Source: Rhodocyclaceae bacterium
Lineage (GTDB): Bacteria > Pseudomonadota > Gammaproteobacteria > Burkholderiales > Rhodocyclaceae
Direction: 5' to 3'
Length of the DNA stretch: 49,522 nt
Assembly: GCA_030682175.1 (NCBI GenBank)
Contig: JAUXOM010000120.1
Span: 1 to 49,522 of the forward strand
The notes beneath the pieces were generated by a model. The model searched no databases, was not told where the DNA came from, and worked only from the letters and a program-made list of their open reading frames with translations. The translations under genes and the position numbers were made by a program. Of this stretch, positions 1 through 49,522 are shown in pieces (the first letter of the stretch is position 1; every line of letters starts with the position of its first letter).

Positions 1-1
1 G

Positions 2-1564
2 GCCGTCACCAATCCGCAGCCACGCACCGGCAAGAAGGACATTTCGCAGGAACAGAAAAACCTCAGGCAGGTGATGCTCGGCGTGCTGGATGCCGTGCGC
101 GACGAGTCGAACGAAAAGGACCCCGTGCGCATCGTGCTGGAGCCGCGCAGCTCGCGCGTAGCGCAGGACGAATTCATGGCCGTGCTGCTGGCGCGCACCA
201 GCCTCGAAGCCAACGTTTCGCTCAACATGACGATGATCGGCACCGATGGCCGGCCGGCGCAAAAATCGCTGCTGACCATCCTGCACGAATGGATCGCCTT
301 CCGCCACGCCACGGTCGAGCGGCGCACCGCGCATCGACTGGCCGAGGTCGAACGGCGCCTGCACATCCTCGATGGCCGCATGACGGCTTACCTCTCCATC
401 GACAAGATCATCAAGACCATCCGCGCGGCCGACGAGCCGAAAGCGGAACTGATGGCGAAGTTCAAGCTGTCGGAAATCCAGGCCGAGGACATCCTTGAGA
501 TTCGCCTGCGCCAGTTGGCGCGCCTTGAAGGCATCAAGATCGAACAGGAGCAGCAGGGGCTGACCGCGGAGGCCAAGGAACTGCGCCGCGTGCTCGAAGA
601 CCGGGGCGCACTGACCAAACTGGTCGTCAGGGAAATCACCGAAGATGCGAAGAAATACGGCGATGCGAGAAGAACGCTGATCGAATCCGTCGCCCCCATC
701 AGCACCGCCGAAGTCGCCATTCCCGACGAACCGGTGACGGTGATCCTCTCGGAAAACGGCTGGGTACGCTCACGCCAGGGACATGGCATCGACCCCGCCA
801 GCATCGCCTACAAGAGCGGCGACCGTCCGCTGCTGGTGATGGAAGCGCGCACCGTCTGGCCGCTGGTGATCATCGACACCCACGGACGGGCTTACAGCGT
901 GCGCGTCGCCGACCTGCCGGGCGGCCGCGGCGATGGCGCGCCCATCAGCACCTTCGTCGAATTTCAGGAGGGCGGCAAACTCGCACAGTCCATCACCGAC
1001 GCCGCCGATGCGCAGTATCTCTTCGCCAACTCGGGCGGCTATGGCTTCATCGCCAGCATTGGCGACCTGGTTTCGCGCAATCGCGCCGGCAAGGCCTTCA
1101 TGACCCTCGAAAAGGGCGAGCAGACGCTGGTTCCGGCAAAAGTCGGCGCCGGGCCGTCCCAAGCCGACGCCCCCCCTGTGGGGGGCAGCGAGCTGGGGTT
1201 GCGAGCGCGGGGGGCCAACAATGTCGGCGCTGGTGGGACGGCGCTAGCCGGATCCACCGCCAATAAAGGGACGGCGGCAGCGATCTCGCAGGCCGGCCGA
1301 TTGCTGGTTTTCCCGGTGGCCGAACTGAAGACGATGAGCAAGGGGCGCGGCCTGATCATCCAGAGCATCGGCCCCAAGGAGCAACTCGTGGCGGTCGCCG
1401 TCGGCGATGGCGCGGCATTCACGGTGACCGGCATCGGGCGTGGCGGCAAAGCCGCCGAATACCGGATGACCGCCAAGGAACTCGCCAGCCATTGCGGCAG
1501 TCGTGCCCGCAAGGGACAGCAGATCGCTTCGAAGATCAAACCGACCGGTCTGGTGGCCGGGTAG
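2..1564 (+). CDS. parC: DNA topoisomerase IV subunit A, C-terminal part (5' end outside window)
   Basis: ParC with ParE forms topoisomerase IV, which decatenates daughter chromosomes. The frame is open from base 2, so about 520 residues of the C-terminal portion are present and the breakage-reunion core with its active-site Tyr lies upstream. The visible part covers the end of the core, the coiled-coil region, and a beta-propeller-like C-terminal domain with the ParC-type stretch LPGGRGDGAP. Residues about 380-414 of the partial protein are a repeat-derived insertion (KVGAGPSQAD...VGAGGTAL) between propeller blades, encoded by the hairpin element at 1139-1243. Reading continues in frame to the stop. 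GyrA is less likely because the degenerate GyrA box fits ParC better. Confidence 0.95.
   Translation, partial: AVTNPQPRTGKKDISQEQKNLRQVMLGVLDAVRDESNEKDPVRIVLEPRSSRVAQDEFMAVLLARTSLEANVSLNMTMIGTDGRPAQKSLLTILHEWIAFRHATVERRTAHRLAEVERRLHILDGRMTAYLSIDKIIKTIRAADEPKAELMAKFKLSEIQAEDILEIRLRQLARLEGIKIEQEQQGLTAEAKELRRVLEDRGALTKLVVREITEDAKKYGDARRTLIESVAPISTAEVAIPDEPVTVILSENGWVRSRQGHGIDPASIAYKSGDRPLLVMEARTVWPLVIIDTHGRAYSVRVADLPGGRGDGAPISTFVEFQEGGKLAQSITDAADAQYLFANSGGYGFIASIGDLVSRNRAGKAFMTLEKGEQTLVPAKVGAGPSQADAPPVGGSELGLRARGANNVGAGGTALAGSTANKGTAAAISQAGRLLVFPVAELKTMSKGRGLIIQSIGPKEQLVAVAVGDGAAFTVTGIGRGGKAAEYRMTAKELASHCGSRARKGQQIASKIKPTGLVAG
1139..1243 (+). repeat. Hairpin element with flanking 24-nt units, in frame inside parC
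   Basis: Left arm GTCGGC (1142-1147), 15-nt loop GCCGGGCCGTCCCAA (1148-1162), right arm GCCGAC (1163-1168). A body with a C6/G5 hairpin (about 1171-1185) follows, then the terminal unit GTCGGCGCTGGTGGGACGGC ending at 1243. The start of the terminal unit repeats the left end directly. Very similar copies lie in recB and recC. The whole copy is translated. Confidence 0.9.
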
Positions 1565-1595
1565 CGTGGTGGCAAGGGGTAGCGGGGTCAGGGGG

Positions 1596-1623
1596 CTGGC
1601 AAACTATTCCAGGCTGTTATAAT
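1596..1623 (+). promoter_or_regulatory. Candidate sigma70 promoter for the CxxC small protein
   Basis: A perfect -10 TATAAT (1618-1623) has a weak -35 CTGGCA (1596-1601) 16 nt upstream. The ATG of the next gene is at 1634, so transcription would start only a few bases before it and the mRNA would have almost no leader. No Shine-Dalgarno sequence is visible. Confidence 0.55.
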
Positions 1624-1633
1624 CCGCAGGCTT

Positions 1634-1879
1634 ATGAGTACAGTGAAAAAAGAACCCGCTACCCGCTACTGCTATCACTGCCGCACCCACCATCCGGTGG
1701 AGGAGATGAAGCTGCTCGTCACCAAGACGGGCTCGCGCTGGCGTTGCATCAAGAGCATCGAAGCCGTGCGCCGTTCGAAGGATGAGCGGGACCAGTACGG
1801 TCGAGAGGTCTCTGCCGCCAATCAGTCAGAAGCTTCCAGCCGGGCGCGCATTCTCAACAAGATACAGTCGGAAGGTTGA
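1634..1879 (+). CDS. Small conserved-looking protein with CxxC motif, function unknown
   Basis: 81 residues, basic and soluble, with no signal peptide or membrane segment. The N-terminal half has YCYHCRTHHP (Cys13, Cys16, His19 or His20) and RWRCIKS (Cys38), a spacing that could bind one zinc ion. The C-terminal half is charged and probably helical. It resembles short zinc-ribbon-like hypothetical proteins found in betaproteobacteria, but I cannot assign a function. The gene stands alone between parC and the convergent recD and has its own -10 box immediately upstream. An alternative start at the internal Met near 1706 would remove the CxxC. Confidence 0.6.
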   Translation: MSTVKKEPATRYCYHCRTHHPVEEMKLLVTKTGSRWRCIKSIEAVRRSKDERDQYGREVSAANQSEASSRARILNKIQSEG

Positions 1880-1894
1880 GGAGGCACTGATCAA

Positions 1895-1968
1895 GTCCGT
1901 CACACCGGCGCAGGCCGGTGTTCAGGTTTTTGACTTTTCTGGATTCCGGCTTGCGCCGGAATGACGCA
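1895..1968. repeat. REP-type inverted pair (REPIN-like), possible bidirectional terminator
   Basis: Two hairpins sit back to back: ACACCGGC-gcag-GCCGGTGT (1902-1921) and ATTCCGGC-ttgc-GCCGGAAT (1943-1962), joined by a T-rich spacer. The two halves are inverted copies of each other (CTG...CCGG...TGCGCCGG...TGACG). The pair fills the gap between the convergent ends of the CxxC gene and recD. Such GTCATTCCGG...CCGGAATCCAG repeats are common in proteobacterial genomes. Confidence 0.75.
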
Positions 1969-1979
1969 ATCTGAATTGA

Positions 1980-3698
1980 TCAGCTCTCCCCAAGCTTGTC
2001 GCGAAGACCAGACATGCGTCCGGCGCGGTTTGCGCACGCCGCTTGCAGCACGGCTTCTGTCGCCCACAGGCTGAGGTGGCTGCGTGATCGTGTCACGCCG
2101 GTATAGACCAGTTCGCGCGTCACCACCGGCGAGGCAGTTGCGGGCAAGGCCAGCAGAACGCGCGCGAATTCCGATCCCTGCGCCTTGTGCACCGTCATCG
2201 CCCAGGCCACTTCCCAGTCCGGCAGGCGGGCAAAGGGAATCCAGCGCAGTGCGGCCGATGCGTTATCCCCATTGCCGGCAAAGCAGACCTTGAGGCTGCC
2301 GTCGACCGGGTCGGGCAGGGCCAGGCCGATATCGCCGTTGTAAAGCCGCAGCAGCGGATCATTACGCACCACCATGACCGGCATACCCGGCTGCGCGAGA
2401 ACTTCATCGGGCGGTGTCAGCGCCCGGTTGATCGCGGCAACATCTTGCCGGTGCGCACAGAGCACGCGGAAGCGACTGAAACGTTCGAAGAGTTCGCCCA
2501 CCGGCAAGCCGGCTGCCACGGCCTCACGATAGGCGTGGTAACCGTCCTGCACTGCCGCCGCCAGAGCCTGCGGGGCAACTTGCGGCTGCCAGTCGAGGTC
2601 AATTGTGCCCGCCCCGAAATCGCCGCTGTGCGGCGATCCCCCCTCAAGGGGCCAAGAAACACTTGGAGCGGGGGCGGCCCGGCGTGTTTCTTGAGCGGCG
2701 GCTTGCAACTGATCGATGGCACCCGGCGCATCGCCCATCCGCAGGCACTCGGCGAGCCGGCCGATGCCGCTCGTCCCGGCAAAGCGGAAACTGGCCGTCA
2801 GTGTCGCCACGCAAGGCGCCAGGCGCTCGCTGGAGCACAGGTCGGCAAAGACCGCGCCGGCCTCGACGGCGGCCAACTGGTCGCGATCGCCGAGCAGGAT
2901 CAGGCGGGCAGCGGCGGGCAATGCATCGAGCAGATGCGCCATCAGCGACAGGTCGATCATCGAGGCCTCATCGATCACCAGCACATCCACCAGAAGCGGC
3001 CGTTCCCGGCAGTGATGGAAACCGCCGCCATCGGCGCGCATGCCCAGCAGACGATGCAGGGTCATCGCACTGTGCACCGGAGCGGACGCACCCGTTGCAC
3101 CCAGCGCTTCGCTCATGCGCGCTGCTGCCTTGCCGGTGGGTGCGGCAAGGGCGATGCGCAGCGGCGCCGCGCCGGCTTGGGCGGCCTGCTGGTGCAGCAA
3201 GGCGATCAACCGCGCCAGCGTGGTCGTCTTGCCGGTGCCGGGGCCGCCCGAGATCAGGGCCAGGCGATTGACCAGGCCGATGCGTGCTGCCGCACGCTGA
3301 CCGGCATCGGTAAAACTGCCGAGCAGCGCCGCTTCCATTTCCGCATCAAGCACCGCCGGAGCCGTCGCCCGCGCCAGCAAGTCCAGCGCCACCTGCTGCT
3401 CATAGGACCAGTAGCGCCGCAGGCTCAGCCGCCGGCCATCCCAGACCAGCGGGGTCGGATCATCGGCGCCGCCGACAATGCTCAGGTCCGGCAGGCGTGC
3501 ACGCAGCCCGGCGCGCTCTTCGTTATTCATCTCGCCCGCCCAGGGTCCCCAGCCCGCCTCCTGATCGAGGTCGGCGCAGACATGGCCATCCTGGGTAGCC
3601 TGACAGGCCAGCGCCACGGCCAGCCGCGCAGCGGGATCGTCACCGCCCAGATAGCGCGACAGATGGGCAACGATGGGCGGAATGGCTAGCTTGGCCAT
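1980..3698 (-). CDS. recD: Exodeoxyribonuclease V alpha subunit RecD
   Basis: RecD is the 5'-3' helicase of RecBCD, which resects double-strand breaks and loads RecA. The protein has 572 residues. Walker A GGPGTGKT is at 151-158, Walker B VIDEAS near 241, and the C-terminal superfamily 1 motif VHKAQGSEF near 503-511. Residues about 333-358 (from RRAAPAPSVSW to SGDFGAG) are encoded by a repeat element (2625-2700) and interrupt the helicase in frame. It is the last gene of recC-recB-recD and overlaps the end of recB by 13 nt, which suggests translational coupling. Confidence 0.93.
   Translation of the reverse strand: MAKLAIPPIVAHLSRYLGGDDPAARLAVALACQATQDGHVCADLDQEAGWGPWAGEMNNEERAGLRARLPDLSIVGGADDPTPLVWDGRRLSLRRYWSYEQQVALDLLARATAPAVLDAEMEAALLGSFTDAGQRAAARIGLVNRLALISGGPGTGKTTTLARLIALLHQQAAQAGAAPLRIALAAPTGKAAARMSEALGATGASAPVHSAMTLHRLLGMRADGGGFHHCRERPLLVDVLVIDEASMIDLSLMAHLLDALPAAARLILLGDRDQLAAVEAGAVFADLCSSERLAPCVATLTASFRFAGTSGIGRLAECLRMGDAPGAIDQLQAAAQETRRAAPAPSVSWPLEGGSPHSGDFGAGTIDLDWQPQVAPQALAAAVQDGYHAYREAVAAGLPVGELFERFSRFRVLCAHRQDVAAINRALTPPDEVLAQPGMPVMVVRNDPLLRLYNGDIGLALPDPVDGSLKVCFAGNGDNASAALRWIPFARLPDWEVAWAMTVHKAQGSEFARVLLALPATASPVVTRELVYTGVTRSRSHLSLWATEAVLQAACANRAGRMSGLRDKLGES
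2625..2700 (-). repeat. Hairpin element copy inside recD
   Basis: On the coding strand the arm CAAGAAACAC (2693-2684) pairs perfectly with GTGTTTCTTG (2662-2653). The loop GCCGGGCCGCCCCCGCTCCAA-type sequence has 21 nt, six more than the other copies. It is followed by GGCCCCTTGAGGGGGG and a second hairpin, ATCGCCGC/GCGGCGAT. The 10-bp stem differs in sequence from all other copies in the window. The element is translated in frame. Confidence 0.85.
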
Positions 3699-6600
3699 GT
3701 GTGCACAGCCAATAAAGCATCGTCCGGCCGCGTGAAAAATACCCCGGCCTGGCTGCCTGGCCCCATGCCGCGCAGGAACAGATAGAACACGCCGCCGAAG
3801 CTTTCCGTCCAGTCGAGAGCGGGCTCGCGCAGCAGCAACGCGCGCTTCAGGGCGGCCGCATAAATGCGCAGCTGCAGGTCGTAGCGGTGCGCGCGCATCG
3901 CCTCCGCCAGACGCTCCGGCGTGTAGTCAGCGCCATCGGCGCCCAGCCAGTTCGATTTGTAATCGACGATGTACCAGCGCCCTTCATGCCGGAACACCAG
4001 GTCGATGAAACCCTTCATGTAACCGGCCTGCGCCGCCGGCGACCCAAGCGGGTAGGTAAATTCCAGTTCGATCAGGCGTTCGTTGCGCGCCACTTGCGCC
4101 AGACACAGGCCATCGGCATTCAGCGGCGTGGCCACGACATCGGCCACCAGGCGTTCGAGCACCGGCCGCCATTCTGGCGGGTAGGCGAATTCCTCCAGCA
4201 CGGCGGCGGCAACGGGCCCCACTGCGGCAATGGCCTGAAAGTCCACGCGTTCGAGCAGCGCATGCAGACAACTGCCGGCGCGCGTGCCGCGCGGGAAAGC
4301 ATGGATGCTGGCAAAAGTCGGCGCCGGGCCGTCCCAAGCCGACGCCAGCCCCCCTGTGGGGGGCAGCGAGCCGAGTTTGCGAGCGTGGGGGGCCAACAAA
4401 GTCGGCGCCGGCGGGACGGCGTGAAACGCGACAGCGGGAACGACCGCATCGCGATCCGCCGCCGCTTCGTTGCCCAGACGTGCCGCCAGGCTGGAAAAAC
4501 TGCTGACGCGCCATGGCGCACGAATCGTCCCGACAAATGGGCGCGCCATCAGCACATGTGCGTCGGCCCTGGGGGCCGCCACGACCGGGGTGCCATCCAC
4601 CGGCAGGGGCACAACCGCCATTGCCCCTTCCAGTCCGGCGGCCAGTGCGACGATCTCCGCCTGCAAAGCGGCCTCGTCCAGCTTGCCCAGTTTGTCGGCA
4701 AGTTGTGCGCGTGGATTGCCAGCCACGCCGGCATCTGGCGTGCGAGGCGCGAACAGCAGCCAGGCGAGCGGCGAACGCTCGCACTGATTCACCTTGCCCC
4801 AGGCGACGATGCAGCGATGCTCGGCACGCGTCAGCGCGACATAGGCCAGGCGCAATTCCTCGGCGGCATCTTCGAGATCGGCCTGCTGGCGCAGCGCATC
4901 GATTTGCGCGGAGCCAAAATCGAGGCAGGCGTGATTTTCAGCATGCGCAAACACCGGCCAGCGCTTGGCATCGAAGCCCGGTCCGTCCCACAGGAAGGGG
5001 CAGTAGACGATGGGATATTGCAGGCCCTTGGCGGCGTGAATGGTGACGATGCGCACCAGTTGTGCGTCGCTTTCCAGGCGCAGTTGCGCCTCCTCCGATT
5101 CGCTGGCTTCGCGCGCGCGCGCCAGATGGCGCGCCAGGCCTTCGATGTCGAGCGCGCCGGCGTGTTCGGCCGCCTGCAACAACTCGGCCAGATGGCGGTA
5201 ATTCGTCATGCGCCGCTCGCCGTCCGGGCGCGCCAGAATGCGCGCGACGACACGTTCACGCCGCAGCAGGCGCCGCCACAGCGCCATGAAGCCGCGTTCG
5301 CGATAGAACAGCAGATCGTCGTGGAAACAGCCCAGGCGCTCACTCCAGGCGCGCTCGTCGGCTGCCCATGCGGCCAGTTGCGCCGCATCGCCACCGAGCA
5401 GCACCGTCGCCAGCGCCGCCCGCACCAGCCCCTCGCGCGCCGGGGCGGCCACGGCAAGCAGCACGCGCTCGACCTCCTCGGCTTCGTCACTGTGCCAGAC
5501 GCTGCCGCCACCCAGCGTGACGCTGGCAATGCCGCGCCGCGCCAGGGCTTGCTTCACCACCTCGCCCTGCTGATGCTTGCGCACCAGCACGGCAATGTCG
5601 CCACCCGCCAGCGCGCGCGTGCCGATTTGCGCCCGGCCCGTCGCCGCAAGCGCCAGCAGTCGCGCAATGTCGGCGGCCACCGCGCTGGCCACCAGCGGCT
5701 GCGCCACCTCTTTCGTCAGCCTGCCCTCCCCTTCCGGCTGCGTCAGCGTCCACAACGTCAGTGCCGCCGCATTGCCGTTGTCATCATCGATGCGGCAGCT
5801 GGCGCGGGTCATCTGTGCCGCTTGGGCCGGTGCAAAAGCCAGGCCGTCAAGCAGGAAGGGCTGCGGACGCGCGAACAAGGCATTCACGGCAGCCAGCAAA
5901 GGCGCATCGGAGCGCCGGTTTTCCAGCAGTGCATAACCGGCGTCGACCTCCTGCCGCGCAGACAGATAGGCAAACACGTCCGCGCCGCGAAAGCCGTAGA
6001 TGGCTTGCTTGGGGTCGCCGACGAACACCAGCGGATGTCCCTGCTGGCCGAAAATCCCAAAAAAGATATCAAGTTGCAGCGGATCGGTGTCCTGGAATTC
6101 GTCGATCAGCGCCGCCCGGTAGCGATTGCGCAGGGCGCTGGCGAGTGCTGCGCCGGAAGGTCCCTGCAGCGCATGGGCCAGGTCGGCGAGCAGGTCGTCA
6201 TAGGCCATCTGGCCGCTGCGGCGCTTCCTGACAGTCAGTTCGGCACGCGCCGTGAGCAGGAAGTCATGCAGCAGGCGGCGTGTGGCATTTTCGTACACGG
6301 CACCGAGGCTCTCGGCCGCCTGCAGAAGTGCGTCGACCGCGCCAAAGAACGCATGTTCGACCGGCGGGCTGGCTTTGGTGATTTTCTCCTTGATCTTCGC
6401 CAGCCCGAAATATGTCATGGCATCGGGCAAGGGGAAAGGCTCGCTTGCGCCGGCGAAGATCTGGTCGAGCAGATCGATTCTGGGCTGCAATTTCTTCGGT
6501 GCATAAACACCCTGATTCAGTTTGGCAGCGGCCAGCCAGGCGCAGATTTTCGCGGCATCGCTTTGCCAGAGCGTGCGCGCCGCGGCAAAGGCGGCGGCAA

Positions 6601-7246
6601 GGGCCTGTTCCGCCGCTTGCCGGTCACCAGCGTCCGGTGCCAGTGTCTGCGCATCGATGCGGCCGATATGTGAGCGTACGCGGCGCACCAGGCCATCCGG
6701 TCCGCCCAACTCTCCAAGCAGCCAGCGCGCCCATGACGCGGAAGCCGTCACCAGCGACTTGCGCCAGAAATCGCGGGCCACGCCGGCGAGCAGCTCCTGC
6801 TGGTCGGCGAGGAGTTCTCTCTCAAAAGGCTGCCCGGCCTCGAAGGCCGTTTCAGTCAGCGCGCGCTGGCAAAAACTGTGAATGGTGAAGATGGCGGCTT
6901 CGTCGAAGCTTTCGATGGCGAGGCGCAACCGTGCAGCGGCTTGCGTCGGGTCGTGGCGGACGAGCAGCGCCTGCAGGTATTCGTCATCGGTCGTTCCCGC
7001 CTCAAACGCTGCGAGCGCCTGCATCAAGCGGTTGCGGATGCGCCCACGCAACTCGCCGGTGGCGGCGCGCGTATAGGTGACGACGAGGATCTGGCCGATT
7101 TCGAGTTGCCGTTCGAGCAACAGGCGCAATACCAGCGCGGTGATCGTCCAGGTCTTGCCCGTACCGGCGCCGGCCTCGACCAGGCTGATGCCATCGAGGA
7201 CGACGTCGAAGGGCCCGGCAAGTGGAATGAAACGCCGTTCAGCCAC
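3686..7246 (-). CDS. recB: Exodeoxyribonuclease V beta subunit RecB
   Basis: RecB is the 3'-5' helicase and sole nuclease of RecBCD. The protein has 1186 residues, the usual length. Walker A AGAGTGKT is at 25-32 and the UvrD-type motif IDEFQDTD lies in the first half. The C-terminal nuclease domain has GFID (Asp1082) and VDYKSN (Asp1095, Lys1097), the expected metal-binding and catalytic residues. Residues about 942-978, just before the nuclease domain, are a repeat-derived insertion (PPAPTLLAPHARKLG...WDGPAPTF) in the presumed flexible linker. The start lies 5 nt after recC. Confidence 0.95.
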   Translation of the reverse strand: MAERRFIPLAGPFDVVLDGISLVEAGAGTGKTWTITALVLRLLLERQLEIGQILVVTYTRAATGELRGRIRNRLMQALAAFEAGTTDDEYLQALLVRHDPTQAAARLRLAIESFDEAAIFTIHSFCQRALTETAFEAGQPFERELLADQQELLAGVARDFWRKSLVTASASWARWLLGELGGPDGLVRRVRSHIGRIDAQTLAPDAGDRQAAEQALAAAFAAARTLWQSDAAKICAWLAAAKLNQGVYAPKKLQPRIDLLDQIFAGASEPFPLPDAMTYFGLAKIKEKITKASPPVEHAFFGAVDALLQAAESLGAVYENATRRLLHDFLLTARAELTVRKRRSGQMAYDDLLADLAHALQGPSGAALASALRNRYRAALIDEFQDTDPLQLDIFFGIFGQQGHPLVFVGDPKQAIYGFRGADVFAYLSARQEVDAGYALLENRRSDAPLLAAVNALFARPQPFLLDGLAFAPAQAAQMTRASCRIDDDNGNAAALTLWTLTQPEGEGRLTKEVAQPLVASAVAADIARLLALAATGRAQIGTRALAGGDIAVLVRKHQQGEVVKQALARRGIASVTLGGGSVWHSDEAEEVERVLLAVAAPAREGLVRAALATVLLGGDAAQLAAWAADERAWSERLGCFHDDLLFYRERGFMALWRRLLRRERVVARILARPDGERRMTNYRHLAELLQAAEHAGALDIEGLARHLARAREASESEEAQLRLESDAQLVRIVTIHAAKGLQYPIVYCPFLWDGPGFDAKRWPVFAHAENHACLDFGSAQIDALRQQADLEDAAEELRLAYVALTRAEHRCIVAWGKVNQCERSPLAWLLFAPRTPDAGVAGNPRAQLADKLGKLDEAALQAEIVALAAGLEGAMAVVPLPVDGTPVVAAPRADAHVLMARPFVGTIRAPWRVSSFSSLAARLGNEAAADRDAVVPAVAFHAVPPAPTLLAPHARKLGSLPPTGGLASAWDGPAPTFASIHAFPRGTRAGSCLHALLERVDFQAIAAVGPVAAAVLEEFAYPPEWRPVLERLVADVVATPLNADGLCLAQVARNERLIELEFTYPLGSPAAQAGYMKGFIDLVFRHEGRWYIVDYKSNWLGADGADYTPERLAEAMRAHRYDLQLRIYAAALKRALLLREPALDWTESFGGVFYLFLRGMGPGSQAGVFFTRPDDALLAVHTWPS
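4314..4421 (+). repeat. Hairpin element with flanking 24-nt units, inside recB
   Basis: On the + strand (antisense to recB): left unit start AAAGTCGGC (4314-4322), loop GCCGGGCCGTCCCAA (4323-4337), arm GCCGAC (4338-4343), a body containing CCCCCCTGTGGGGGG, then AAAGTCGGCG at 4398-4407 followed by CCGGCGGGACGGCG to 4421. AAAGTCGGCGCCGG is thus an exact 14-bp direct repeat at both ends. The copy is read through on the opposite strand to the one translated in parC. Confidence 0.9.
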
Positions 7247-7251
7247 GCTGT

Positions 7252-10200
7252 TCAGCCCTCATTGACTTTTCCGGCAATCGCCGCGCGCAGCGGGCCGAAG
7301 ATCTGCACGGCCAGTTGCTGGAAGGCTGCGCCAAGGGGATCGTCCGTCCGGTCGCGCAAGGCCAGCCGCAAATAGGCATCGTCGCGCTCGCCGGGAATCT
7401 TCTGGAAGCTGTTGCCCAACCAGGCACTGCGCCAGCCCGACTTTCCTTCCAGCCAGGCCCAGGCCGTCTTTGGATAGAACGGCAGCGGCGCGCTTTGGCC
7501 TTGTCGATACAGTGCCAGCAGTTCAGCCAGTGCTGCGGCGGCCCCGTTGAGCGGCGGCAACACCGTCACGCCATTATTGGCCAGCAGCACGCTCTGCTTC
7601 ACCATGCCGGGCGGCGCGGCAAGCTGCATCAGCAGGTGATCGATCCACAAGTGCAACAGGTCCTGCGGGCGGGTGCTGCCGAAACGCAGGCGCCACAGAC
7701 CATGCGCCGTGAGGCGTTCAAGGCGGCCGCTCAGGCCGGTTTCCCCATCGTCGAAACGCACTTCGATTGGCGGCAAGACTGCGGCCGTGACCCAGGCATG
7801 GGCGGATTGCCATAGCGCCTGGGCTTCATCCTGTGCCGCCGCACTGGCAATGCCGCCAACCACGCCATGCGGCAGCCAGCCCCGCGCGCGCAGCAGGCGC
7901 GTGGTTTCCTCAGCAGGCGCACCTGCCTTGAGACCGGCGAAATGCGCTTCACGCAGGCGGTAATTGTCGAGATTGTCGGTCACGAAGGGTTCGTGAATTT
8001 CCAGCAACTCTTCGCTTTCTTCAAGATGAATGCCCAGTTGCTCGCGCAGGTAAAAGCGCACCGGGTGGTCGAAAAAGCGCTGCAGTCGCCGCACTTCAAT
8101 TAGCTCGCCAGCGGCGGGCACGGACACTGGCACTGGAATATTGCCCAGAAACGGGCTGGCGCTGCGTGCCGCGCGGGTGGCACCAGTGGCACAACTTGCG
8201 CTGCATTGCTCGGCATCGAAACTGAACAGCGCTGGCGCAAGCTGATCGAAATACGCCGGACTGAAAGGCTGCAAGGGATGTTGCACGACCAGTTCCGCGA
8301 CGGCCTTGCCGGTCATCGTCGCCAGCGTGTCGAGCAATTCGGCCAGCGGCGCAGCGGGGGGAAATTCGACATTGCTGCGCGGGTCGCGGCCGGTGTAGGT
8401 GACAACGAGGGAATCTTTGGCGCACAGCAGCGTTTCGAGGAACGCGTAACGCTCCTCGCCACGATGGTTGCGGTCACCCGGCCGGGGATGCCGCGCGATG
8501 AGGTCGAAGCTGACCGGCGCGGCAGGACGTGGCCAGGCGCCGTCGTTCATGCCGACCAGACACAACACCCGCGCCGGCAGCGGACGATTGGGCTGCAAGG
8601 CGGCGATCGTCGCCGCGCCGGACGCAAAGGCCCGCGCCGGCGCGCGCTCGGTCAGCGCTGCGTCAAGTTCGCGCAACATGACCGCCAGCGGCAGCCGGAC
8701 TTCGCAGCGGGCTGCGCGCGCATGCGCAGCCAGTTCGGCAAGCGCGGTGCGGATGCCTTGTGCTTCGTCCTCTTCGGTTTCGGTCGGAGCGAGAAAGCGT
8801 TCCTGAGCCTCGTTCAGAAAATCGACCCACTCAAGCGCCGTCCCGCCAGCGCCGACTTTTACGGCCCCCCACGCTCGCAAACCCGGCTCGCTGCCCCCCA
8901 TGAAATCACCCGAAGCGGTGACGGGGGGGCGAGCGTCGGCTTGGGACGGCCCGGCGCCGACTTTCTGCACCAGCACGAACAGACATTCGGCATAGTCGAC
9001 AAAGCGGCCCAGCAACTCGGCACGACCACCCTCGATACCGGCCACCGGCAACACCTCGCCATACAAACGTTCCGGCTCATCGGGCATGGCGACGCCCAAC
9101 AGCAAGCGCTGCAATCCGGCGCGCCAGGTATGGGCGTCATCCGCCGGCAAGCCACGCCGCTGGCGCGCGCGGCCATCCAGGCCCCAGCGGATGCCCGCCG
9201 TGGCGACCCAGTCGCGCAACAGCGGCAGTTCGCTTTCGGCGAGGTCAAAGGCACGCCGCACGGCCGGCTCTTCCAGCAGTCCCATGACACTTTCGGCGTC
9301 GAGTTCGCTTTCAGCCACCGCGCACAGACGGCGCAGCGCACGCCACAGCGGCGCGGCAACCAGCGGACGGTCCGCCACCATGCAGGGGATCCGCCGCGCG
9401 GCAGGCGCATGCATCAGCACCGCCTCGATGGCTGGCGCATAGGCTTCGATATCCGGGGTGAGGATCAGGATATCCGCCGGATGCAGGTCGGGCATGGCCT
9501 CAAACAGGGCCAGCAGTCGATCGTGCAGCACCTCGGCCTCGCGCAACGGCCCGTGACAGGCATGGATCTGCAGCGAGGCGTCGGGGGGGATCCCGATGCT
9601 GCTGTCGAGATCGAGAATATCCCGCTGCAAGCAGCCCAGCAATGTGACTGGCGCAGCAACAAAATAATGATGTTCCTGGGTCGGCAGCCGCTCGCCCGCT
9701 TCGGTCAGGCGGGCCAGCGCATGCTGGCGCGCCCGTCCCAGCGAGGCCAGCAGGGGATGGCCCGCTTCAATCAATGCGGCCGTTTCGGGTTGGTCGATTG
9801 CCATGCGCAGTCGCACGCGCACCCGGTCGATGTCGCCCCAGTATTCACGGCAGGGCGCCAGCACGAAGACATGCAGATCGACCCATTCGGCCAGGCCGAG
9901 GAACACTTCCCAGTAGAGCGTAGGCATCGACTCGACGGCAAACAGATTGATCCGCCGCGGCAGACGGGCCCGCGCCCGCGGATCCCGCCGCAACTGCGCC
10001 ATGAAACGTTCGCGCGGATGCTCGGCATTCACTTCCGGCAGTTCGCCGATCAGGGTACGCCACAAGTCGGCCTGCCAGATCTCGTCCGGCCCAAGTCCCA
10101 GCAGCTTGCCTGCGCCCCAGAATTCAAGCCAGTCGGGACGCTCGACCAGGTAGCGATCAAACTGGGCAGCCAGCCGGCTGGCGAGTTCGTGGCGTTTTAT

Positions 10201-10545
10201 GCCATCATCGTCAGCGAGGTATTGCTTCACCTCCGGGGCAGTGCTCTCGCCCAGCAAGCGCAGCAGACGCCATTGCATTGCCGTGCGCTCGAACGGATTG
10301 ACCGCAGCCACTTCCGCCAGCACCCGGCCGAACAGATGCCAGACATAGGCGGCGGGAAACGGAAAGGCAATCTGCGTGGCGATGCCCAGTTCGTCGGCAA
10401 GCCGGAACCCCAGCCAGCGCGAAACGGCCGTGGCCGGGGTGACCACCTGCTCGGTTTCCAGCAAGGGCAGCGGCGCGACGCGCAGCAGCGCCGCCTGCGC
10501 CATGGCCAGCGTGTCGGAACGATTGCTCAGATGAAGGTGCAGCAT
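7252..10545 (-). CDS. recC: Exodeoxyribonuclease V gamma subunit RecC
   Basis: RecC is the structural and Chi-recognising subunit of RecBCD, a helicase-like fold without working ATPase motifs. The protein has 1097 residues and starts MLHLHLSNRSD, typical of RecC. An insertion of about 43 residues (528-570, KVGAGPSQADA...KVGAGGTAL) comes from a repeat element at 8836-8964. The peptide is the same reading-frame product as in ParC. First gene of recCBD; a terminator for the ribosomal-protein operon lies just upstream, so recC needs its own promoter, which I could not identify. Confidence 0.95.
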   Translation of the reverse strand: MLHLHLSNRSDTLAMAQAALLRVAPLPLLETEQVVTPATAVSRWLGFRLADELGIATQIAFPFPAAYVWHLFGRVLAEVAAVNPFERTAMQWRLLRLLGESTAPEVKQYLADDDGIKRHELASRLAAQFDRYLVERPDWLEFWGAGKLLGLGPDEIWQADLWRTLIGELPEVNAEHPRERFMAQLRRDPRARARLPRRINLFAVESMPTLYWEVFLGLAEWVDLHVFVLAPCREYWGDIDRVRVRLRMAIDQPETAALIEAGHPLLASLGRARQHALARLTEAGERLPTQEHHYFVAAPVTLLGCLQRDILDLDSSIGIPPDASLQIHACHGPLREAEVLHDRLLALFEAMPDLHPADILILTPDIEAYAPAIEAVLMHAPAARRIPCMVADRPLVAAPLWRALRRLCAVAESELDAESVMGLLEEPAVRRAFDLAESELPLLRDWVATAGIRWGLDGRARQRRGLPADDAHTWRAGLQRLLLGVAMPDEPERLYGEVLPVAGIEGGRAELLGRFVDYAECLFVLVQKVGAGPSQADARPPVTASGDFMGGSEPGLRAWGAVKVGAGGTALEWVDFLNEAQERFLAPTETEEDEAQGIRTALAELAAHARAARCEVRLPLAVMLRELDAALTERAPARAFASGAATIAALQPNRPLPARVLCLVGMNDGAWPRPAAPVSFDLIARHPRPGDRNHRGEERYAFLETLLCAKDSLVVTYTGRDPRSNVEFPPAAPLAELLDTLATMTGKAVAELVVQHPLQPFSPAYFDQLAPALFSFDAEQCSASCATGATRAARSASPFLGNIPVPVSVPAAGELIEVRRLQRFFDHPVRFYLREQLGIHLEESEELLEIHEPFVTDNLDNYRLREAHFAGLKAGAPAEETTRLLRARGWLPHGVVGGIASAAAQDEAQALWQSAHAWVTAAVLPPIEVRFDDGETGLSGRLERLTAHGLWRLRFGSTRPQDLLHLWIDHLLMQLAAPPGMVKQSVLLANNGVTVLPPLNGAAAALAELLALYRQGQSAPLPFYPKTAWAWLEGKSGWRSAWLGNSFQKIPGERDDAYLRLALRDRTDDPLGAAFQQLAVQIFGPLRAAIAGKVNEG
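8836..8964 (-). repeat. Hairpin element with flanking 24-nt units and a nested hairpin, inside recC
   Basis: On the coding strand: AAAGTCGGCG (8964-8955), loop GCCGGGCCGTCCCAA, arm GCCGAC (8940-8935), a G/C-run body, then the terminal unit AAAGTCGGCGCTGG + CGGGACGGCG (8859-8836). Unlike the parC and recB copies, the loop of the C6/G7 hairpin carries about 23 extra bases (8899-8922) that themselves form TCACC-cgaagc-GGTGA. The reading frame is kept. Confidence 0.9.
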
Positions 10546-10578
10546 GACGAAGCGATTCTAAGCCGGCATGGACGGGTG

Positions 10579-10614
10579 CACGAAAAAAGGCCACCCGCAG
10601 GCAGCCCTTTTTCA
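10579..10614 (-). terminator. Rho-independent terminator after rplI
   Basis: On the - strand an A-rich 5' arm and GGGCTGCC...GGTGGCC stem are followed by TTTTTT. It lies between the rplI stop and the recC start, downstream of the hairpin element. The A5/T6 symmetry would let it work in both directions. Confidence 0.6.
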
Positions 10615-10638
10615 ACGCATGTGCTGACTTAAACCGCA

Positions 10639-10786
10639 GCCTTTCCGCCGGGCCGCCCCAAGGAAAGGCGGCACGCGGCGCCAGCCGCAACCCGCACCAC
10701 AACCCGAATTACGCGCCCCAATACAAACGAGCGCAGCGAGCCACAGTCACCTCCCCCGCGAGGGGGAGGCCGGGAGGGGGTGGGAC
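10639..10786 (+). repeat. Hairpin element copy between rplI and recC
   Basis: GCCTTTCC (10639-10646), loop GCCGGGCCGCCCCAA (10647-10661), GGAAAGGC (10662-10669): a perfect 8-bp stem. A spacer shared with the bamB copy follows (GGCACGCGGCGCCAGCCGCAA and AACGAGCGCAGCGA), then a second hairpin CCTCCCCC-gcga-GGGGGAGG (10750-10769) and a G-rich tail that reaches the rplI stop. Non-coding here. Confidence 0.88.
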
Positions 10787-11236
10787 TTACTGTTCGCCGA
10801 CTACTACCACAGTGACATTGGCTACGACATCGGCGTGGGGCGAAACCTCGAGAACGAACTCGCCGACCGCCTTCAAGAGGCCATCGGGCATGCGCACGGC
10901 ACTCTTGTCGGTCTCGACGCCTTGCGCGGTCAGCGCTTCGGCGACATCGCCAGGACTCACGGAACCGAACAGACGGCCATCAACACCCGCCTTGCGGGTA
11001 ATCTCGACCTTCATGCCTTCCAGCTTGGCGGCCACGGCCTGTGCCCCTGCCAGTTTCTCGGCGGCAAGCTTTTCCAGTTCGGCGCGACGCGCCTCGAACA
11101 CCTTCATGTTCTCGGGAGTGGCGCGCTTGGCGAAGCCTTTGGGAATCAGAAAATTGCGGGCATAACCTTCCTTGACCTTGACGACATCGCCGAGGCTGCC
11201 GAGGTTAACCACTTTGTCCATCAGAATCACTTGCAT
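10787..11236 (-). CDS. rplI: 50S ribosomal protein L9
   Basis: 149 residues, the normal L9 length. The N-terminal rRNA-binding domain begins [22 protein letters not shown] and carries the family signature [12 protein letters not shown] long central helix and a C-terminal domain follow. Last gene of rpsF-priB-rpsR-rplI, 14 nt after rpsR. A hairpin element begins right after its stop codon, followed by a terminator. Confidence 0.98.
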
Positions 11237-11250
11237 GGTTTATCTCCTCG

Positions 11251-11526
11251 TTACTGGTGCAGGTCGGTATAGGGCAGCAGCGCCAGGAAGCGCGCGCGCT
11301 TGATGGCGGTTGACAGCTGACGTTGAAAGCGTGTCTTGGTACCGGTAATGCGCGCCGGCATGATCTTGCCGTTTTCACCGATGAAGTCGCGCAGCAGTTC
11401 AACGTCCTTGTAGTCAACCTGCTCGATCTTCTCGGCGGAGAAGCGGCAGAACTTGCGGCGCTTGAACATGTTGCGGTTCTTGTTCTTGTTACGGTCGTCC
11501 TTCTTTTTTCCGGGCTTGAAAGCCAT
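11251..11526 (-). CDS. rpsR: 30S ribosomal protein S18
   Basis: 91 residues with the S18 core ([35 protein letters not shown]...), which binds the platform of the 30S subunit next to S6. The first 18 residues are a lysine-rich extension, common in betaproteobacterial S18. It lies 15 nt after priB and 14 nt before rplI, in the conserved order. Confidence 0.98.
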
Positions 11527-11541
11527 ATCAAAATCCTTTTA

Positions 11542-11844
11542 TCAAATTTTCTCTGCAAATTCGATCATGGTCACGTGCAGTACGGGCATCTTCTGTTTCA
11601 GGCTCTTCGCGGCAAGAAAACCGCTGACAGTGAACTCCGTACCAGGTGACGATTCCTTGAGCAGCAGGGCTGTCGGGCCGAGGGCTACGCAGGCAAGCTC
11701 GCATTCGACGCGGCGGGAGGTTGCGGCTTCAATCTGCTCCGACATGTGGGCAACCCGGAATTCGATCACCGGGACACCCGCCGGGGTATATCGCAGAATG
11801 CCACGTTCCAGCAAACGACCTGCAAGCTCGGTGCGGTTGGCCAA
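11542..11844 (-). CDS. priB: Primosomal replication protein N
   Basis: PriB is a single-stranded-DNA-binding OB-fold protein that helps PriA restart stalled forks. I choose a TTG start at 11844 (MANRTELAGRLLERG), giving 100 residues, the family's usual length. GGAGAG lies 9 nt upstream and the start falls after the rpsF stop. The longer open frame (to 11940) would overlap rpsF by 47 nt and add 32 low-complexity residues absent from PriB. The position between rpsF and rpsR is the standard one. Confidence 0.85.
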   Translation of the reverse strand: MANRTELAGRLLERGILRYTPAGVPVIEFRVAHMSEQIEAATSRRVECELACVALGPTALLLKESSPGTEFTVSGFLAAKSLKQKMPVLHVTMIEFAEKI

Positions 11845-11893
11845 CTGGGGAGACTCTCCAAGCGGCACGGCACCTTCAGGCTCAGCGGGCAAC

Positions 11894-12313
11894 TCAGCTG
11901 GCAACTGCGGCGGTAGCCTCCGTGGCGTCAGCTGGCGCAACCTCCGCCGGCTTGGCTTCTGACTGCTGCCCCTGCGACGAGAACGAACGCGACTTCTCCT
12001 CCTTCATCATCGGGGAAGGTATGGTTTCAGCCTTGTCCGTCTTGATGGTCAGGTGGCGTAATACAGCGTCGTTGAACTTGAATGAGTTTTCCAGTTCGGC
12101 CAAGGTTTCGCCATCGCACTCGATGTTCATGAGTACGTAGTGCGCCTTGTGAACTTTCTGGACCGGATAGGCCATCTGGCGACGTCCCCAATCCTCGAGG
12201 CGATGAATCACGCCGCTCTTGCCGGTGACGAGCGTCTTGTAACGCTCGACCATGGCCGGCACCTGGTCGGATTGGTCCGGGTGGACGATGAAAACGATTT
12301 CGTAATGTCGCAT
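11894..12313 (-). CDS. rpsF: 30S ribosomal protein S6
   Basis: 139 residues. The first ~100 match S6 ([21 protein letters not shown]..., [11 protein letters not shown]), a partner of S18. The C-terminal tail of about 40 residues is Ala/Glu/Lys-rich and low complexity, longer than in E. coli. AAGGAG lies just upstream of the ATG. First gene of its operon, with a promoter and a strong leader hairpin upstream. Confidence 0.97.
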
Positions 12314-12338
12314 GCACGCTCCTTTTGGGTCTGGTTAA

Positions 12339-12366
12339 GCCCCCCCGCATGCGTTACGGGTGGGGC
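12339..12366 (-). promoter_or_regulatory. Strong stem-loop in the rpsF leader (candidate S6:S18 autoregulatory RNA)
   Basis: In the mRNA, GCCCC-A-CCCG pairs with CGGG-GGGGC: nine base pairs with one bulged A and a 9-nt loop. It lies between the predicted transcription start and the rpsF ribosome-binding site. In many bacteria an rpsF leader hairpin binds the S6:S18 complex through a CCG-containing bulge. A CCCG next to a bulge is present here, but I cannot confirm the motif. Confidence 0.35.
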
Positions 12367-12384
12367 AAGGATGAAAGGGGCGAA

Positions 12385-12413
12385 ATTCTATCTGGAAAGA
12401 ACTGAATATTCAA
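12385..12413 (-). promoter_or_regulatory. Candidate sigma70 promoter for rpsF-priB-rpsR-rplI
   Basis: On the - strand, -35 TTGAAT (12413-12408), a 17-nt spacer and -10 TAGAAT (12390-12385). Transcription would start near 12378, giving a leader of about 65 nt that holds the stem-loop. Confidence 0.6.
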
Positions 12414-12419
12414 GGTAAT

Positions 12420-13346
12420 GTGCAGCCATTCAATCCGCTTCTTTCGTATTTTCTTCCTGGTTCCCTCGCCGATAATGCGCAGATGATTGACAAACCTTTC
12501 TCCGATCCCGATAGCTGGGTTGCCTTTTTCAGCCAGAGCAGCATTCCCGTGCTCCGCCATACCGAGCAACAACTCGCCGCGTTGCGCGCCAATGCCAACA
12601 AAACCAATGCCCGCACCATTTCATCGGTCATCCTGCATGACCCGCTGATGACCTTGCGTGTGCTGGCCTATATTGAAGCCAAGCGCAACAAGAGCCGCAA
12701 CACCGACATCACCACCATCGAGCGCGCACTGATGATGATCGGCATGGAACCGTTTTTCCGCGATTTTCAGGAACTGCCGCTGATCGAGGAGCAACTGAAG
12801 CCGCAGCCGCGCGCCCTGCTCGGCCTGCTCAAGACCATCAACCGCGCGCGCCGGGCGGCGCAGTGGGCACGCGACTGGGCGATCTATCGGCACGACCTCG
12901 ACGTTGATGAGGTGATCGTTGCCGCCCTGCTTTACGATTTCGTGGAAATTCTCATGTGGTGCTTTGCGCCAAAACTTACCGTACAGGTTGCCGAAAGACT
13001 CCGCGCCGACCGGACGCTACGCTCGGTCGCAGTCCAAACAGAAGTATTCAATGTTCCGCTCCATCAAATCAAACTGGCGTTGGCCCAGTCCTGGCGCCTG
13101 CCCGAGTTGCTGACACAGCTGATGAATCAGGACAACGCCGGACACCCACGCGTAAAAAACGTCAGACTCGCGGTTGATCTTGCGCGCCACTCGGCCAACG
13201 GCTGGGACGATGCGGCCTTGCCGGACGATTACAAGGCCATCGGCGAACTGCTGCACTTGAGCGAGGAAGCGGTGAAGCACCGGTTGGGGCTGGACAAACC
13301 GGACGCGGCAGCCTTGGCCGCGGCCAGGGACAATCAACCGCAGTAG
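12420..13346 (+). CDS. HDOD-domain-like protein, probable signalling role
   Basis: 308 residues, no signal peptide. The stretch from about residue 50 to 240 (SSIPVLRHTEQQLAALRAN..., LHDPLMTLRVLAYIE, then an all-helical region with VDEVIVAALLYDFVEIL) looks like an HDOD domain, a degenerate HD hydrolase fold found in bacterial signalling proteins; no clear HD metal-binding pair is visible. The GTG start at 12420 has AAGG 5 nt upstream; an ATG at 12483 is an alternative. It is divergent from rpsF and its 3' end overlaps a small - strand gene by 13 nt. The target is unknown. Confidence 0.6.
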   Translation: MQPFNPLLSYFLPGSLADNAQMIDKPFSDPDSWVAFFSQSSIPVLRHTEQQLAALRANANKTNARTISSVILHDPLMTLRVLAYIEAKRNKSRNTDITTIERALMMIGMEPFFRDFQELPLIEEQLKPQPRALLGLLKTINRARRAAQWARDWAIYRHDLDVDEVIVAALLYDFVEILMWCFAPKLTVQVAERLRADRTLRSVAVQTEVFNVPLHQIKLALAQSWRLPELLTQLMNQDNAGHPRVKNVRLAVDLARHSANGWDDAALPDDYKAIGELLHLSEEAVKHRLGLDKPDAAALAAARDNQPQ

Positions 13347-13504
13347 CGCAGATTCAACTGCTCCAGCAGCAGTTCCGGCTGACCATAGGCAAGGAAGGCG
13401 GCCACCAGCGCCGCACCGAGCACGATACCCAGCAATACCCAGCCAACGACGCGCCACCCGCGCCGGCGAGATTGCGGCGTTTTTTCCACTGACTGGTCAC
13501 TCAT
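13334..13504 (-). CDS. Small single-pass membrane protein, function unknown
   Basis: 56 residues: a basic N-terminus (KTPQSRRRGWR), one hydrophobic helix (about residues 19-40, VVGWVLLGIVLGAALVAAFLAY) and a short tail ending NLRYCG. The positive-inside rule puts the N-terminus in the cytoplasm. The ATG is at 13504 and the stop at 13334-13336, so it overlaps the convergent HDOD gene by 13 nt. Clean membrane-protein organisation supports a real gene. No homologue is recognised. Confidence 0.5.
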   Translation of the reverse strand: MSDQSVEKTPQSRRRGWRVVGWVLLGIVLGAALVAAFLAYGQPELLLEQLNLRYCG

Positions 13505-13545
13505 GATCGAACACCGATCGAAGTAATCGTTAAAATACGCATTCT

Positions 13546-13621
13546 GCCCCCATAGCTCAGTGGATAGAGCACCTTCCTCCTAAGAAGGGGGTCGCACGTT
13601 CGATTCGTGCTGGGGGCGCCA
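13546..13621 (+). tRNA. tRNA-Arg (anticodon CCT)
   Basis: The cloverleaf folds fully: acceptor GCCCCCA/TGGGGGC, D-arm GCTC...GAGC, anticodon stem CCTTC/GAAGG with loop CTCCTAA (anticodon CCT, reading AGG), T-arm GCACG/CGTGC with TTCGATT, discriminator G, and encoded CCA at 13619-13621. A TAAAAT -10-like box is at 13531-13536. Confidence 0.97.
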
Positions 13622-13681
13622 CACCTTTATCCCGTTCCTCCATACCTTTGCCGGGAACGTAATTGCGGGTTGTGGCGCGGC

Positions 13682-14107
13682 TTATTTGATGCGCTTCAGG
13701 TGGCCGCCGCGAGGTGTCGGCGACTCGGGCTGGCCGGTTTCCGTTTCCGCTGCCACATGCGCCGTTGCGCCAGCGCCGACTTCTTCTGTATCAACGCTTT
13801 CTGGAATGGGCTCGAATGCCATGCCCTGTCCGTTCTCGCGCGCGTAGATGGCCAGCACGGCGGATACCGGCACGGCAACCGGGAAAGACGCTCCGTTGAA
13901 ACGCGCCTGGAAAGTAATCTCGTCGTTACCGATCTGCAGTTGGTGTGTCGCCTCGGTCCCGACGTTAAGGACTATTTGTCCGTCCTTGACGAACTCACGC
14001 GGCACACGGGTGCGCGCATCCACCTGCACGGCGAGGTAGGGTGAGAAACCCTCGTCCGTGCACCACTCGTGGATGGCACGGATCAGATAAGGCTTGGTTG
14101 ACGCCAT
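13682..14107 (-). CDS. sspB: ClpXP protease specificity-enhancing factor SspB
   Basis: SspB tethers ssrA-tagged peptides to ClpXP for degradation. I start at the ATG at 14107 (MASTKPYLIRAIHEW), matching the family; an upstream TTG at 14122 adds only MPVFL. 141 residues. The core has VPREFVKDGQIVLNVG, NDEITFQARF and PVSAVLAIYARENGQG. The disordered tail (EEVGAGATAHVAAETETG...) ends in the basic HLKRIK, which in this family binds ClpX. The tail stretch EVGAGATA is close to the dispersed 24-nt unit. It follows sspA as usual. Confidence 0.93.
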   Translation of the reverse strand: MASTKPYLIRAIHEWCTDEGFSPYLAVQVDARTRVPREFVKDGQIVLNVGTEATHQLQIGNDEITFQARFNGASFPVAVPVSAVLAIYARENGQGMAFEPIPESVDTEEVGAGATAHVAAETETGQPESPTPRGGHLKRIK

Positions 14108-14135
14108 CAGAAAAACCGGCAATGCACCGCCGTAA

Positions 14136-14732
14136 TCAGCGGCGCATCACTTTTTCCGACGGGGTCAGCGCATCGATGAAGCCCTGCCGCGAGAAGATGC
14201 GTTCGGCGAACTTCATTACGCCTGCCGCTGCTTTCGGCAGTTCGATGCCATAGTGATCAAGCCGCCACAACAGGGGGGCGATGGCCACGTCGAGCATCGA
14301 GAAGTCGTCGCCGAGCAGGAATTTCTGCTTCGCGAACAGGGGTACCAACTCGACCAGGCGATCACGGATATGCGCCCGTGACTTGTCCGCCGATTTCAGG
14401 TTGCGCTCGAGCGTATCGATGTGGCTGAACAACTCATGTTCCATCGTGTGCAACAACTGGCGCGCTTTTGCCCGGGTTTGCGGATCCGGCGGCATCAACT
14501 GCGGATGTGGAAAGCGCTCGTCGATGTACTCATTGATGATGTTCGATTCGTATAGAACGAGGTCGCGATCGACCAGCACCGGTACCCGGTTGTACGGGTT
14601 GATGACGGCAATGTCTTCAGGCTTGTTGAAGAGGTCAACATCAATCACCTGGAAGTCCATCTGCTTTTCGTAGAGAACGATACGGCAGCGATGGCTGAAC
14701 GGGCAGGTGGTGCCCGAGTACAGGTTCATCAT
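14136..14732 (-). CDS. sspA: Stringent starvation protein A (GST-like)
   Basis: SspA is a glutathione-S-transferase-fold protein that binds RNA polymerase and affects transcription under stress. I choose the ATG at 14732 (MMNLYSGTTCPFSHRC), which matches the family; the longer frame to 14807 adds 25 unrelated residues. 198 residues. The thioredoxin-fold N-terminal half contains CPFSHRCRIVLYEK and NRVPVLVDRDLVLYESN; the helical half has FLLGDDFSMLDVAIAPLLWRL. It lies between petC and sspB, a conserved betaproteobacterial order. Confidence 0.95.
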   Translation of the reverse strand: MMNLYSGTTCPFSHRCRIVLYEKQMDFQVIDVDLFNKPEDIAVINPYNRVPVLVDRDLVLYESNIINEYIDERFPHPQLMPPDPQTRAKARQLLHTMEHELFSHIDTLERNLKSADKSRAHIRDRLVELVPLFAKQKFLLGDDFSMLDVAIAPLLWRLDHYGIELPKAAAGVMKFAERIFSRQGFIDALTPSEKVMRR

Positions 14733-14830
14733 GGCACTCGTTCCCCAAGAATAGTCGGAATCACGCACCACGCGACGGACGGGTGGATTCATATCTCGAT
14801 GCCCCATGTCAGTATGGTCACGCTTTTGAG

Positions 14831-15553
14831 TTAATGGATATCTTTCCAGTATTCACGCTTGAGTGCATACGAGAAGATAAACAGGACGAAAAGAAAAATG
14901 AGCACGATAACACCAAGTTCCTTGCGGAAATTGGCCATCGGCTCGCCGATGTAATTCAGGAAACCGACCAGGTCGGCAACCATCGTATCAAACTCCGCCG
15001 GCTGCATGGTGCCGGGCTTGGCCAGTACGAGTTTATGATCAGGGCCCAGTACCTGCTCCCCCTGCAATTCCCACAGGACGTGTGGCATGCCGACATTGGG
15101 GAACACCAGATTATTCCAGCCGGTCGGACGTGAGTCGTCGCGATGGTAGGAACGCAGATAGGTATACAGCCAATCGGCCCCGGAACCAGCCTTAGAGGTG
15201 CGGGCACGCGCAATCAAGGTCAGGTCCGGGGGAGCAACACCGAACCATTCCTTCGCTTCGGCACGCCGCATCGCGATCGTCATGGGCTCGCCAATCTTGT
15301 CAGCGGTAAACAAGAGGTTGTCCTTGATTTGCCCTTCAGTCAAACCAATATCGGTGAGCCGGTTGTAGCGGTAGTAAGACGCCGAGTGACAATTGAGGCA
15401 GTAGTTGACGAAGACTTTTGCGCCGTTCTGCAGGGCGGCCATATTGCGCGAAAGGTCGGGCGCCTTGTCCAGACGTACGTCCGTGGCGGCCGCCTGAGCC
15501 AGCCAGGGGACAAGCAACGTCGCTGTCAGCAGTACAAGAAACAGTTTTTTCAT
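14831..15553 (-). CDS. petC: Ubiquinol-cytochrome c reductase, cytochrome c1 subunit
   Basis: Cytochrome c1 passes electrons from the Rieske centre to soluble cytochrome c. The ATG at 15553 overlaps the petB stop by one base (TAATG). 240 residues: signal peptide 1-22 (MKKLFLVLLTATLLVPWLAQA), haem motif CLNCH (Cys52, Cys55, His56), a probable Met ligand in the C-terminal part, and an anchoring helix near the C-terminus (LGVIVLIFLFVLFIFSY). Faces the periplasm. Confidence 0.97.
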   Translation of the reverse strand: MKKLFLVLLTATLLVPWLAQAAATDVRLDKAPDLSRNMAALQNGAKVFVNYCLNCHSASYYRYNRLTDIGLTEGQIKDNLLFTADKIGEPMTIAMRRAEAKEWFGVAPPDLTLIARARTSKAGSGADWLYTYLRSYHRDDSRPTGWNNLVFPNVGMPHVLWELQGEQVLGPDHKLVLAKPGTMQPAEFDTMVADLVGFLNYIGEPMANFRKELGVIVLIFLFVLFIFSYALKREYWKDIH

Positions 15554-16851
15554 TATCCCGTCACCCTTTCCGGTTCGGGCTGGCATTTGTCGAGCGACGT
15601 GTAAATTGGCATCAACAGGAAAAATGCGAAATAGAGGATGGAGCAAATCTGCGCAATCATCGTCAAACCCGGAGTTGCCGGCAAGGTACCCAGGACTCCC
15701 AGAATGAGGAAGGAGGCAACGAAGATCACCAGTGCGCCCTTGAACAGCGGGCCACGGTAACGGATCGACTTCACCGGGCTACGGTCGAGCCAGGGCAGGA
15801 AGAAGAATATCATCACTCCCAGACCCATGAAAATGACGCCCCACAGCTTGGCATCGATCCAGAAGAAATTGACCGTGTTGGCACGCAGAATCGAGTAGTA
15901 AGGCGAGAAATACCACAATGGCGCAATATGCGATGGCGTCACCAGCGGATCGGCGGGAAAGAAATTGTTGTATTCCAGGAAATAGCCGCCGCCTTCGGGC
16001 ATGAAGAAAATAACGATCGCGAAGACCATCAAAAAGACCACAACGCCGACGAGATCCTTCACCGAGTAGTAGGGATGGAACGGAATGCCATCGAGAGGAA
16101 TGCCATCCGGGCCTTTTTTCTTCTTGATCTCGATACCATCCGGATTGTTCGAACCCACTTCATGCAAGGCCATGATGTGGGCCGCGACCAGGCCAATCAG
16201 CGCCAGGGGAATTGCGACGACATGCAAGGCGAAGAAACGGTTCAGCGTGGCATCGGAGACGACGTAGTCGCCGCGCAGCAAGAGGGCAAAATCCGGGCCG
16301 ATGACGGGGATGGCGGTGAACATGTTCACGATCACTTGCGCGCCCCAGTAAGACAACTGGCCCCAGGGCAGCAGATAGCCGAGAAAAGCTTCTGCCATCA
16401 ACATGAGGAAGATCAGCACGCCGAAAATCCAGATCAGCTCGCGCGGCTTGCGGTATGAGCCGTAGAGCATGCCGCGGAACATGTGCAGGTAGATGATGAT
16501 GAAAAAGAGCGAGGCGCCCGTGGAGTGCATGTAGCGGATCAGCCAGCCCCAGGGTACATCACGCATGATGTACTCGACGCTGGCAAAAGCCGCAGGAATG
16601 CCGGAGGCGTTGAGCGAGGCGTCCGGCTTGTAGTGCATCGTCAGGAAGATGCCGGTGATGATCTGTAGTCCCAGCACCAGCATCGCCAGCGAACCGAAGT
16701 AATACCAGAAGTTGAAATTCTTCGGTGCGTAATACTTGGCCAGATGGTCATTCCACAACGACAGCAGGGGAAAACGGGCATCAACCCATTCCAGCAGGCC
16801 TCCCGCGGCCGTGCCGTCGGACTTGTATTTGTCAGCGTTGGCGGCACCCAT
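15553..16851 (-). CDS. petB: Ubiquinol-cytochrome c reductase, cytochrome b subunit
   Basis: Cytochrome b carries two haems and both quinone sites of complex III. Starting at the ATG at 16851 (MGAANADKYKS) gives 432 residues; the open frame continues upstream into petA and is not needed. Eight or more membrane helices are visible. Conserved parts include WNFGS-like NFWYYFGSL, MHSTGASLFF, GYLLPWGQLSYWGA and a PEW-like PADPLVTP region. It starts 2 nt after the petA stop and ends at the petC start. Confidence 0.97.
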   Translation of the reverse strand: MGAANADKYKSDGTAAGGLLEWVDARFPLLSLWNDHLAKYYAPKNFNFWYYFGSLAMLVLGLQIITGIFLTMHYKPDASLNASGIPAAFASVEYIMRDVPWGWLIRYMHSTGASLFFIIIYLHMFRGMLYGSYRKPRELIWIFGVLIFLMLMAEAFLGYLLPWGQLSYWGAQVIVNMFTAIPVIGPDFALLLRGDYVVSDATLNRFFALHVVAIPLALIGLVAAHIMALHEVGSNNPDGIEIKKKKGPDGIPLDGIPFHPYYSVKDLVGVVVFLMVFAIVIFFMPEGGGYFLEYNNFFPADPLVTPSHIAPLWYFSPYYSILRANTVNFFWIDAKLWGVIFMGLGVMIFFFLPWLDRSPVKSIRYRGPLFKGALVIFVASFLILGVLGTLPATPGLTMIAQICSILYFAFFLLMPIYTSLDKCQPEPERVTG

Positions 16852-16853
16852 GC

Positions 16854-17450
16854 TCAGGCTCCCTTCTTGTCTTCGCCAATCAGAATCTTGGCGTCGGACA
16901 AATAAACGTGCGGGGGAATTTCGAGGTTGTCCGGTGCCGGCATGCTCTTGTAGACGCGGCCAGCCAGATCGAAAATCGAACCGTGGCAGGGGCAGAAAAA
17001 CCCGCCTTGCCAATCGTCGGTCACGCCAGATTCAGCACCAGTCTTGAACTTTTCTGTTGGCGAACAGCCGAGGTGGGTGCAAATGCCGATGGCGACCATA
17101 TATTCGGGCTTGATTGAACGAAACTCGTTCTTGGCGTAACCGGGCTGCATCGGCCGCGACGACATCGGGTCAGCCATCTTGTCGTCCAGTTTGGTCAGGC
17201 TATCGAGCATCTCCTTGGTGCGGTGGATGATCCACACCGGCTTACCACGCCATTCGACGGTCATCATCTGGCCGGGAGCCAATTTGCTGATATCGGCTTC
17301 GACGGGAGCACCGGCAGATTTGGCACGCTCGGAAGGGGCAAAGGTGCTGACAAACGGAATGGCTGCCGCCACACCGGCCACGCCACCCACCGTCGCGGTC
17401 GCAACCAGCAAGCGCCGTCTGCCGCAATCCACTTTATCGTCACAACTCAT
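16854..17450 (-). CDS. petA: Ubiquinol-cytochrome c reductase, Rieske iron-sulfur subunit
   Basis: The Rieske protein holds the [2Fe-2S] cluster that oxidises ubiquinol. 198 residues. The N-terminus CGRRRLLVATATVGG followed by a hydrophobic stretch is a twin-arginine-type anchor. The cluster motifs are CTHLGC (Cys124, His126, disulfide Cys129) and CPCHGS (Cys153, disulfide Cys155, His156). First gene of petABC, with a clear -10 box upstream. Confidence 0.98.
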   Translation of the reverse strand: MSCDDKVDCGRRRLLVATATVGGVAGVAAAIPFVSTFAPSERAKSAGAPVEADISKLAPGQMMTVEWRGKPVWIIHRTKEMLDSLTKLDDKMADPMSSRPMQPGYAKNEFRSIKPEYMVAIGICTHLGCSPTEKFKTGAESGVTDDWQGGFFCPCHGSIFDLAGRVYKSMPAPDNLEIPPHVYLSDAKILIGEDKKGA

Positions 17451-17493
17451 GGCGGGGTTCCTAAATTATTTTATTTGCTCGAAAAACCAGCGG

Positions 17494-17522
17494 ATTATAC
17501 CGAAGCGCGTACGACGATTAAA
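17494..17522 (-). promoter_or_regulatory. Candidate sigma70 promoter for petABC
   Basis: A perfect -10 TATAAT on the - strand (17499-17494) with a weak -35 TTTAAT 17 nt upstream (17522-17517). It lies about 45 nt before the petA ATG. Confidence 0.55.
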
Positions 17523-17556
17523 GGGCTAAATGGGCTTGGCATTCAAACCAGCAGGA

Positions 17557-18759
17557 TCAAATCGCACCATTTCGGTGCATTTCGGCTATCTCATCGCCTG
17601 AATATCCGAGTTCCATCAGCACTGCATCGGTATGCTCGCCCAGGGCCGGCCCCAGCCATTCCGTGCTTCCCGGAGTTTCACTGAGTTTGGGTACCACCCC
17701 CGGAATACGCAGCCGCTTGCCATCCGGCAGCGTAGCCCACTCGAGCATGGCGCGTGCCGCGTATTGCGGATCGGCAAACATGTCTGCCACGGAAAAAATG
17801 TGGCTGGCCGGTACACCAGCCGTTGCCGCGAGTTTGAGAACATCCGCGGCGTCCTGCGTCGCAACCCAGGCATCAATCACGCTGTAAATCTCGGTAGCGC
17901 GTGCATCACGACCGGCGTTGTTGGCCAGACCGGGATCATCGGCCAGATCCTGACGGCCGATGGCCTGCATGAAGCGGCGAAAGATGGCATCGCCGTTGGC
18001 CCCGATGATCAGGTGCTTGCCATCGCGGGTCGTATGGGTGTTCGAGGGCGTAATGCCCGGCATGACGTTGCCGGTGCGCTCGCGCACAAAACCGAACACA
18101 TCGAATTCCGGCACCAGGCTTTCCATCATGGCGAATACGGCTTCATACAGGGCGACATCGACCATCTGCCCGGTTCCGCCATTCACCTCGCGATGGCGCA
18201 GTGCCATCAACGCGCCAATCGCACCCCACAACGCAGCGATACCGTCACCGATCGAAACACCCGTCTTTACCGGCGGTCGATCGGGATAGCCGGTCACAAA
18301 GCGCAGACCACCCATCGACTCACCAATCGCACCGAAACCGGGCAGTTGTGCCATCGGCCCGGTCTGGCCAAAACCTGATAGCCGTACCATCACCAGCCCC
18401 GGATTCAGGGCGGATAAAACATCCCAGCCCAGTCCGAGTTTTTCAAGCACGCCAGGACGAAAGTTCTCGACGACAATATCGGCACGGGCGATCAGCCGTT
18501 TCACCATGGCCAGACCATCCGCGTGCTTCAGATTGGCGGTCACCGATTTCTTGTTGCGCGCCTGGACCAGCCACCACAGCGAGGTACCGCTCTGCGCATC
18601 CGGGTAGAGTTTGCGCCACTTGCGCAGCGGATCACCCCCGCCTGGCGCTTCGACCTTGATCACCTCGGCGCCGAACTCGGCCAGGATGCGGCTGCAAAAC
18701 GGCCCCGCAATTAGGGTGCCCAACTCGACAACGCGCACACCTTGCAGTGGCTTATTCAT
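17557..18759 (-). CDS. CaiB/BaiF family CoA-transferase
   Basis: Class III CoA-transferases move CoA between carboxylic acids through an aspartyl intermediate. 400 residues, the family's usual length. The start is VRVVELGTLIAGPFCSRILAEFGAEVIKVE. ENFRPGVLEKLGLG and RLSGFGQTGP are family motifs, and Asp172 in SIGDGIAALWGAIGA is at the position of the catalytic Asp (Asp169 in formyl-CoA transferase). The substrate cannot be read from sequence; context (recR upstream, petA downstream) does not help. It could equally be a succinyl- or aromatic-acid-CoA enzyme. Confidence 0.9.
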   Translation of the reverse strand: MNKPLQGVRVVELGTLIAGPFCSRILAEFGAEVIKVEAPGGGDPLRKWRKLYPDAQSGTSLWWLVQARNKKSVTANLKHADGLAMVKRLIARADIVVENFRPGVLEKLGLGWDVLSALNPGLVMVRLSGFGQTGPMAQLPGFGAIGESMGGLRFVTGYPDRPPVKTGVSIGDGIAALWGAIGALMALRHREVNGGTGQMVDVALYEAVFAMMESLVPEFDVFGFVRERTGNVMPGITPSNTHTTRDGKHLIIGANGDAIFRRFMQAIGRQDLADDPGLANNAGRDARATEIYSVIDAWVATQDAADVLKLAATAGVPASHIFSVADMFADPQYAARAMLEWATLPDGKRLRIPGVVPKLSETPGSTEWLGPALGEHTDAVLMELGYSGDEIAEMHRNGAI

Positions 18760-18782
18760 GGGTTCTCCGTGCCGGCCACATA

Positions 18783-19379
18783 TCAGTAATCCCGCCGCTC
18801 CAGCAGGGCCTGCGCCACGCTGGCGGCATCCGAATATTCGAGTTCGCTGCCGAGCGGTAAACCACGCGCAATGCGGCTGACCTTGACGCCACGGACGTGC
18901 AACATTTCGGCAAGGTAATGCGCAGTTGCCTCGCCCTCATGCGTCAGATTGGTAGCAAGAATCACCTCTTTCACCACGCCATCGCTAGCCCGCGCCAGCA
19001 GGCGGTCGAAAGCCAGTTCGCGCGGTCCGACGCCGTCGAGCGGACTCAAGCGCCCCATCAGTACGTAATAGAGGCCGCGATAGGCGTGTGTCTGCTCCAT
19101 CGTATTCAGATCGGCCGGCATTTCGACCACGCACAACTGTGACGGATCACGCTTGGTGGACAGGCAGCGATCACAGATCGCCGCTTCGGTAAAACCATTG
19201 CAGCGGTCGCAGCGGCGCAAGGTTTTCAGGGCAACTTCCAGCGCCCGTCCCAGCCGTTCGGCGCCTTGCGGGTTGTGCTGCAACAAGTGGTAAGCCATGC
19301 GCTGGGCCGATTTCGGCCCGACGCCGGGCAGGCAGCGCAAGGCCCCGATCAATTCATCGAGGCTCGAAAGCGCACTCAC
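18783..19379 (-). CDS. recR: Recombination mediator RecR
   Basis: RecR with RecO and RecF loads RecA at single-strand gaps. 198 residues. N-terminal HhH region [17 protein letters not shown], then a zinc finger [16 protein letters not shown] (Cys57, 60, 69, 72), then a TOPRIM domain with VVEMPADL and [19 protein letters not shown]. It lies 9 nt after the DUF2863 gene. In many genomes recR follows dnaX-ybaB; that pair is absent here. Confidence 0.97.
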
Positions 19380-19388
19380 TTCTGAACC

Positions 19389-20570
19389 TCAGTGCAGATG
19401 ACGCGGCGCGGTTTCTTCTTCCTGCTCCGGAAGTTCGGCATGCACCGGTTCACCTTCCGGATTCGGATAAAGGGGCGCGCCGCAATCGTCGCAATATTCG
19501 AGCGGGAAGCGATGGTCAAGCACTAACACTTCAGCCACCCCGGCCTCGCGCAAGACGGTCTCGATCTGGCCGGGCGTTTCGGCGGCCTCATCCTCATTTT
19601 CGAGTAGGGGCCAGACGACGCCATGCACCACGTCGGTCGCCTCATCGACCGTGAAGCCGATGCGGAACTCTTCGATTTGCCGGTCGTAATATGGTGCAAC
19701 CACCGCGTGCAGGTTGGCAGCACTGATATTGAGCGTCGTCTGTAGAAAGGCGACCGCCGAGCGCAGCGAATACGGGCGCGAAGCGCGATCGGCTTCGCGC
19801 ACCGCCGCATGGAATGACTGCGGCAACAGTGGCTCGAGCGCACAAGCCGGCAATAAGGCACGCAAGGCTTCACCACCCTGCCCGCGCCACTGCTTGTGCG
19901 CCTCGGTGCGATTACCGTCCCCTTCCTGCCAGCGGAACAGTGGCGCACCGGCCCGCGCACAAAGCACGCCGATCAGATAGCGGGTGTCCGACAGGAAATT
20001 GATCGTATCGGCCATCTGTGCCGGATCGAGCTTGAGATCGCGGTCATGCAAGGCTGCCTTCGTGAGTTTCTCGGTCAGCGCCGCCGTATCGCAGTAGCTC
20101 TGCGGCAACTGGTCCGGACTGTAAAAGAAATCGGCAAGGCCGAAGCGCACATTGTCAGCCAGCACGTGGGCCTGTAGTTGCACGCGCAAAGTGGCCAGCA
20201 CTTCCGGGGGAATTTGACCGGAGGGAATGGCGTAACGCGACCAAGCCAGAACCGGGGCGGCAAACAGCAGCACATCCTGGTCGGCACCGGCACTCTCGAT
20301 CATGTAATGACGACACTCGGCACAGGATTCGACCATGTCGGCCAATTCATCGTAGGCACGTCCTCCTGCCCCGTAGAGGTGATCCAGGGCGGCGTTCAGC
20401 GCCGCCTCGTCATTGCCGGCCAGCAGGCGCTCAACCAGCCCGCCAAGTTTACGCTCCCAGAATTCGTCTTCCAGGCGGCTGCCCGACAGACTCAATTGCG
20501 TGGTCAAGCGGATCAACTCCTCGGTATCGGGGGTCTGACGGGTACGACGGGTAAAGCGGGAACGTTTCAT
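19389..20570 (-). CDS. DUF2863 family protein
   Basis: 393 residues from the ATG at 20570 (MKRSRFTRRTRQTPD); the frame to 20612 adds an unlikely 14 residues. It resembles the DUF2863 family, which is largely betaproteobacterial and has no known function. SLSGSRLEDEFWERKL near the start and a tail with CDDCGAPLYPNPEGEP, a likely metal-binding knuckle, are typical. CAECRH near residue 97 adds another Cys pair. No signal peptide or membrane helix. Tight spacing with recR suggests co-transcription. Confidence 0.75.
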   Translation of the reverse strand: MKRSRFTRRTRQTPDTEELIRLTTQLSLSGSRLEDEFWERKLGGLVERLLAGNDEAALNAALDHLYGAGGRAYDELADMVESCAECRHYMIESAGADQDVLLFAAPVLAWSRYAIPSGQIPPEVLATLRVQLQAHVLADNVRFGLADFFYSPDQLPQSYCDTAALTEKLTKAALHDRDLKLDPAQMADTINFLSDTRYLIGVLCARAGAPLFRWQEGDGNRTEAHKQWRGQGGEALRALLPACALEPLLPQSFHAAVREADRASRPYSLRSAVAFLQTTLNISAANLHAVVAPYYDRQIEEFRIGFTVDEATDVVHGVVWPLLENEDEAAETPGQIETVLREAGVAEVLVLDHRFPLEYCDDCGAPLYPNPEGEPVHAELPEQEEETAPRHLH

Positions 20571-20652
20571 GGCAATCGGCAAGGAAAAAGCGGGTCTGCA
20601 CCAGGCAGACAAGTGTGGATTCTAGCAGCGGAAGAAATTCGTCGCCCCGGAG

Positions 20653-20676
20653 AAAGTCGGCGATGGCGGTACGGCG
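20653..20676 (+). repeat. Intergenic copy of the 24-nt unit
   Basis: AAAGTCGGCG (20653-20662) followed by ATGGCGGTACGGCG: two differences from the consensus. It lies in the 153-nt gap between metZ and the DUF2863 gene. I see no gene in this gap; a TAGAAT box on the - strand (20624-20619) could be a -10 for the DUF2863 gene. Confidence 0.6.
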
Positions 20677-20723
20677 ATTGACAACAATGATCTGATTGTT
20701 GAACGGCCGACCGCCTGCCAGAC

Positions 20724-21892
20724 TCACAGGCCGCGGCGCAGGTCTGCCTCGATATCGTCCACCGCTTCCAGTCCAACGGCAACGCGCAGCAGGCTTTCGG
20801 TAATGCCGGATTCGGCACGCGCCTCGGGCGATATGCGCCCATGGGTCGTGGAGGCCGGGTGCGTCAAGGTGGTTTTCACATCACCCAGATTCGCCGTGAT
20901 CGAGAGCATCCGGCAGCCGTCAATGACGCGCCACGCTTCCGTGCGCCCTCCCTTGACCTCGAAGGCCACAATGGCACCGCCGGTAGCCTGTTGGCGCATG
21001 GCCAACGCATGTTGCGGATGCGAGGGCAAACCCGGATAAAAGACGCGCGCCACCGCAGGATGGGCTTCGAGCCGGCGCGCCAGATCCAGTGCAGCGGCCG
21101 ACTGCGCCAGCATGCGGATCTTGAGCGTTTCGAGGCCCTTCAGGATGATCCAGGCATTGAAGGGCGAGAGTGTCGGCCCGGCCGTCCGCATGAACTTGAA
21201 GACTTCCTCGACCAAAGCCTTGCCACCGCATACTGCGCCACCCAGCACCCGCCCCTGACCGTCGAGATACTTGGTGGCCGAATGAATGATCAGATCGGCG
21301 CCCAAGTCGAGCGGACGTTGCAACGCCGGGGTGCAGAAACAATTATCGACCACGAGCAGCGCACCCGCCTCATGCGCAATGTCCGCCAGCGCGGCGATGT
21401 CGAACACCTCGGTCAGCGGGTTCGAGGGGGTCTCGATGAAAATGAGTTTGGTATTGGCTTGCAGCGCGGCCCGGAAGGCGGCCGGCGCACTGCCGGTGAC
21501 AAAACTCGAGGTGACGCCGAAACGCGGCATGATGTTGCCGAACATCTGCTGGCTGGCGCCAAAAATGCCGCGCGCCGCGACGATATGGTCGCCGCTTTTG
21601 AGCAGGGACAGGATTGTCGAAAGAATCGCCGACATGCCGCTGGCGGTAGCGATGCAGGCTTCCGCGCCCTCGAGGGCGGCCAGCCGCTCCTGAAACATGG
21701 TGACGGTTGGATTGGTGAACCGTGAATAGACGTTGCCGTCTTCTTCGCCGGAAAAACGCGCCGCCGCCTGTGCCGCGCTGGTGAAGACGAAACTGGAGGT
21801 CAGGTAAAGCGCCTCGCTATGCTCGCCGAACTGGCTGCGCTCCTGCCCGGCGCGGACGGCCAGGGTGTCGATCTGATATTGTGGTTTTTCGT

Positions 21893-21896
<4 letters not shown>
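20724..21896 (-). CDS. metZ: O-succinylhomoserine sulfhydrylase
   Basis: MetZ makes homocysteine from O-succinylhomoserine and sulfide with PLP. 390 residues of the Cys/Met-metabolism PLP family. [11 protein letters not shown] near 55, [11 protein letters not shown] near 86, and the PLP lysine in [12 protein letters not shown] (Lys209) are visible. The start overlaps the purF stop by 4 nt (ATGA). The purF-metZ order is typical of betaproteobacteria and favours MetZ over cystathionine gamma-synthase. Confidence 0.93.
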
Positions 21897-23416
<1,520 letters not shown>

Positions 23417-23425
23417 CGTTTCACC

Positions 23426-23929
23426 CTATCGGTATCGAATCCGTTTTGCCAATTCCGGCGGCAACCAGGGCCTGGCCGCCAGCACCGCCGTTTCAAGCGG
23501 TGGCGATAATACCGCCTGCCGCCACCACTGTTGTTGCGGCAGGGCGGTCAGCCCGGCCAGCAACACTACCACCCACACCACCAAGATGCCGCGCGCAATA
23601 CCGAACAGCGAACCCAGCACCCGATCCAGTGGGGCCAGGCCGACCGCCCGCAATAGCAGCGATACCAACCAACGCAGCAGCGCGAACAGTATCAGGACGG
23701 CCGCAAAGATGGCAACAAACCCGATCAATTGCTGCAACAAAGGTTCCGATAGCGGTGTGGCCAACCCATCCACCATCAGTTCGCCTGCCGGTACCGCCCA
23801 AGTGCGCGCCGCCAGAAAAGCCACCACCCAGGCCGCCAATGCCAGAAGTTCACTCACCACGCCACGCCATGCACCAACCAGCAGGGACAGCAGTACCGCA
23901 GCAAACACTACATAATCAAAAATCGTCAC
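23426..23929 (-). CDS. cvpA: CvpA family inner-membrane protein
   Basis: 167 residues with four hydrophobic helices: MTIFDYVVFAAVLLSLLVGAW, ALAAWVVAFLAARTW, LIGFVAIFAAVLILFALL, and GIARGILVVWVVVLLAGL. The motif GAWRGVVSEL is typical of CvpA. In E. coli the protein is needed for colicin V production; in general it is linked to envelope stress and its mechanism is unknown. It lies upstream of purF as in most proteobacteria. Confidence 0.93.
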   Translation of the reverse strand: MTIFDYVVFAAVLLSLLVGAWRGVVSELLALAAWVVAFLAARTWAVPAGELMVDGLATPLSEPLLQQLIGFVAIFAAVLILFALLRWLVSLLLRAVGLAPLDRVLGSLFGIARGILVVWVVVLLAGLTALPQQQWWRQAVLSPPLETAVLAARPWLPPELAKRIRYR

Positions 23930-23956
23930 TGCAACTACTGCTGCGTGGCAACATCG

Positions 23957-24625
23957 TTATGGCTGCTTGGCCACCGGGCCATCGACACCGATGATCCTGA
24001 CGCGTACCCGCGCCTTCTCGGCAGCCTCTTGTGTGGGGAAGGGTCCGGCGCGCACGCGCGTGCGCGGCCCGTTCGGGGTATCGACCTTCTCGGTATAAGT
24101 CGGCAAATCCAGTTGCTTCAGTTTTCCGACCAGGATGGTGACGCTCGCCGGGTTCTGGTAGGCACCCAGTTGCACTTCCCATGATTCGCCCGCACTCTTT
24201 TCGTTGGTAGGCTTGGGAACTGTTTTCACTTCTGGTTTTGGCTCGGCCTTGGCAATCGGCTTGGCTTCAGGTTTTTCGGCGGGCTTGGCCGGCGCCGCGG
24301 GCGCCTCTTCCTTGCTGATTGGCTTGACTGACGGCAGTGGCTCGGCTGCCGCCTTCTCTACCCTGGGCTGTGGGGCGGCCAACTTCCCGGTGACGCGCTG
24401 CGTCACGCCTTCATCCGGACTGGGAATGCGCACCTGGATGTCTTTCAGGAGCGGCGCCGGCTGGTGATCCATCACCATCGGCAAAACAATGGCGGCCAGC
24501 AGCGCCAGCGCCACTGCGCCGATCAGCCGTCGGCGCGCACGTTTTTTCAGCTGCGTCGCATCATCCGCCGGCATGCGGCCTGCAGATTCATCACCATACT
24601 CGCCACGCTTGTCTTCTTGTGCCAT
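23957..24625 (-). CDS. dedD: SPOR-domain cell-division protein, DedD-like
   Basis: 222 residues from the ATG at 24625 (MAQEDKRGEYG). A short cytoplasmic N-terminus rich in charged residues is followed by one membrane helix (RRLIGAVALALLAAIVLPMVM) and a long Pro/Lys/Ala/Glu-rich periplasmic linker. The C-terminal SPOR domain (SWEVQLGAYQNPASVTILVGKLKQL...RVRAGPF) binds denuded septal peptidoglycan. The folC-dedD-cvpA-purF order is standard. The linker is low complexity and probably disordered. Confidence 0.9.
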   Translation of the reverse strand: MAQEDKRGEYGDESAGRMPADDATQLKKRARRRLIGAVALALLAAIVLPMVMDHQPAPLLKDIQVRIPSPDEGVTQRVTGKLAAPQPRVEKAAAEPLPSVKPISKEEAPAAPAKPAEKPEAKPIAKAEPKPEVKTVPKPTNEKSAGESWEVQLGAYQNPASVTILVGKLKQLDLPTYTEKVDTPNGPRTRVRAGPFPTQEAAEKARVRVRIIGVDGPVAKQP

Positions 24626-24636
24626 GTCACGCCATA

Positions 24637-25974
24637 TCACGCATTGCGGCCAGGAGGTTGGACAGGATCAGGACGCATCACACCCGCCACCGTCAGGAAC
24701 GATCCGAAGACGAGAATTCTATCATCCTCGCCCGCATTCTCTTGCGCGTAGGCAAACGCTGCCGCGGGTGACGGGAACGCTCCCGCCGCCCCCCCGCCGG
24801 AAGATGCGGCACCGACTTTTACAATGACCGCCGCCAGGTCGGCGGCGCTGGCGCCACGTGGCCCCGGCAGGTCGCAGGGCAGCCAGTGGTCGACCCGCTG
24901 CCCGAGCGCCTCGATCACGCCGGCAATGTCCTTGTCCGCCATCATGCCGAACACGGCCCAGGTGGTCCGCGCAAACCCCATGCCGCCGAGACTTGTCGCC
25001 AAGGCTGCGGCAGCCTGCGGATTATGGGCAACATCGAGCACGACTTGCGGACGCCCCGGCAAGACCTGGCAACGCCCGGCGACCGCGACTTCGGACAGGC
25101 CGCGCCGGATATCCTGGGCCGTCACCGGCAGATACACGTGCAGGGCATGCAGCGCGGCAATGGCGCAGCTGGCGTTGTGCAACTGGCAATCGCCCCGCAA
25201 GGCCGGGAAAGCCAGACCGCCAAGCGTTCTTTTGATGCCTCCGCACCCCCCCCAGTATTGCCATTGGCCTTCCTGCCGGAGGAAGCCGAAATCGCGGCCG
25301 ATCTGACAAAAGTCGGCGCCGGCGAGACGGCAGGTATCAATCAGGCTCTGCGGCGGATCGGCATCGCCGCAGATCAGCGGCCGGCCGGAACGGCAGATGC
25401 CGGCCTTCTCGCGACCGATTGCCTCACGCGTCGGCCCCAGATAATCCATGTGGTCAAGCGCCACGGTAGCGACAATGGCGCAGTCGGCAGCGTAGATGTT
25501 GGTGGCGTCGAGCCGCCCCCCCAGACCGACTTCCAGGATGATCGCGTCAAGCCCGGCGGCGGCAAACATTTCCCAGGCGGCCAGCGTGCCGAACTCGAAA
25601 TAGGTGAGCGAGACAGCGCCAGCATGGATCCTGGCCGCCTCGACCCGTGCAAACGCCGCACAGAATTCAGCGTCAGGCGCCGGCAATCCATTCAGGCGAA
25701 CCCGCTCGTTGTAAAGCAGCAGGTGGGGCGAGGTGTAAACGCCGACGCGATAACCGGCGGCCAGAAGCATGCGTTCGAGCATGGCGCAGGTCGAGCCTTT
25801 GCCATTGGTGCCGCCGACGGTGATGAGCGGGCAGTGCTGGCGCTGCTGCAGGACATCACTGACCTGCCGGACGCGCTCCAGTCCAAGTTCGATGCCCGCC
25901 TGGCCGCGCGGGTGCAAGTGCTCGAGGTGAACCAGCCACTCTGCCAGACTGCGTGCTACAGCTACCGCCATCAA
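24637..25974 (-). CDS. folC: Bifunctional dihydrofolate synthase / folylpolyglutamate synthase
   Basis: FolC adds glutamate to dihydropteroate and to folates. 445 residues of the Mur-ligase superfamily. The ATP loop is GGTNGKGST (54-62), with [23 protein letters not shown] and DVAHNPQA further on. A segment near the C-terminus ([14 protein letters not shown], nt about 24782-24823) looks like a degraded copy of the dispersed unit and is absent from the family as I know it. A second match at 25309-25332 falls on residues normally present ([11 protein letters not shown]). The start overlaps accD by 4 nt. Confidence 0.95.
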
Positions 25975-26831
25975 ACGGCCGGAATGCGCTGCAACAGGGT
26001 CAGCACGGCCGCCAATCGATCACGCATCTCGCGGCGATCGACGATCATGTCGATGGCACCCTTCTCGAGCAGGAATTCGGAGCGCTGAAACCCCTCCGGC
26101 AGGGTTTCCCGGACCGTCTGTTCGATCACGCGCGGCCCGGCAAAACCGATCAGTGCTCCCGGTTCGGCCATGACAACATCACCGACGAAAGCGAAGGAAG
26201 CCGAGACCCCGCCCATGGTCGGGTCGGTCAGCACGGTGATGAAGGGCAGTTTGTGACGCGCCAGCCGGGTGACCGCCGCCGTCGTCTTGCTCATCTGCAG
26301 CAGGGAAAACAGCCCTTCCTGCATGCGCGCGCCGCCCGAAGCCGTCACACAGATGAAGGGCAGCTGATTCTCGATGGCGGCATTCACGCCGCGCACGAAG
26401 CGCTCGCCGACCACCGACCCCATCGAGCCAGCCATGAATTCAAACTCGAAGCAGGCGACCACCACCGGCAACGTCTTGATGGCGCCCTGCATCACCACCA
26501 TGGCATCGGATTCGCCCGTATCCTCGTGGGCTGCCGCCAGGCGGTCCGGATAGCGCCTGCTGTCCTTGAACTTGAGCGCATCGAGCGGCAGGACTTCGGC
26601 GCCGATCTCGTGCTGGCCTTCGGGATCGAGCAACTGATCAAGCCGTTCGCGTGCCTTCAGGCGGTGATGGTGGCCGCACTTGGGACAGACGCCGAGGTTC
26701 TGCGCCAGGTCGGTGGCATACAGCACCGCCTCGCAGGCGGGACACTTGCTCCACAGACCCTCGGGAATGGATTTCCGCACGCCAATCGCGCGCTTGATCT
26801 TCGGCGGCAGCAGTTTCTGGAGCCAACTCAT
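25971..26831 (-). CDS. accD: Acetyl-CoA carboxylase carboxyltransferase subunit beta
   Basis: AccD with AccA transfers carboxyl from carboxybiotin to acetyl-CoA, giving malonyl-CoA. The ATG at 26831 ([13 protein letters not shown]) is the family start; the frame to 26885 adds 18 unrelated residues. 286 residues. An N-terminal Cys4 zinc ribbon CPACEAVLY...CPKCGHHHR and the crotonase-like core GGARMQEG...[14 protein letters not shown] are visible. A strong GGAGGGGAGGG ribosome-binding site precedes it. Confidence 0.97.
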
Positions 26832-26901
26832 ATTTCCCTCCCCTCCCAATCGCTGCGCGGCCCACGGCTGGCTTTGCACAGCCAACCGGCTGCGGCGGCG
26901 C

Positions 26902-27722
26902 TCATGCTTGCACCCCTTTGTCCATCGCCGTGCGCACCTCGCGCATGAAGGCCTTCACCAACTGCGGGGCCGTGCCAGCCGGCGCCTGTTCGATAGTTTC
27001 GATGATTTTGCTGCCAATTACCACCGCATCGGCAATGCTGGCTATCCGCGCCGCGCTGACGGCATCGCGGATACCGAAACCGACACCGACCGGCATGCCG
27101 ACCTTGGCGCGGATGGCCGGAATGCGCCGCGCCACTTCGTCGAGATCGATGGTCGCCGCTCCCGTCACGCCCTTGAGCGAGACATAGTAGATATAGCCGC
27201 TGCCAAGTTTGGCCACATCGGCATAGCGCGCCTCGACCGAGGTCGGCGCCAGCAGGAAAATCGGATCGATGGCGGCCTGCTTCAGCAGGCGCGAAAATTC
27301 GACGCACTCTTCCGGCGGGTAATCAACCACCAGCACGCCATCGACACCGGCGGCATGGGCATCCTGGGCAAAGGCGGCTGCGCCGTATGCTTCGATTGGA
27401 TTCGCGTAACCCATCAGCACCACCGGCGTCGTCGCATCCGTCTTGCGGAACTCATGCACCATGCCCAGCACGACGCGCAGGCTGACGCCGAAAGACAAGG
27501 CGCGCTCGGAAGCCCGCTGAATCGTCGGCCCATCCGCCATCGGGTCGGAAACGGCACGCCGAGCTCAATGATGTCGGCACCGCCCTCGACCAGCGCCCGC
27601 ATCAGGGGCACGGTCTGCCCGGGTTCGGGATCTCCGGCGGTGATGAAAGGAATCAGCGCCGCTCTTTTTTCATGAGAGCCACTCGACGCTAGTTCGGCAA
27701 ATTTGGCGGATATACGTGACAT
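26902..27722 (-). pseudogene. trpA: Tryptophan synthase alpha chain, interrupted by a one-base frameshift
   Basis: TrpA cleaves indole-3-glycerol phosphate and channels indole to TrpB. The reading frame starts at the ATG at 27722 ([15 protein letters not shown]) and runs through [32 protein letters not shown]. There the family has SDPMADGP. Here one base is missing in an A3 run on the + strand (27549-27551, expected A4), and the frame shifts. From [15 protein letters not shown] on, the other frame is intact to the stop at 26902 (212 codons from 27540). The break falls at the loop carrying the catalytic Asp (Asp60 in Salmonella). With one base restored the protein has 273 residues, the normal length. 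No other lesion is seen, so this is a recent mutation or a sequencing error. Confidence 0.9.
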
Positions 27723-27723
27723 T

Positions 27724-27747
27724 GTTGGCGACTGAGTTGGCGACTGA
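27724..27747. repeat. Perfect 12-bp tandem duplication upstream of trpA
   Basis: GTTGGCGACTGA occurs twice in a row in the short trpB-trpA spacer, just before the trpA ATG. It probably arose by slippage. Confidence 0.7.
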
Positions 27748-27759
27748 GCGGTCAATGGA

Positions 27760-28965
27760 TCAGAACTGGATTCCGGATTTTTCGGCGACGGTATGCATAT
27801 CCTTGTCACCACGGCCAGACAGATTGACGAGCAGGATGTTATCGCGCGGCAGCGTCGGCGCCAGCCGCGTGGCATAGGCGAGGGCATGACTGGATTCGAG
27901 CGCCGGGATGATGCCCTCGTCACGACATAAATCGTGGAAGGCGGCCAGCGCCTCATCATCGGTCACGGTGACATATTCTGCCCGGCCGCTGTCCTTCAGC
28001 CAGGCATGCTCGGGACCCACTCCCGGATAGTCGAGTCCGGCGGAAATCGAATGGGTCTCGATGATCTGGCCACTGGCGTCCTGCAGCAAATAGGTGCGAT
28101 TGCCATGCAGCACGCCGGGACGGCCCGCCGTCAGCGAAGCGGCATGCTTGCCGGTGGCCATGCCGTACCCGGCCGCCTCGACGCCCACCAGTTTGACTGC
28201 CGCATGCGGAATGTAATCGTAAAAGATGCCCATGGCGTTGGAGCCGCCGCCGACGCAGGCAATCACCGCATCGGGATGCCGTCCCGCCAGCGCCGACATC
28301 TGGCCGAGGCACTCCCGGCCAATCACGGCCTGGAAATCACGCACCATCATCGGGTAAGGATGCGGCCCGGCGACCGTGCCGATGATGTAGAAGGTATCGG
28401 CAACGTTGGTCACCCAGTCGCGCATGGCTTCGTTGAGGGCATCCTTGAGGGTTTTCGACCCGGACTCGACCGGCACCACCCTGGCGCCGAGCAATTTCAT
28501 GCGGTAAACGTTGGCGGCCTGGCGCTTGATGTCCTCGCTGCCCATGTACACCACGCATTCCATGCCATAACGTGCGGCAACGGTCGCCGAAGCGACACCA
28601 TGCTGCCCCGCGCCGGTCTCCGCGATCACGCGCGGCTTGCCCATGCGCCGCGCCAGCAAGGCCTGGCCAATGCAGTTGTTTATCTTGTGGGCGCCGGTAT
28701 GGTTGAGGTCTTCGCGCTTGAGATAGATCTGCGCACCGCCCAGTCGCTCCGACCAGCGTCTGGCATGGTAGATCGGACTGGGGCGGCCGACGTAATGCGC
28801 CAGTTCATTCTCAAATTCAGCGTGGAAGGCCGGGTCGGCTTTGGCAGCCTGATAGGCGGCATTGAGTTCGGCCAAAGCCGGCATCAGCGTTTCCGCGACA
28901 AAAGTTCCGCCATATTTACCGAAATGACCATGAACGTCCGGCATCTCGTATTTATTATCTGACAT
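27760..28965 (-). CDS. trpB: Tryptophan synthase beta chain
   Basis: TrpB is the PLP enzyme that condenses indole with serine. 401 residues, normal length. The PLP lysine lies in [19 protein letters not shown], with [16 protein letters not shown] for phosphate binding and [13 protein letters not shown] also present. It starts 4 nt after trpF and ends 37 nt before trpA. Confidence 0.98.
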
Positions 28966-28969
28966 TTTG

Positions 28970-29599
28970 TTATCTAGAAGAATTTGCTGTTTTCACTGCC
29001 GCAACGAATGCGGCGATCTTTTCGGCATCCTTGATGCCCTTGGCAACTTCGACTCCGCTGCTGACATCTACCGCCCAAGGACGGATTTTAGTTACAGCTT
29101 CAGCGACATTACCTGCATGAAGGCCACCAGATAACACCAAAGGCAAAGGCAACTCCTGCGGAATCAATGACCAGTCAAACGATTGGCCAATTCCACCATA
29201 GGCTTCCACCCAGGCGTCAAGCAGCAAACCCTGGGCCGTCGGATAGGCGCGGGCGAATTCTAACAGATCGAGTTGCGGGCGAACCCGTGCCGCCTTGAGG
29301 TAGGGCAAGCCGAACTGCTCGCAGTATTTCGCATCCTCCTCGCCATGAAACTGCAGGAGGTCCACAGGCACCGCCGCTAAAGTCTCCCGTACGCTGGAGG
29401 ATTCGGCATTGACGAACAATCCTACACGCGTCACGAAAGGGGGCACGCGACGTGCCAGAGCGGCGGCAAGCTCCAGCGACAGGGCACGCGGGCTGGGTGG
29501 GTAAAAGACAAAACCGACGGCATCGACACCCGCGCCGAGGGCAGCGTCGAGGTCGATGGCGCGGGTGATGCCGCAAATCTTGATGCGGGTTCGATGCAT
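28970..29599 (-). CDS. trpF: Phosphoribosylanthranilate isomerase
   Basis: TrpF converts N-(5'-phosphoribosyl)anthranilate to the 1-deoxyribulose compound. 209 residues, a single TIM barrel. KICGITR near the start carries the general-base Cys, an Asp is expected in the AVDVSSGVE segment, and [12 protein letters not shown] forms the phosphate site. It is 3 nt downstream of truA and 4 nt upstream of trpB. Confidence 0.97.
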
Positions 29600-29602
29600 G
29601 AT

Positions 29603-30397
29603 TCAGGAACCGGGCAAGCGTAATTGCGCCATGATACTGCCCTGCTGTGGCAATCCCCACTCATCACCGTAATCCACGCCAGCCAGATACAAACCATCGG
29701 GAGCGAAAGTAGGCGCGCCCCGGCGCCGATCGCAAGCTGCCAGCAAATCGCCCAGCCAATGGGGCGGGTGGCGGTGCATGCCGACATAAATCAAGGCGCC
29801 CACCAGATTCCTGACCATGTGGTGCAGGAAAGCATTCGCTGAACATTCAAACATGACGAGATCGCCCTCACTGGCTATAGCAAAGCGATGCAGCGTCTTG
29901 ACCGGCGACTTGGCCTGACAGCCGGAGGCGCGAAATGCGGAAAAATCATGCTCGCCGACCAGACAGGCCGCTGCCTCCCGCATCGCCGCCACGTCCAGCG
30001 GACGATGGCACCAACCCACTTTCCCCGCGAACACCCCGGGGCGTTCGGGACGATTCAACAAAACATAACGGTATGCACGCGCCCGGGCAGAAAAGCGGGC
30101 ATGGAAGTCAGCGGCAACCGGCACGGCCCAGCGCACCGCGACCGCCGCTGGCAAAAAAGCGTTGGTGCCGCGTACCCATGCCGTGAGCGGACGTTCCATG
30201 GCGGCATCGAAGTGCGCAACCTGAGTCAATGCATGGACCCCGGCATCGGTGCGACCGGCGCAAACGACGCGCAATGGCGCACCGGCAACACGCGACAACG
30301 CCCCCTCCAGCACATCTTGCACTGTATTGCCACAGGGTTGTGATTGCCAGCCGGAAAATCCCGCGCCGTCATATTCAAGGCCGAGAGCAATTCTCAT
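29603..30397 (-). CDS. truA: tRNA pseudouridine(38-40) synthase TruA
   Basis: TruA isomerises uridines 38-40 in the anticodon stem of many tRNAs. The ATG at 30397 (MRIALGLEYDGAGFSGWQ) is the family start, giving 264 residues; the open frame upstream runs back into the membrane-protein gene. The catalytic Asp is in AGRTDAGVHA. RARAYRYVLLNR and FLHHMVRNLVG are also typical. The start overlaps the upstream gene by 4 nt. Confidence 0.97.
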   Translation of the reverse strand: MRIALGLEYDGAGFSGWQSQPCGNTVQDVLEGALSRVAGAPLRVVCAGRTDAGVHALTQVAHFDAAMERPLTAWVRGTNAFLPAAVAVRWAVPVAADFHARFSARARAYRYVLLNRPERPGVFAGKVGWCHRPLDVAAMREAAACLVGEHDFSAFRASGCQAKSPVKTLHRFAIASEGDLVMFECSANAFLHHMVRNLVGALIYVGMHRHPPHWLGDLLAACDRRRGAPTFAPDGLYLAGVDYGDEWGLPQQGSIMAQLRLPGS

Positions 30398-31002
30398 GAC
30401 CACATGACCAAGCTTAAGGTAGCCGTCAGCAGACCGCCGATCAACAGCTTGTCCCGCAAATGTAATGGCGGCATGGGCAAGCGGAAGTTTTCCGGGGCGG
30501 CCGCTGGTGAAGCCTCCCCCATCAGCCATTCCCGCCAACCAACCTGCTGCTTTTGCTCGACAAATTCGAGGACCAGCATCAGGCGGACGACGGTTGCCTC
30601 GCGCCAGGCAAACGGCCACAGCAGGCAATACAGTCCCGTCAGCAGACCTGGCGTACCCACCTTCTCGTGCAGTAAAGCCAAGCTGGTCAGCAGTGCCAGC
30701 AATCGACCGAGATGTTCCCCAGCATGCCGCAGGCCGTCATAAGTCACCCCAAGATCACCGCCAATACCCGGCAGGTATTCGCCCGGGGTGAGGAACAGGA
30801 ACACCATCACCAGCGACAAGAGCAACCAGCGCGAACGCTTCAGCAGATTGCGACTGCGCTCATACGCCAGGGAAAATGCCAGGACAAGACTAGCTGCGGC
30901 TACCCCAATCAACAGGTGGATGGGCAACCACTGCAACAGCAGTGCAAAGGCGAGCCATGCAAGCAAGAGCGTTAGCGGATGCCACATCGGGAAAAGCGCC
31001 AC
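30394..31002 (-). CDS. Membrane protein resembling CbiQ-type ECF transporter T subunits
   Basis: 202 residues from the GTG at 31002 (ATG at 30987 is an alternative). Five or so hydrophobic helices: WHPLTLLLAWLAFALLLQWLP, LLIGVAAASLVLAFSLAY, SRWLLLSLVMVFLFLTPG, a LLALLTSLALLH segment, and the C-terminal LLIGGLLTATLSLVMW. The pattern WHPLT...AxRS...GL...RLLAL resembles CbiQ/EcfT proteins, but I see no S subunit or ATPase gene nearby. The overlap with truA (ATGA) suggests coupling. Confidence 0.55.
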   Translation of the reverse strand: MALFPMWHPLTLLLAWLAFALLLQWLPIHLLIGVAAASLVLAFSLAYERSRNLLKRSRWLLLSLVMVFLFLTPGEYLPGIGGDLGVTYDGLRHAGEHLGRLLALLTSLALLHEKVGTPGLLTGLYCLLWPFAWREATVVRLMLVLEFVEQKQQVGWREWLMGEASPAAAPENFRLPMPPLHLRDKLLIGGLLTATLSLVMWS

Positions 31003-31039
31003 GGCGTTGGACCTCGCCGTGGCGACAATGGCCTGAAGT

Positions 31040-33964
31040 TCAAAGATCGAGTTGATCGAGCCGCGCGCGCGCCTGTCCCTGCTGGGCAGGGCTGCCCTCG
31101 TTGAGAACCTCGTTCAACAACTCGCGCGCACCTTCCCGGTCGCCCATTTCTTCATAGGCTAGCGCGAGCTCAAGCTTGGTCGCCACTTCCGAATCTTCGG
31201 CCTCCGCAGCACCCTCTTCGGGAGTGACAGACTGGGCTGCCGTGTCCGCCGCCGACACGGTAGCGGCCGGTTCGAACGTCGCGTCTGGCACGGGAGCCAC
31301 CGCCTGGGAAGCGGTCGGTTCAGGCTCACCCAAATCAAAGTTGATTTCGGCAAGATCAAGCGCTGCAGGCGCTGCGGCGGCTGTTGCAGCATCGAGGGAT
31401 TCGGCAGCAGCAGCGGTCTGAGCGGTTTCTTCAGAGCCCAGATCGAGATCGAAATTGAAATCAATCTCGTCCAGGCTGGCTGCCGCAACCATGTCCTCGG
31501 CAGCAGCAGTGGCCGGGGCTACCTGAGCAGAACCCAAATCCAGGTCGAACTCGATCTCGTTACCTTCGGCCGCCACCGGCGCGACTGCCGGAGATTCAAC
31601 AGAACTTCCGGAATCCAGCGCAAAATCAATGGCATTGCTGTCAACTGCTGCAGCGTCGCTTGCCGCATCAAGTGGCGGATTCTGGGTAGGCAAACCCAGA
31701 TCAAAGTCAAAATCAAGCGCTGTTGATTCTGCGGCAATCGCCTGCTTCGACACCTGTTCTGCGGCAATGGCCGAGCCGCTGGAGGTGCCAAGATCAAGGT
31801 CAAAATCAAAGGAGCCGGCATCTTCTGCGGCGGCGGCTGGTGCTGATGCCGATACTGACGATACGGAAGTCTCGGCCGCTCCGGCAACTGCCATTACGGC
31901 AGCGGGGGTCGCTTTGTCCCCCATGTCCGCCTCGGCCGCTACGGCGGCAAACAGTCCGCCAGTCACGCCCAGGCCAGCGGCCAGCTTGGCGACCTTTTCC
32001 CATTCAGGCCCCTTGTTGCCTATCAAGCCATGCAGTTCATTGGCCACCGATTCAAACTGCGGCACGCTTTTACGATTGGCATATAGTTCGAGCAGCTTGA
32101 GATGAATTGCGGTCCGCGTGGGGTCCGTCTTGAGGCCTTCGAGCAGGATTTCCTCGGCCTGACTATCGCGGCCGTAGGCCATATAGACGTCCGCTTCTGC
32201 GACAGGATCGACGCTTTCCGCAGTTGTCAGCACACCACCTTCGCTGAAATCGCCTTGAATGGAAACATCGCCACTGTCAACGCTTTCACTGGCCGCGCCG
32301 ACCAGCGCAGCCGATTTGGGTCCCAGACTTCCTGGAGCAGCACCAGGTTCATCACGCTGCGCAGTATTGTCCTGCAGTGCCTGCTTTTTCCTGCGATAGG
32401 CCGAGTAGCCAAGATAGCCCAACAGGAGGGCTATCAACCCACCACCACCAAATACCAGTTCCGGATTGTCCTCGATAAAGCTGGGTTCCGGGGGCGGAGG
32501 TGGTGGAGGCGCCGGTTTTTTCACGGCAGGCTTGGGTGGTGCGGCTGGGGCGGGTGCCGGTTCGGCTGGCTTGACTGGTTCTGTTGCCGCAGGAGCGGGC
32601 GCCGCAATTCCAGTTGCCTTTTCTTCGGCAGGCGCGCTACTGGCAGCAGCAGGTACTGCGGGATCGGCCGGCTTCGCCATGGCCACAGGCGGGGGCACAG
32701 GTTCGGCGGCAGGTTTTGGCAGGGCAGCTTGCGCCTGCTGCTGCACCTGCACGCCGGCCTGACTCTTCAGTTCAACCAGATGCTTGAGATTCTCGAGGTT
32801 TTTTTCGAGTTCCGCGATACGTCCGGAAGCCTCGCGCAAAGCCTTGTCGCGGGCAATCAAATCTTCTTCGAGTGCGCTCTTGCCCATCGCTCCGGTGGTC
32901 TTGGCTGACTTGGCGGCCTCGGTGGGCGAAACTTCCAGCTTGTCCTTGGCCGGGGCTGGTGGCGCCTTGCTCTCGACTTGGGGCTTGATTTTTCCGGCTG
33001 CCTGCTGTTGCGGCTGGGTTTCAGTGGCCGGCGCCATGCTGGCTGCAGAGGCAAGGCTGCGACGATAAGCGTTGAAATCTGCTGTGTGGGCAACGATCAA
33101 TTTGCGCGCTTCGCCGGCATCGACGGCAGCCACCTCACTCGGATCCGGTAGTTGCAGGATCTTGCCGGCCCGCAGACGGCTCATGTTATTGCCGTCGAAA
33201 GCATCCCGGTTGCTATTGAACAGCGCTACCAGCATCTGGTCGAGACTGACGGCAGCAGGCTTGTTCTCCCGGGCGATCTTGCTCAGGGTATCGCCATATT
33301 TCACCAGTCGCTCGCCAGTACTGGGCATGGTCGCCGCTGGCGTGGGAGCCTGGGCAGTGCGCGGTTTGGGTCTGGCTATAGCATCGGGTTCAGCTGTACG
33401 CGCCGCGCGGGGCTCCATCTTCGCCTTTGCGGGCGCCACTGGGGTCGCGGGCATGGCAGCAGTTGCCGGAGCGGCCATCAACGGCAATGCTTGCGGAACC
33501 ACCGGGGTAACCACGGAAGCGGGCCTTGCCACCTGAAGCATTTCAGGCGGATCGAGCAGGAAAGTGTACTCCCGCACCAGACGACCCGCGGTCCAGTTCA
33601 ATTCAACAAGGAAATGCAGGAACGGCTCATTGAGCGGACGGTCGGTTGTCAGCTTGAGTACCGACTGGCCATCCGGCTGTTTCGCCACGCTGAAGCGCAG
33701 ACCGCTCAGCGCAGACATGAATTCGATGCCGGCTTTCTTGAAGTCGTCATGCGAAGCCAGCCTGGCCGACAAGGCGGACAATTCCTCGGGTGTCGCTGTC
33801 AGCGCCACCTCGGCGTTGAGTGGCTGACCTATGGCCGAATACACCGTCAGTTTGCCCAGGCCGGCAGCTTGCGCCCCCGGCGCAGTCACAACACCCAACG
33901 CAGTCGTCAGCAATGCCGCCAGCAGCGATGCCTTGAATAACTTTGATTTACCAGGTTTATTCAC
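31040..33964 (-). CDS. fimV: FimV/HubP-type polar peptidoglycan-binding protein
   Basis: FimV-like proteins organise the cell pole and are needed for type IV pilus function. I use the GTG at 33964 (MNKPGKSKLFKASLLAALL), preceded by GGGGAGG, giving 974 residues. Signal peptide to about residue 34, FimV N-terminal domain (LGKLTVYSAIGQPLNAEVAL...), LysM domain (VKYGDTLSKIARENK), coiled coil (GRIAELEKNLENLKHL), Pro/Ala-rich linker, one membrane helix (LVFGGGGLIALLLGYLGYSAY), then a long acidic cytoplasmic part with at least six DFDLDLG-like repeats and a TPR-like C-terminal FimV motif (ATKLELALAYEEMGDREGARELLNEVL). Confidence 0.93.
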   Translation of the reverse strand: MNKPGKSKLFKASLLAALLTTALGVVTAPGAQAAGLGKLTVYSAIGQPLNAEVALTATPEELSALSARLASHDDFKKAGIEFMSALSGLRFSVAKQPDGQSVLKLTTDRPLNEPFLHFLVELNWTAGRLVREYTFLLDPPEMLQVARPASVVTPVVPQALPLMAAPATAAMPATPVAPAKAKMEPRAARTAEPDAIARPKPRTAQAPTPAATMPSTGERLVKYGDTLSKIARENKPAAVSLDQMLVALFNSNRDAFDGNNMSRLRAGKILQLPDPSEVAAVDAGEARKLIVAHTADFNAYRRSLASAASMAPATETQPQQQAAGKIKPQVESKAPPAPAKDKLEVSPTEAAKSAKTTGAMGKSALEEDLIARDKALREASGRIAELEKNLENLKHLVELKSQAGVQVQQQAQAALPKPAAEPVPPPVAMAKPADPAVPAAASSAPAEEKATGIAAPAPAATEPVKPAEPAPAPAAPPKPAVKKPAPPPPPPPEPSFIEDNPELVFGGGGLIALLLGYLGYSAYRRKKQALQDNTAQRDEPGAAPGSLGPKSAALVGAASESVDSGDVSIQGDFSEGGVLTTAESVDPVAEADVYMAYGRDSQAEEILLEGLKTDPTRTAIHLKLLELYANRKSVPQFESVANELHGLIGNKGPEWEKVAKLAAGLGVTGGLFAAVAAEADMGDKATPAAVMAVAGAAETSVSSVSASAPAAAAEDAGSFDFDLDLGTSSGSAIAAEQVSKQAIAAESTALDFDFDLGLPTQNPPLDAASDAAAVDSNAIDFALDSGSSVESPAVAPVAAEGNEIEFDLDLGSAQVAPATAAAEDMVAAASLDEIDFNFDLDLGSEETAQTAAAAESLDAATAAAAPAALDLAEINFDLGEPEPTASQAVAPVPDATFEPAATVSAADTAAQSVTPEEGAAEAEDSEVATKLELALAYEEMGDREGARELLNEVLNEGSPAQQGQARARLDQLDL

Positions 33965-34053
33965 AATGCCTCCCCGCTGGGGAATGTTGGACCACAATCA
34001 AGACGAACTCTCGAAGCAGGATAATCCCGCATCGGCGAACCAGAACCGAAACC

Positions 34054-34082
34054 AAAATAACATCATGGCTTTAACCACGCAA
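34054..34082 (-). promoter_or_regulatory. Weak candidate promoter for fimV
   Basis: On the - strand TTGCGT (34082-34077), 17 nt, TATTTT (34059-34054), about 90 nt before the fimV GTG. Both boxes are imperfect. The gap between asd and fimV contains no gene. Confidence 0.3.
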
Positions 34083-34114
34083 GCTCAACCTTTGCATTAC
34101 CTTGCCATCTTCAT

Positions 34115-35236
34115 TCAATCGAGCAAAATACGCAACATTCGCCGCAGAGGTTCAGCTGCACCCCACAATAATTGGTCGCCACAGGTGAACGCTCCCAGAT
34201 ATTCCGGGCCCATTGCCAGTTTGTGCAAACGCCCCACAGGCACGGAGAGCGTACCGGTGACGGCAGATGGCGTCAATTCACGTTCCGAAAGTTCGCGCTC
34301 GTTGGGAACCACCTTCACCCAGTCGTTGCCCTTGGCAATGATGTCGGCAAGCTCATCGAGGGGCACATCCTTCCGGAGCTTGATGGTCAGGCCCTGTGAA
34401 TGGCAGCGCATGGCGCCGACACGTACACACAGGCCATCGATGGGGATGCTGCCGGGGCTGCGAAACGCCGGCCGGCCGAGGATCTTGTTGCATTCGGCGC
34501 CGCCCTTCCATTCCTCCTTGGACTGCCCGCCTTCGACCGGCGCATCGATCCATGGGATCACGCTGCCGGCGAGCGGCACGCCGCGGAAGTTTTTGGTCGG
34601 AAACTCGGCAGAGCGCATGGTTGCCGCGACCTTGCGGTCGATGTCGAGAATGGCCGAAGCGGGATCGGCCAATTCGGCTTTGACCGCATCGTGCAGCATG
34701 CCCATCTGGGCAAGCAGCTCGCGCATGTTCTGCGCGCCGGCACCGGAGGCGGCCTGATAGGTCATGGCGGAGATCCATTCGACGAGGTCGCCGCGGAACA
34801 GACCGCCCAGCCCCATTAGCATCAGCGATACTGTGCAATTCCCGCCGATATAATTTTTCACGCCCTTGGCCAACCCGGCCTTGATGACATCGAGGTTCAC
34901 CGGGTCAAGAATGATGATCGCATCATCGGCCATGCGCAAGGTGGAGGCCGCGTCGATCCACATGCCAGCCCAGCCGCTCGCCCGCAGCGGGCCGAACACC
35001 GCCTTGGTGTAGTCGCCACCCTGGCAGGTGATGATGATGTCCATCTGCCGCAGCGCGGCGATATCCGCGCCATCCTGCAACGGCGCGCCGCCGGCTTCTG
35101 CCGGGCCCTGGCCGCCGACATTCGATGTCGTGAAGAACACCGGCTCGATCAGGGCAAAATCATTTTCCTCGCGCATGCGCTGCAACAGTACCGAACCGAC
35201 CATGCCGCGCCAGCCCACCAGACCCACTTTTTTCAT
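34115..35236 (-). CDS. asd: Aspartate-semialdehyde dehydrogenase
   Basis: Asd reduces aspartyl phosphate to the semialdehyde, the branch point for lysine, threonine, methionine and diaminopimelate. I use the ATG at 35236 ([17 protein letters not shown]), with AAGGTGA a few bases upstream; the GTG at 35245 adds three residues. 373 residues, Gram-negative type. The nucleotide-binding GWRGMVGS and the catalytic Cys in [13 protein letters not shown] are present. It follows leuB by about 20 nt. Confidence 0.97.
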
Positions 35237-35258
35237 GACACTCACCTTTTCAGATCAA

Positions 35259-36311
35259 TCACAGCGCCGCCAGCACGGCGTCGCCCATTTCCCGTGTGCC
35301 CACGCGTTTTGTGCCGGGCTCATAAATGTCGCCGGTACGGAAACCCCGCGCCAGCACCTTTTTCACCGCGCCTTCGATGCGGCACGCGGCCGCTTCGTCG
35401 GCAAAGGTATACCGTAACATCATCGCGGCCGACAGAATCGTTGCCAGCGGGTTCGCCAGGCCCTTGCCGGCAATATCCGGCGCCGAACCGTGACTCGGCT
35501 CGTACAGACCCTTGTTGTTTTCATCGAGCGAAGCCGAAGGCAGCATGCCGATCGAGCCCGTCAGCATCGACGCTTCGTCCGAAAGAATATCGCCGAACAT
35601 GTTGCCCGTCACCATCACGTCGAACTGCTTGGGCGCCTTCACCAACTGCATGGCGGCATTATCGACCAGCATGTGCGAAAGCTCGACTTCCGGATACTCC
35701 TTGCTTACCTCGATGGCGACGTCGCGCCACAGCTGGGTGCATTCGAGCACATTCATCTTGTCGACCGAGCAGACCTTCCTGTCGCGCTTCATGGCGGCAG
35801 CGAAAGCAACGTGCAGAATGCGGCGAATCTCGCTTTCCGAGTAGATCATGGTGTTGAAACCGACGCGCTCGCCGTTCCTGACTTCAATGCCGCGCGGCTG
35901 GCCGAAATAAATGTCACCCGTCAGTTCGCGCACGATCAGGATATCGAGGCCGGCCACCACTTCGGGTTTGAGCGTCGAGGCGTTGGCCAGTTCCGGATAA
36001 AGAATCGCCGGACGCAGGTTGGCGAACAGCCCGAGTTCCTTGCGGATGCGCAGCAAGCCGCGCTCGGGCCGTAGTTCGCGCGGATTGCTGTCCCACTGCG
36101 GGCCGCCGACGGCACCCAGTAGCACGGCATCGGCAGCCGTGGCAAGCTTCTGCGTCGCCTCGGGAAACGGATCCTTGGCCGCATCGATGGCACAGCCGCC
36201 CAGCAGGGCTTCCTCCAGCTCGACTTTCAGATCGAGCGCCTTGAGCACGCGCACCGCCTCGGCGGTAATTTCCGGGCCGATGCCGTCGCCCGGTAACACG
36301 CAAATTTTCAT
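35259..36311 (-). CDS. leuB: 3-isopropylmalate dehydrogenase
   Basis: LeuB oxidatively decarboxylates 3-isopropylmalate in leucine synthesis. 350 residues. The start [16 protein letters not shown], the substrate-binding [14 protein letters not shown], and the NAD-site [14 protein letters not shown] are all typical. Its ATG follows the leuD stop with no gap. Confidence 0.98.
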
Positions 36312-36959
36312 TTAGTCCACCTTCGAGAAAAGCCAGGGTTGTTCGATTTGTCGCTTTGCCTCGAATGCGCGAATCTCATCGGCGTGGCGCAGGGTGAGGC
36401 CGATGTCGTCCCAGCCATTCAGCAGACATTCCTTGCGGAAGGGATCGACGTCGAAGGACAGTACCGTGCCGTCCGGTCGCACGACGGTCTGCGCGGCCAG
36501 ATCGATTTTCAACCGGTAGCCAGGCGTCACCGCGACTTGCGCGAACAGTTCATCCACCGCCGCGGTCGGCAGCCGAATCGGCAGCAGGCCGTTCTTGAAA
36601 CTGTTGTTGTAGAAGATATCGGCAAAACTGGTGCCGACCAGCGCCCGGAAACCGTAATCTTCCAATGCCCACGGCGCGTGCTCGCGCGACGAGCCGCAGC
36701 CGAAGTTGTCACGCGTCAGCAGAATCGACGCGCCCTGGTAGCGCGGCTGATTCAGGACAAAGTCGGCGTTGGTGGGACGGCGGCTGCAGTCCTGCCCCGG
36801 CTCGCCGCGATCGAGATAGCGCCATTCATCGAAGGCGTTGGGGCCGAAGCCGGCACGCTTGATCGACTTCAGGAACTGCTTGGGAATGATGGCGTCGGTA
36901 TCGACATTGGCGCGATCGAGCGGCGCCACCAAGCCATCGAACGGGGTGAATGCGCGCAT
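36312..36959 (-). CDS. leuD: 3-isopropylmalate dehydratase small subunit
   Basis: LeuD is the swivel domain of isopropylmalate isomerase, working with LeuC. 215 residues. [15 protein letters not shown] and IIPKQFLK are the family signatures. The stretch encoding RRPTNADFV (36759-36782) matches the dispersed 24-nt unit with one change, although these residues align with normal LeuD sequence. The ATG directly follows the stop of the entericidin-like gene. Confidence 0.97.
36759..36782 (+). repeat. 24-nt unit match within leuD
   Basis: AAAGTCGGCG (36759-36768) + TTGGTGGGACGGCG: one change from the parC-type terminal unit. It lies antisense to leuD and encodes residues (RRPTNADF) that align with normal LeuD residues, so no length change results. 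Confidence 0.5.
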
Positions 36960-37085
36960 CTACTTGGCAGCCTTCTTCTGGATCGCCTCGCCGCCCTTTT
37001 CGATGTCCTTGCCAAGGCCTTGCACGGTATTGCAACCGGCCAATACGAAGGCGGCAGCTGCAAGGATGAGCATCAGTATTTTCAT
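36960..37085 (-). CDS. Entericidin-like small lipoprotein
   Basis: 41 residues: MKILMLILAAAAFVLAGC is a signal peptide with lipobox LAGC (Cys18). The mature part is short, Gly/Lys-rich and amphipathic (NTVQGLGKDIEKGGEAIQKKAAK), as in entericidin A/B, toxin/antidote lipoproteins of the enterobacterial envelope. In betaproteobacteria such a gene often sits between leuC and leuD. The ATG is at 37085 and the stop abuts the leuD start. Its cellular role is unproven. Confidence 0.85.
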   Translation of the reverse strand: MKILMLILAAAAFVLAGCNTVQGLGKDIEKGGEAIQKKAAK

Positions 37086-37116
37086 GTTCGCCTCTGTTAA
37101 ATTTAGTCAAACTCGG

Positions 37117-38532
37117 TTAAACAAGCTCACGCACGTCGGAAAAGTGACCGGTAATGGCGGCCGCAGCCGCCATCGCCGGGCTGACGAGATGGGTGCGTCC
37201 GCCGGCCCCCTGGCGGCCCTCGAAATTACGGTTGGAGGTGGACGCGCAACGCTCGCCCGGCTCCAGTCGGTCGGCGTTCATGGCGAGACACATCGAGCAA
37301 CCGGGTTCGCGCCACTCGAAGCCCGCGGCCAGGAATATCTTGTCGAGACCTTCCGCCTCGGCCTGGCGCTTGACCAGCCCGGAACCGGGTACCACCAGCA
37401 CCCGCTTGACACTGGCCGCCTTGCCGCGCCCTTTGGTTGACGTGACCACGGCGGCAGCCTCGCGTAGATCCTCGATGCGGGAATTGGTGCAGGAACCGAT
37501 GAAGACCTGATCGACGCAAATATCCTTGATCGGGGTACGCGCCACCAGCCCCATGTATTGCAGCGCCCGGACGACTCCCTCACGCTTGACCGGATCGGCA
37601 AAATCTTCGGGCGCCGGCACGCTGCCGCCAACCGCCACGACCATCTCGGGCGAGGTACCCCAGGTCACCTGCGGCTGGAGCGTCGCCGCATCGAGTTCCA
37701 CCACCGTATCGAATGCCGCACCCGGATCGGAGACCAGCGTGCGCCAATAGCTCACGGCGCGCGTCCATTCCTCGCCGGTCGGCGCAAAGGCGCGTCCCTT
37801 GAGATAGTCGATCGTCGCGTCGTCGACCGCGACAAAACCGACCCGCGCGCCGGCCTCGATCGCCATGTTGCACACCGTCATGCGGCCTTCCAGCGACAAT
37901 GCGCGAATCGCGCTGCCGGCGAACTCCACCGCATGGCCGGTGCCGCCAGCCGTGCCGATCTTGCCGATGATGGCCAGCACGATGTCCTTCGCCGTCACGC
38001 CAGCGCCGACCTTTCCCTCGACCTTGATCTGCATCGCCTTCATCTTCTTTTGCAGCAGGCACTGGGTGGCGAGGACATGTTCGACTTCGGAAGTGCCGAT
38101 GCCATGCGCCAGGCAGGCGAAGGCGCCGTGCGTCGAGGTATGCGAATCGCCACAGACCACGGTCATGCCGGGAAGGATGGCGCCGTTCTCCGGGCCAATG
38201 ACATGGATGATGCCCTGGCGGGCATCCTTGAACGGGAAGAAGACCAGCGCCCCGACCTCGTGAATATTGGCATCGAGCGTCTCGACCTGCTGACGCGACA
38301 CCGGATCCTCGATGCCGCGCTCCCAGTGGTCGGTCGGCGTGTTGTGGTCGGCCGTCGCCACGATGGACGAGACGCGCCACGGCTTGCGCCCGGCGAGCTT
38401 CAACCCTTCGAAGGCCTGCGGACTGGTGACTTCATGCACCAGGTGGCGGTCGATATACAGAAGCGCCGTGCCGTCCGCTTCGGTGCGGACGACATGATTC
38501 TCCCAAAGCTTGTCGTAGAGCGTTTTTGGCAT
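37117..38532 (-). CDS. leuC: 3-isopropylmalate dehydratase large subunit
   Basis: LeuC carries the [4Fe-4S] cluster of isopropylmalate isomerase. The ATG at 38532 ([15 protein letters not shown]) gives 471 residues, the normal length; the frame extends 65 codons upstream without LeuC similarity. Cluster cysteines lie in IGSCTNSR and in [24 protein letters not shown]-like sequence is near 130. [10 protein letters not shown], a normal LeuC segment, is encoded by a near match to the dispersed unit. Confidence 0.98.
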
Positions 38533-38560
38533 GGCCAGGATTCCTGCGGGAAGTCGGAAA

Positions 38561-39328
38561 TTATCGCACAGGCCGATAGTAGTTGAGCGCCTCCGGCAGC
38601 CAGCGCTCCAGCTCATTGATGCGCGTCGCATCCGCCGGGTGGGTGGAAAGGAATTCCGGCGGCTTCGACTTGCCCTTGCCCGCCGCGGCCATGCGTTGCC
38701 ACAGACCGATGGCGGCACGTGGATCATAGCCTGCCTTGGCCATGTAGATCAGCCCCATGCGATCAGCCTCTGACTCGTGCAGACGCGAATAGGGCAGCAG
38801 ATAACCGACGGCAGCACCGGCGCCCAGCAGCCCGACATACAGGTCGCGATTCGGTGAATCCTGGGTAGCCACGACCGTGGCGACCGACAGTCCGGTGACC
38901 AGGAGTTCCTGGCTCAGGCGCTCACCGCCATGACGGGCAATCGCATGCGCCACTTCGTGGCCGATCACGGCTGCCAGTCCGGCATCGTCCTGCGCTATCG
39001 GCAACAGGCCGGTGTAGACCGCCACCTTGCCACCCGGCAGACAGAAGGCGTTGATCGTCTTGTCGTTATCGATGAGTTTGAATTCCCATTGGTAATCGCT
39101 GCGCCCGGTGGCTGCGGCAATGCGCATGCCAATGCGCTGCAGGCGTGCATTCGCCGCCGCGTCGTGACTCAATTTTTCCTTTTCGAGAATTTCCTGGAAG
39201 CTGGCCAGTCCCATGCGGGTTTCCTGCTGTTCGGAAATCACCTGCAACTGGCTGCGGCCGGTCAATGGCACGTTCTGGCAACCCGCCAGGAAAGCCGCCA
39301 AGAGCATCAAAACTAATGCATTTTTCAT
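38561..39328 (-). CDS. M48 family metallopeptidase, outer-membrane lipoprotein (LoiP/YcaL-like)
   Basis: 255 residues. Signal peptide with lipobox LAGC (Cys17), so it is probably anchored in the outer membrane facing the periplasm. The zinc motif is HEVAH (His124, His128) and the third ligand is in [21 protein letters not shown] near the C-terminus is typical of M48 proteases that degrade damaged envelope proteins. The start overlaps the MFS gene by 4 nt. Confidence 0.93.
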
Positions 39329-40527
39329 GATTTACCTCGATGTGAAATAACCGATTCCGATGACAGGCCACGCCAGATCAGCACCCAGCCACACGCGGAA
39401 AACAGGGCAGCCAGCGTGAAGGTGATCCCCGGCCCCAGACTACCCCAGGCTGCACCACTGATCAATCCGCCGACCATGCCGCCGGCACCGAACGAAATGC
39501 TGCCGTAAATACCCTGAATGCGTGCCTGCTGCTGTGAGACAAACCAGCGCGTCAGCACCGCCATGGCCGCCGCATGGTAGGCACCAAAGGTCGCGCCGTG
39601 CAAGACCTGGGCGATCAGCAACAGTAGCGGCGAATCGGCACCCCAGCCAATCAGGAGGAAACGCAATACGGCCAGCGCAAAGCTCGCCAGCAGTATCTGG
39701 CGCAACGACACCCAGCGTAACAGGCGTGGCATGGCCATGAATACACCAATCTCGGCCAGCACACCCAGCGACCAGAACAGGCCGATCGCCAGCTTGTCGT
39801 AGCCATGGTTATCCAGATGGACCGAGTAAAAGACGTAGAGCGGACCATGGGCCACCGACATGAAAAAGCACGCCGCCAGCAAGGCCACGACGGCGGGCCG
39901 CTTGAGCAGGCCACCCAGCGGTGGCGCCGTCCCGTCAGCGCCGACTTTTGCATCCGGCAGGGTCATGGCGGTCGCCAGCACGCTCGCCAGAATGGCCAGG
40001 ATCGCCCAGAGCAACGCGGCAATCGGCAGGTAATCGAGCAGCGCGCCGATAGCCATGACACTGACGATGAAACCGACCGAGCCCCACAGGCGGACGCGTC
40101 CGTAACGGTCGGGGTGTTCCGCCAGGCGATCGAGGGTCATGGCCTCGACCAGCGGCAAGGCGGCGCTCCAGAAAAACCAGACCAGCGCCATTGCCACCAG
40201 CATGCCATGGTAATCCCGGGTGAAAAAGAAGCCGGCGAAACCCAGCGCGGAAAACAGGGCGGCCATGCGGACAATCGCGACACGGTGGCCCAGGTAGTCG
40301 GCCAGCCAGCCCCACAGGTTGGGCGCCACCATGCGCATCACCTGCGGCACCGACATCATCACCCCCATCTCCCAGGCGGAGAGGCCGACATCATTGAGAT
40401 ACAGGGTGAAAAACGGCGCAAAGGCGCCGACGAAAGCGAAGTAGAAAAAGTACCAGGCAGCCAGGCGGCCCAATGGGCTGAACCCCAAGGGGCTGAAACC
40501 CGAAGGGCTTTGAGGGGAAACCGACAT
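39325..40527 (-). CDS. MFS transporter, MFS_1-like / HcaT-type
   Basis: 400 residues with about 12 hydrophobic helices. It resembles the HcaT/phenylpropionate and nucleoside-permease-like MFS group (AWYFFYFAFVGAFAPFFTLYL; WGWLADYLGHR after TM2; RLWGSVGFI before TM5). In the central cytoplasmic loop KVGADGTA is encoded by a 24-nt unit (39925-39948). The N-terminus has a short repeat SPSGFSPLGFSPLG. The substrate is unknown. Confidence 0.88.
   Translation of the reverse strand: MSVSPQSPSGFSPLGFSPLGRLAAWYFFYFAFVGAFAPFFTLYLNDVGLSAWEMGVMMSVPQVMRMVAPNLWGWLADYLGHRVAIVRMAALFSALGFAGFFFTRDYHGMLVAMALVWFFWSAALPLVEAMTLDRLAEHPDRYGRVRLWGSVGFIVSVMAIGALLDYLPIAALLWAILAILASVLATAMTLPDAKVGADGTAPPLGGLLKRPAVVALLAACFFMSVAHGPLYVFYSVHLDNHGYDKLAIGLFWSLGVLAEIGVFMAMPRLLRWVSLRQILLASFALAVLRFLLIGWGADSPLLLLIAQVLHGATFGAYHAAAMAVLTRWFVSQQQARIQGIYGSISFGAGGMVGGLISGAAWGSLGPGITFTLAALFSACGWVLIWRGLSSESVISHRGKS
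39925..39948 (-). repeat. Stand-alone 24-nt unit in the MFS gene
   Basis: On the coding strand AAAGTCGGCG (39948-39939) followed by CTGACGGGACGGCG: one change from the commonest form. It is translated as KVGADGTA in the central loop, a tolerant position. Confidence 0.75.
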
Positions 40528-40590
40528 GTGACGCCCAGGCAGGTGAAGATCAGCCGGACGCTGCGGCCCCCGGAAAGACGCTATGAATGA

Positions 40591-40854
40591 TCAGACGCAA
40601 TGCTTCTGGCCGATCCGGAAAACCAGCAACAATTGATAAATCTCGTCCTTCAGCTTGACGCGCATCTTCTTCATGTCCTCGAGCGTGAAGTCGGCCACGG
40701 GCATGTCATGCACCTCAAGATCCTCGACCTTGCCGGTCAGTCGGTCGTGACGGGTACACATTGCGGCAAAACGGCCACTCTCCGCCTTGAGAGTGTCGAT
40801 CGCATCGCGCATCTCAGGAAATTCGCTATAAAGGTCGTGGTGATCAACGTGCAT
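40591..40854 (-). CDS. DUF465 / YdcH family protein
   Basis: 87 residues, all helical and charged (EFPEMRDAIDTLKAESGRFAAMCTRHDRLTGKVEDLE...LKDEIYQLL). The pattern FxxLxxxHxxLxxKI...LKKxRLxLKDEI is that of DUF465 (YdcH), small proteins that probably form helical hairpins and whose function is unknown. It lies between aroC and the MFS gene. Confidence 0.88.
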   Translation of the reverse strand: MHVDHHDLYSEFPEMRDAIDTLKAESGRFAAMCTRHDRLTGKVEDLEVHDMPVADFTLEDMKKMRVKLKDEIYQLLLVFRIGQKHCV

Positions 40855-40904
40855 GTTTCTCTCCCAAGTTTGGCATGCTATTGGATATGGTTAGATGAAT
40901 CTTA

Positions 40905-42014
40905 TCAGGCAGGACCGGACGGCTTGGCCGGGATGGCCGGGGTCGGGCAGCGGACGTCGGCGCACTGCGCCCGATACAGCAGGGCCGCATCCATCAGCAC
41001 CAGCGCCAGCATCGCTTCGGCAATCGGCGTGGCGCGGATGCCGACGCAGGGATCGTGGCGACCATGGGTCTCCACCGTGGTTGGCTGGCCAGCCAGGTCG
41101 ATCGAACGGCGTGGCAGGCGAATGCTCGAGGTCGGCTTGATGGCGATGCTGACGGTGACATCCTGCCCCGAGGAAATGCCCCCGAGAATGCCCCCGGCAT
41201 GATTGCTCAAGAAACCCCGCGGCGTCAGTTCGTCGCCATGTTCGCTGCCGCGCTGGGCGACGGCAGCGAAACCGGCGCCGATCTCGACACCCTTGACGGC
41301 GTTGATGCCCATCATGGCATAGGCGATCTGGGCATCGAGCCGGCCATAGACGGGATCGCCCCAGCCCGGCGGGACATTGGTCGCCGCCACTTCGATGCGC
41401 GCGCCCACCGAGTCGCCATCCTTGCGCAACTGGTCCATGTAGGCTTCCAGTTCGGGCACGATGGCGGCATTGGGCACGAAGAACGGATTGCTTTCTATCA
41501 CCGACGCGTCGACGAAGGGGATGACGATCGGGCCCAGTTCGCTCATCCAGCCACGTACGCTAATGTTGTAACGCTGGTGCAACCACTTGCGGGCGATGGC
41601 GCCAGCGGCGACGCGCACGGCTGTTTCGCGCGCCGAGGAGCGCCCACCGCCGCGATAGTCGCGGATGCCGAATTTTTGCCAGTAGGTGTAATCGGCGTGG
41701 CCCGGCCGGAAACTCTGGGCGATGTTGCCGTAATCCTTGCTGCGCTGATCGATGTTGCGGATCAGCAGGGCAATCGGCGTGCCGGTGGTCTTGCCCTCGA
41801 ACACGCCGGAGAGGATCTCCACCTTGTCGTCCTCGCGCCGTTGGGTCACATGGCGCGAAGTACCCGGTTTGCGGCGGTCAAGCTCGCTCTGGATGTCAGC
41901 CTCACACAAATCAAGGCCAGGTGGACAGCCATCGACCACGCAGCCGATGGCCGGACCATGCGACTCGCCGAATGAGGTCACGCTGAACAACGTGCCAATG
42001 GTGTTACCGGACAT
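40905..42014 (-). CDS. aroC: Chorismate synthase
   Basis: AroC makes chorismate from EPSP using reduced FMN, the last step of the shikimate pathway. 369 residues. The start [24 protein letters not shown] is the family signature; [30 protein letters not shown] and the C-terminal [22 protein letters not shown] are also conserved. Its product feeds trpF/B/A encoded elsewhere in the window. Confidence 0.98.
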
Positions 42015-42131
42015 CAGGGATCAGGAAACTGGTGAGGATGAATGGAGTCTATCACGGCGACTTTGCTCTGGTGGTTGTCGTACCCGCCAGGGAATTTCGC
42101 ACGGAAACTGCTAACAGGACATGCCTGGCTG

Positions 42132-42458
42132 CTAGCCGCATTTAAGAAATTTTCGCTTATCGGGGCGTCCCAGCCATTCATCCGCATCCGCTGGCGGATC
42201 CTTGCGCTCGATGATGGGCGGCCATTGCTTGGCCAGCTTGGCATTCAGGGCAAGCATGTCCTGCTGATCCTCCGGCACATCCTCTTCGGCAAAAATCGCC
42301 TCGGCCGGACATTCGGGGACGCACAGCGTGCAGTCGATGCACTCGTCGGGATCGATGACCAGAAACTCCGGCCCCTCGCGGAAACAGTCGACCGGACAGA
42401 CATCCACGCAATCGGTGTATTTGCACTTGATGCAGTTTTCCGTCACCACATAAGTCAT
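42132..42458 (-). CDS. fdxA: Ferredoxin FdxA (7Fe type)
   Basis: 108 residues. The N-terminal half has [18 protein letters not shown] and the second cluster motif [12 protein letters not shown], the arrangement of [3Fe-4S]/[4Fe-4S] ferredoxins of the FdxA group. The C-terminal extension ending in [16 protein letters not shown] is usual for these proteins. A soluble electron carrier with unknown partners. Genes on both sides are separated by 60-120 nt that hold no gene. Confidence 0.95.
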
Positions 42459-42523
42459 CGCATCACCCTCCGTATCATCTTCGCCCAGAGCAGACTGGTC
42501 TGCCGGTATTCAGCTGCAGTGCC

Positions 42524-43849
42524 TCACTTCTTGTCGACATAGGGATTCTTGGAAACCTTGAACTGGATGCGTAGCGGCGTGCCTTGCAGCTTGAAGGTCT
42601 CGACGAACACATGCTCGAGGTAGCGCACATAAGCGGATGGTACGTGTTCGAGTGCGTTGCCGTGGATAATGACAAGCGGCGGGTTGCTGCCACCCTGATG
42701 AGCATAGCGCAATTTTGGCCGGACGTTGCCATGGCGCGGCGGCGCCTGCTTTTGCACGGCATCGAGCAGCACACGGGTGAGTTTGGGCGTGGTCAACTTG
42801 GCCATCGCGGCAGCGTAGGCGCGGTCGACTGATTGCAGCACACCAGCCACGCCCTGCCCTTTCAATGCGGAGATGTAATGGACGCGCGCGAAACCAAGAA
42901 AGTTGAGCTTGCGGGCTATGTCCAGTTTGACCTGATCGCGACGGTATTGGTCGATGGCGTCCCATTTATTTACCGCCAGCACCATGGCGCGACCGGCTTC
43001 GATGCAGAAGCCGGCGATATGCGCATCCTGATCGGAAATGTCCTGGCTGGCATCGACCATCAACACGACGACGTTGGCGGCCTCGATGGCCCGCAGGGTC
43101 TTGACCACCGAAAATTTCTCGATGGTTTCGAAGACGCGCCCCTTGCGCCGCAGGCCGGCGGTGTCAATCAGCGTATAGCTCTTGCCGTTCCGCTCGAAAG
43201 GCGTGGCAATGGCGTCGCGCGTGGTACCCGGCATGTCGAAGGCGATCATGCGTTCTTCGCCGAGCAGGGTATTGATGAGCGTGCTCTTGCCGACGTTGGG
43301 GCGGCCGGCGATGGCGACGCGCGGACCGCTGGCATCGTCTTCCGCGGCTGGCTCGGGGGGGAAATCCGCCAGCGCCAGTTCCAGCAGTTCACGCACGCCC
43401 TCCCCATGGGCCGACGAGACGACGCGTGGCTCGCCGCAGCCGAGTTCATGGAATTCGGCGGCCACCACATCGCGGTTCATGCCCTCGGCCTTGTTGACGA
43501 CGAGATGCAGGGGCCGCCCGCTCTTGCGCAGTCGTTCGGCGATCACCTTGTCCTGCGGGGTAAGGCCTGCGCGGCAGTCGACCAGGAACAGCAAAACATC
43601 GGCCTCGGCAATCGCCGCCTCGGCCTGGAGCGCCATTTCATGGACGATGCCGTCCTTCGCCTGCGGCTCGAAGCCGCCGGTGTCGACAACCAGAAACGGG
43701 CGGTCGCCAAGCCGGCCATGGCCGTAATTGCGGTCGCGCGTCAAACCGGGCTGGTCCGCCACCAGCGCGTCACGCGTCTTGGTCAGACGATTGAACAGCG
43801 TGGATTTGCCGACGTTGGGACGGCCAACCAGGGTCAAAGTAGGTAGCAT
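42524..43849 (-). CDS. der: Ribosome biogenesis GTPase Der (EngA)
   Basis: Der is a tandem GTPase needed for 50S assembly. 441 residues. The first G domain has GRPNVGKST (9-17) and DTGG; its G4 motif reads NKAE rather than NKAD. The second G domain has GRPNVGKST near 182-190, DTAG and NKWD. A C-terminal KH-like domain ([20 protein letters not shown]) follows. The ATG follows the bamB stop without a gap. Confidence 0.98.
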
Positions 43850-45163
43850 TTATTTTATGGCCAGCGCATGTACGGCGCCATTTTTCGTCTGCACGACGAA
43901 GCTGTCGTCCGCGCTGCCCAAGCGCCGGGGCGCGGCGGAGATCGCCGAACCATCGGTGGTGAGCCGCGCGGCAAAGGCGCCGTCTTCCGCGGACAGCAGG
44001 TGCACCACGCCCTGAAAGTCGGCGATGGCGACATGGCGACCAACGGCCAGAGGCCGTGACACCGCGCGCATCGTCAGCTTGTCCTGCTTCCAGAGGCTTG
44101 CGCCGCTATTGCGGTCGAAAGCGTGCACCGCGCCCTTCTCGTCGGTGACGAAGAGGGCCCGATTGCCGATGTCGAGGCCATTGATGGAAGAAACATCGCG
44201 CGCCCATTGCAGATTGCCATTGCTCGTGTCAAAACAGGCGGCCCGTCCCTGATAGGCGACGGCGCAAACGCTGCGTCCGGCTACGACAGGATCACTCGCA
44301 ACATCGGCAATCCGTTCCAGTTCGGTGACGCCGCGCGGCAGGGCAACAGTGCCCTCCCATAGCGCCGCCCCGTTGCTGAGGGCCACGGCGACCAGCTTGC
44401 CGCCGGGAAAGCCGGCATACAGCGCATTGTCGGCCAGCGTCACCCCGACCGGGGAACGCAGGGCCAGCGCGGGCGTGCTGCGTTGATAGACCCAACGCCG
44501 CTTGCCATCGGCCACTTCAAAACCAAAGATGCGCGCGTCACCGCTTCTGACGGCGACGAGATCGCCAGCGACTGCGGGAGCGGCGAGAATCTCGGAACTC
44601 ACCCGCGCCCGCCAGGCCGGGCGGCCATCCGCCGCATGAAATGCCAGCACCTCGCCTTTGGCTGTGCCGACAACCACCAGCTTGTCGCTGGCGCCGACGC
44701 CACCCGAGATCGCCTGACCGGCGTTGCTGCGCCAGACCTGGCGACCGTCATCGAAGCGCGCCAGCGTGCCATCCTTGGCCGCGGCAAAGACACTGCCGCC
44801 AACCACGGCAGGCGTAAATACAAACTCGCCGGCATTGCCGACGCCGGCCTGCCAGAGCTTGGTCAATTCGGCGCTGGGCTTGATGGCAACCAGTTCGGCA
44901 GGCTTGACCTTCGGGGCGGACGAAGAAAAGGGGTTGAGCTTGTCTACGGTGGAACTGATCGTCGAGCAACCGCTAGCGCCCAGCAACGCGGAAAGAGTCA
45001 GCATAAAAACCCAGCGTTTGCGCAGGGCCGTCCCAAGCAAACGCGGCACGCGGCGCCAGCCGCAATCCGCTCCACTGCCAAGAGAAGAGCCCCGTAACAA
45101 ACGAGCGCAGCGAACCGTTAAGAACCCCCCGCGAGGGGGGCTAAGGGGGGCGGGTGTTTTCAC
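43850..45163 (-). CDS. bamB: Outer-membrane assembly lipoprotein BamB, start uncertain because of a repeat element
   Basis: BamB is a beta-propeller lipoprotein of the BAM complex. PQQ-like propeller repeats (GTLARFDDGRQVWRSNAGQ, GKRRWVYQRSTPALALRSPVGV, ...) fill the mature part. The lipobox LLGASGC fixes the signal peptide. Three starts are possible: the GTG at 45163, coupled to yfgM (GTGA), which puts 53 repeat-encoded residues before the signal peptide; a non-ATG codon near LRKRWVF; or the ATG at 45004, which leaves a signal peptide of only 12 residues without its basic end. The hairpin element at 45014-45158 has evidently replaced or displaced the original 5' end. Confidence 0.93.
   Translation of the reverse strand: MKTPAPLSPPRGGFLTVRCARLLRGSSLGSGADCGWRRVPRLLGTALRKRWVFMLTLSALLGASGCSTISSTVDKLNPFSSSAPKVKPAELVAIKPSAELTKLWQAGVGNAGEFVFTPAVVGGSVFAAAKDGTLARFDDGRQVWRSNAGQAISGGVGASDKLVVVGTAKGEVLAFHAADGRPAWRARVSSEILAAPAVAGDLVAVRSGDARIFGFEVADGKRRWVYQRSTPALALRSPVGVTLADNALYAGFPGGKLVAVALSNGAALWEGTVALPRGVTELERIADVASDPVVAGRSVCAVAYQGRAACFDTSNGNLQWARDVSSINGLDIGNRALFVTDEKGAVHAFDRNSGASLWKQDKLTMRAVSRPLAVGRHVAIADFQGVVHLLSAEDGAFAARLTTDGSAISAAPRRLGSADDSFVVQTKNGAVHALAIK
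45014..45158 (+). repeat. Hairpin element copy at the bamB 5' end
   Basis: GCGTTTGC (45014-45021), loop GCAGGGCCGTCCCAA (45022-45036), GCAAACGC (45037-45044): a perfect 8-bp stem. The spacer shared with the rplI copy follows, then CCCCCC-gcga-GGGGGG (45125-45140) and a G-rich tail running to the yfgM stop. In the bamB mRNA the arm nearest the gene, GCAAACGC, encodes part of the basic end of the signal peptide (RKR). Confidence 0.9.
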
Positions 45164-45807
45164 GCCGCGCCTCCAGCATCCCGCTTGGTTTCCAGAATCT
45201 CACGGTAAGGAGAGCCTGAACCGGCTTCAGCCGGCAGCAATTTGATCGCCTCGTCGTAAGCGGTGCGCGCTTCGGCGGCCTTGCCCTGCGCCGCCAGGAT
45301 ATCGCCCTGCACTTCCAGGAAACGAGGCTTGAAAGTCGGCGCTGGCGGGACGGCGAGTCGCTGCAGCGCTGCGTCATAGGACTTGTCCTCGGCCAGCACG
45401 ATGGCCTGGCGCAGGCGCGCCAGATCGCGCAGCGCGGGATCCTTGGCATTATCGGCAGCCCAGCCAAACTGGGCCTGGGCAGATTTGAGGTCGCCCGCGT
45501 CAACCAGCACCTTGCCCGACAGCATGGCTGCCATGCCCGCGTAGGCAGTTCTTGAGTGCTTGTCGATCAGTTCGCCTGCCAGCAGGCGTACGCGCTTGGC
45601 ATCCTGTTGCACCAGCGAGCGCTGCAGCTCGCCATACAGTTGCGAGGCCTGCGCGGACTGCGTGCGGTCCCACCACTGCCAGCCCTGCCAGCCGACCACG
45701 CCGACGGAGAGTGCCACGATCACCGCTGAAATCAGCGCGCCGTGCACTTTCCACCAGGTCTTGAGCTCTTCGAGTTGTTCCTGTTCTTCGAGATCGTAGG
45801 TTGCCAT
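45160..45807 (-). CDS. yfgM: YfgM family TPR-like membrane protein
   Basis: YfgM is an inner-membrane protein linked to the SecYEG/PpiD periplasmic chaperone network. The ATG at 45807 (MATYDLEEQEQLEELKTWWK) gives 215 residues. One membrane helix (ALISAVIVALSVGVVGWQGWQWW) precedes a TPR-like helical region (AYAGMAAMLSGKVLVDAGDLKSAQAQFGWA). LAVPPAPTFK is encoded by a stand-alone unit at 45332-45355. The ribosome-binding site GGAGGA (45819-45814) lies in one arm of a hairpin element. Confidence 0.93.
   Translation of the reverse strand: MATYDLEEQEQLEELKTWWKVHGALISAVIVALSVGVVGWQGWQWWDRTQSAQASQLYGELQRSLVQQDAKRVRLLAGELIDKHSRTAYAGMAAMLSGKVLVDAGDLKSAQAQFGWAADNAKDPALRDLARLRQAIVLAEDKSYDAALQRLAVPPAPTFKPRFLEVQGDILAAQGKAAEARTAYDEAIKLLPAEAGSGSPYREILETKRDAGGAA
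45332..45355 (+). repeat. Stand-alone 24-nt unit in yfgM
   Basis: AAAGTCGGCG (45332-45341) + CTGGCGGGACGGCG: the commonest form, antisense to yfgM. Translated as AVPPAPTF between two TPR helices. Confidence 0.8.
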
Positions 45808-45811
45808 CACA

Positions 45812-45920
45812 GTTCCTCCGCAGGACCGTTCCAAGGAGGAACAGCCAAAACATGGAGCGGGCTAGGCCCGCAAATAATCGTCATCCCCTTGCTCGGGAAG
45901 GGGGATGGGGGGGTGGGGAT
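45812..45920 (+). repeat. Hairpin element copy between hisS and yfgM, overlapping the yfgM ribosome-binding site
   Basis: GTTCCTCC (45812-45819), loop GCAGGACCGTTCCAA (45820-45834), GGAGGAAC (45835-45842): a perfect 8-bp stem. The loop differs from the others at two paired positions (GGG/CCC becomes GGA/TCC). The body has GAGCGGGCtaGGCCCGC and a second hairpin ATCCCCTT-gctcggg-AAGGGGGAT. The mRNA copy of the left arm is the GGAGGAAC Shine-Dalgarno sequence 4 nt before the yfgM ATG. Confidence 0.9.
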
Positions 45921-45925
45921 CATAA

Positions 45926-47239
45926 TCATTCCTCTGAGTTATCTTCGTCGGCGCCATACAGCCAGTCGCCGACACGTTCTGCCAGTTCATCGAGCGCTAC
46001 GCGCTGCTGCTCTGCTGCCGCACGCAGGGGCTTTAATGTCACTGCGTTGGCGGCGGCTTCGTCATCGCCAATAATTACCGCCAGTTGGGCGCCAGAAGCA
46101 TCGGCGCGCTTGAATTGCGCTTTGAAACTGCCGCCGCCCATGTGCGTAAACACGCTGAAACCATTGTTGCGCAGCATCTCGGCCGCCCGGAAAGCCAGCC
46201 GTTGCGCGCCATCGTTACCATGGCCCTGATGCACCACATAGACATCAGGCGCAAACTCATCTGCGACGTCGCCTTGCGCCTCGAGCAGAGCCATCAGTCG
46301 TTCGATGCCCATGGCAAAACCACAAGCCGGCGCGGGCTTGCCGCCGAGTTGCTCGACCAGGCCATCGTAACGGCCGCCCGCGCACACCGTACCCTGCGCG
46401 CCAAGTTGCTCGGTCACCCATTCGAACACGGTGAGATTGTAATAGTCGAGACCGCGCACCAGTCGCGGATTGATGCGGTAGGGAATCACGGCGTCCTTGA
46501 GGAGTTGCTGGACGCCCTCAAAATGCTTGAGGGAGAGCTCGCCCAGATAGTCCATCAACTTGGGGGCACCCTCGACCAGCGCCTGCATCGCCGGATTCTT
46601 GGTATCCAGGATGCGCAGCGGGTTGCTGTGCAGACGGCGGCGCGCTTCTTCGTCCAGCTGGTCGGCGTGGCTTTCCAGGTAGGTGATCAGCGCGCTGCGG
46701 TGCTGGGCGCGCTCCTCTGGCTGGCCGAGCGAATTGATTTCGAGCTTGATGCTGCCGTCGGCATTCAGGCCGAGATCGTCCCACAGCCGCGCGCACATGA
46801 TGATCTGCTCGGCGTCGATGTCCGGCCCCGACAGGCCAAGCGCCTCGACGCCCACCTGATGAAACTGCCGGTAACGGCCCTTCTGCGGCCTTTCGTGGCG
46901 GAACATCGCCCCCAAATACCAGAGACGTTTGGGCCCGTCATACAGCAGGTTGTGCTGCAGCACAGCACGCACGCAGGAGGCCGTCCCTTCGGGACGCAGT
47001 GTCAGTTGTTCGCCGTTCAGGCTATCGGTGAAGGAGTACATCTCCTTTTCGACGATGTCGGTGACGGCACCGATGGCGCGCGCAAACAGCGGCGTCGGCT
47101 CGACCAGCGGCATGCGGATCGGCCGGTAGCCGTATGCCGTCAGCCAGTCACGCACCAGTTCCTCGAAGGCTTCCCAGCGTTCGGCGGCGGCAGGCAGGAT
47201 GTCGTTCATCCCGCGGATGGCTTGTAGCGTTTGACTCAT
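45926..47239 (-). CDS. hisS: Histidyl-tRNA synthetase
   Basis: HisS charges tRNA-His. The ATG at 47239 ([16 protein letters not shown]) gives 437 residues; the longer frame reads back into ispG. Class II motifs: [12 protein letters not shown] (motif 2 region with [21 protein letters not shown]) and GFAMGIERL (motif 3); histidine-specific [15 protein letters not shown] and GGRYDGL. The start overlaps the ispG stop by 4 nt. Confidence 0.98.
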
Positions 47240-48588
47240 GAATGTTTTGGGTAGTTGCGTTCGATGTAGGCGTCGATGATCTGCCTGAATTCGGCGGTGA
47301 TGTTCTCGCCACGCAGGGTGGTGATGCGTTCGCCGTCGGCATAGACCGGTGCGACCGGCTCTTCCCCCGTGCCGGGCAGCGAAATACCAAGGTTGGCATG
47401 CTTGCTTTCGCCGGGGCCATTGACGACGCAACCCATCACGGCAAGCGTCATGTTCTCCACGCCTCGATGACGCAATTGCCACGTTGGCATGCGCTCGCGC
47501 ACATAGCTCTGGATATCCTGGGCGAGCCCCTGGAATACGGTGCTGGTGGTCCGGCCGCAGCCGGGACAGGCCACGACCATCGGCACGAAAGCGCGCAGGC
47601 CCATGGTCTGCAATATTTCCTGCGCCACCACGACCTCACGCGTACGATCGCCGCCCGGTTCAGGGGTCAATGAAATACGGATGGTGTCGCCAATGCCCTC
47701 CTGCAGCAAGACCGCCAGCGCCGCCGTCGAGGCGACGATACCCTTGCTGCCCAGGCCGGCTTCGGTCAGGCCGAGATGGAGCGGATAGTCGCAACGCGCG
47801 GCCAGGTCACGGTAAATGGCGATCAGATCCTGCACACCCGAAACCTTGCACGACAGGATGATGGCGTCGCCCGGCAGGCCAAACGCCTCGGCCTGGGCGG
47901 CCGATTCAAGCGCCGAGGCAACCATGGCCTCGCGCATCAGGCCCGTGGCATCCTTCGGTTCTGCTCGGCGCGCGTTTTCATCCATCAGCCGGGCCAACAG
48001 GGCTTGATCGAGACTGCCCCAGTTCACCCCGATGCGCACCGGTTTGCCATAACGACAGGCGCATTCGATCATCTTCGCGAACTGCTCATCCCGCCGGGCA
48101 CCCTTGCCGACATTGCCTGGATTGATGCGCAGCTTGGCCAGCGCCGCGGCGCATTCCGGCACTTCGGCGAGCAATTTGTGGCCATTGAAATGAAAATCGC
48201 CGACCAGCGGCACGTCGAGATTCAGCTGCGCCAGCCGCTCACGGATTTTCGGCACGGCAGCGGCCGCTGCGCGATTATTCACCGTAACGCGCACCACTTC
48301 CGAGCCGGCGCGGCAGAGTTCCGCCACTTGCTGCGCAGTCGCAAAGACGTCGGCGGTATCGGTATTCGTCATCGACTGGACGACCACCGGTGCAGGTGTG
48401 CCGGGCGCAGCGCCAGTCGGCGCGCCGCTGCCACCACCGACAGCGACCTTGCCGACCATGACGCGGCGCGTCGAGCGACGTACCGGAATACCCGTGGCGT
48501 TCTCAAGCAAAACGCCGGGCCGCCCCAAGTTTTGCTTGGCCCCCTGGGGGGAGGACGCAGCGAAGCTGCGGCTACGGGGGGGGCTCAT
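47236..48588 (-). CDS. ispG: 4-hydroxy-3-methylbut-2-enyl-diphosphate synthase, N-terminus altered by a repeat element
   Basis: IspG is the [4Fe-4S] enzyme that converts MEcPP to HMBPP in the MEP isoprenoid pathway. 450 residues. [14 protein letters not shown] starts the TIM-barrel part; CPGCGRT and [10 protein letters not shown] carry cluster cysteines. The ATG at 48588 overlaps the rodZ stop (TAATG). Residues 2-28 ([19 protein letters not shown]...) are encoded by a hairpin element; the family's usual N-terminus seems to resume at [23 protein letters not shown] at about 48512 could be the original start. A further Gly/Pro/Ala-rich insert ([15 protein letters not shown]) sits before VVVQSM. 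Confidence 0.95.
48504..48585 (+). repeat. Hairpin element copy at the ispG 5' end
   Basis: CAAGCAAAAC (48504-48513), loop GCCGGGCCGCCCCAA (48514-48528), GTTTTGCTTG (48529-48538): a perfect 10-bp stem. GGCCCCCTGGGGGGAGG, a GCAGC/GCTGC hairpin and a final G8 run follow, reaching the ispG ATG. Translated as the N-terminus of IspG on the opposite strand. Confidence 0.9.
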
Positions 48589-49508
48589 TACTCGAGCGTC
48601 AACCGCGCCACTTCGGCACGTGTGTAAGGTGCCAGGTCGATCGTGCGCTCATCGTAGGTCAGGGAAACCTTGCTGGCATTGCCAATGACAATGTCGAAGG
48701 GCGGACGACCAATGAGCGTCAAACGACTGCCCGCTTGATTCTCGGCGGAATGCAATGTCTGTCTGGTGACATCGCTGACCTCGACCCAGGAACGCCCGCT
48801 AAAAACAAACTGCAAGGTGGAGCCGGCAGCGGCAACCGGCCCGGATTGGACGGTGGAGATGGGGGCCGCAACAGCTACATCAGTTGCCGGCCCGACGGGC
48901 ACGGCCGATGGCAGGGCAACGGCACTGGATTCCTTGGTTTCGGCAAGCGGTGGAGTAGATGCCACGGGTGCCGGTGTCAGCAAGGTCTGCGGCGCTGACC
49001 AGAACCGGCTGCCCGCCGCGACGACGGATTCGGCCGACACGGGGACAAAATAATGCCAAACCGCAATCAGCAGCGCGGCCAGCGCCAGAACAATCGTCAC
49101 CGAGATCAGCGGTGACCACTGACGCGCCTCTGGAGTACTGGCAATCCCCATGTTCTCCGGCGCACGCACTTCGCCGGGCACATTGGGTATGTCGGCATCG
49201 AGCAGTTGCAGCAATTCATCACCGTCGAGCTTGAGCAAACGCGCATAACCACGCACAAAGCCCCGCACAATGGTGTTGCCAGGCAAGGCGGCATGATCGC
49301 CAGCCTCGAGTAGCTCAATCTGGCGCGGGCTGAACTTGATCGAATCGGCCACTTCGTGAATGGAAAGGTGCGCAGCCTCGCGGGCAGCACGCAGGCGCTG
49401 GCCGACCTTGACAGAAGCAGATACCACGGCAGCGTCTGCGTCAGCTGGCGCCGTACCCGCTGCGGGGCATTCCATCCCGCCAGCGCCGACTTTCACGGCA
49501 TCAGCCAT
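48588..49508 (-). CDS. rodZ: Cytoskeleton protein RodZ
   Basis: RodZ links MreB to the elongasome. 306 residues. A cytoplasmic HTH domain (about 34-100, [37 protein letters not shown]...[18 protein letters not shown]), a membrane helix near 131-155, a Pro/Ala/Val-rich periplasmic linker and a C-terminal DUF4115 domain ([15 protein letters not shown]...[21 protein letters not shown]). Residues 6-13 (KVGAGGME) come from a 24-nt unit fused near the start codon; no Shine-Dalgarno is evident in the short sequence upstream, so the true start could lie further in. First gene of the rodZ-ispG-hisS-yfgM-bamB-der run as seen here. Confidence 0.93.
49470..49493 (-). repeat. 24-nt unit (3' part diverged) at the rodZ N-terminus
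   Basis: On the coding strand AAAGTCGGCG (49493-49484) + CTGGCGGGATGGAA: the first 19 bases match the commonest form, the last bases differ. It encodes KVGAGGME five residues after the start Met. Confidence 0.65.
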
Positions 49509-49522
49509 GTCAGGAGAATTAT

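What the first reader, a model, noticed from the sequence alone, without database searches (positions are those of the whole stretch)
1139..48585. Dispersed hairpin family with constant loop and locus-specific, always self-complementary stem
Eight sites share a loop close to GCCGGGCCGTCCCAA: parC 1142, recD 2653, recB 4317, recC 8935, rplI-recC 10639, bamB 45014, hisS-yfgM 45812, ispG 48504. The arms are GTCGGC (three copies), CAAGAAACAC, GCCTTTCC, GCGTTTGC, GTTCCTCC and CAAGCAAAAC, each perfectly paired with its partner. So sequence is free to vary in the stem while pairing is kept; the loop is nearly fixed. An ordinary copied repeat would show the opposite. The loop-plus-body orientation is constant: the C-run/G-run hairpin always follows the arm after CCAA. 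I know similar GGCCGCCCCAAG repeats occur in betaproteobacteria, but not a description of this variable-stem rule.
Basis: seen in the sequence. Interest (0 to 1): 0.88.

Follow-up and report, generated by a model that had tools for sequence, protein, structure and literature searches.

The report
Mobile hairpins with sequence-free stems
Short jumping DNA pieces in this bacterium and its relatives share a hairpin whose tip is nearly constant while its stem differs between copies yet usually stays self-matching, which suggests that something recognises the tip and the shape rather than the stem's letters.

Summary
All eight window hairpins are where stated with perfect arms. The core occurs 257 times in the 3.49 Mb genome (reversed control 0). 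Of 99 own-genome copies read, 82 pair at least 7 of 8 stem positions; shuffled flanks average 0.26. Pooled with relatives, 188 of 222 do, against 0-1 when the register is slid, with 56 different perfect stems.

The hairpin is one end of elements of roughly 80-165 bp in at least five subfamilies (A-E, my names). Relatives have empty sites. The 'loop' folds too: GCM/AA internal loop, GGR/YCC helix, CCGY tip. Core+G is in 145 of 249 genomes of the family (single hits may be chance); hairpins also occur in two genomes of another family of the order and in viral contigs.

Most likely these are non-autonomous, REP-like miniature mobile elements recognised by apex and stem shape. The enzyme is unknown; Y1/RAYT transposases are not supported. 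Preserved pairing in variable stems is known for REPs; the apical signature, composite body and range appear new.

The parts
1139..1229 (+). Subfamily C element in frame inside parC: arm 1142-1147, core 1148-1162, arm' 1163-1168; near-repeat AAAGTCGGCG / AATGTCGGCG at 1139-1148 and 1220-1229
   Evidence: absent in 9 of 10 relatives compared, present in L067; 81-nt insertion against G009
2609..2693 (-). Subfamily B element in recD; arms 2653-2662 and 2684-2693; core with six extra bases; outer end approximate
   Evidence: (absent in 4 of 4 relatives aligned)
4314..4407 (+). Subfamily C element in frame inside recB; arm 4317-4322, core 4323-4337, arm' 4338-4343; repeat AAAGTCGGCG at 4314-4323 and 4398-4407
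   Evidence: (absent in 3 of 3 relatives aligned; L063 has another insert there)
8850..8964 (-). Subfamily C element in frame inside recC; core 8941-8955, arms 8956-8961 and 8935-8940
   Evidence: absent in 3 of 3 relatives aligned; 105-nt insertion against G009
10636..10783 (+). Subfamily A element just after the rplI stop; arm 10639-10646, core 10647-10661, arm' 10662-10669; ends approximate
   Evidence: (shared with G009, with a C-G to T-A double change)
45011..45159 (+). Subfamily A element between yfgM and bamB; arm 45014-45021, core 45022-45036, arm' 45037-45044; ends approximate
   Evidence: (absent in G009; remnant in G015)
45806..45923 (+). Subfamily D element at the yfgM start; on the other strand arm 45812-45819 looks like a GGAGG ribosome-binding site; core 45820-45834; arm' 45835-45842
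   Evidence: (113-nt insertion against G009); a different element sits at the same place in G015
48500..48584 (+). Subfamily B element between the stop of the upstream gene (at 48588) and ispG, near the ispG 5' end; arm 48504-48513, core 48514-48528, arm' 48529-48538
   Evidence: (absent in G009)

Best explanation
A superfamily of non-autonomous miniature mobile elements. Each has at one end a hairpin of about 6-10 bp with nearly free sequence, capped by a constant module (GCM/AA internal loop, GGR/YCC helix, CCGY tip), and further on a C-run/G-run structure. Shown: hairpin, covariation, subfamilies, presence/absence between close relatives. Inferred: a protein acting in trans (transposase or single-strand DNA processor) reads the cap plus the presence of a stem, so stem letters drift by paired changes and successful variants multiply as lineages. 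Insertions look tolerated: in frame inside ORFs (C), carrying a ribosome-binding site (D), or next to gene ends (A).
For: Register-specific pairing: mean 7.3 of 8 against 2.1-3.0 slid; 188 of 222 with at least 7 of 8. Subfamily A: each of 8 pairs Watson-Crick in 59-64 of 65, with two or three pair types at positions 2-7. Left and right sides change in nearly equal numbers on the tree of A bodies. Orthologous double change at rplI. Best-split insertion of 81-129 nt at 13 of the 17 places printed, boundaries uncertain in some. Exact-core counts run from 0 to 257 within the genus. Lone core hits elsewhere in the class lack stems: 12 printed of 13, 0-2 bp each; viral hits split into 55 with 0-4 and 62 with 6-8 of 8 pairs.
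Against: No enzyme found; only Y1_Tnp was sought. It is in 12 of 16 high-copy and 14 of 24 zero-copy genomes that I picked (p = 0.33); of 39 Y1_Tnp loci scanned, 23 lie in carrier genomes and 1 of these holds the core, about 1.4 kb away. No replichore bias, 83 against 66. Of about 8 same-locus pairs with G009, 1 has a double change, 5 differ on one side only and 2 are unchanged. Some cores in carrier genomes lack a full stem, e.g. one of 6 read in G140 and two of 6 in G126.
Confidence: 0.6

Rival explanations
1. In subfamily C (and partly D) the left arm is not carried by the element: it is the duplicated target. The element brings only cap, arm' and body, and arm' acts as a guide complementary to the target, so a locus-matched stem forms by construction at insertion.
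For: Repeats of at least 7 nt between left-arm region and right flank: C 15 of 76, shuffled mean 3.3, maximum 10 of 200 shuffles; D 6 of 35, mean 1.3, maximum 6. Six of the 15 share one target; without all GTCGGC-arm rows it is 9 of 65 against a mean of 2.7 and a maximum of 7. The target AAAGTCGGCG exists in relatives without the element at parC, recC and L018, and a near form at L060. A viral contig (L339) has two insertions with CTGATGC on both sides.
Against: Subfamily A shows no excess (2 of 61, mean 1.0) and B little (3 of 35, mean 0.5, maximum 3). Some C rows are tandem copies, where the right flank is the next copy. At L154 the arm is not in the empty site. The same stems recur at unrelated loci, so arms are often carried.
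Confidence: 0.17
2. RNA-level function: hairpins near gene ends or starts kept because they affect mRNA stability or translation.
For: The gene to the right of A elements is on the opposite strand in 50 of 55 called (67 examined), and the gene to the left of D elements in 11 of 12.
Against: In A, G-T mismatches outnumber A-C 15 to 1 on the core strand, which is antisense to that right-hand gene's mRNA; pooled, the excess is weaker: 34 to 18 over distinct stems (p = 0.036), 38 to 23 over all sites (p = 0.07). Rfam gave no match above a gathering score at the elements. Some elements lie inside ORFs.
Confidence: 0.1
3. Pairing is kept by mutation, not selection: template switching inside the hairpin copies one arm onto the other.
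For: Perfect arms and one in-place double change.
Against: One-sided mismatches persist at shared loci, e.g. the same mismatched arm GCGGTTGC / GCAAACGC in both genomes.
Confidence: 0.08

Closest known systems
REP elements with GTAG or CGTC tags (PMC3733652, passages read; PMC2817692, passages read)
   Same: High-copy GC-rich hairpins, pairing kept while stem letters vary, clusters, some copies inside ORFs, uneven copy number between relatives. Subfamily A has a GYAG stretch at the foot in 57 of 79. GTAG-1 repeats with 5-bp stems are reported in Thauera, perhaps not far from these hosts; I did not compare them.
   Different: The constant signal is apical, not a tag at the foot; GTAG is not among the commonest foot words of B, C and D; elements are composites of roughly 80-165 bp; no flanking RAYT found.
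REPINs, ERIC/RU and RPE-type miniature elements (recalled; REPIN and RU titles and abstract starts in search listings)
   Same: Short non-autonomous insertions, some in frame inside genes.
   Different: None is known to me to have a fixed hairpin cap with a sequence-free stem.
IS200/IS605 ends and guide sequences (recalled)
   Same: Hairpin ends read as single strand; for subfamily C, possible pairing of an element sequence with its target.
   Different: No linked Y1 transposase, no replication-strand bias, possible target duplication in C and D.

Membership tests
GTAG-tagged REP | Unpaired GTAG-type tag at the foot of the stem | tested here: not met
   A: GCAG 48 and GTAG 9 of 79, with the last G inside the stem, so a degenerate GYAG form is not excluded for A; no GTAG among the commonest foot words in B, C, D
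GTAG-tagged REP | RAYT gene flanked by the same hairpins | tested here: not met
   1 of 23 Y1_Tnp loci from carrier genomes holds the core, about 1.4 kb away; 39 of 63 listed matches had loci
GTAG-tagged REP | Palindrome kept by complementary changes, high copy number | tested here: met
CGTC-tagged REP | CGTC tag at the foot, 4-5 nt loop | tested here: not met
   Cap of 15 nt; CGTC not among the commonest foot words tabulated for B-E nor the A heads
Miniature non-autonomous mobile element | Short, empty sites in relatives | tested here: met
Miniature non-autonomous mobile element | Ends shared with an autonomous partner | tested here: inconclusive
   No partner identified; only Y1_Tnp was sought
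Intrinsic terminator | Hairpin followed by a run of T | tested here: not met
   TTTT in the 12 bases after pair 8 in 0 of 222 sites, core strand; the other strand was not tested

The most novel reading that the evidence does not exclude
Subfamily C is a target-guided element: it carries a short guide (arm') next to a constant cap, inserts where the host sequence is complementary to that guide, and the duplicated target becomes the other arm, so each insertion builds its own hairpin. This would be a miniature programmable insertion system whose guides can be read from natural copies.
Probability: 0.13. Interest if true: 0.88.

Novelty: new variant of a known kind. Interest (0 to 1): 0.62.

Why it matters
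It offers a natural experiment with dozens of different stems on one fixed cap, which can separate shape recognition from sequence recognition of hairpins. It also marks a large unassigned family of mobile elements in Rhodocyclaceae, with copies in viral contigs, insertions that arose since the split from a relative about 90% identical, and an unknown enzyme. It suggests ways in which such elements stay tolerable, by supplying translation signals or reading through in frame.

Tried and rejected
RAYT / Y1 transposase as partner: not associated. In one search I chose 16 genomes with 22 or more copies and 24 with none, from those seen. Replication-strand bias as a sign of lagging-strand insertion: none, 83 against 66 after joining clusters under 2 kb; the terminus was taken as opposite dnaA and one genome length was rounded. 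Rfam: only a tRNA at gathering threshold; weak hits looked like chance. Phage and plasmid records by blastn with the rplI-side element: no match. A first direct-repeat test with a wide window was too noisy and was replaced. Mismatch polarity between left arm and right flank looked one-sided by eye, but the way cases were picked favours that outcome, so no claim is made. Before the 222-site count, 18 loci were skipped as lone hits outside carrier genomes; those printed had no real stem. In one search, two of the 19 places were skipped (L143, where G009 has an element with a mutated core, and the second copy of a tandem pair in L151).

Limits: subfamily classes rest on regular expressions; 53 of 200 sites were left unclassed. 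Gene strands are from a codon model trained on 18 window ORFs taken to be genes. Gene names follow Pfam matches; rplI, and parC against gyrA, and yfgM, are by recall. Subscription papers and supplements were not searched.
Full report
Observation. The eight hairpins are present with perfect arms. The pattern GCMGGRCCGYYCCAA occurs 119 + 138 times in the 3.49 Mb genome and 0 + 0 times when read backwards. I read 99 distinct copies of the 257. 82 of 99 pair at least 7 of 8 positions next to the core and 52 all 8; shuffling each left flank gives a mean of 0.26 (maximum 2 in 500 shuffles) for 7 or more. Arms from loci with different left arms pair that well in 477 of 9298 combinations, so the match belongs mainly to the locus or its lineage. 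Pooled with relatives, after skipping 18 lone loci, 188 of 222 sites reach 7 of 8; sliding the partner by 1-3 bases gives 0 or 1 of 222. There are 56 distinct perfect 8-bp stems; the pair next to the core is C-G in 54 of 56, while the other seven positions show all four bases on the left arm.

Structure. Folded as single-stranded DNA, five of the six window hairpins tried give the arm stem, a 3 x 2 internal loop (GCM against AA), a 3-bp GGR/YCC helix and a CCGY tip; the recD stretch I submitted was cut short and did not fold so. Fold energy alone is not always striking: of 200 shuffles, 16, 7, 0, 0 and 8 fold at least as well for rplI, bamB, yfgM, ispG and parC. The R-Y pair of the cap is G-C in 216 of 222, A-T in 3 (two of them adjacent copies in L045), G-T in 2 and A-C in 1. 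Subfamily A adds a fixed unpaired position 9 (never Watson-Crick in 65) and mostly C-G / G-C beyond it.

What the elements are. Copies fall into at least five subfamilies by body: A roughly 145-165 bp, B about 85, C about 80-105, D about 115-125, and a rarer E with 4 sites. Comparison with relatives shows presence and absence. In parC, 9 of 10 relatives lack the element. G009 has a contig of the same length as the named Rhodocyclaceae MAG S2_15. 30 of 95 own sites had an orthologous region among the G009 stretches fetched; 11 held the core in both and 19 no exact core. Of the 19, two were set aside and 17 printed; 13 give an insertion of 81-129 nt by best split, with uncertain boundaries in some. 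One of the two set aside (L143) does hold an element in G009, with a mutated core. Exact-core counts within the genus run from 0 to 257.

Covariation. In subfamily A each of the 8 pairs is Watson-Crick in 59-64 of 65 copies. On a tree of A bodies (77 copies) left and right sides change in nearly equal numbers at the variable pairs 2, 3, 4, 6 and 7: 13 against 15, 17 against 18, 20 against 21, 15 against 18, 22 against 20; pair 5 has 8 against 6. Pair-state changes there are fewer than with shuffled tips on average, so stems are partly inherited with the body. At the rplI element, shared with G009, a C-G pair has become T-A. About eight of the eleven shared places look like the same insertion: one has a double change, five differ on one side, two are unchanged. 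Stem variety therefore seems to come mainly from different multiplying lineages.

Which strand. In A, G-T type mismatches number 15 and A-C type 1 on the core strand; over all distinct stems 34 and 18 (p = 0.036), over all sites 38 and 23 (p = 0.07), over pairs 1-6 26 and 13 (p = 0.05). This suggests, weakly, that the core strand is the one that folds. For A that strand is antisense to the right-hand gene in 50 of 55 called cases (67 examined), which speaks against a role in that gene's mRNA. There is no replication-strand bias (83 against 66, p = 0.19).

Range. Core+G is in 145 of 249 genomes drawn from the family and 50 of 68 genera; many have only one or two hits, some of which may be chance. 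In a draw of 369 from the class 16 matched: the own genome, G389 (51 places), G506 (2) and 13 genomes with one hit each. Of those 13, 12 were printed and have stems of 0-2 bp. Hairpins pairing at least 7 of 8 were found at 6 of 6 places read in G389 and 2 of 2 in G506, both of another family of the order; in four family genomes at 5 of 6, 6 of 6, 4 of 6 and 5 of 5 places read. Among viral contigs 117 hits split into 55 with 0-4 and 62 with 6-8 paired positions; some viral contigs may hold host DNA.

Mechanism. I favour a trans-acting enzyme that reads the cap and needs a stem of nearly any sequence. The obvious candidate, the Y1/RAYT group, is not supported: it is missing from some complete genomes with many copies (G106, G141, G077, G126), and 1 of 23 such loci in carrier genomes holds the core nearby. 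Subfamilies C and D show an excess of direct repeats linking the left arm or its flank to the right flank (C 15 of 76 against 3.3; D 6 of 35 against 1.3, equal to the highest shuffle); A does not. Leaving out all GTCGGC-arm rows, C still has 9 of 65 against 2.7, above all 200 shuffles. In C the repeat often contains the arm itself, and at parC, recC and L018 the sequence AAAGTCGGCG is present in relatives that lack the element. This leaves open that C chooses targets by pairing with arm'.

Known or not. Preserved palindromes with varying stems are described for REPs. The tag, the transposase link and the size do not fit REPs as described in the passages read, though subfamily A's GYAG foot is a reminder of them. 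Sequence strings of core and body gave no bacterial repeat paper in the open-licence library. In RepRanger (PMC12306157, passages only) the words Rhodocycl-, Betaproteobacter-, Azoarcus and Thauera do not occur in the main text.

Noticed in passing
window 45332, 25309, 36759, 39948 and others; 511 places genome-wide: A 23-mer AAAGTCGGCGCTGGCGGGACGGC recurs 266 + 245 times (up to 2 mismatches; reversed control 0). Of 54 places read, 16 had a G009 counterpart printed and about 10 of these keep it. Subfamily C elements in parC, recB and recC sit inside it.
   Followed up: partly
L063 recB region; L135; L167: A variant of the 23-mer is split by a short insert (TGACCGAAGGGAATCCCCGTGGGA-like), perhaps another small element.
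   Followed up: no
window 45806-45923; L142, L009, L021, L145, L159: D elements appear to supply a GGAGG-like ribosome-binding site, and at L142 perhaps the start codon, of the neighbouring gene.
   Followed up: partly
G126:C1 about 4.93, 5.18 and 5.32 Mb; G389:C1 about 1.48, 2.69 and 4.09 Mb: Tandem arrays of the core at 79-84 or 147 bp spacing.
   Followed up: no
L362, L370, L373, L376, L379, L386, L390, L399, L401: Nine viral contigs carry the same hairpin with a GATCATGGCG-type stem in the same flanking sequence, suggesting inheritance within a phage lineage.
   Followed up: no
window 45800-45935 against G015 (L103, L112): Two different elements of this superfamily sit in the same short gap before yfgM in different genomes.
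   Followed up: no
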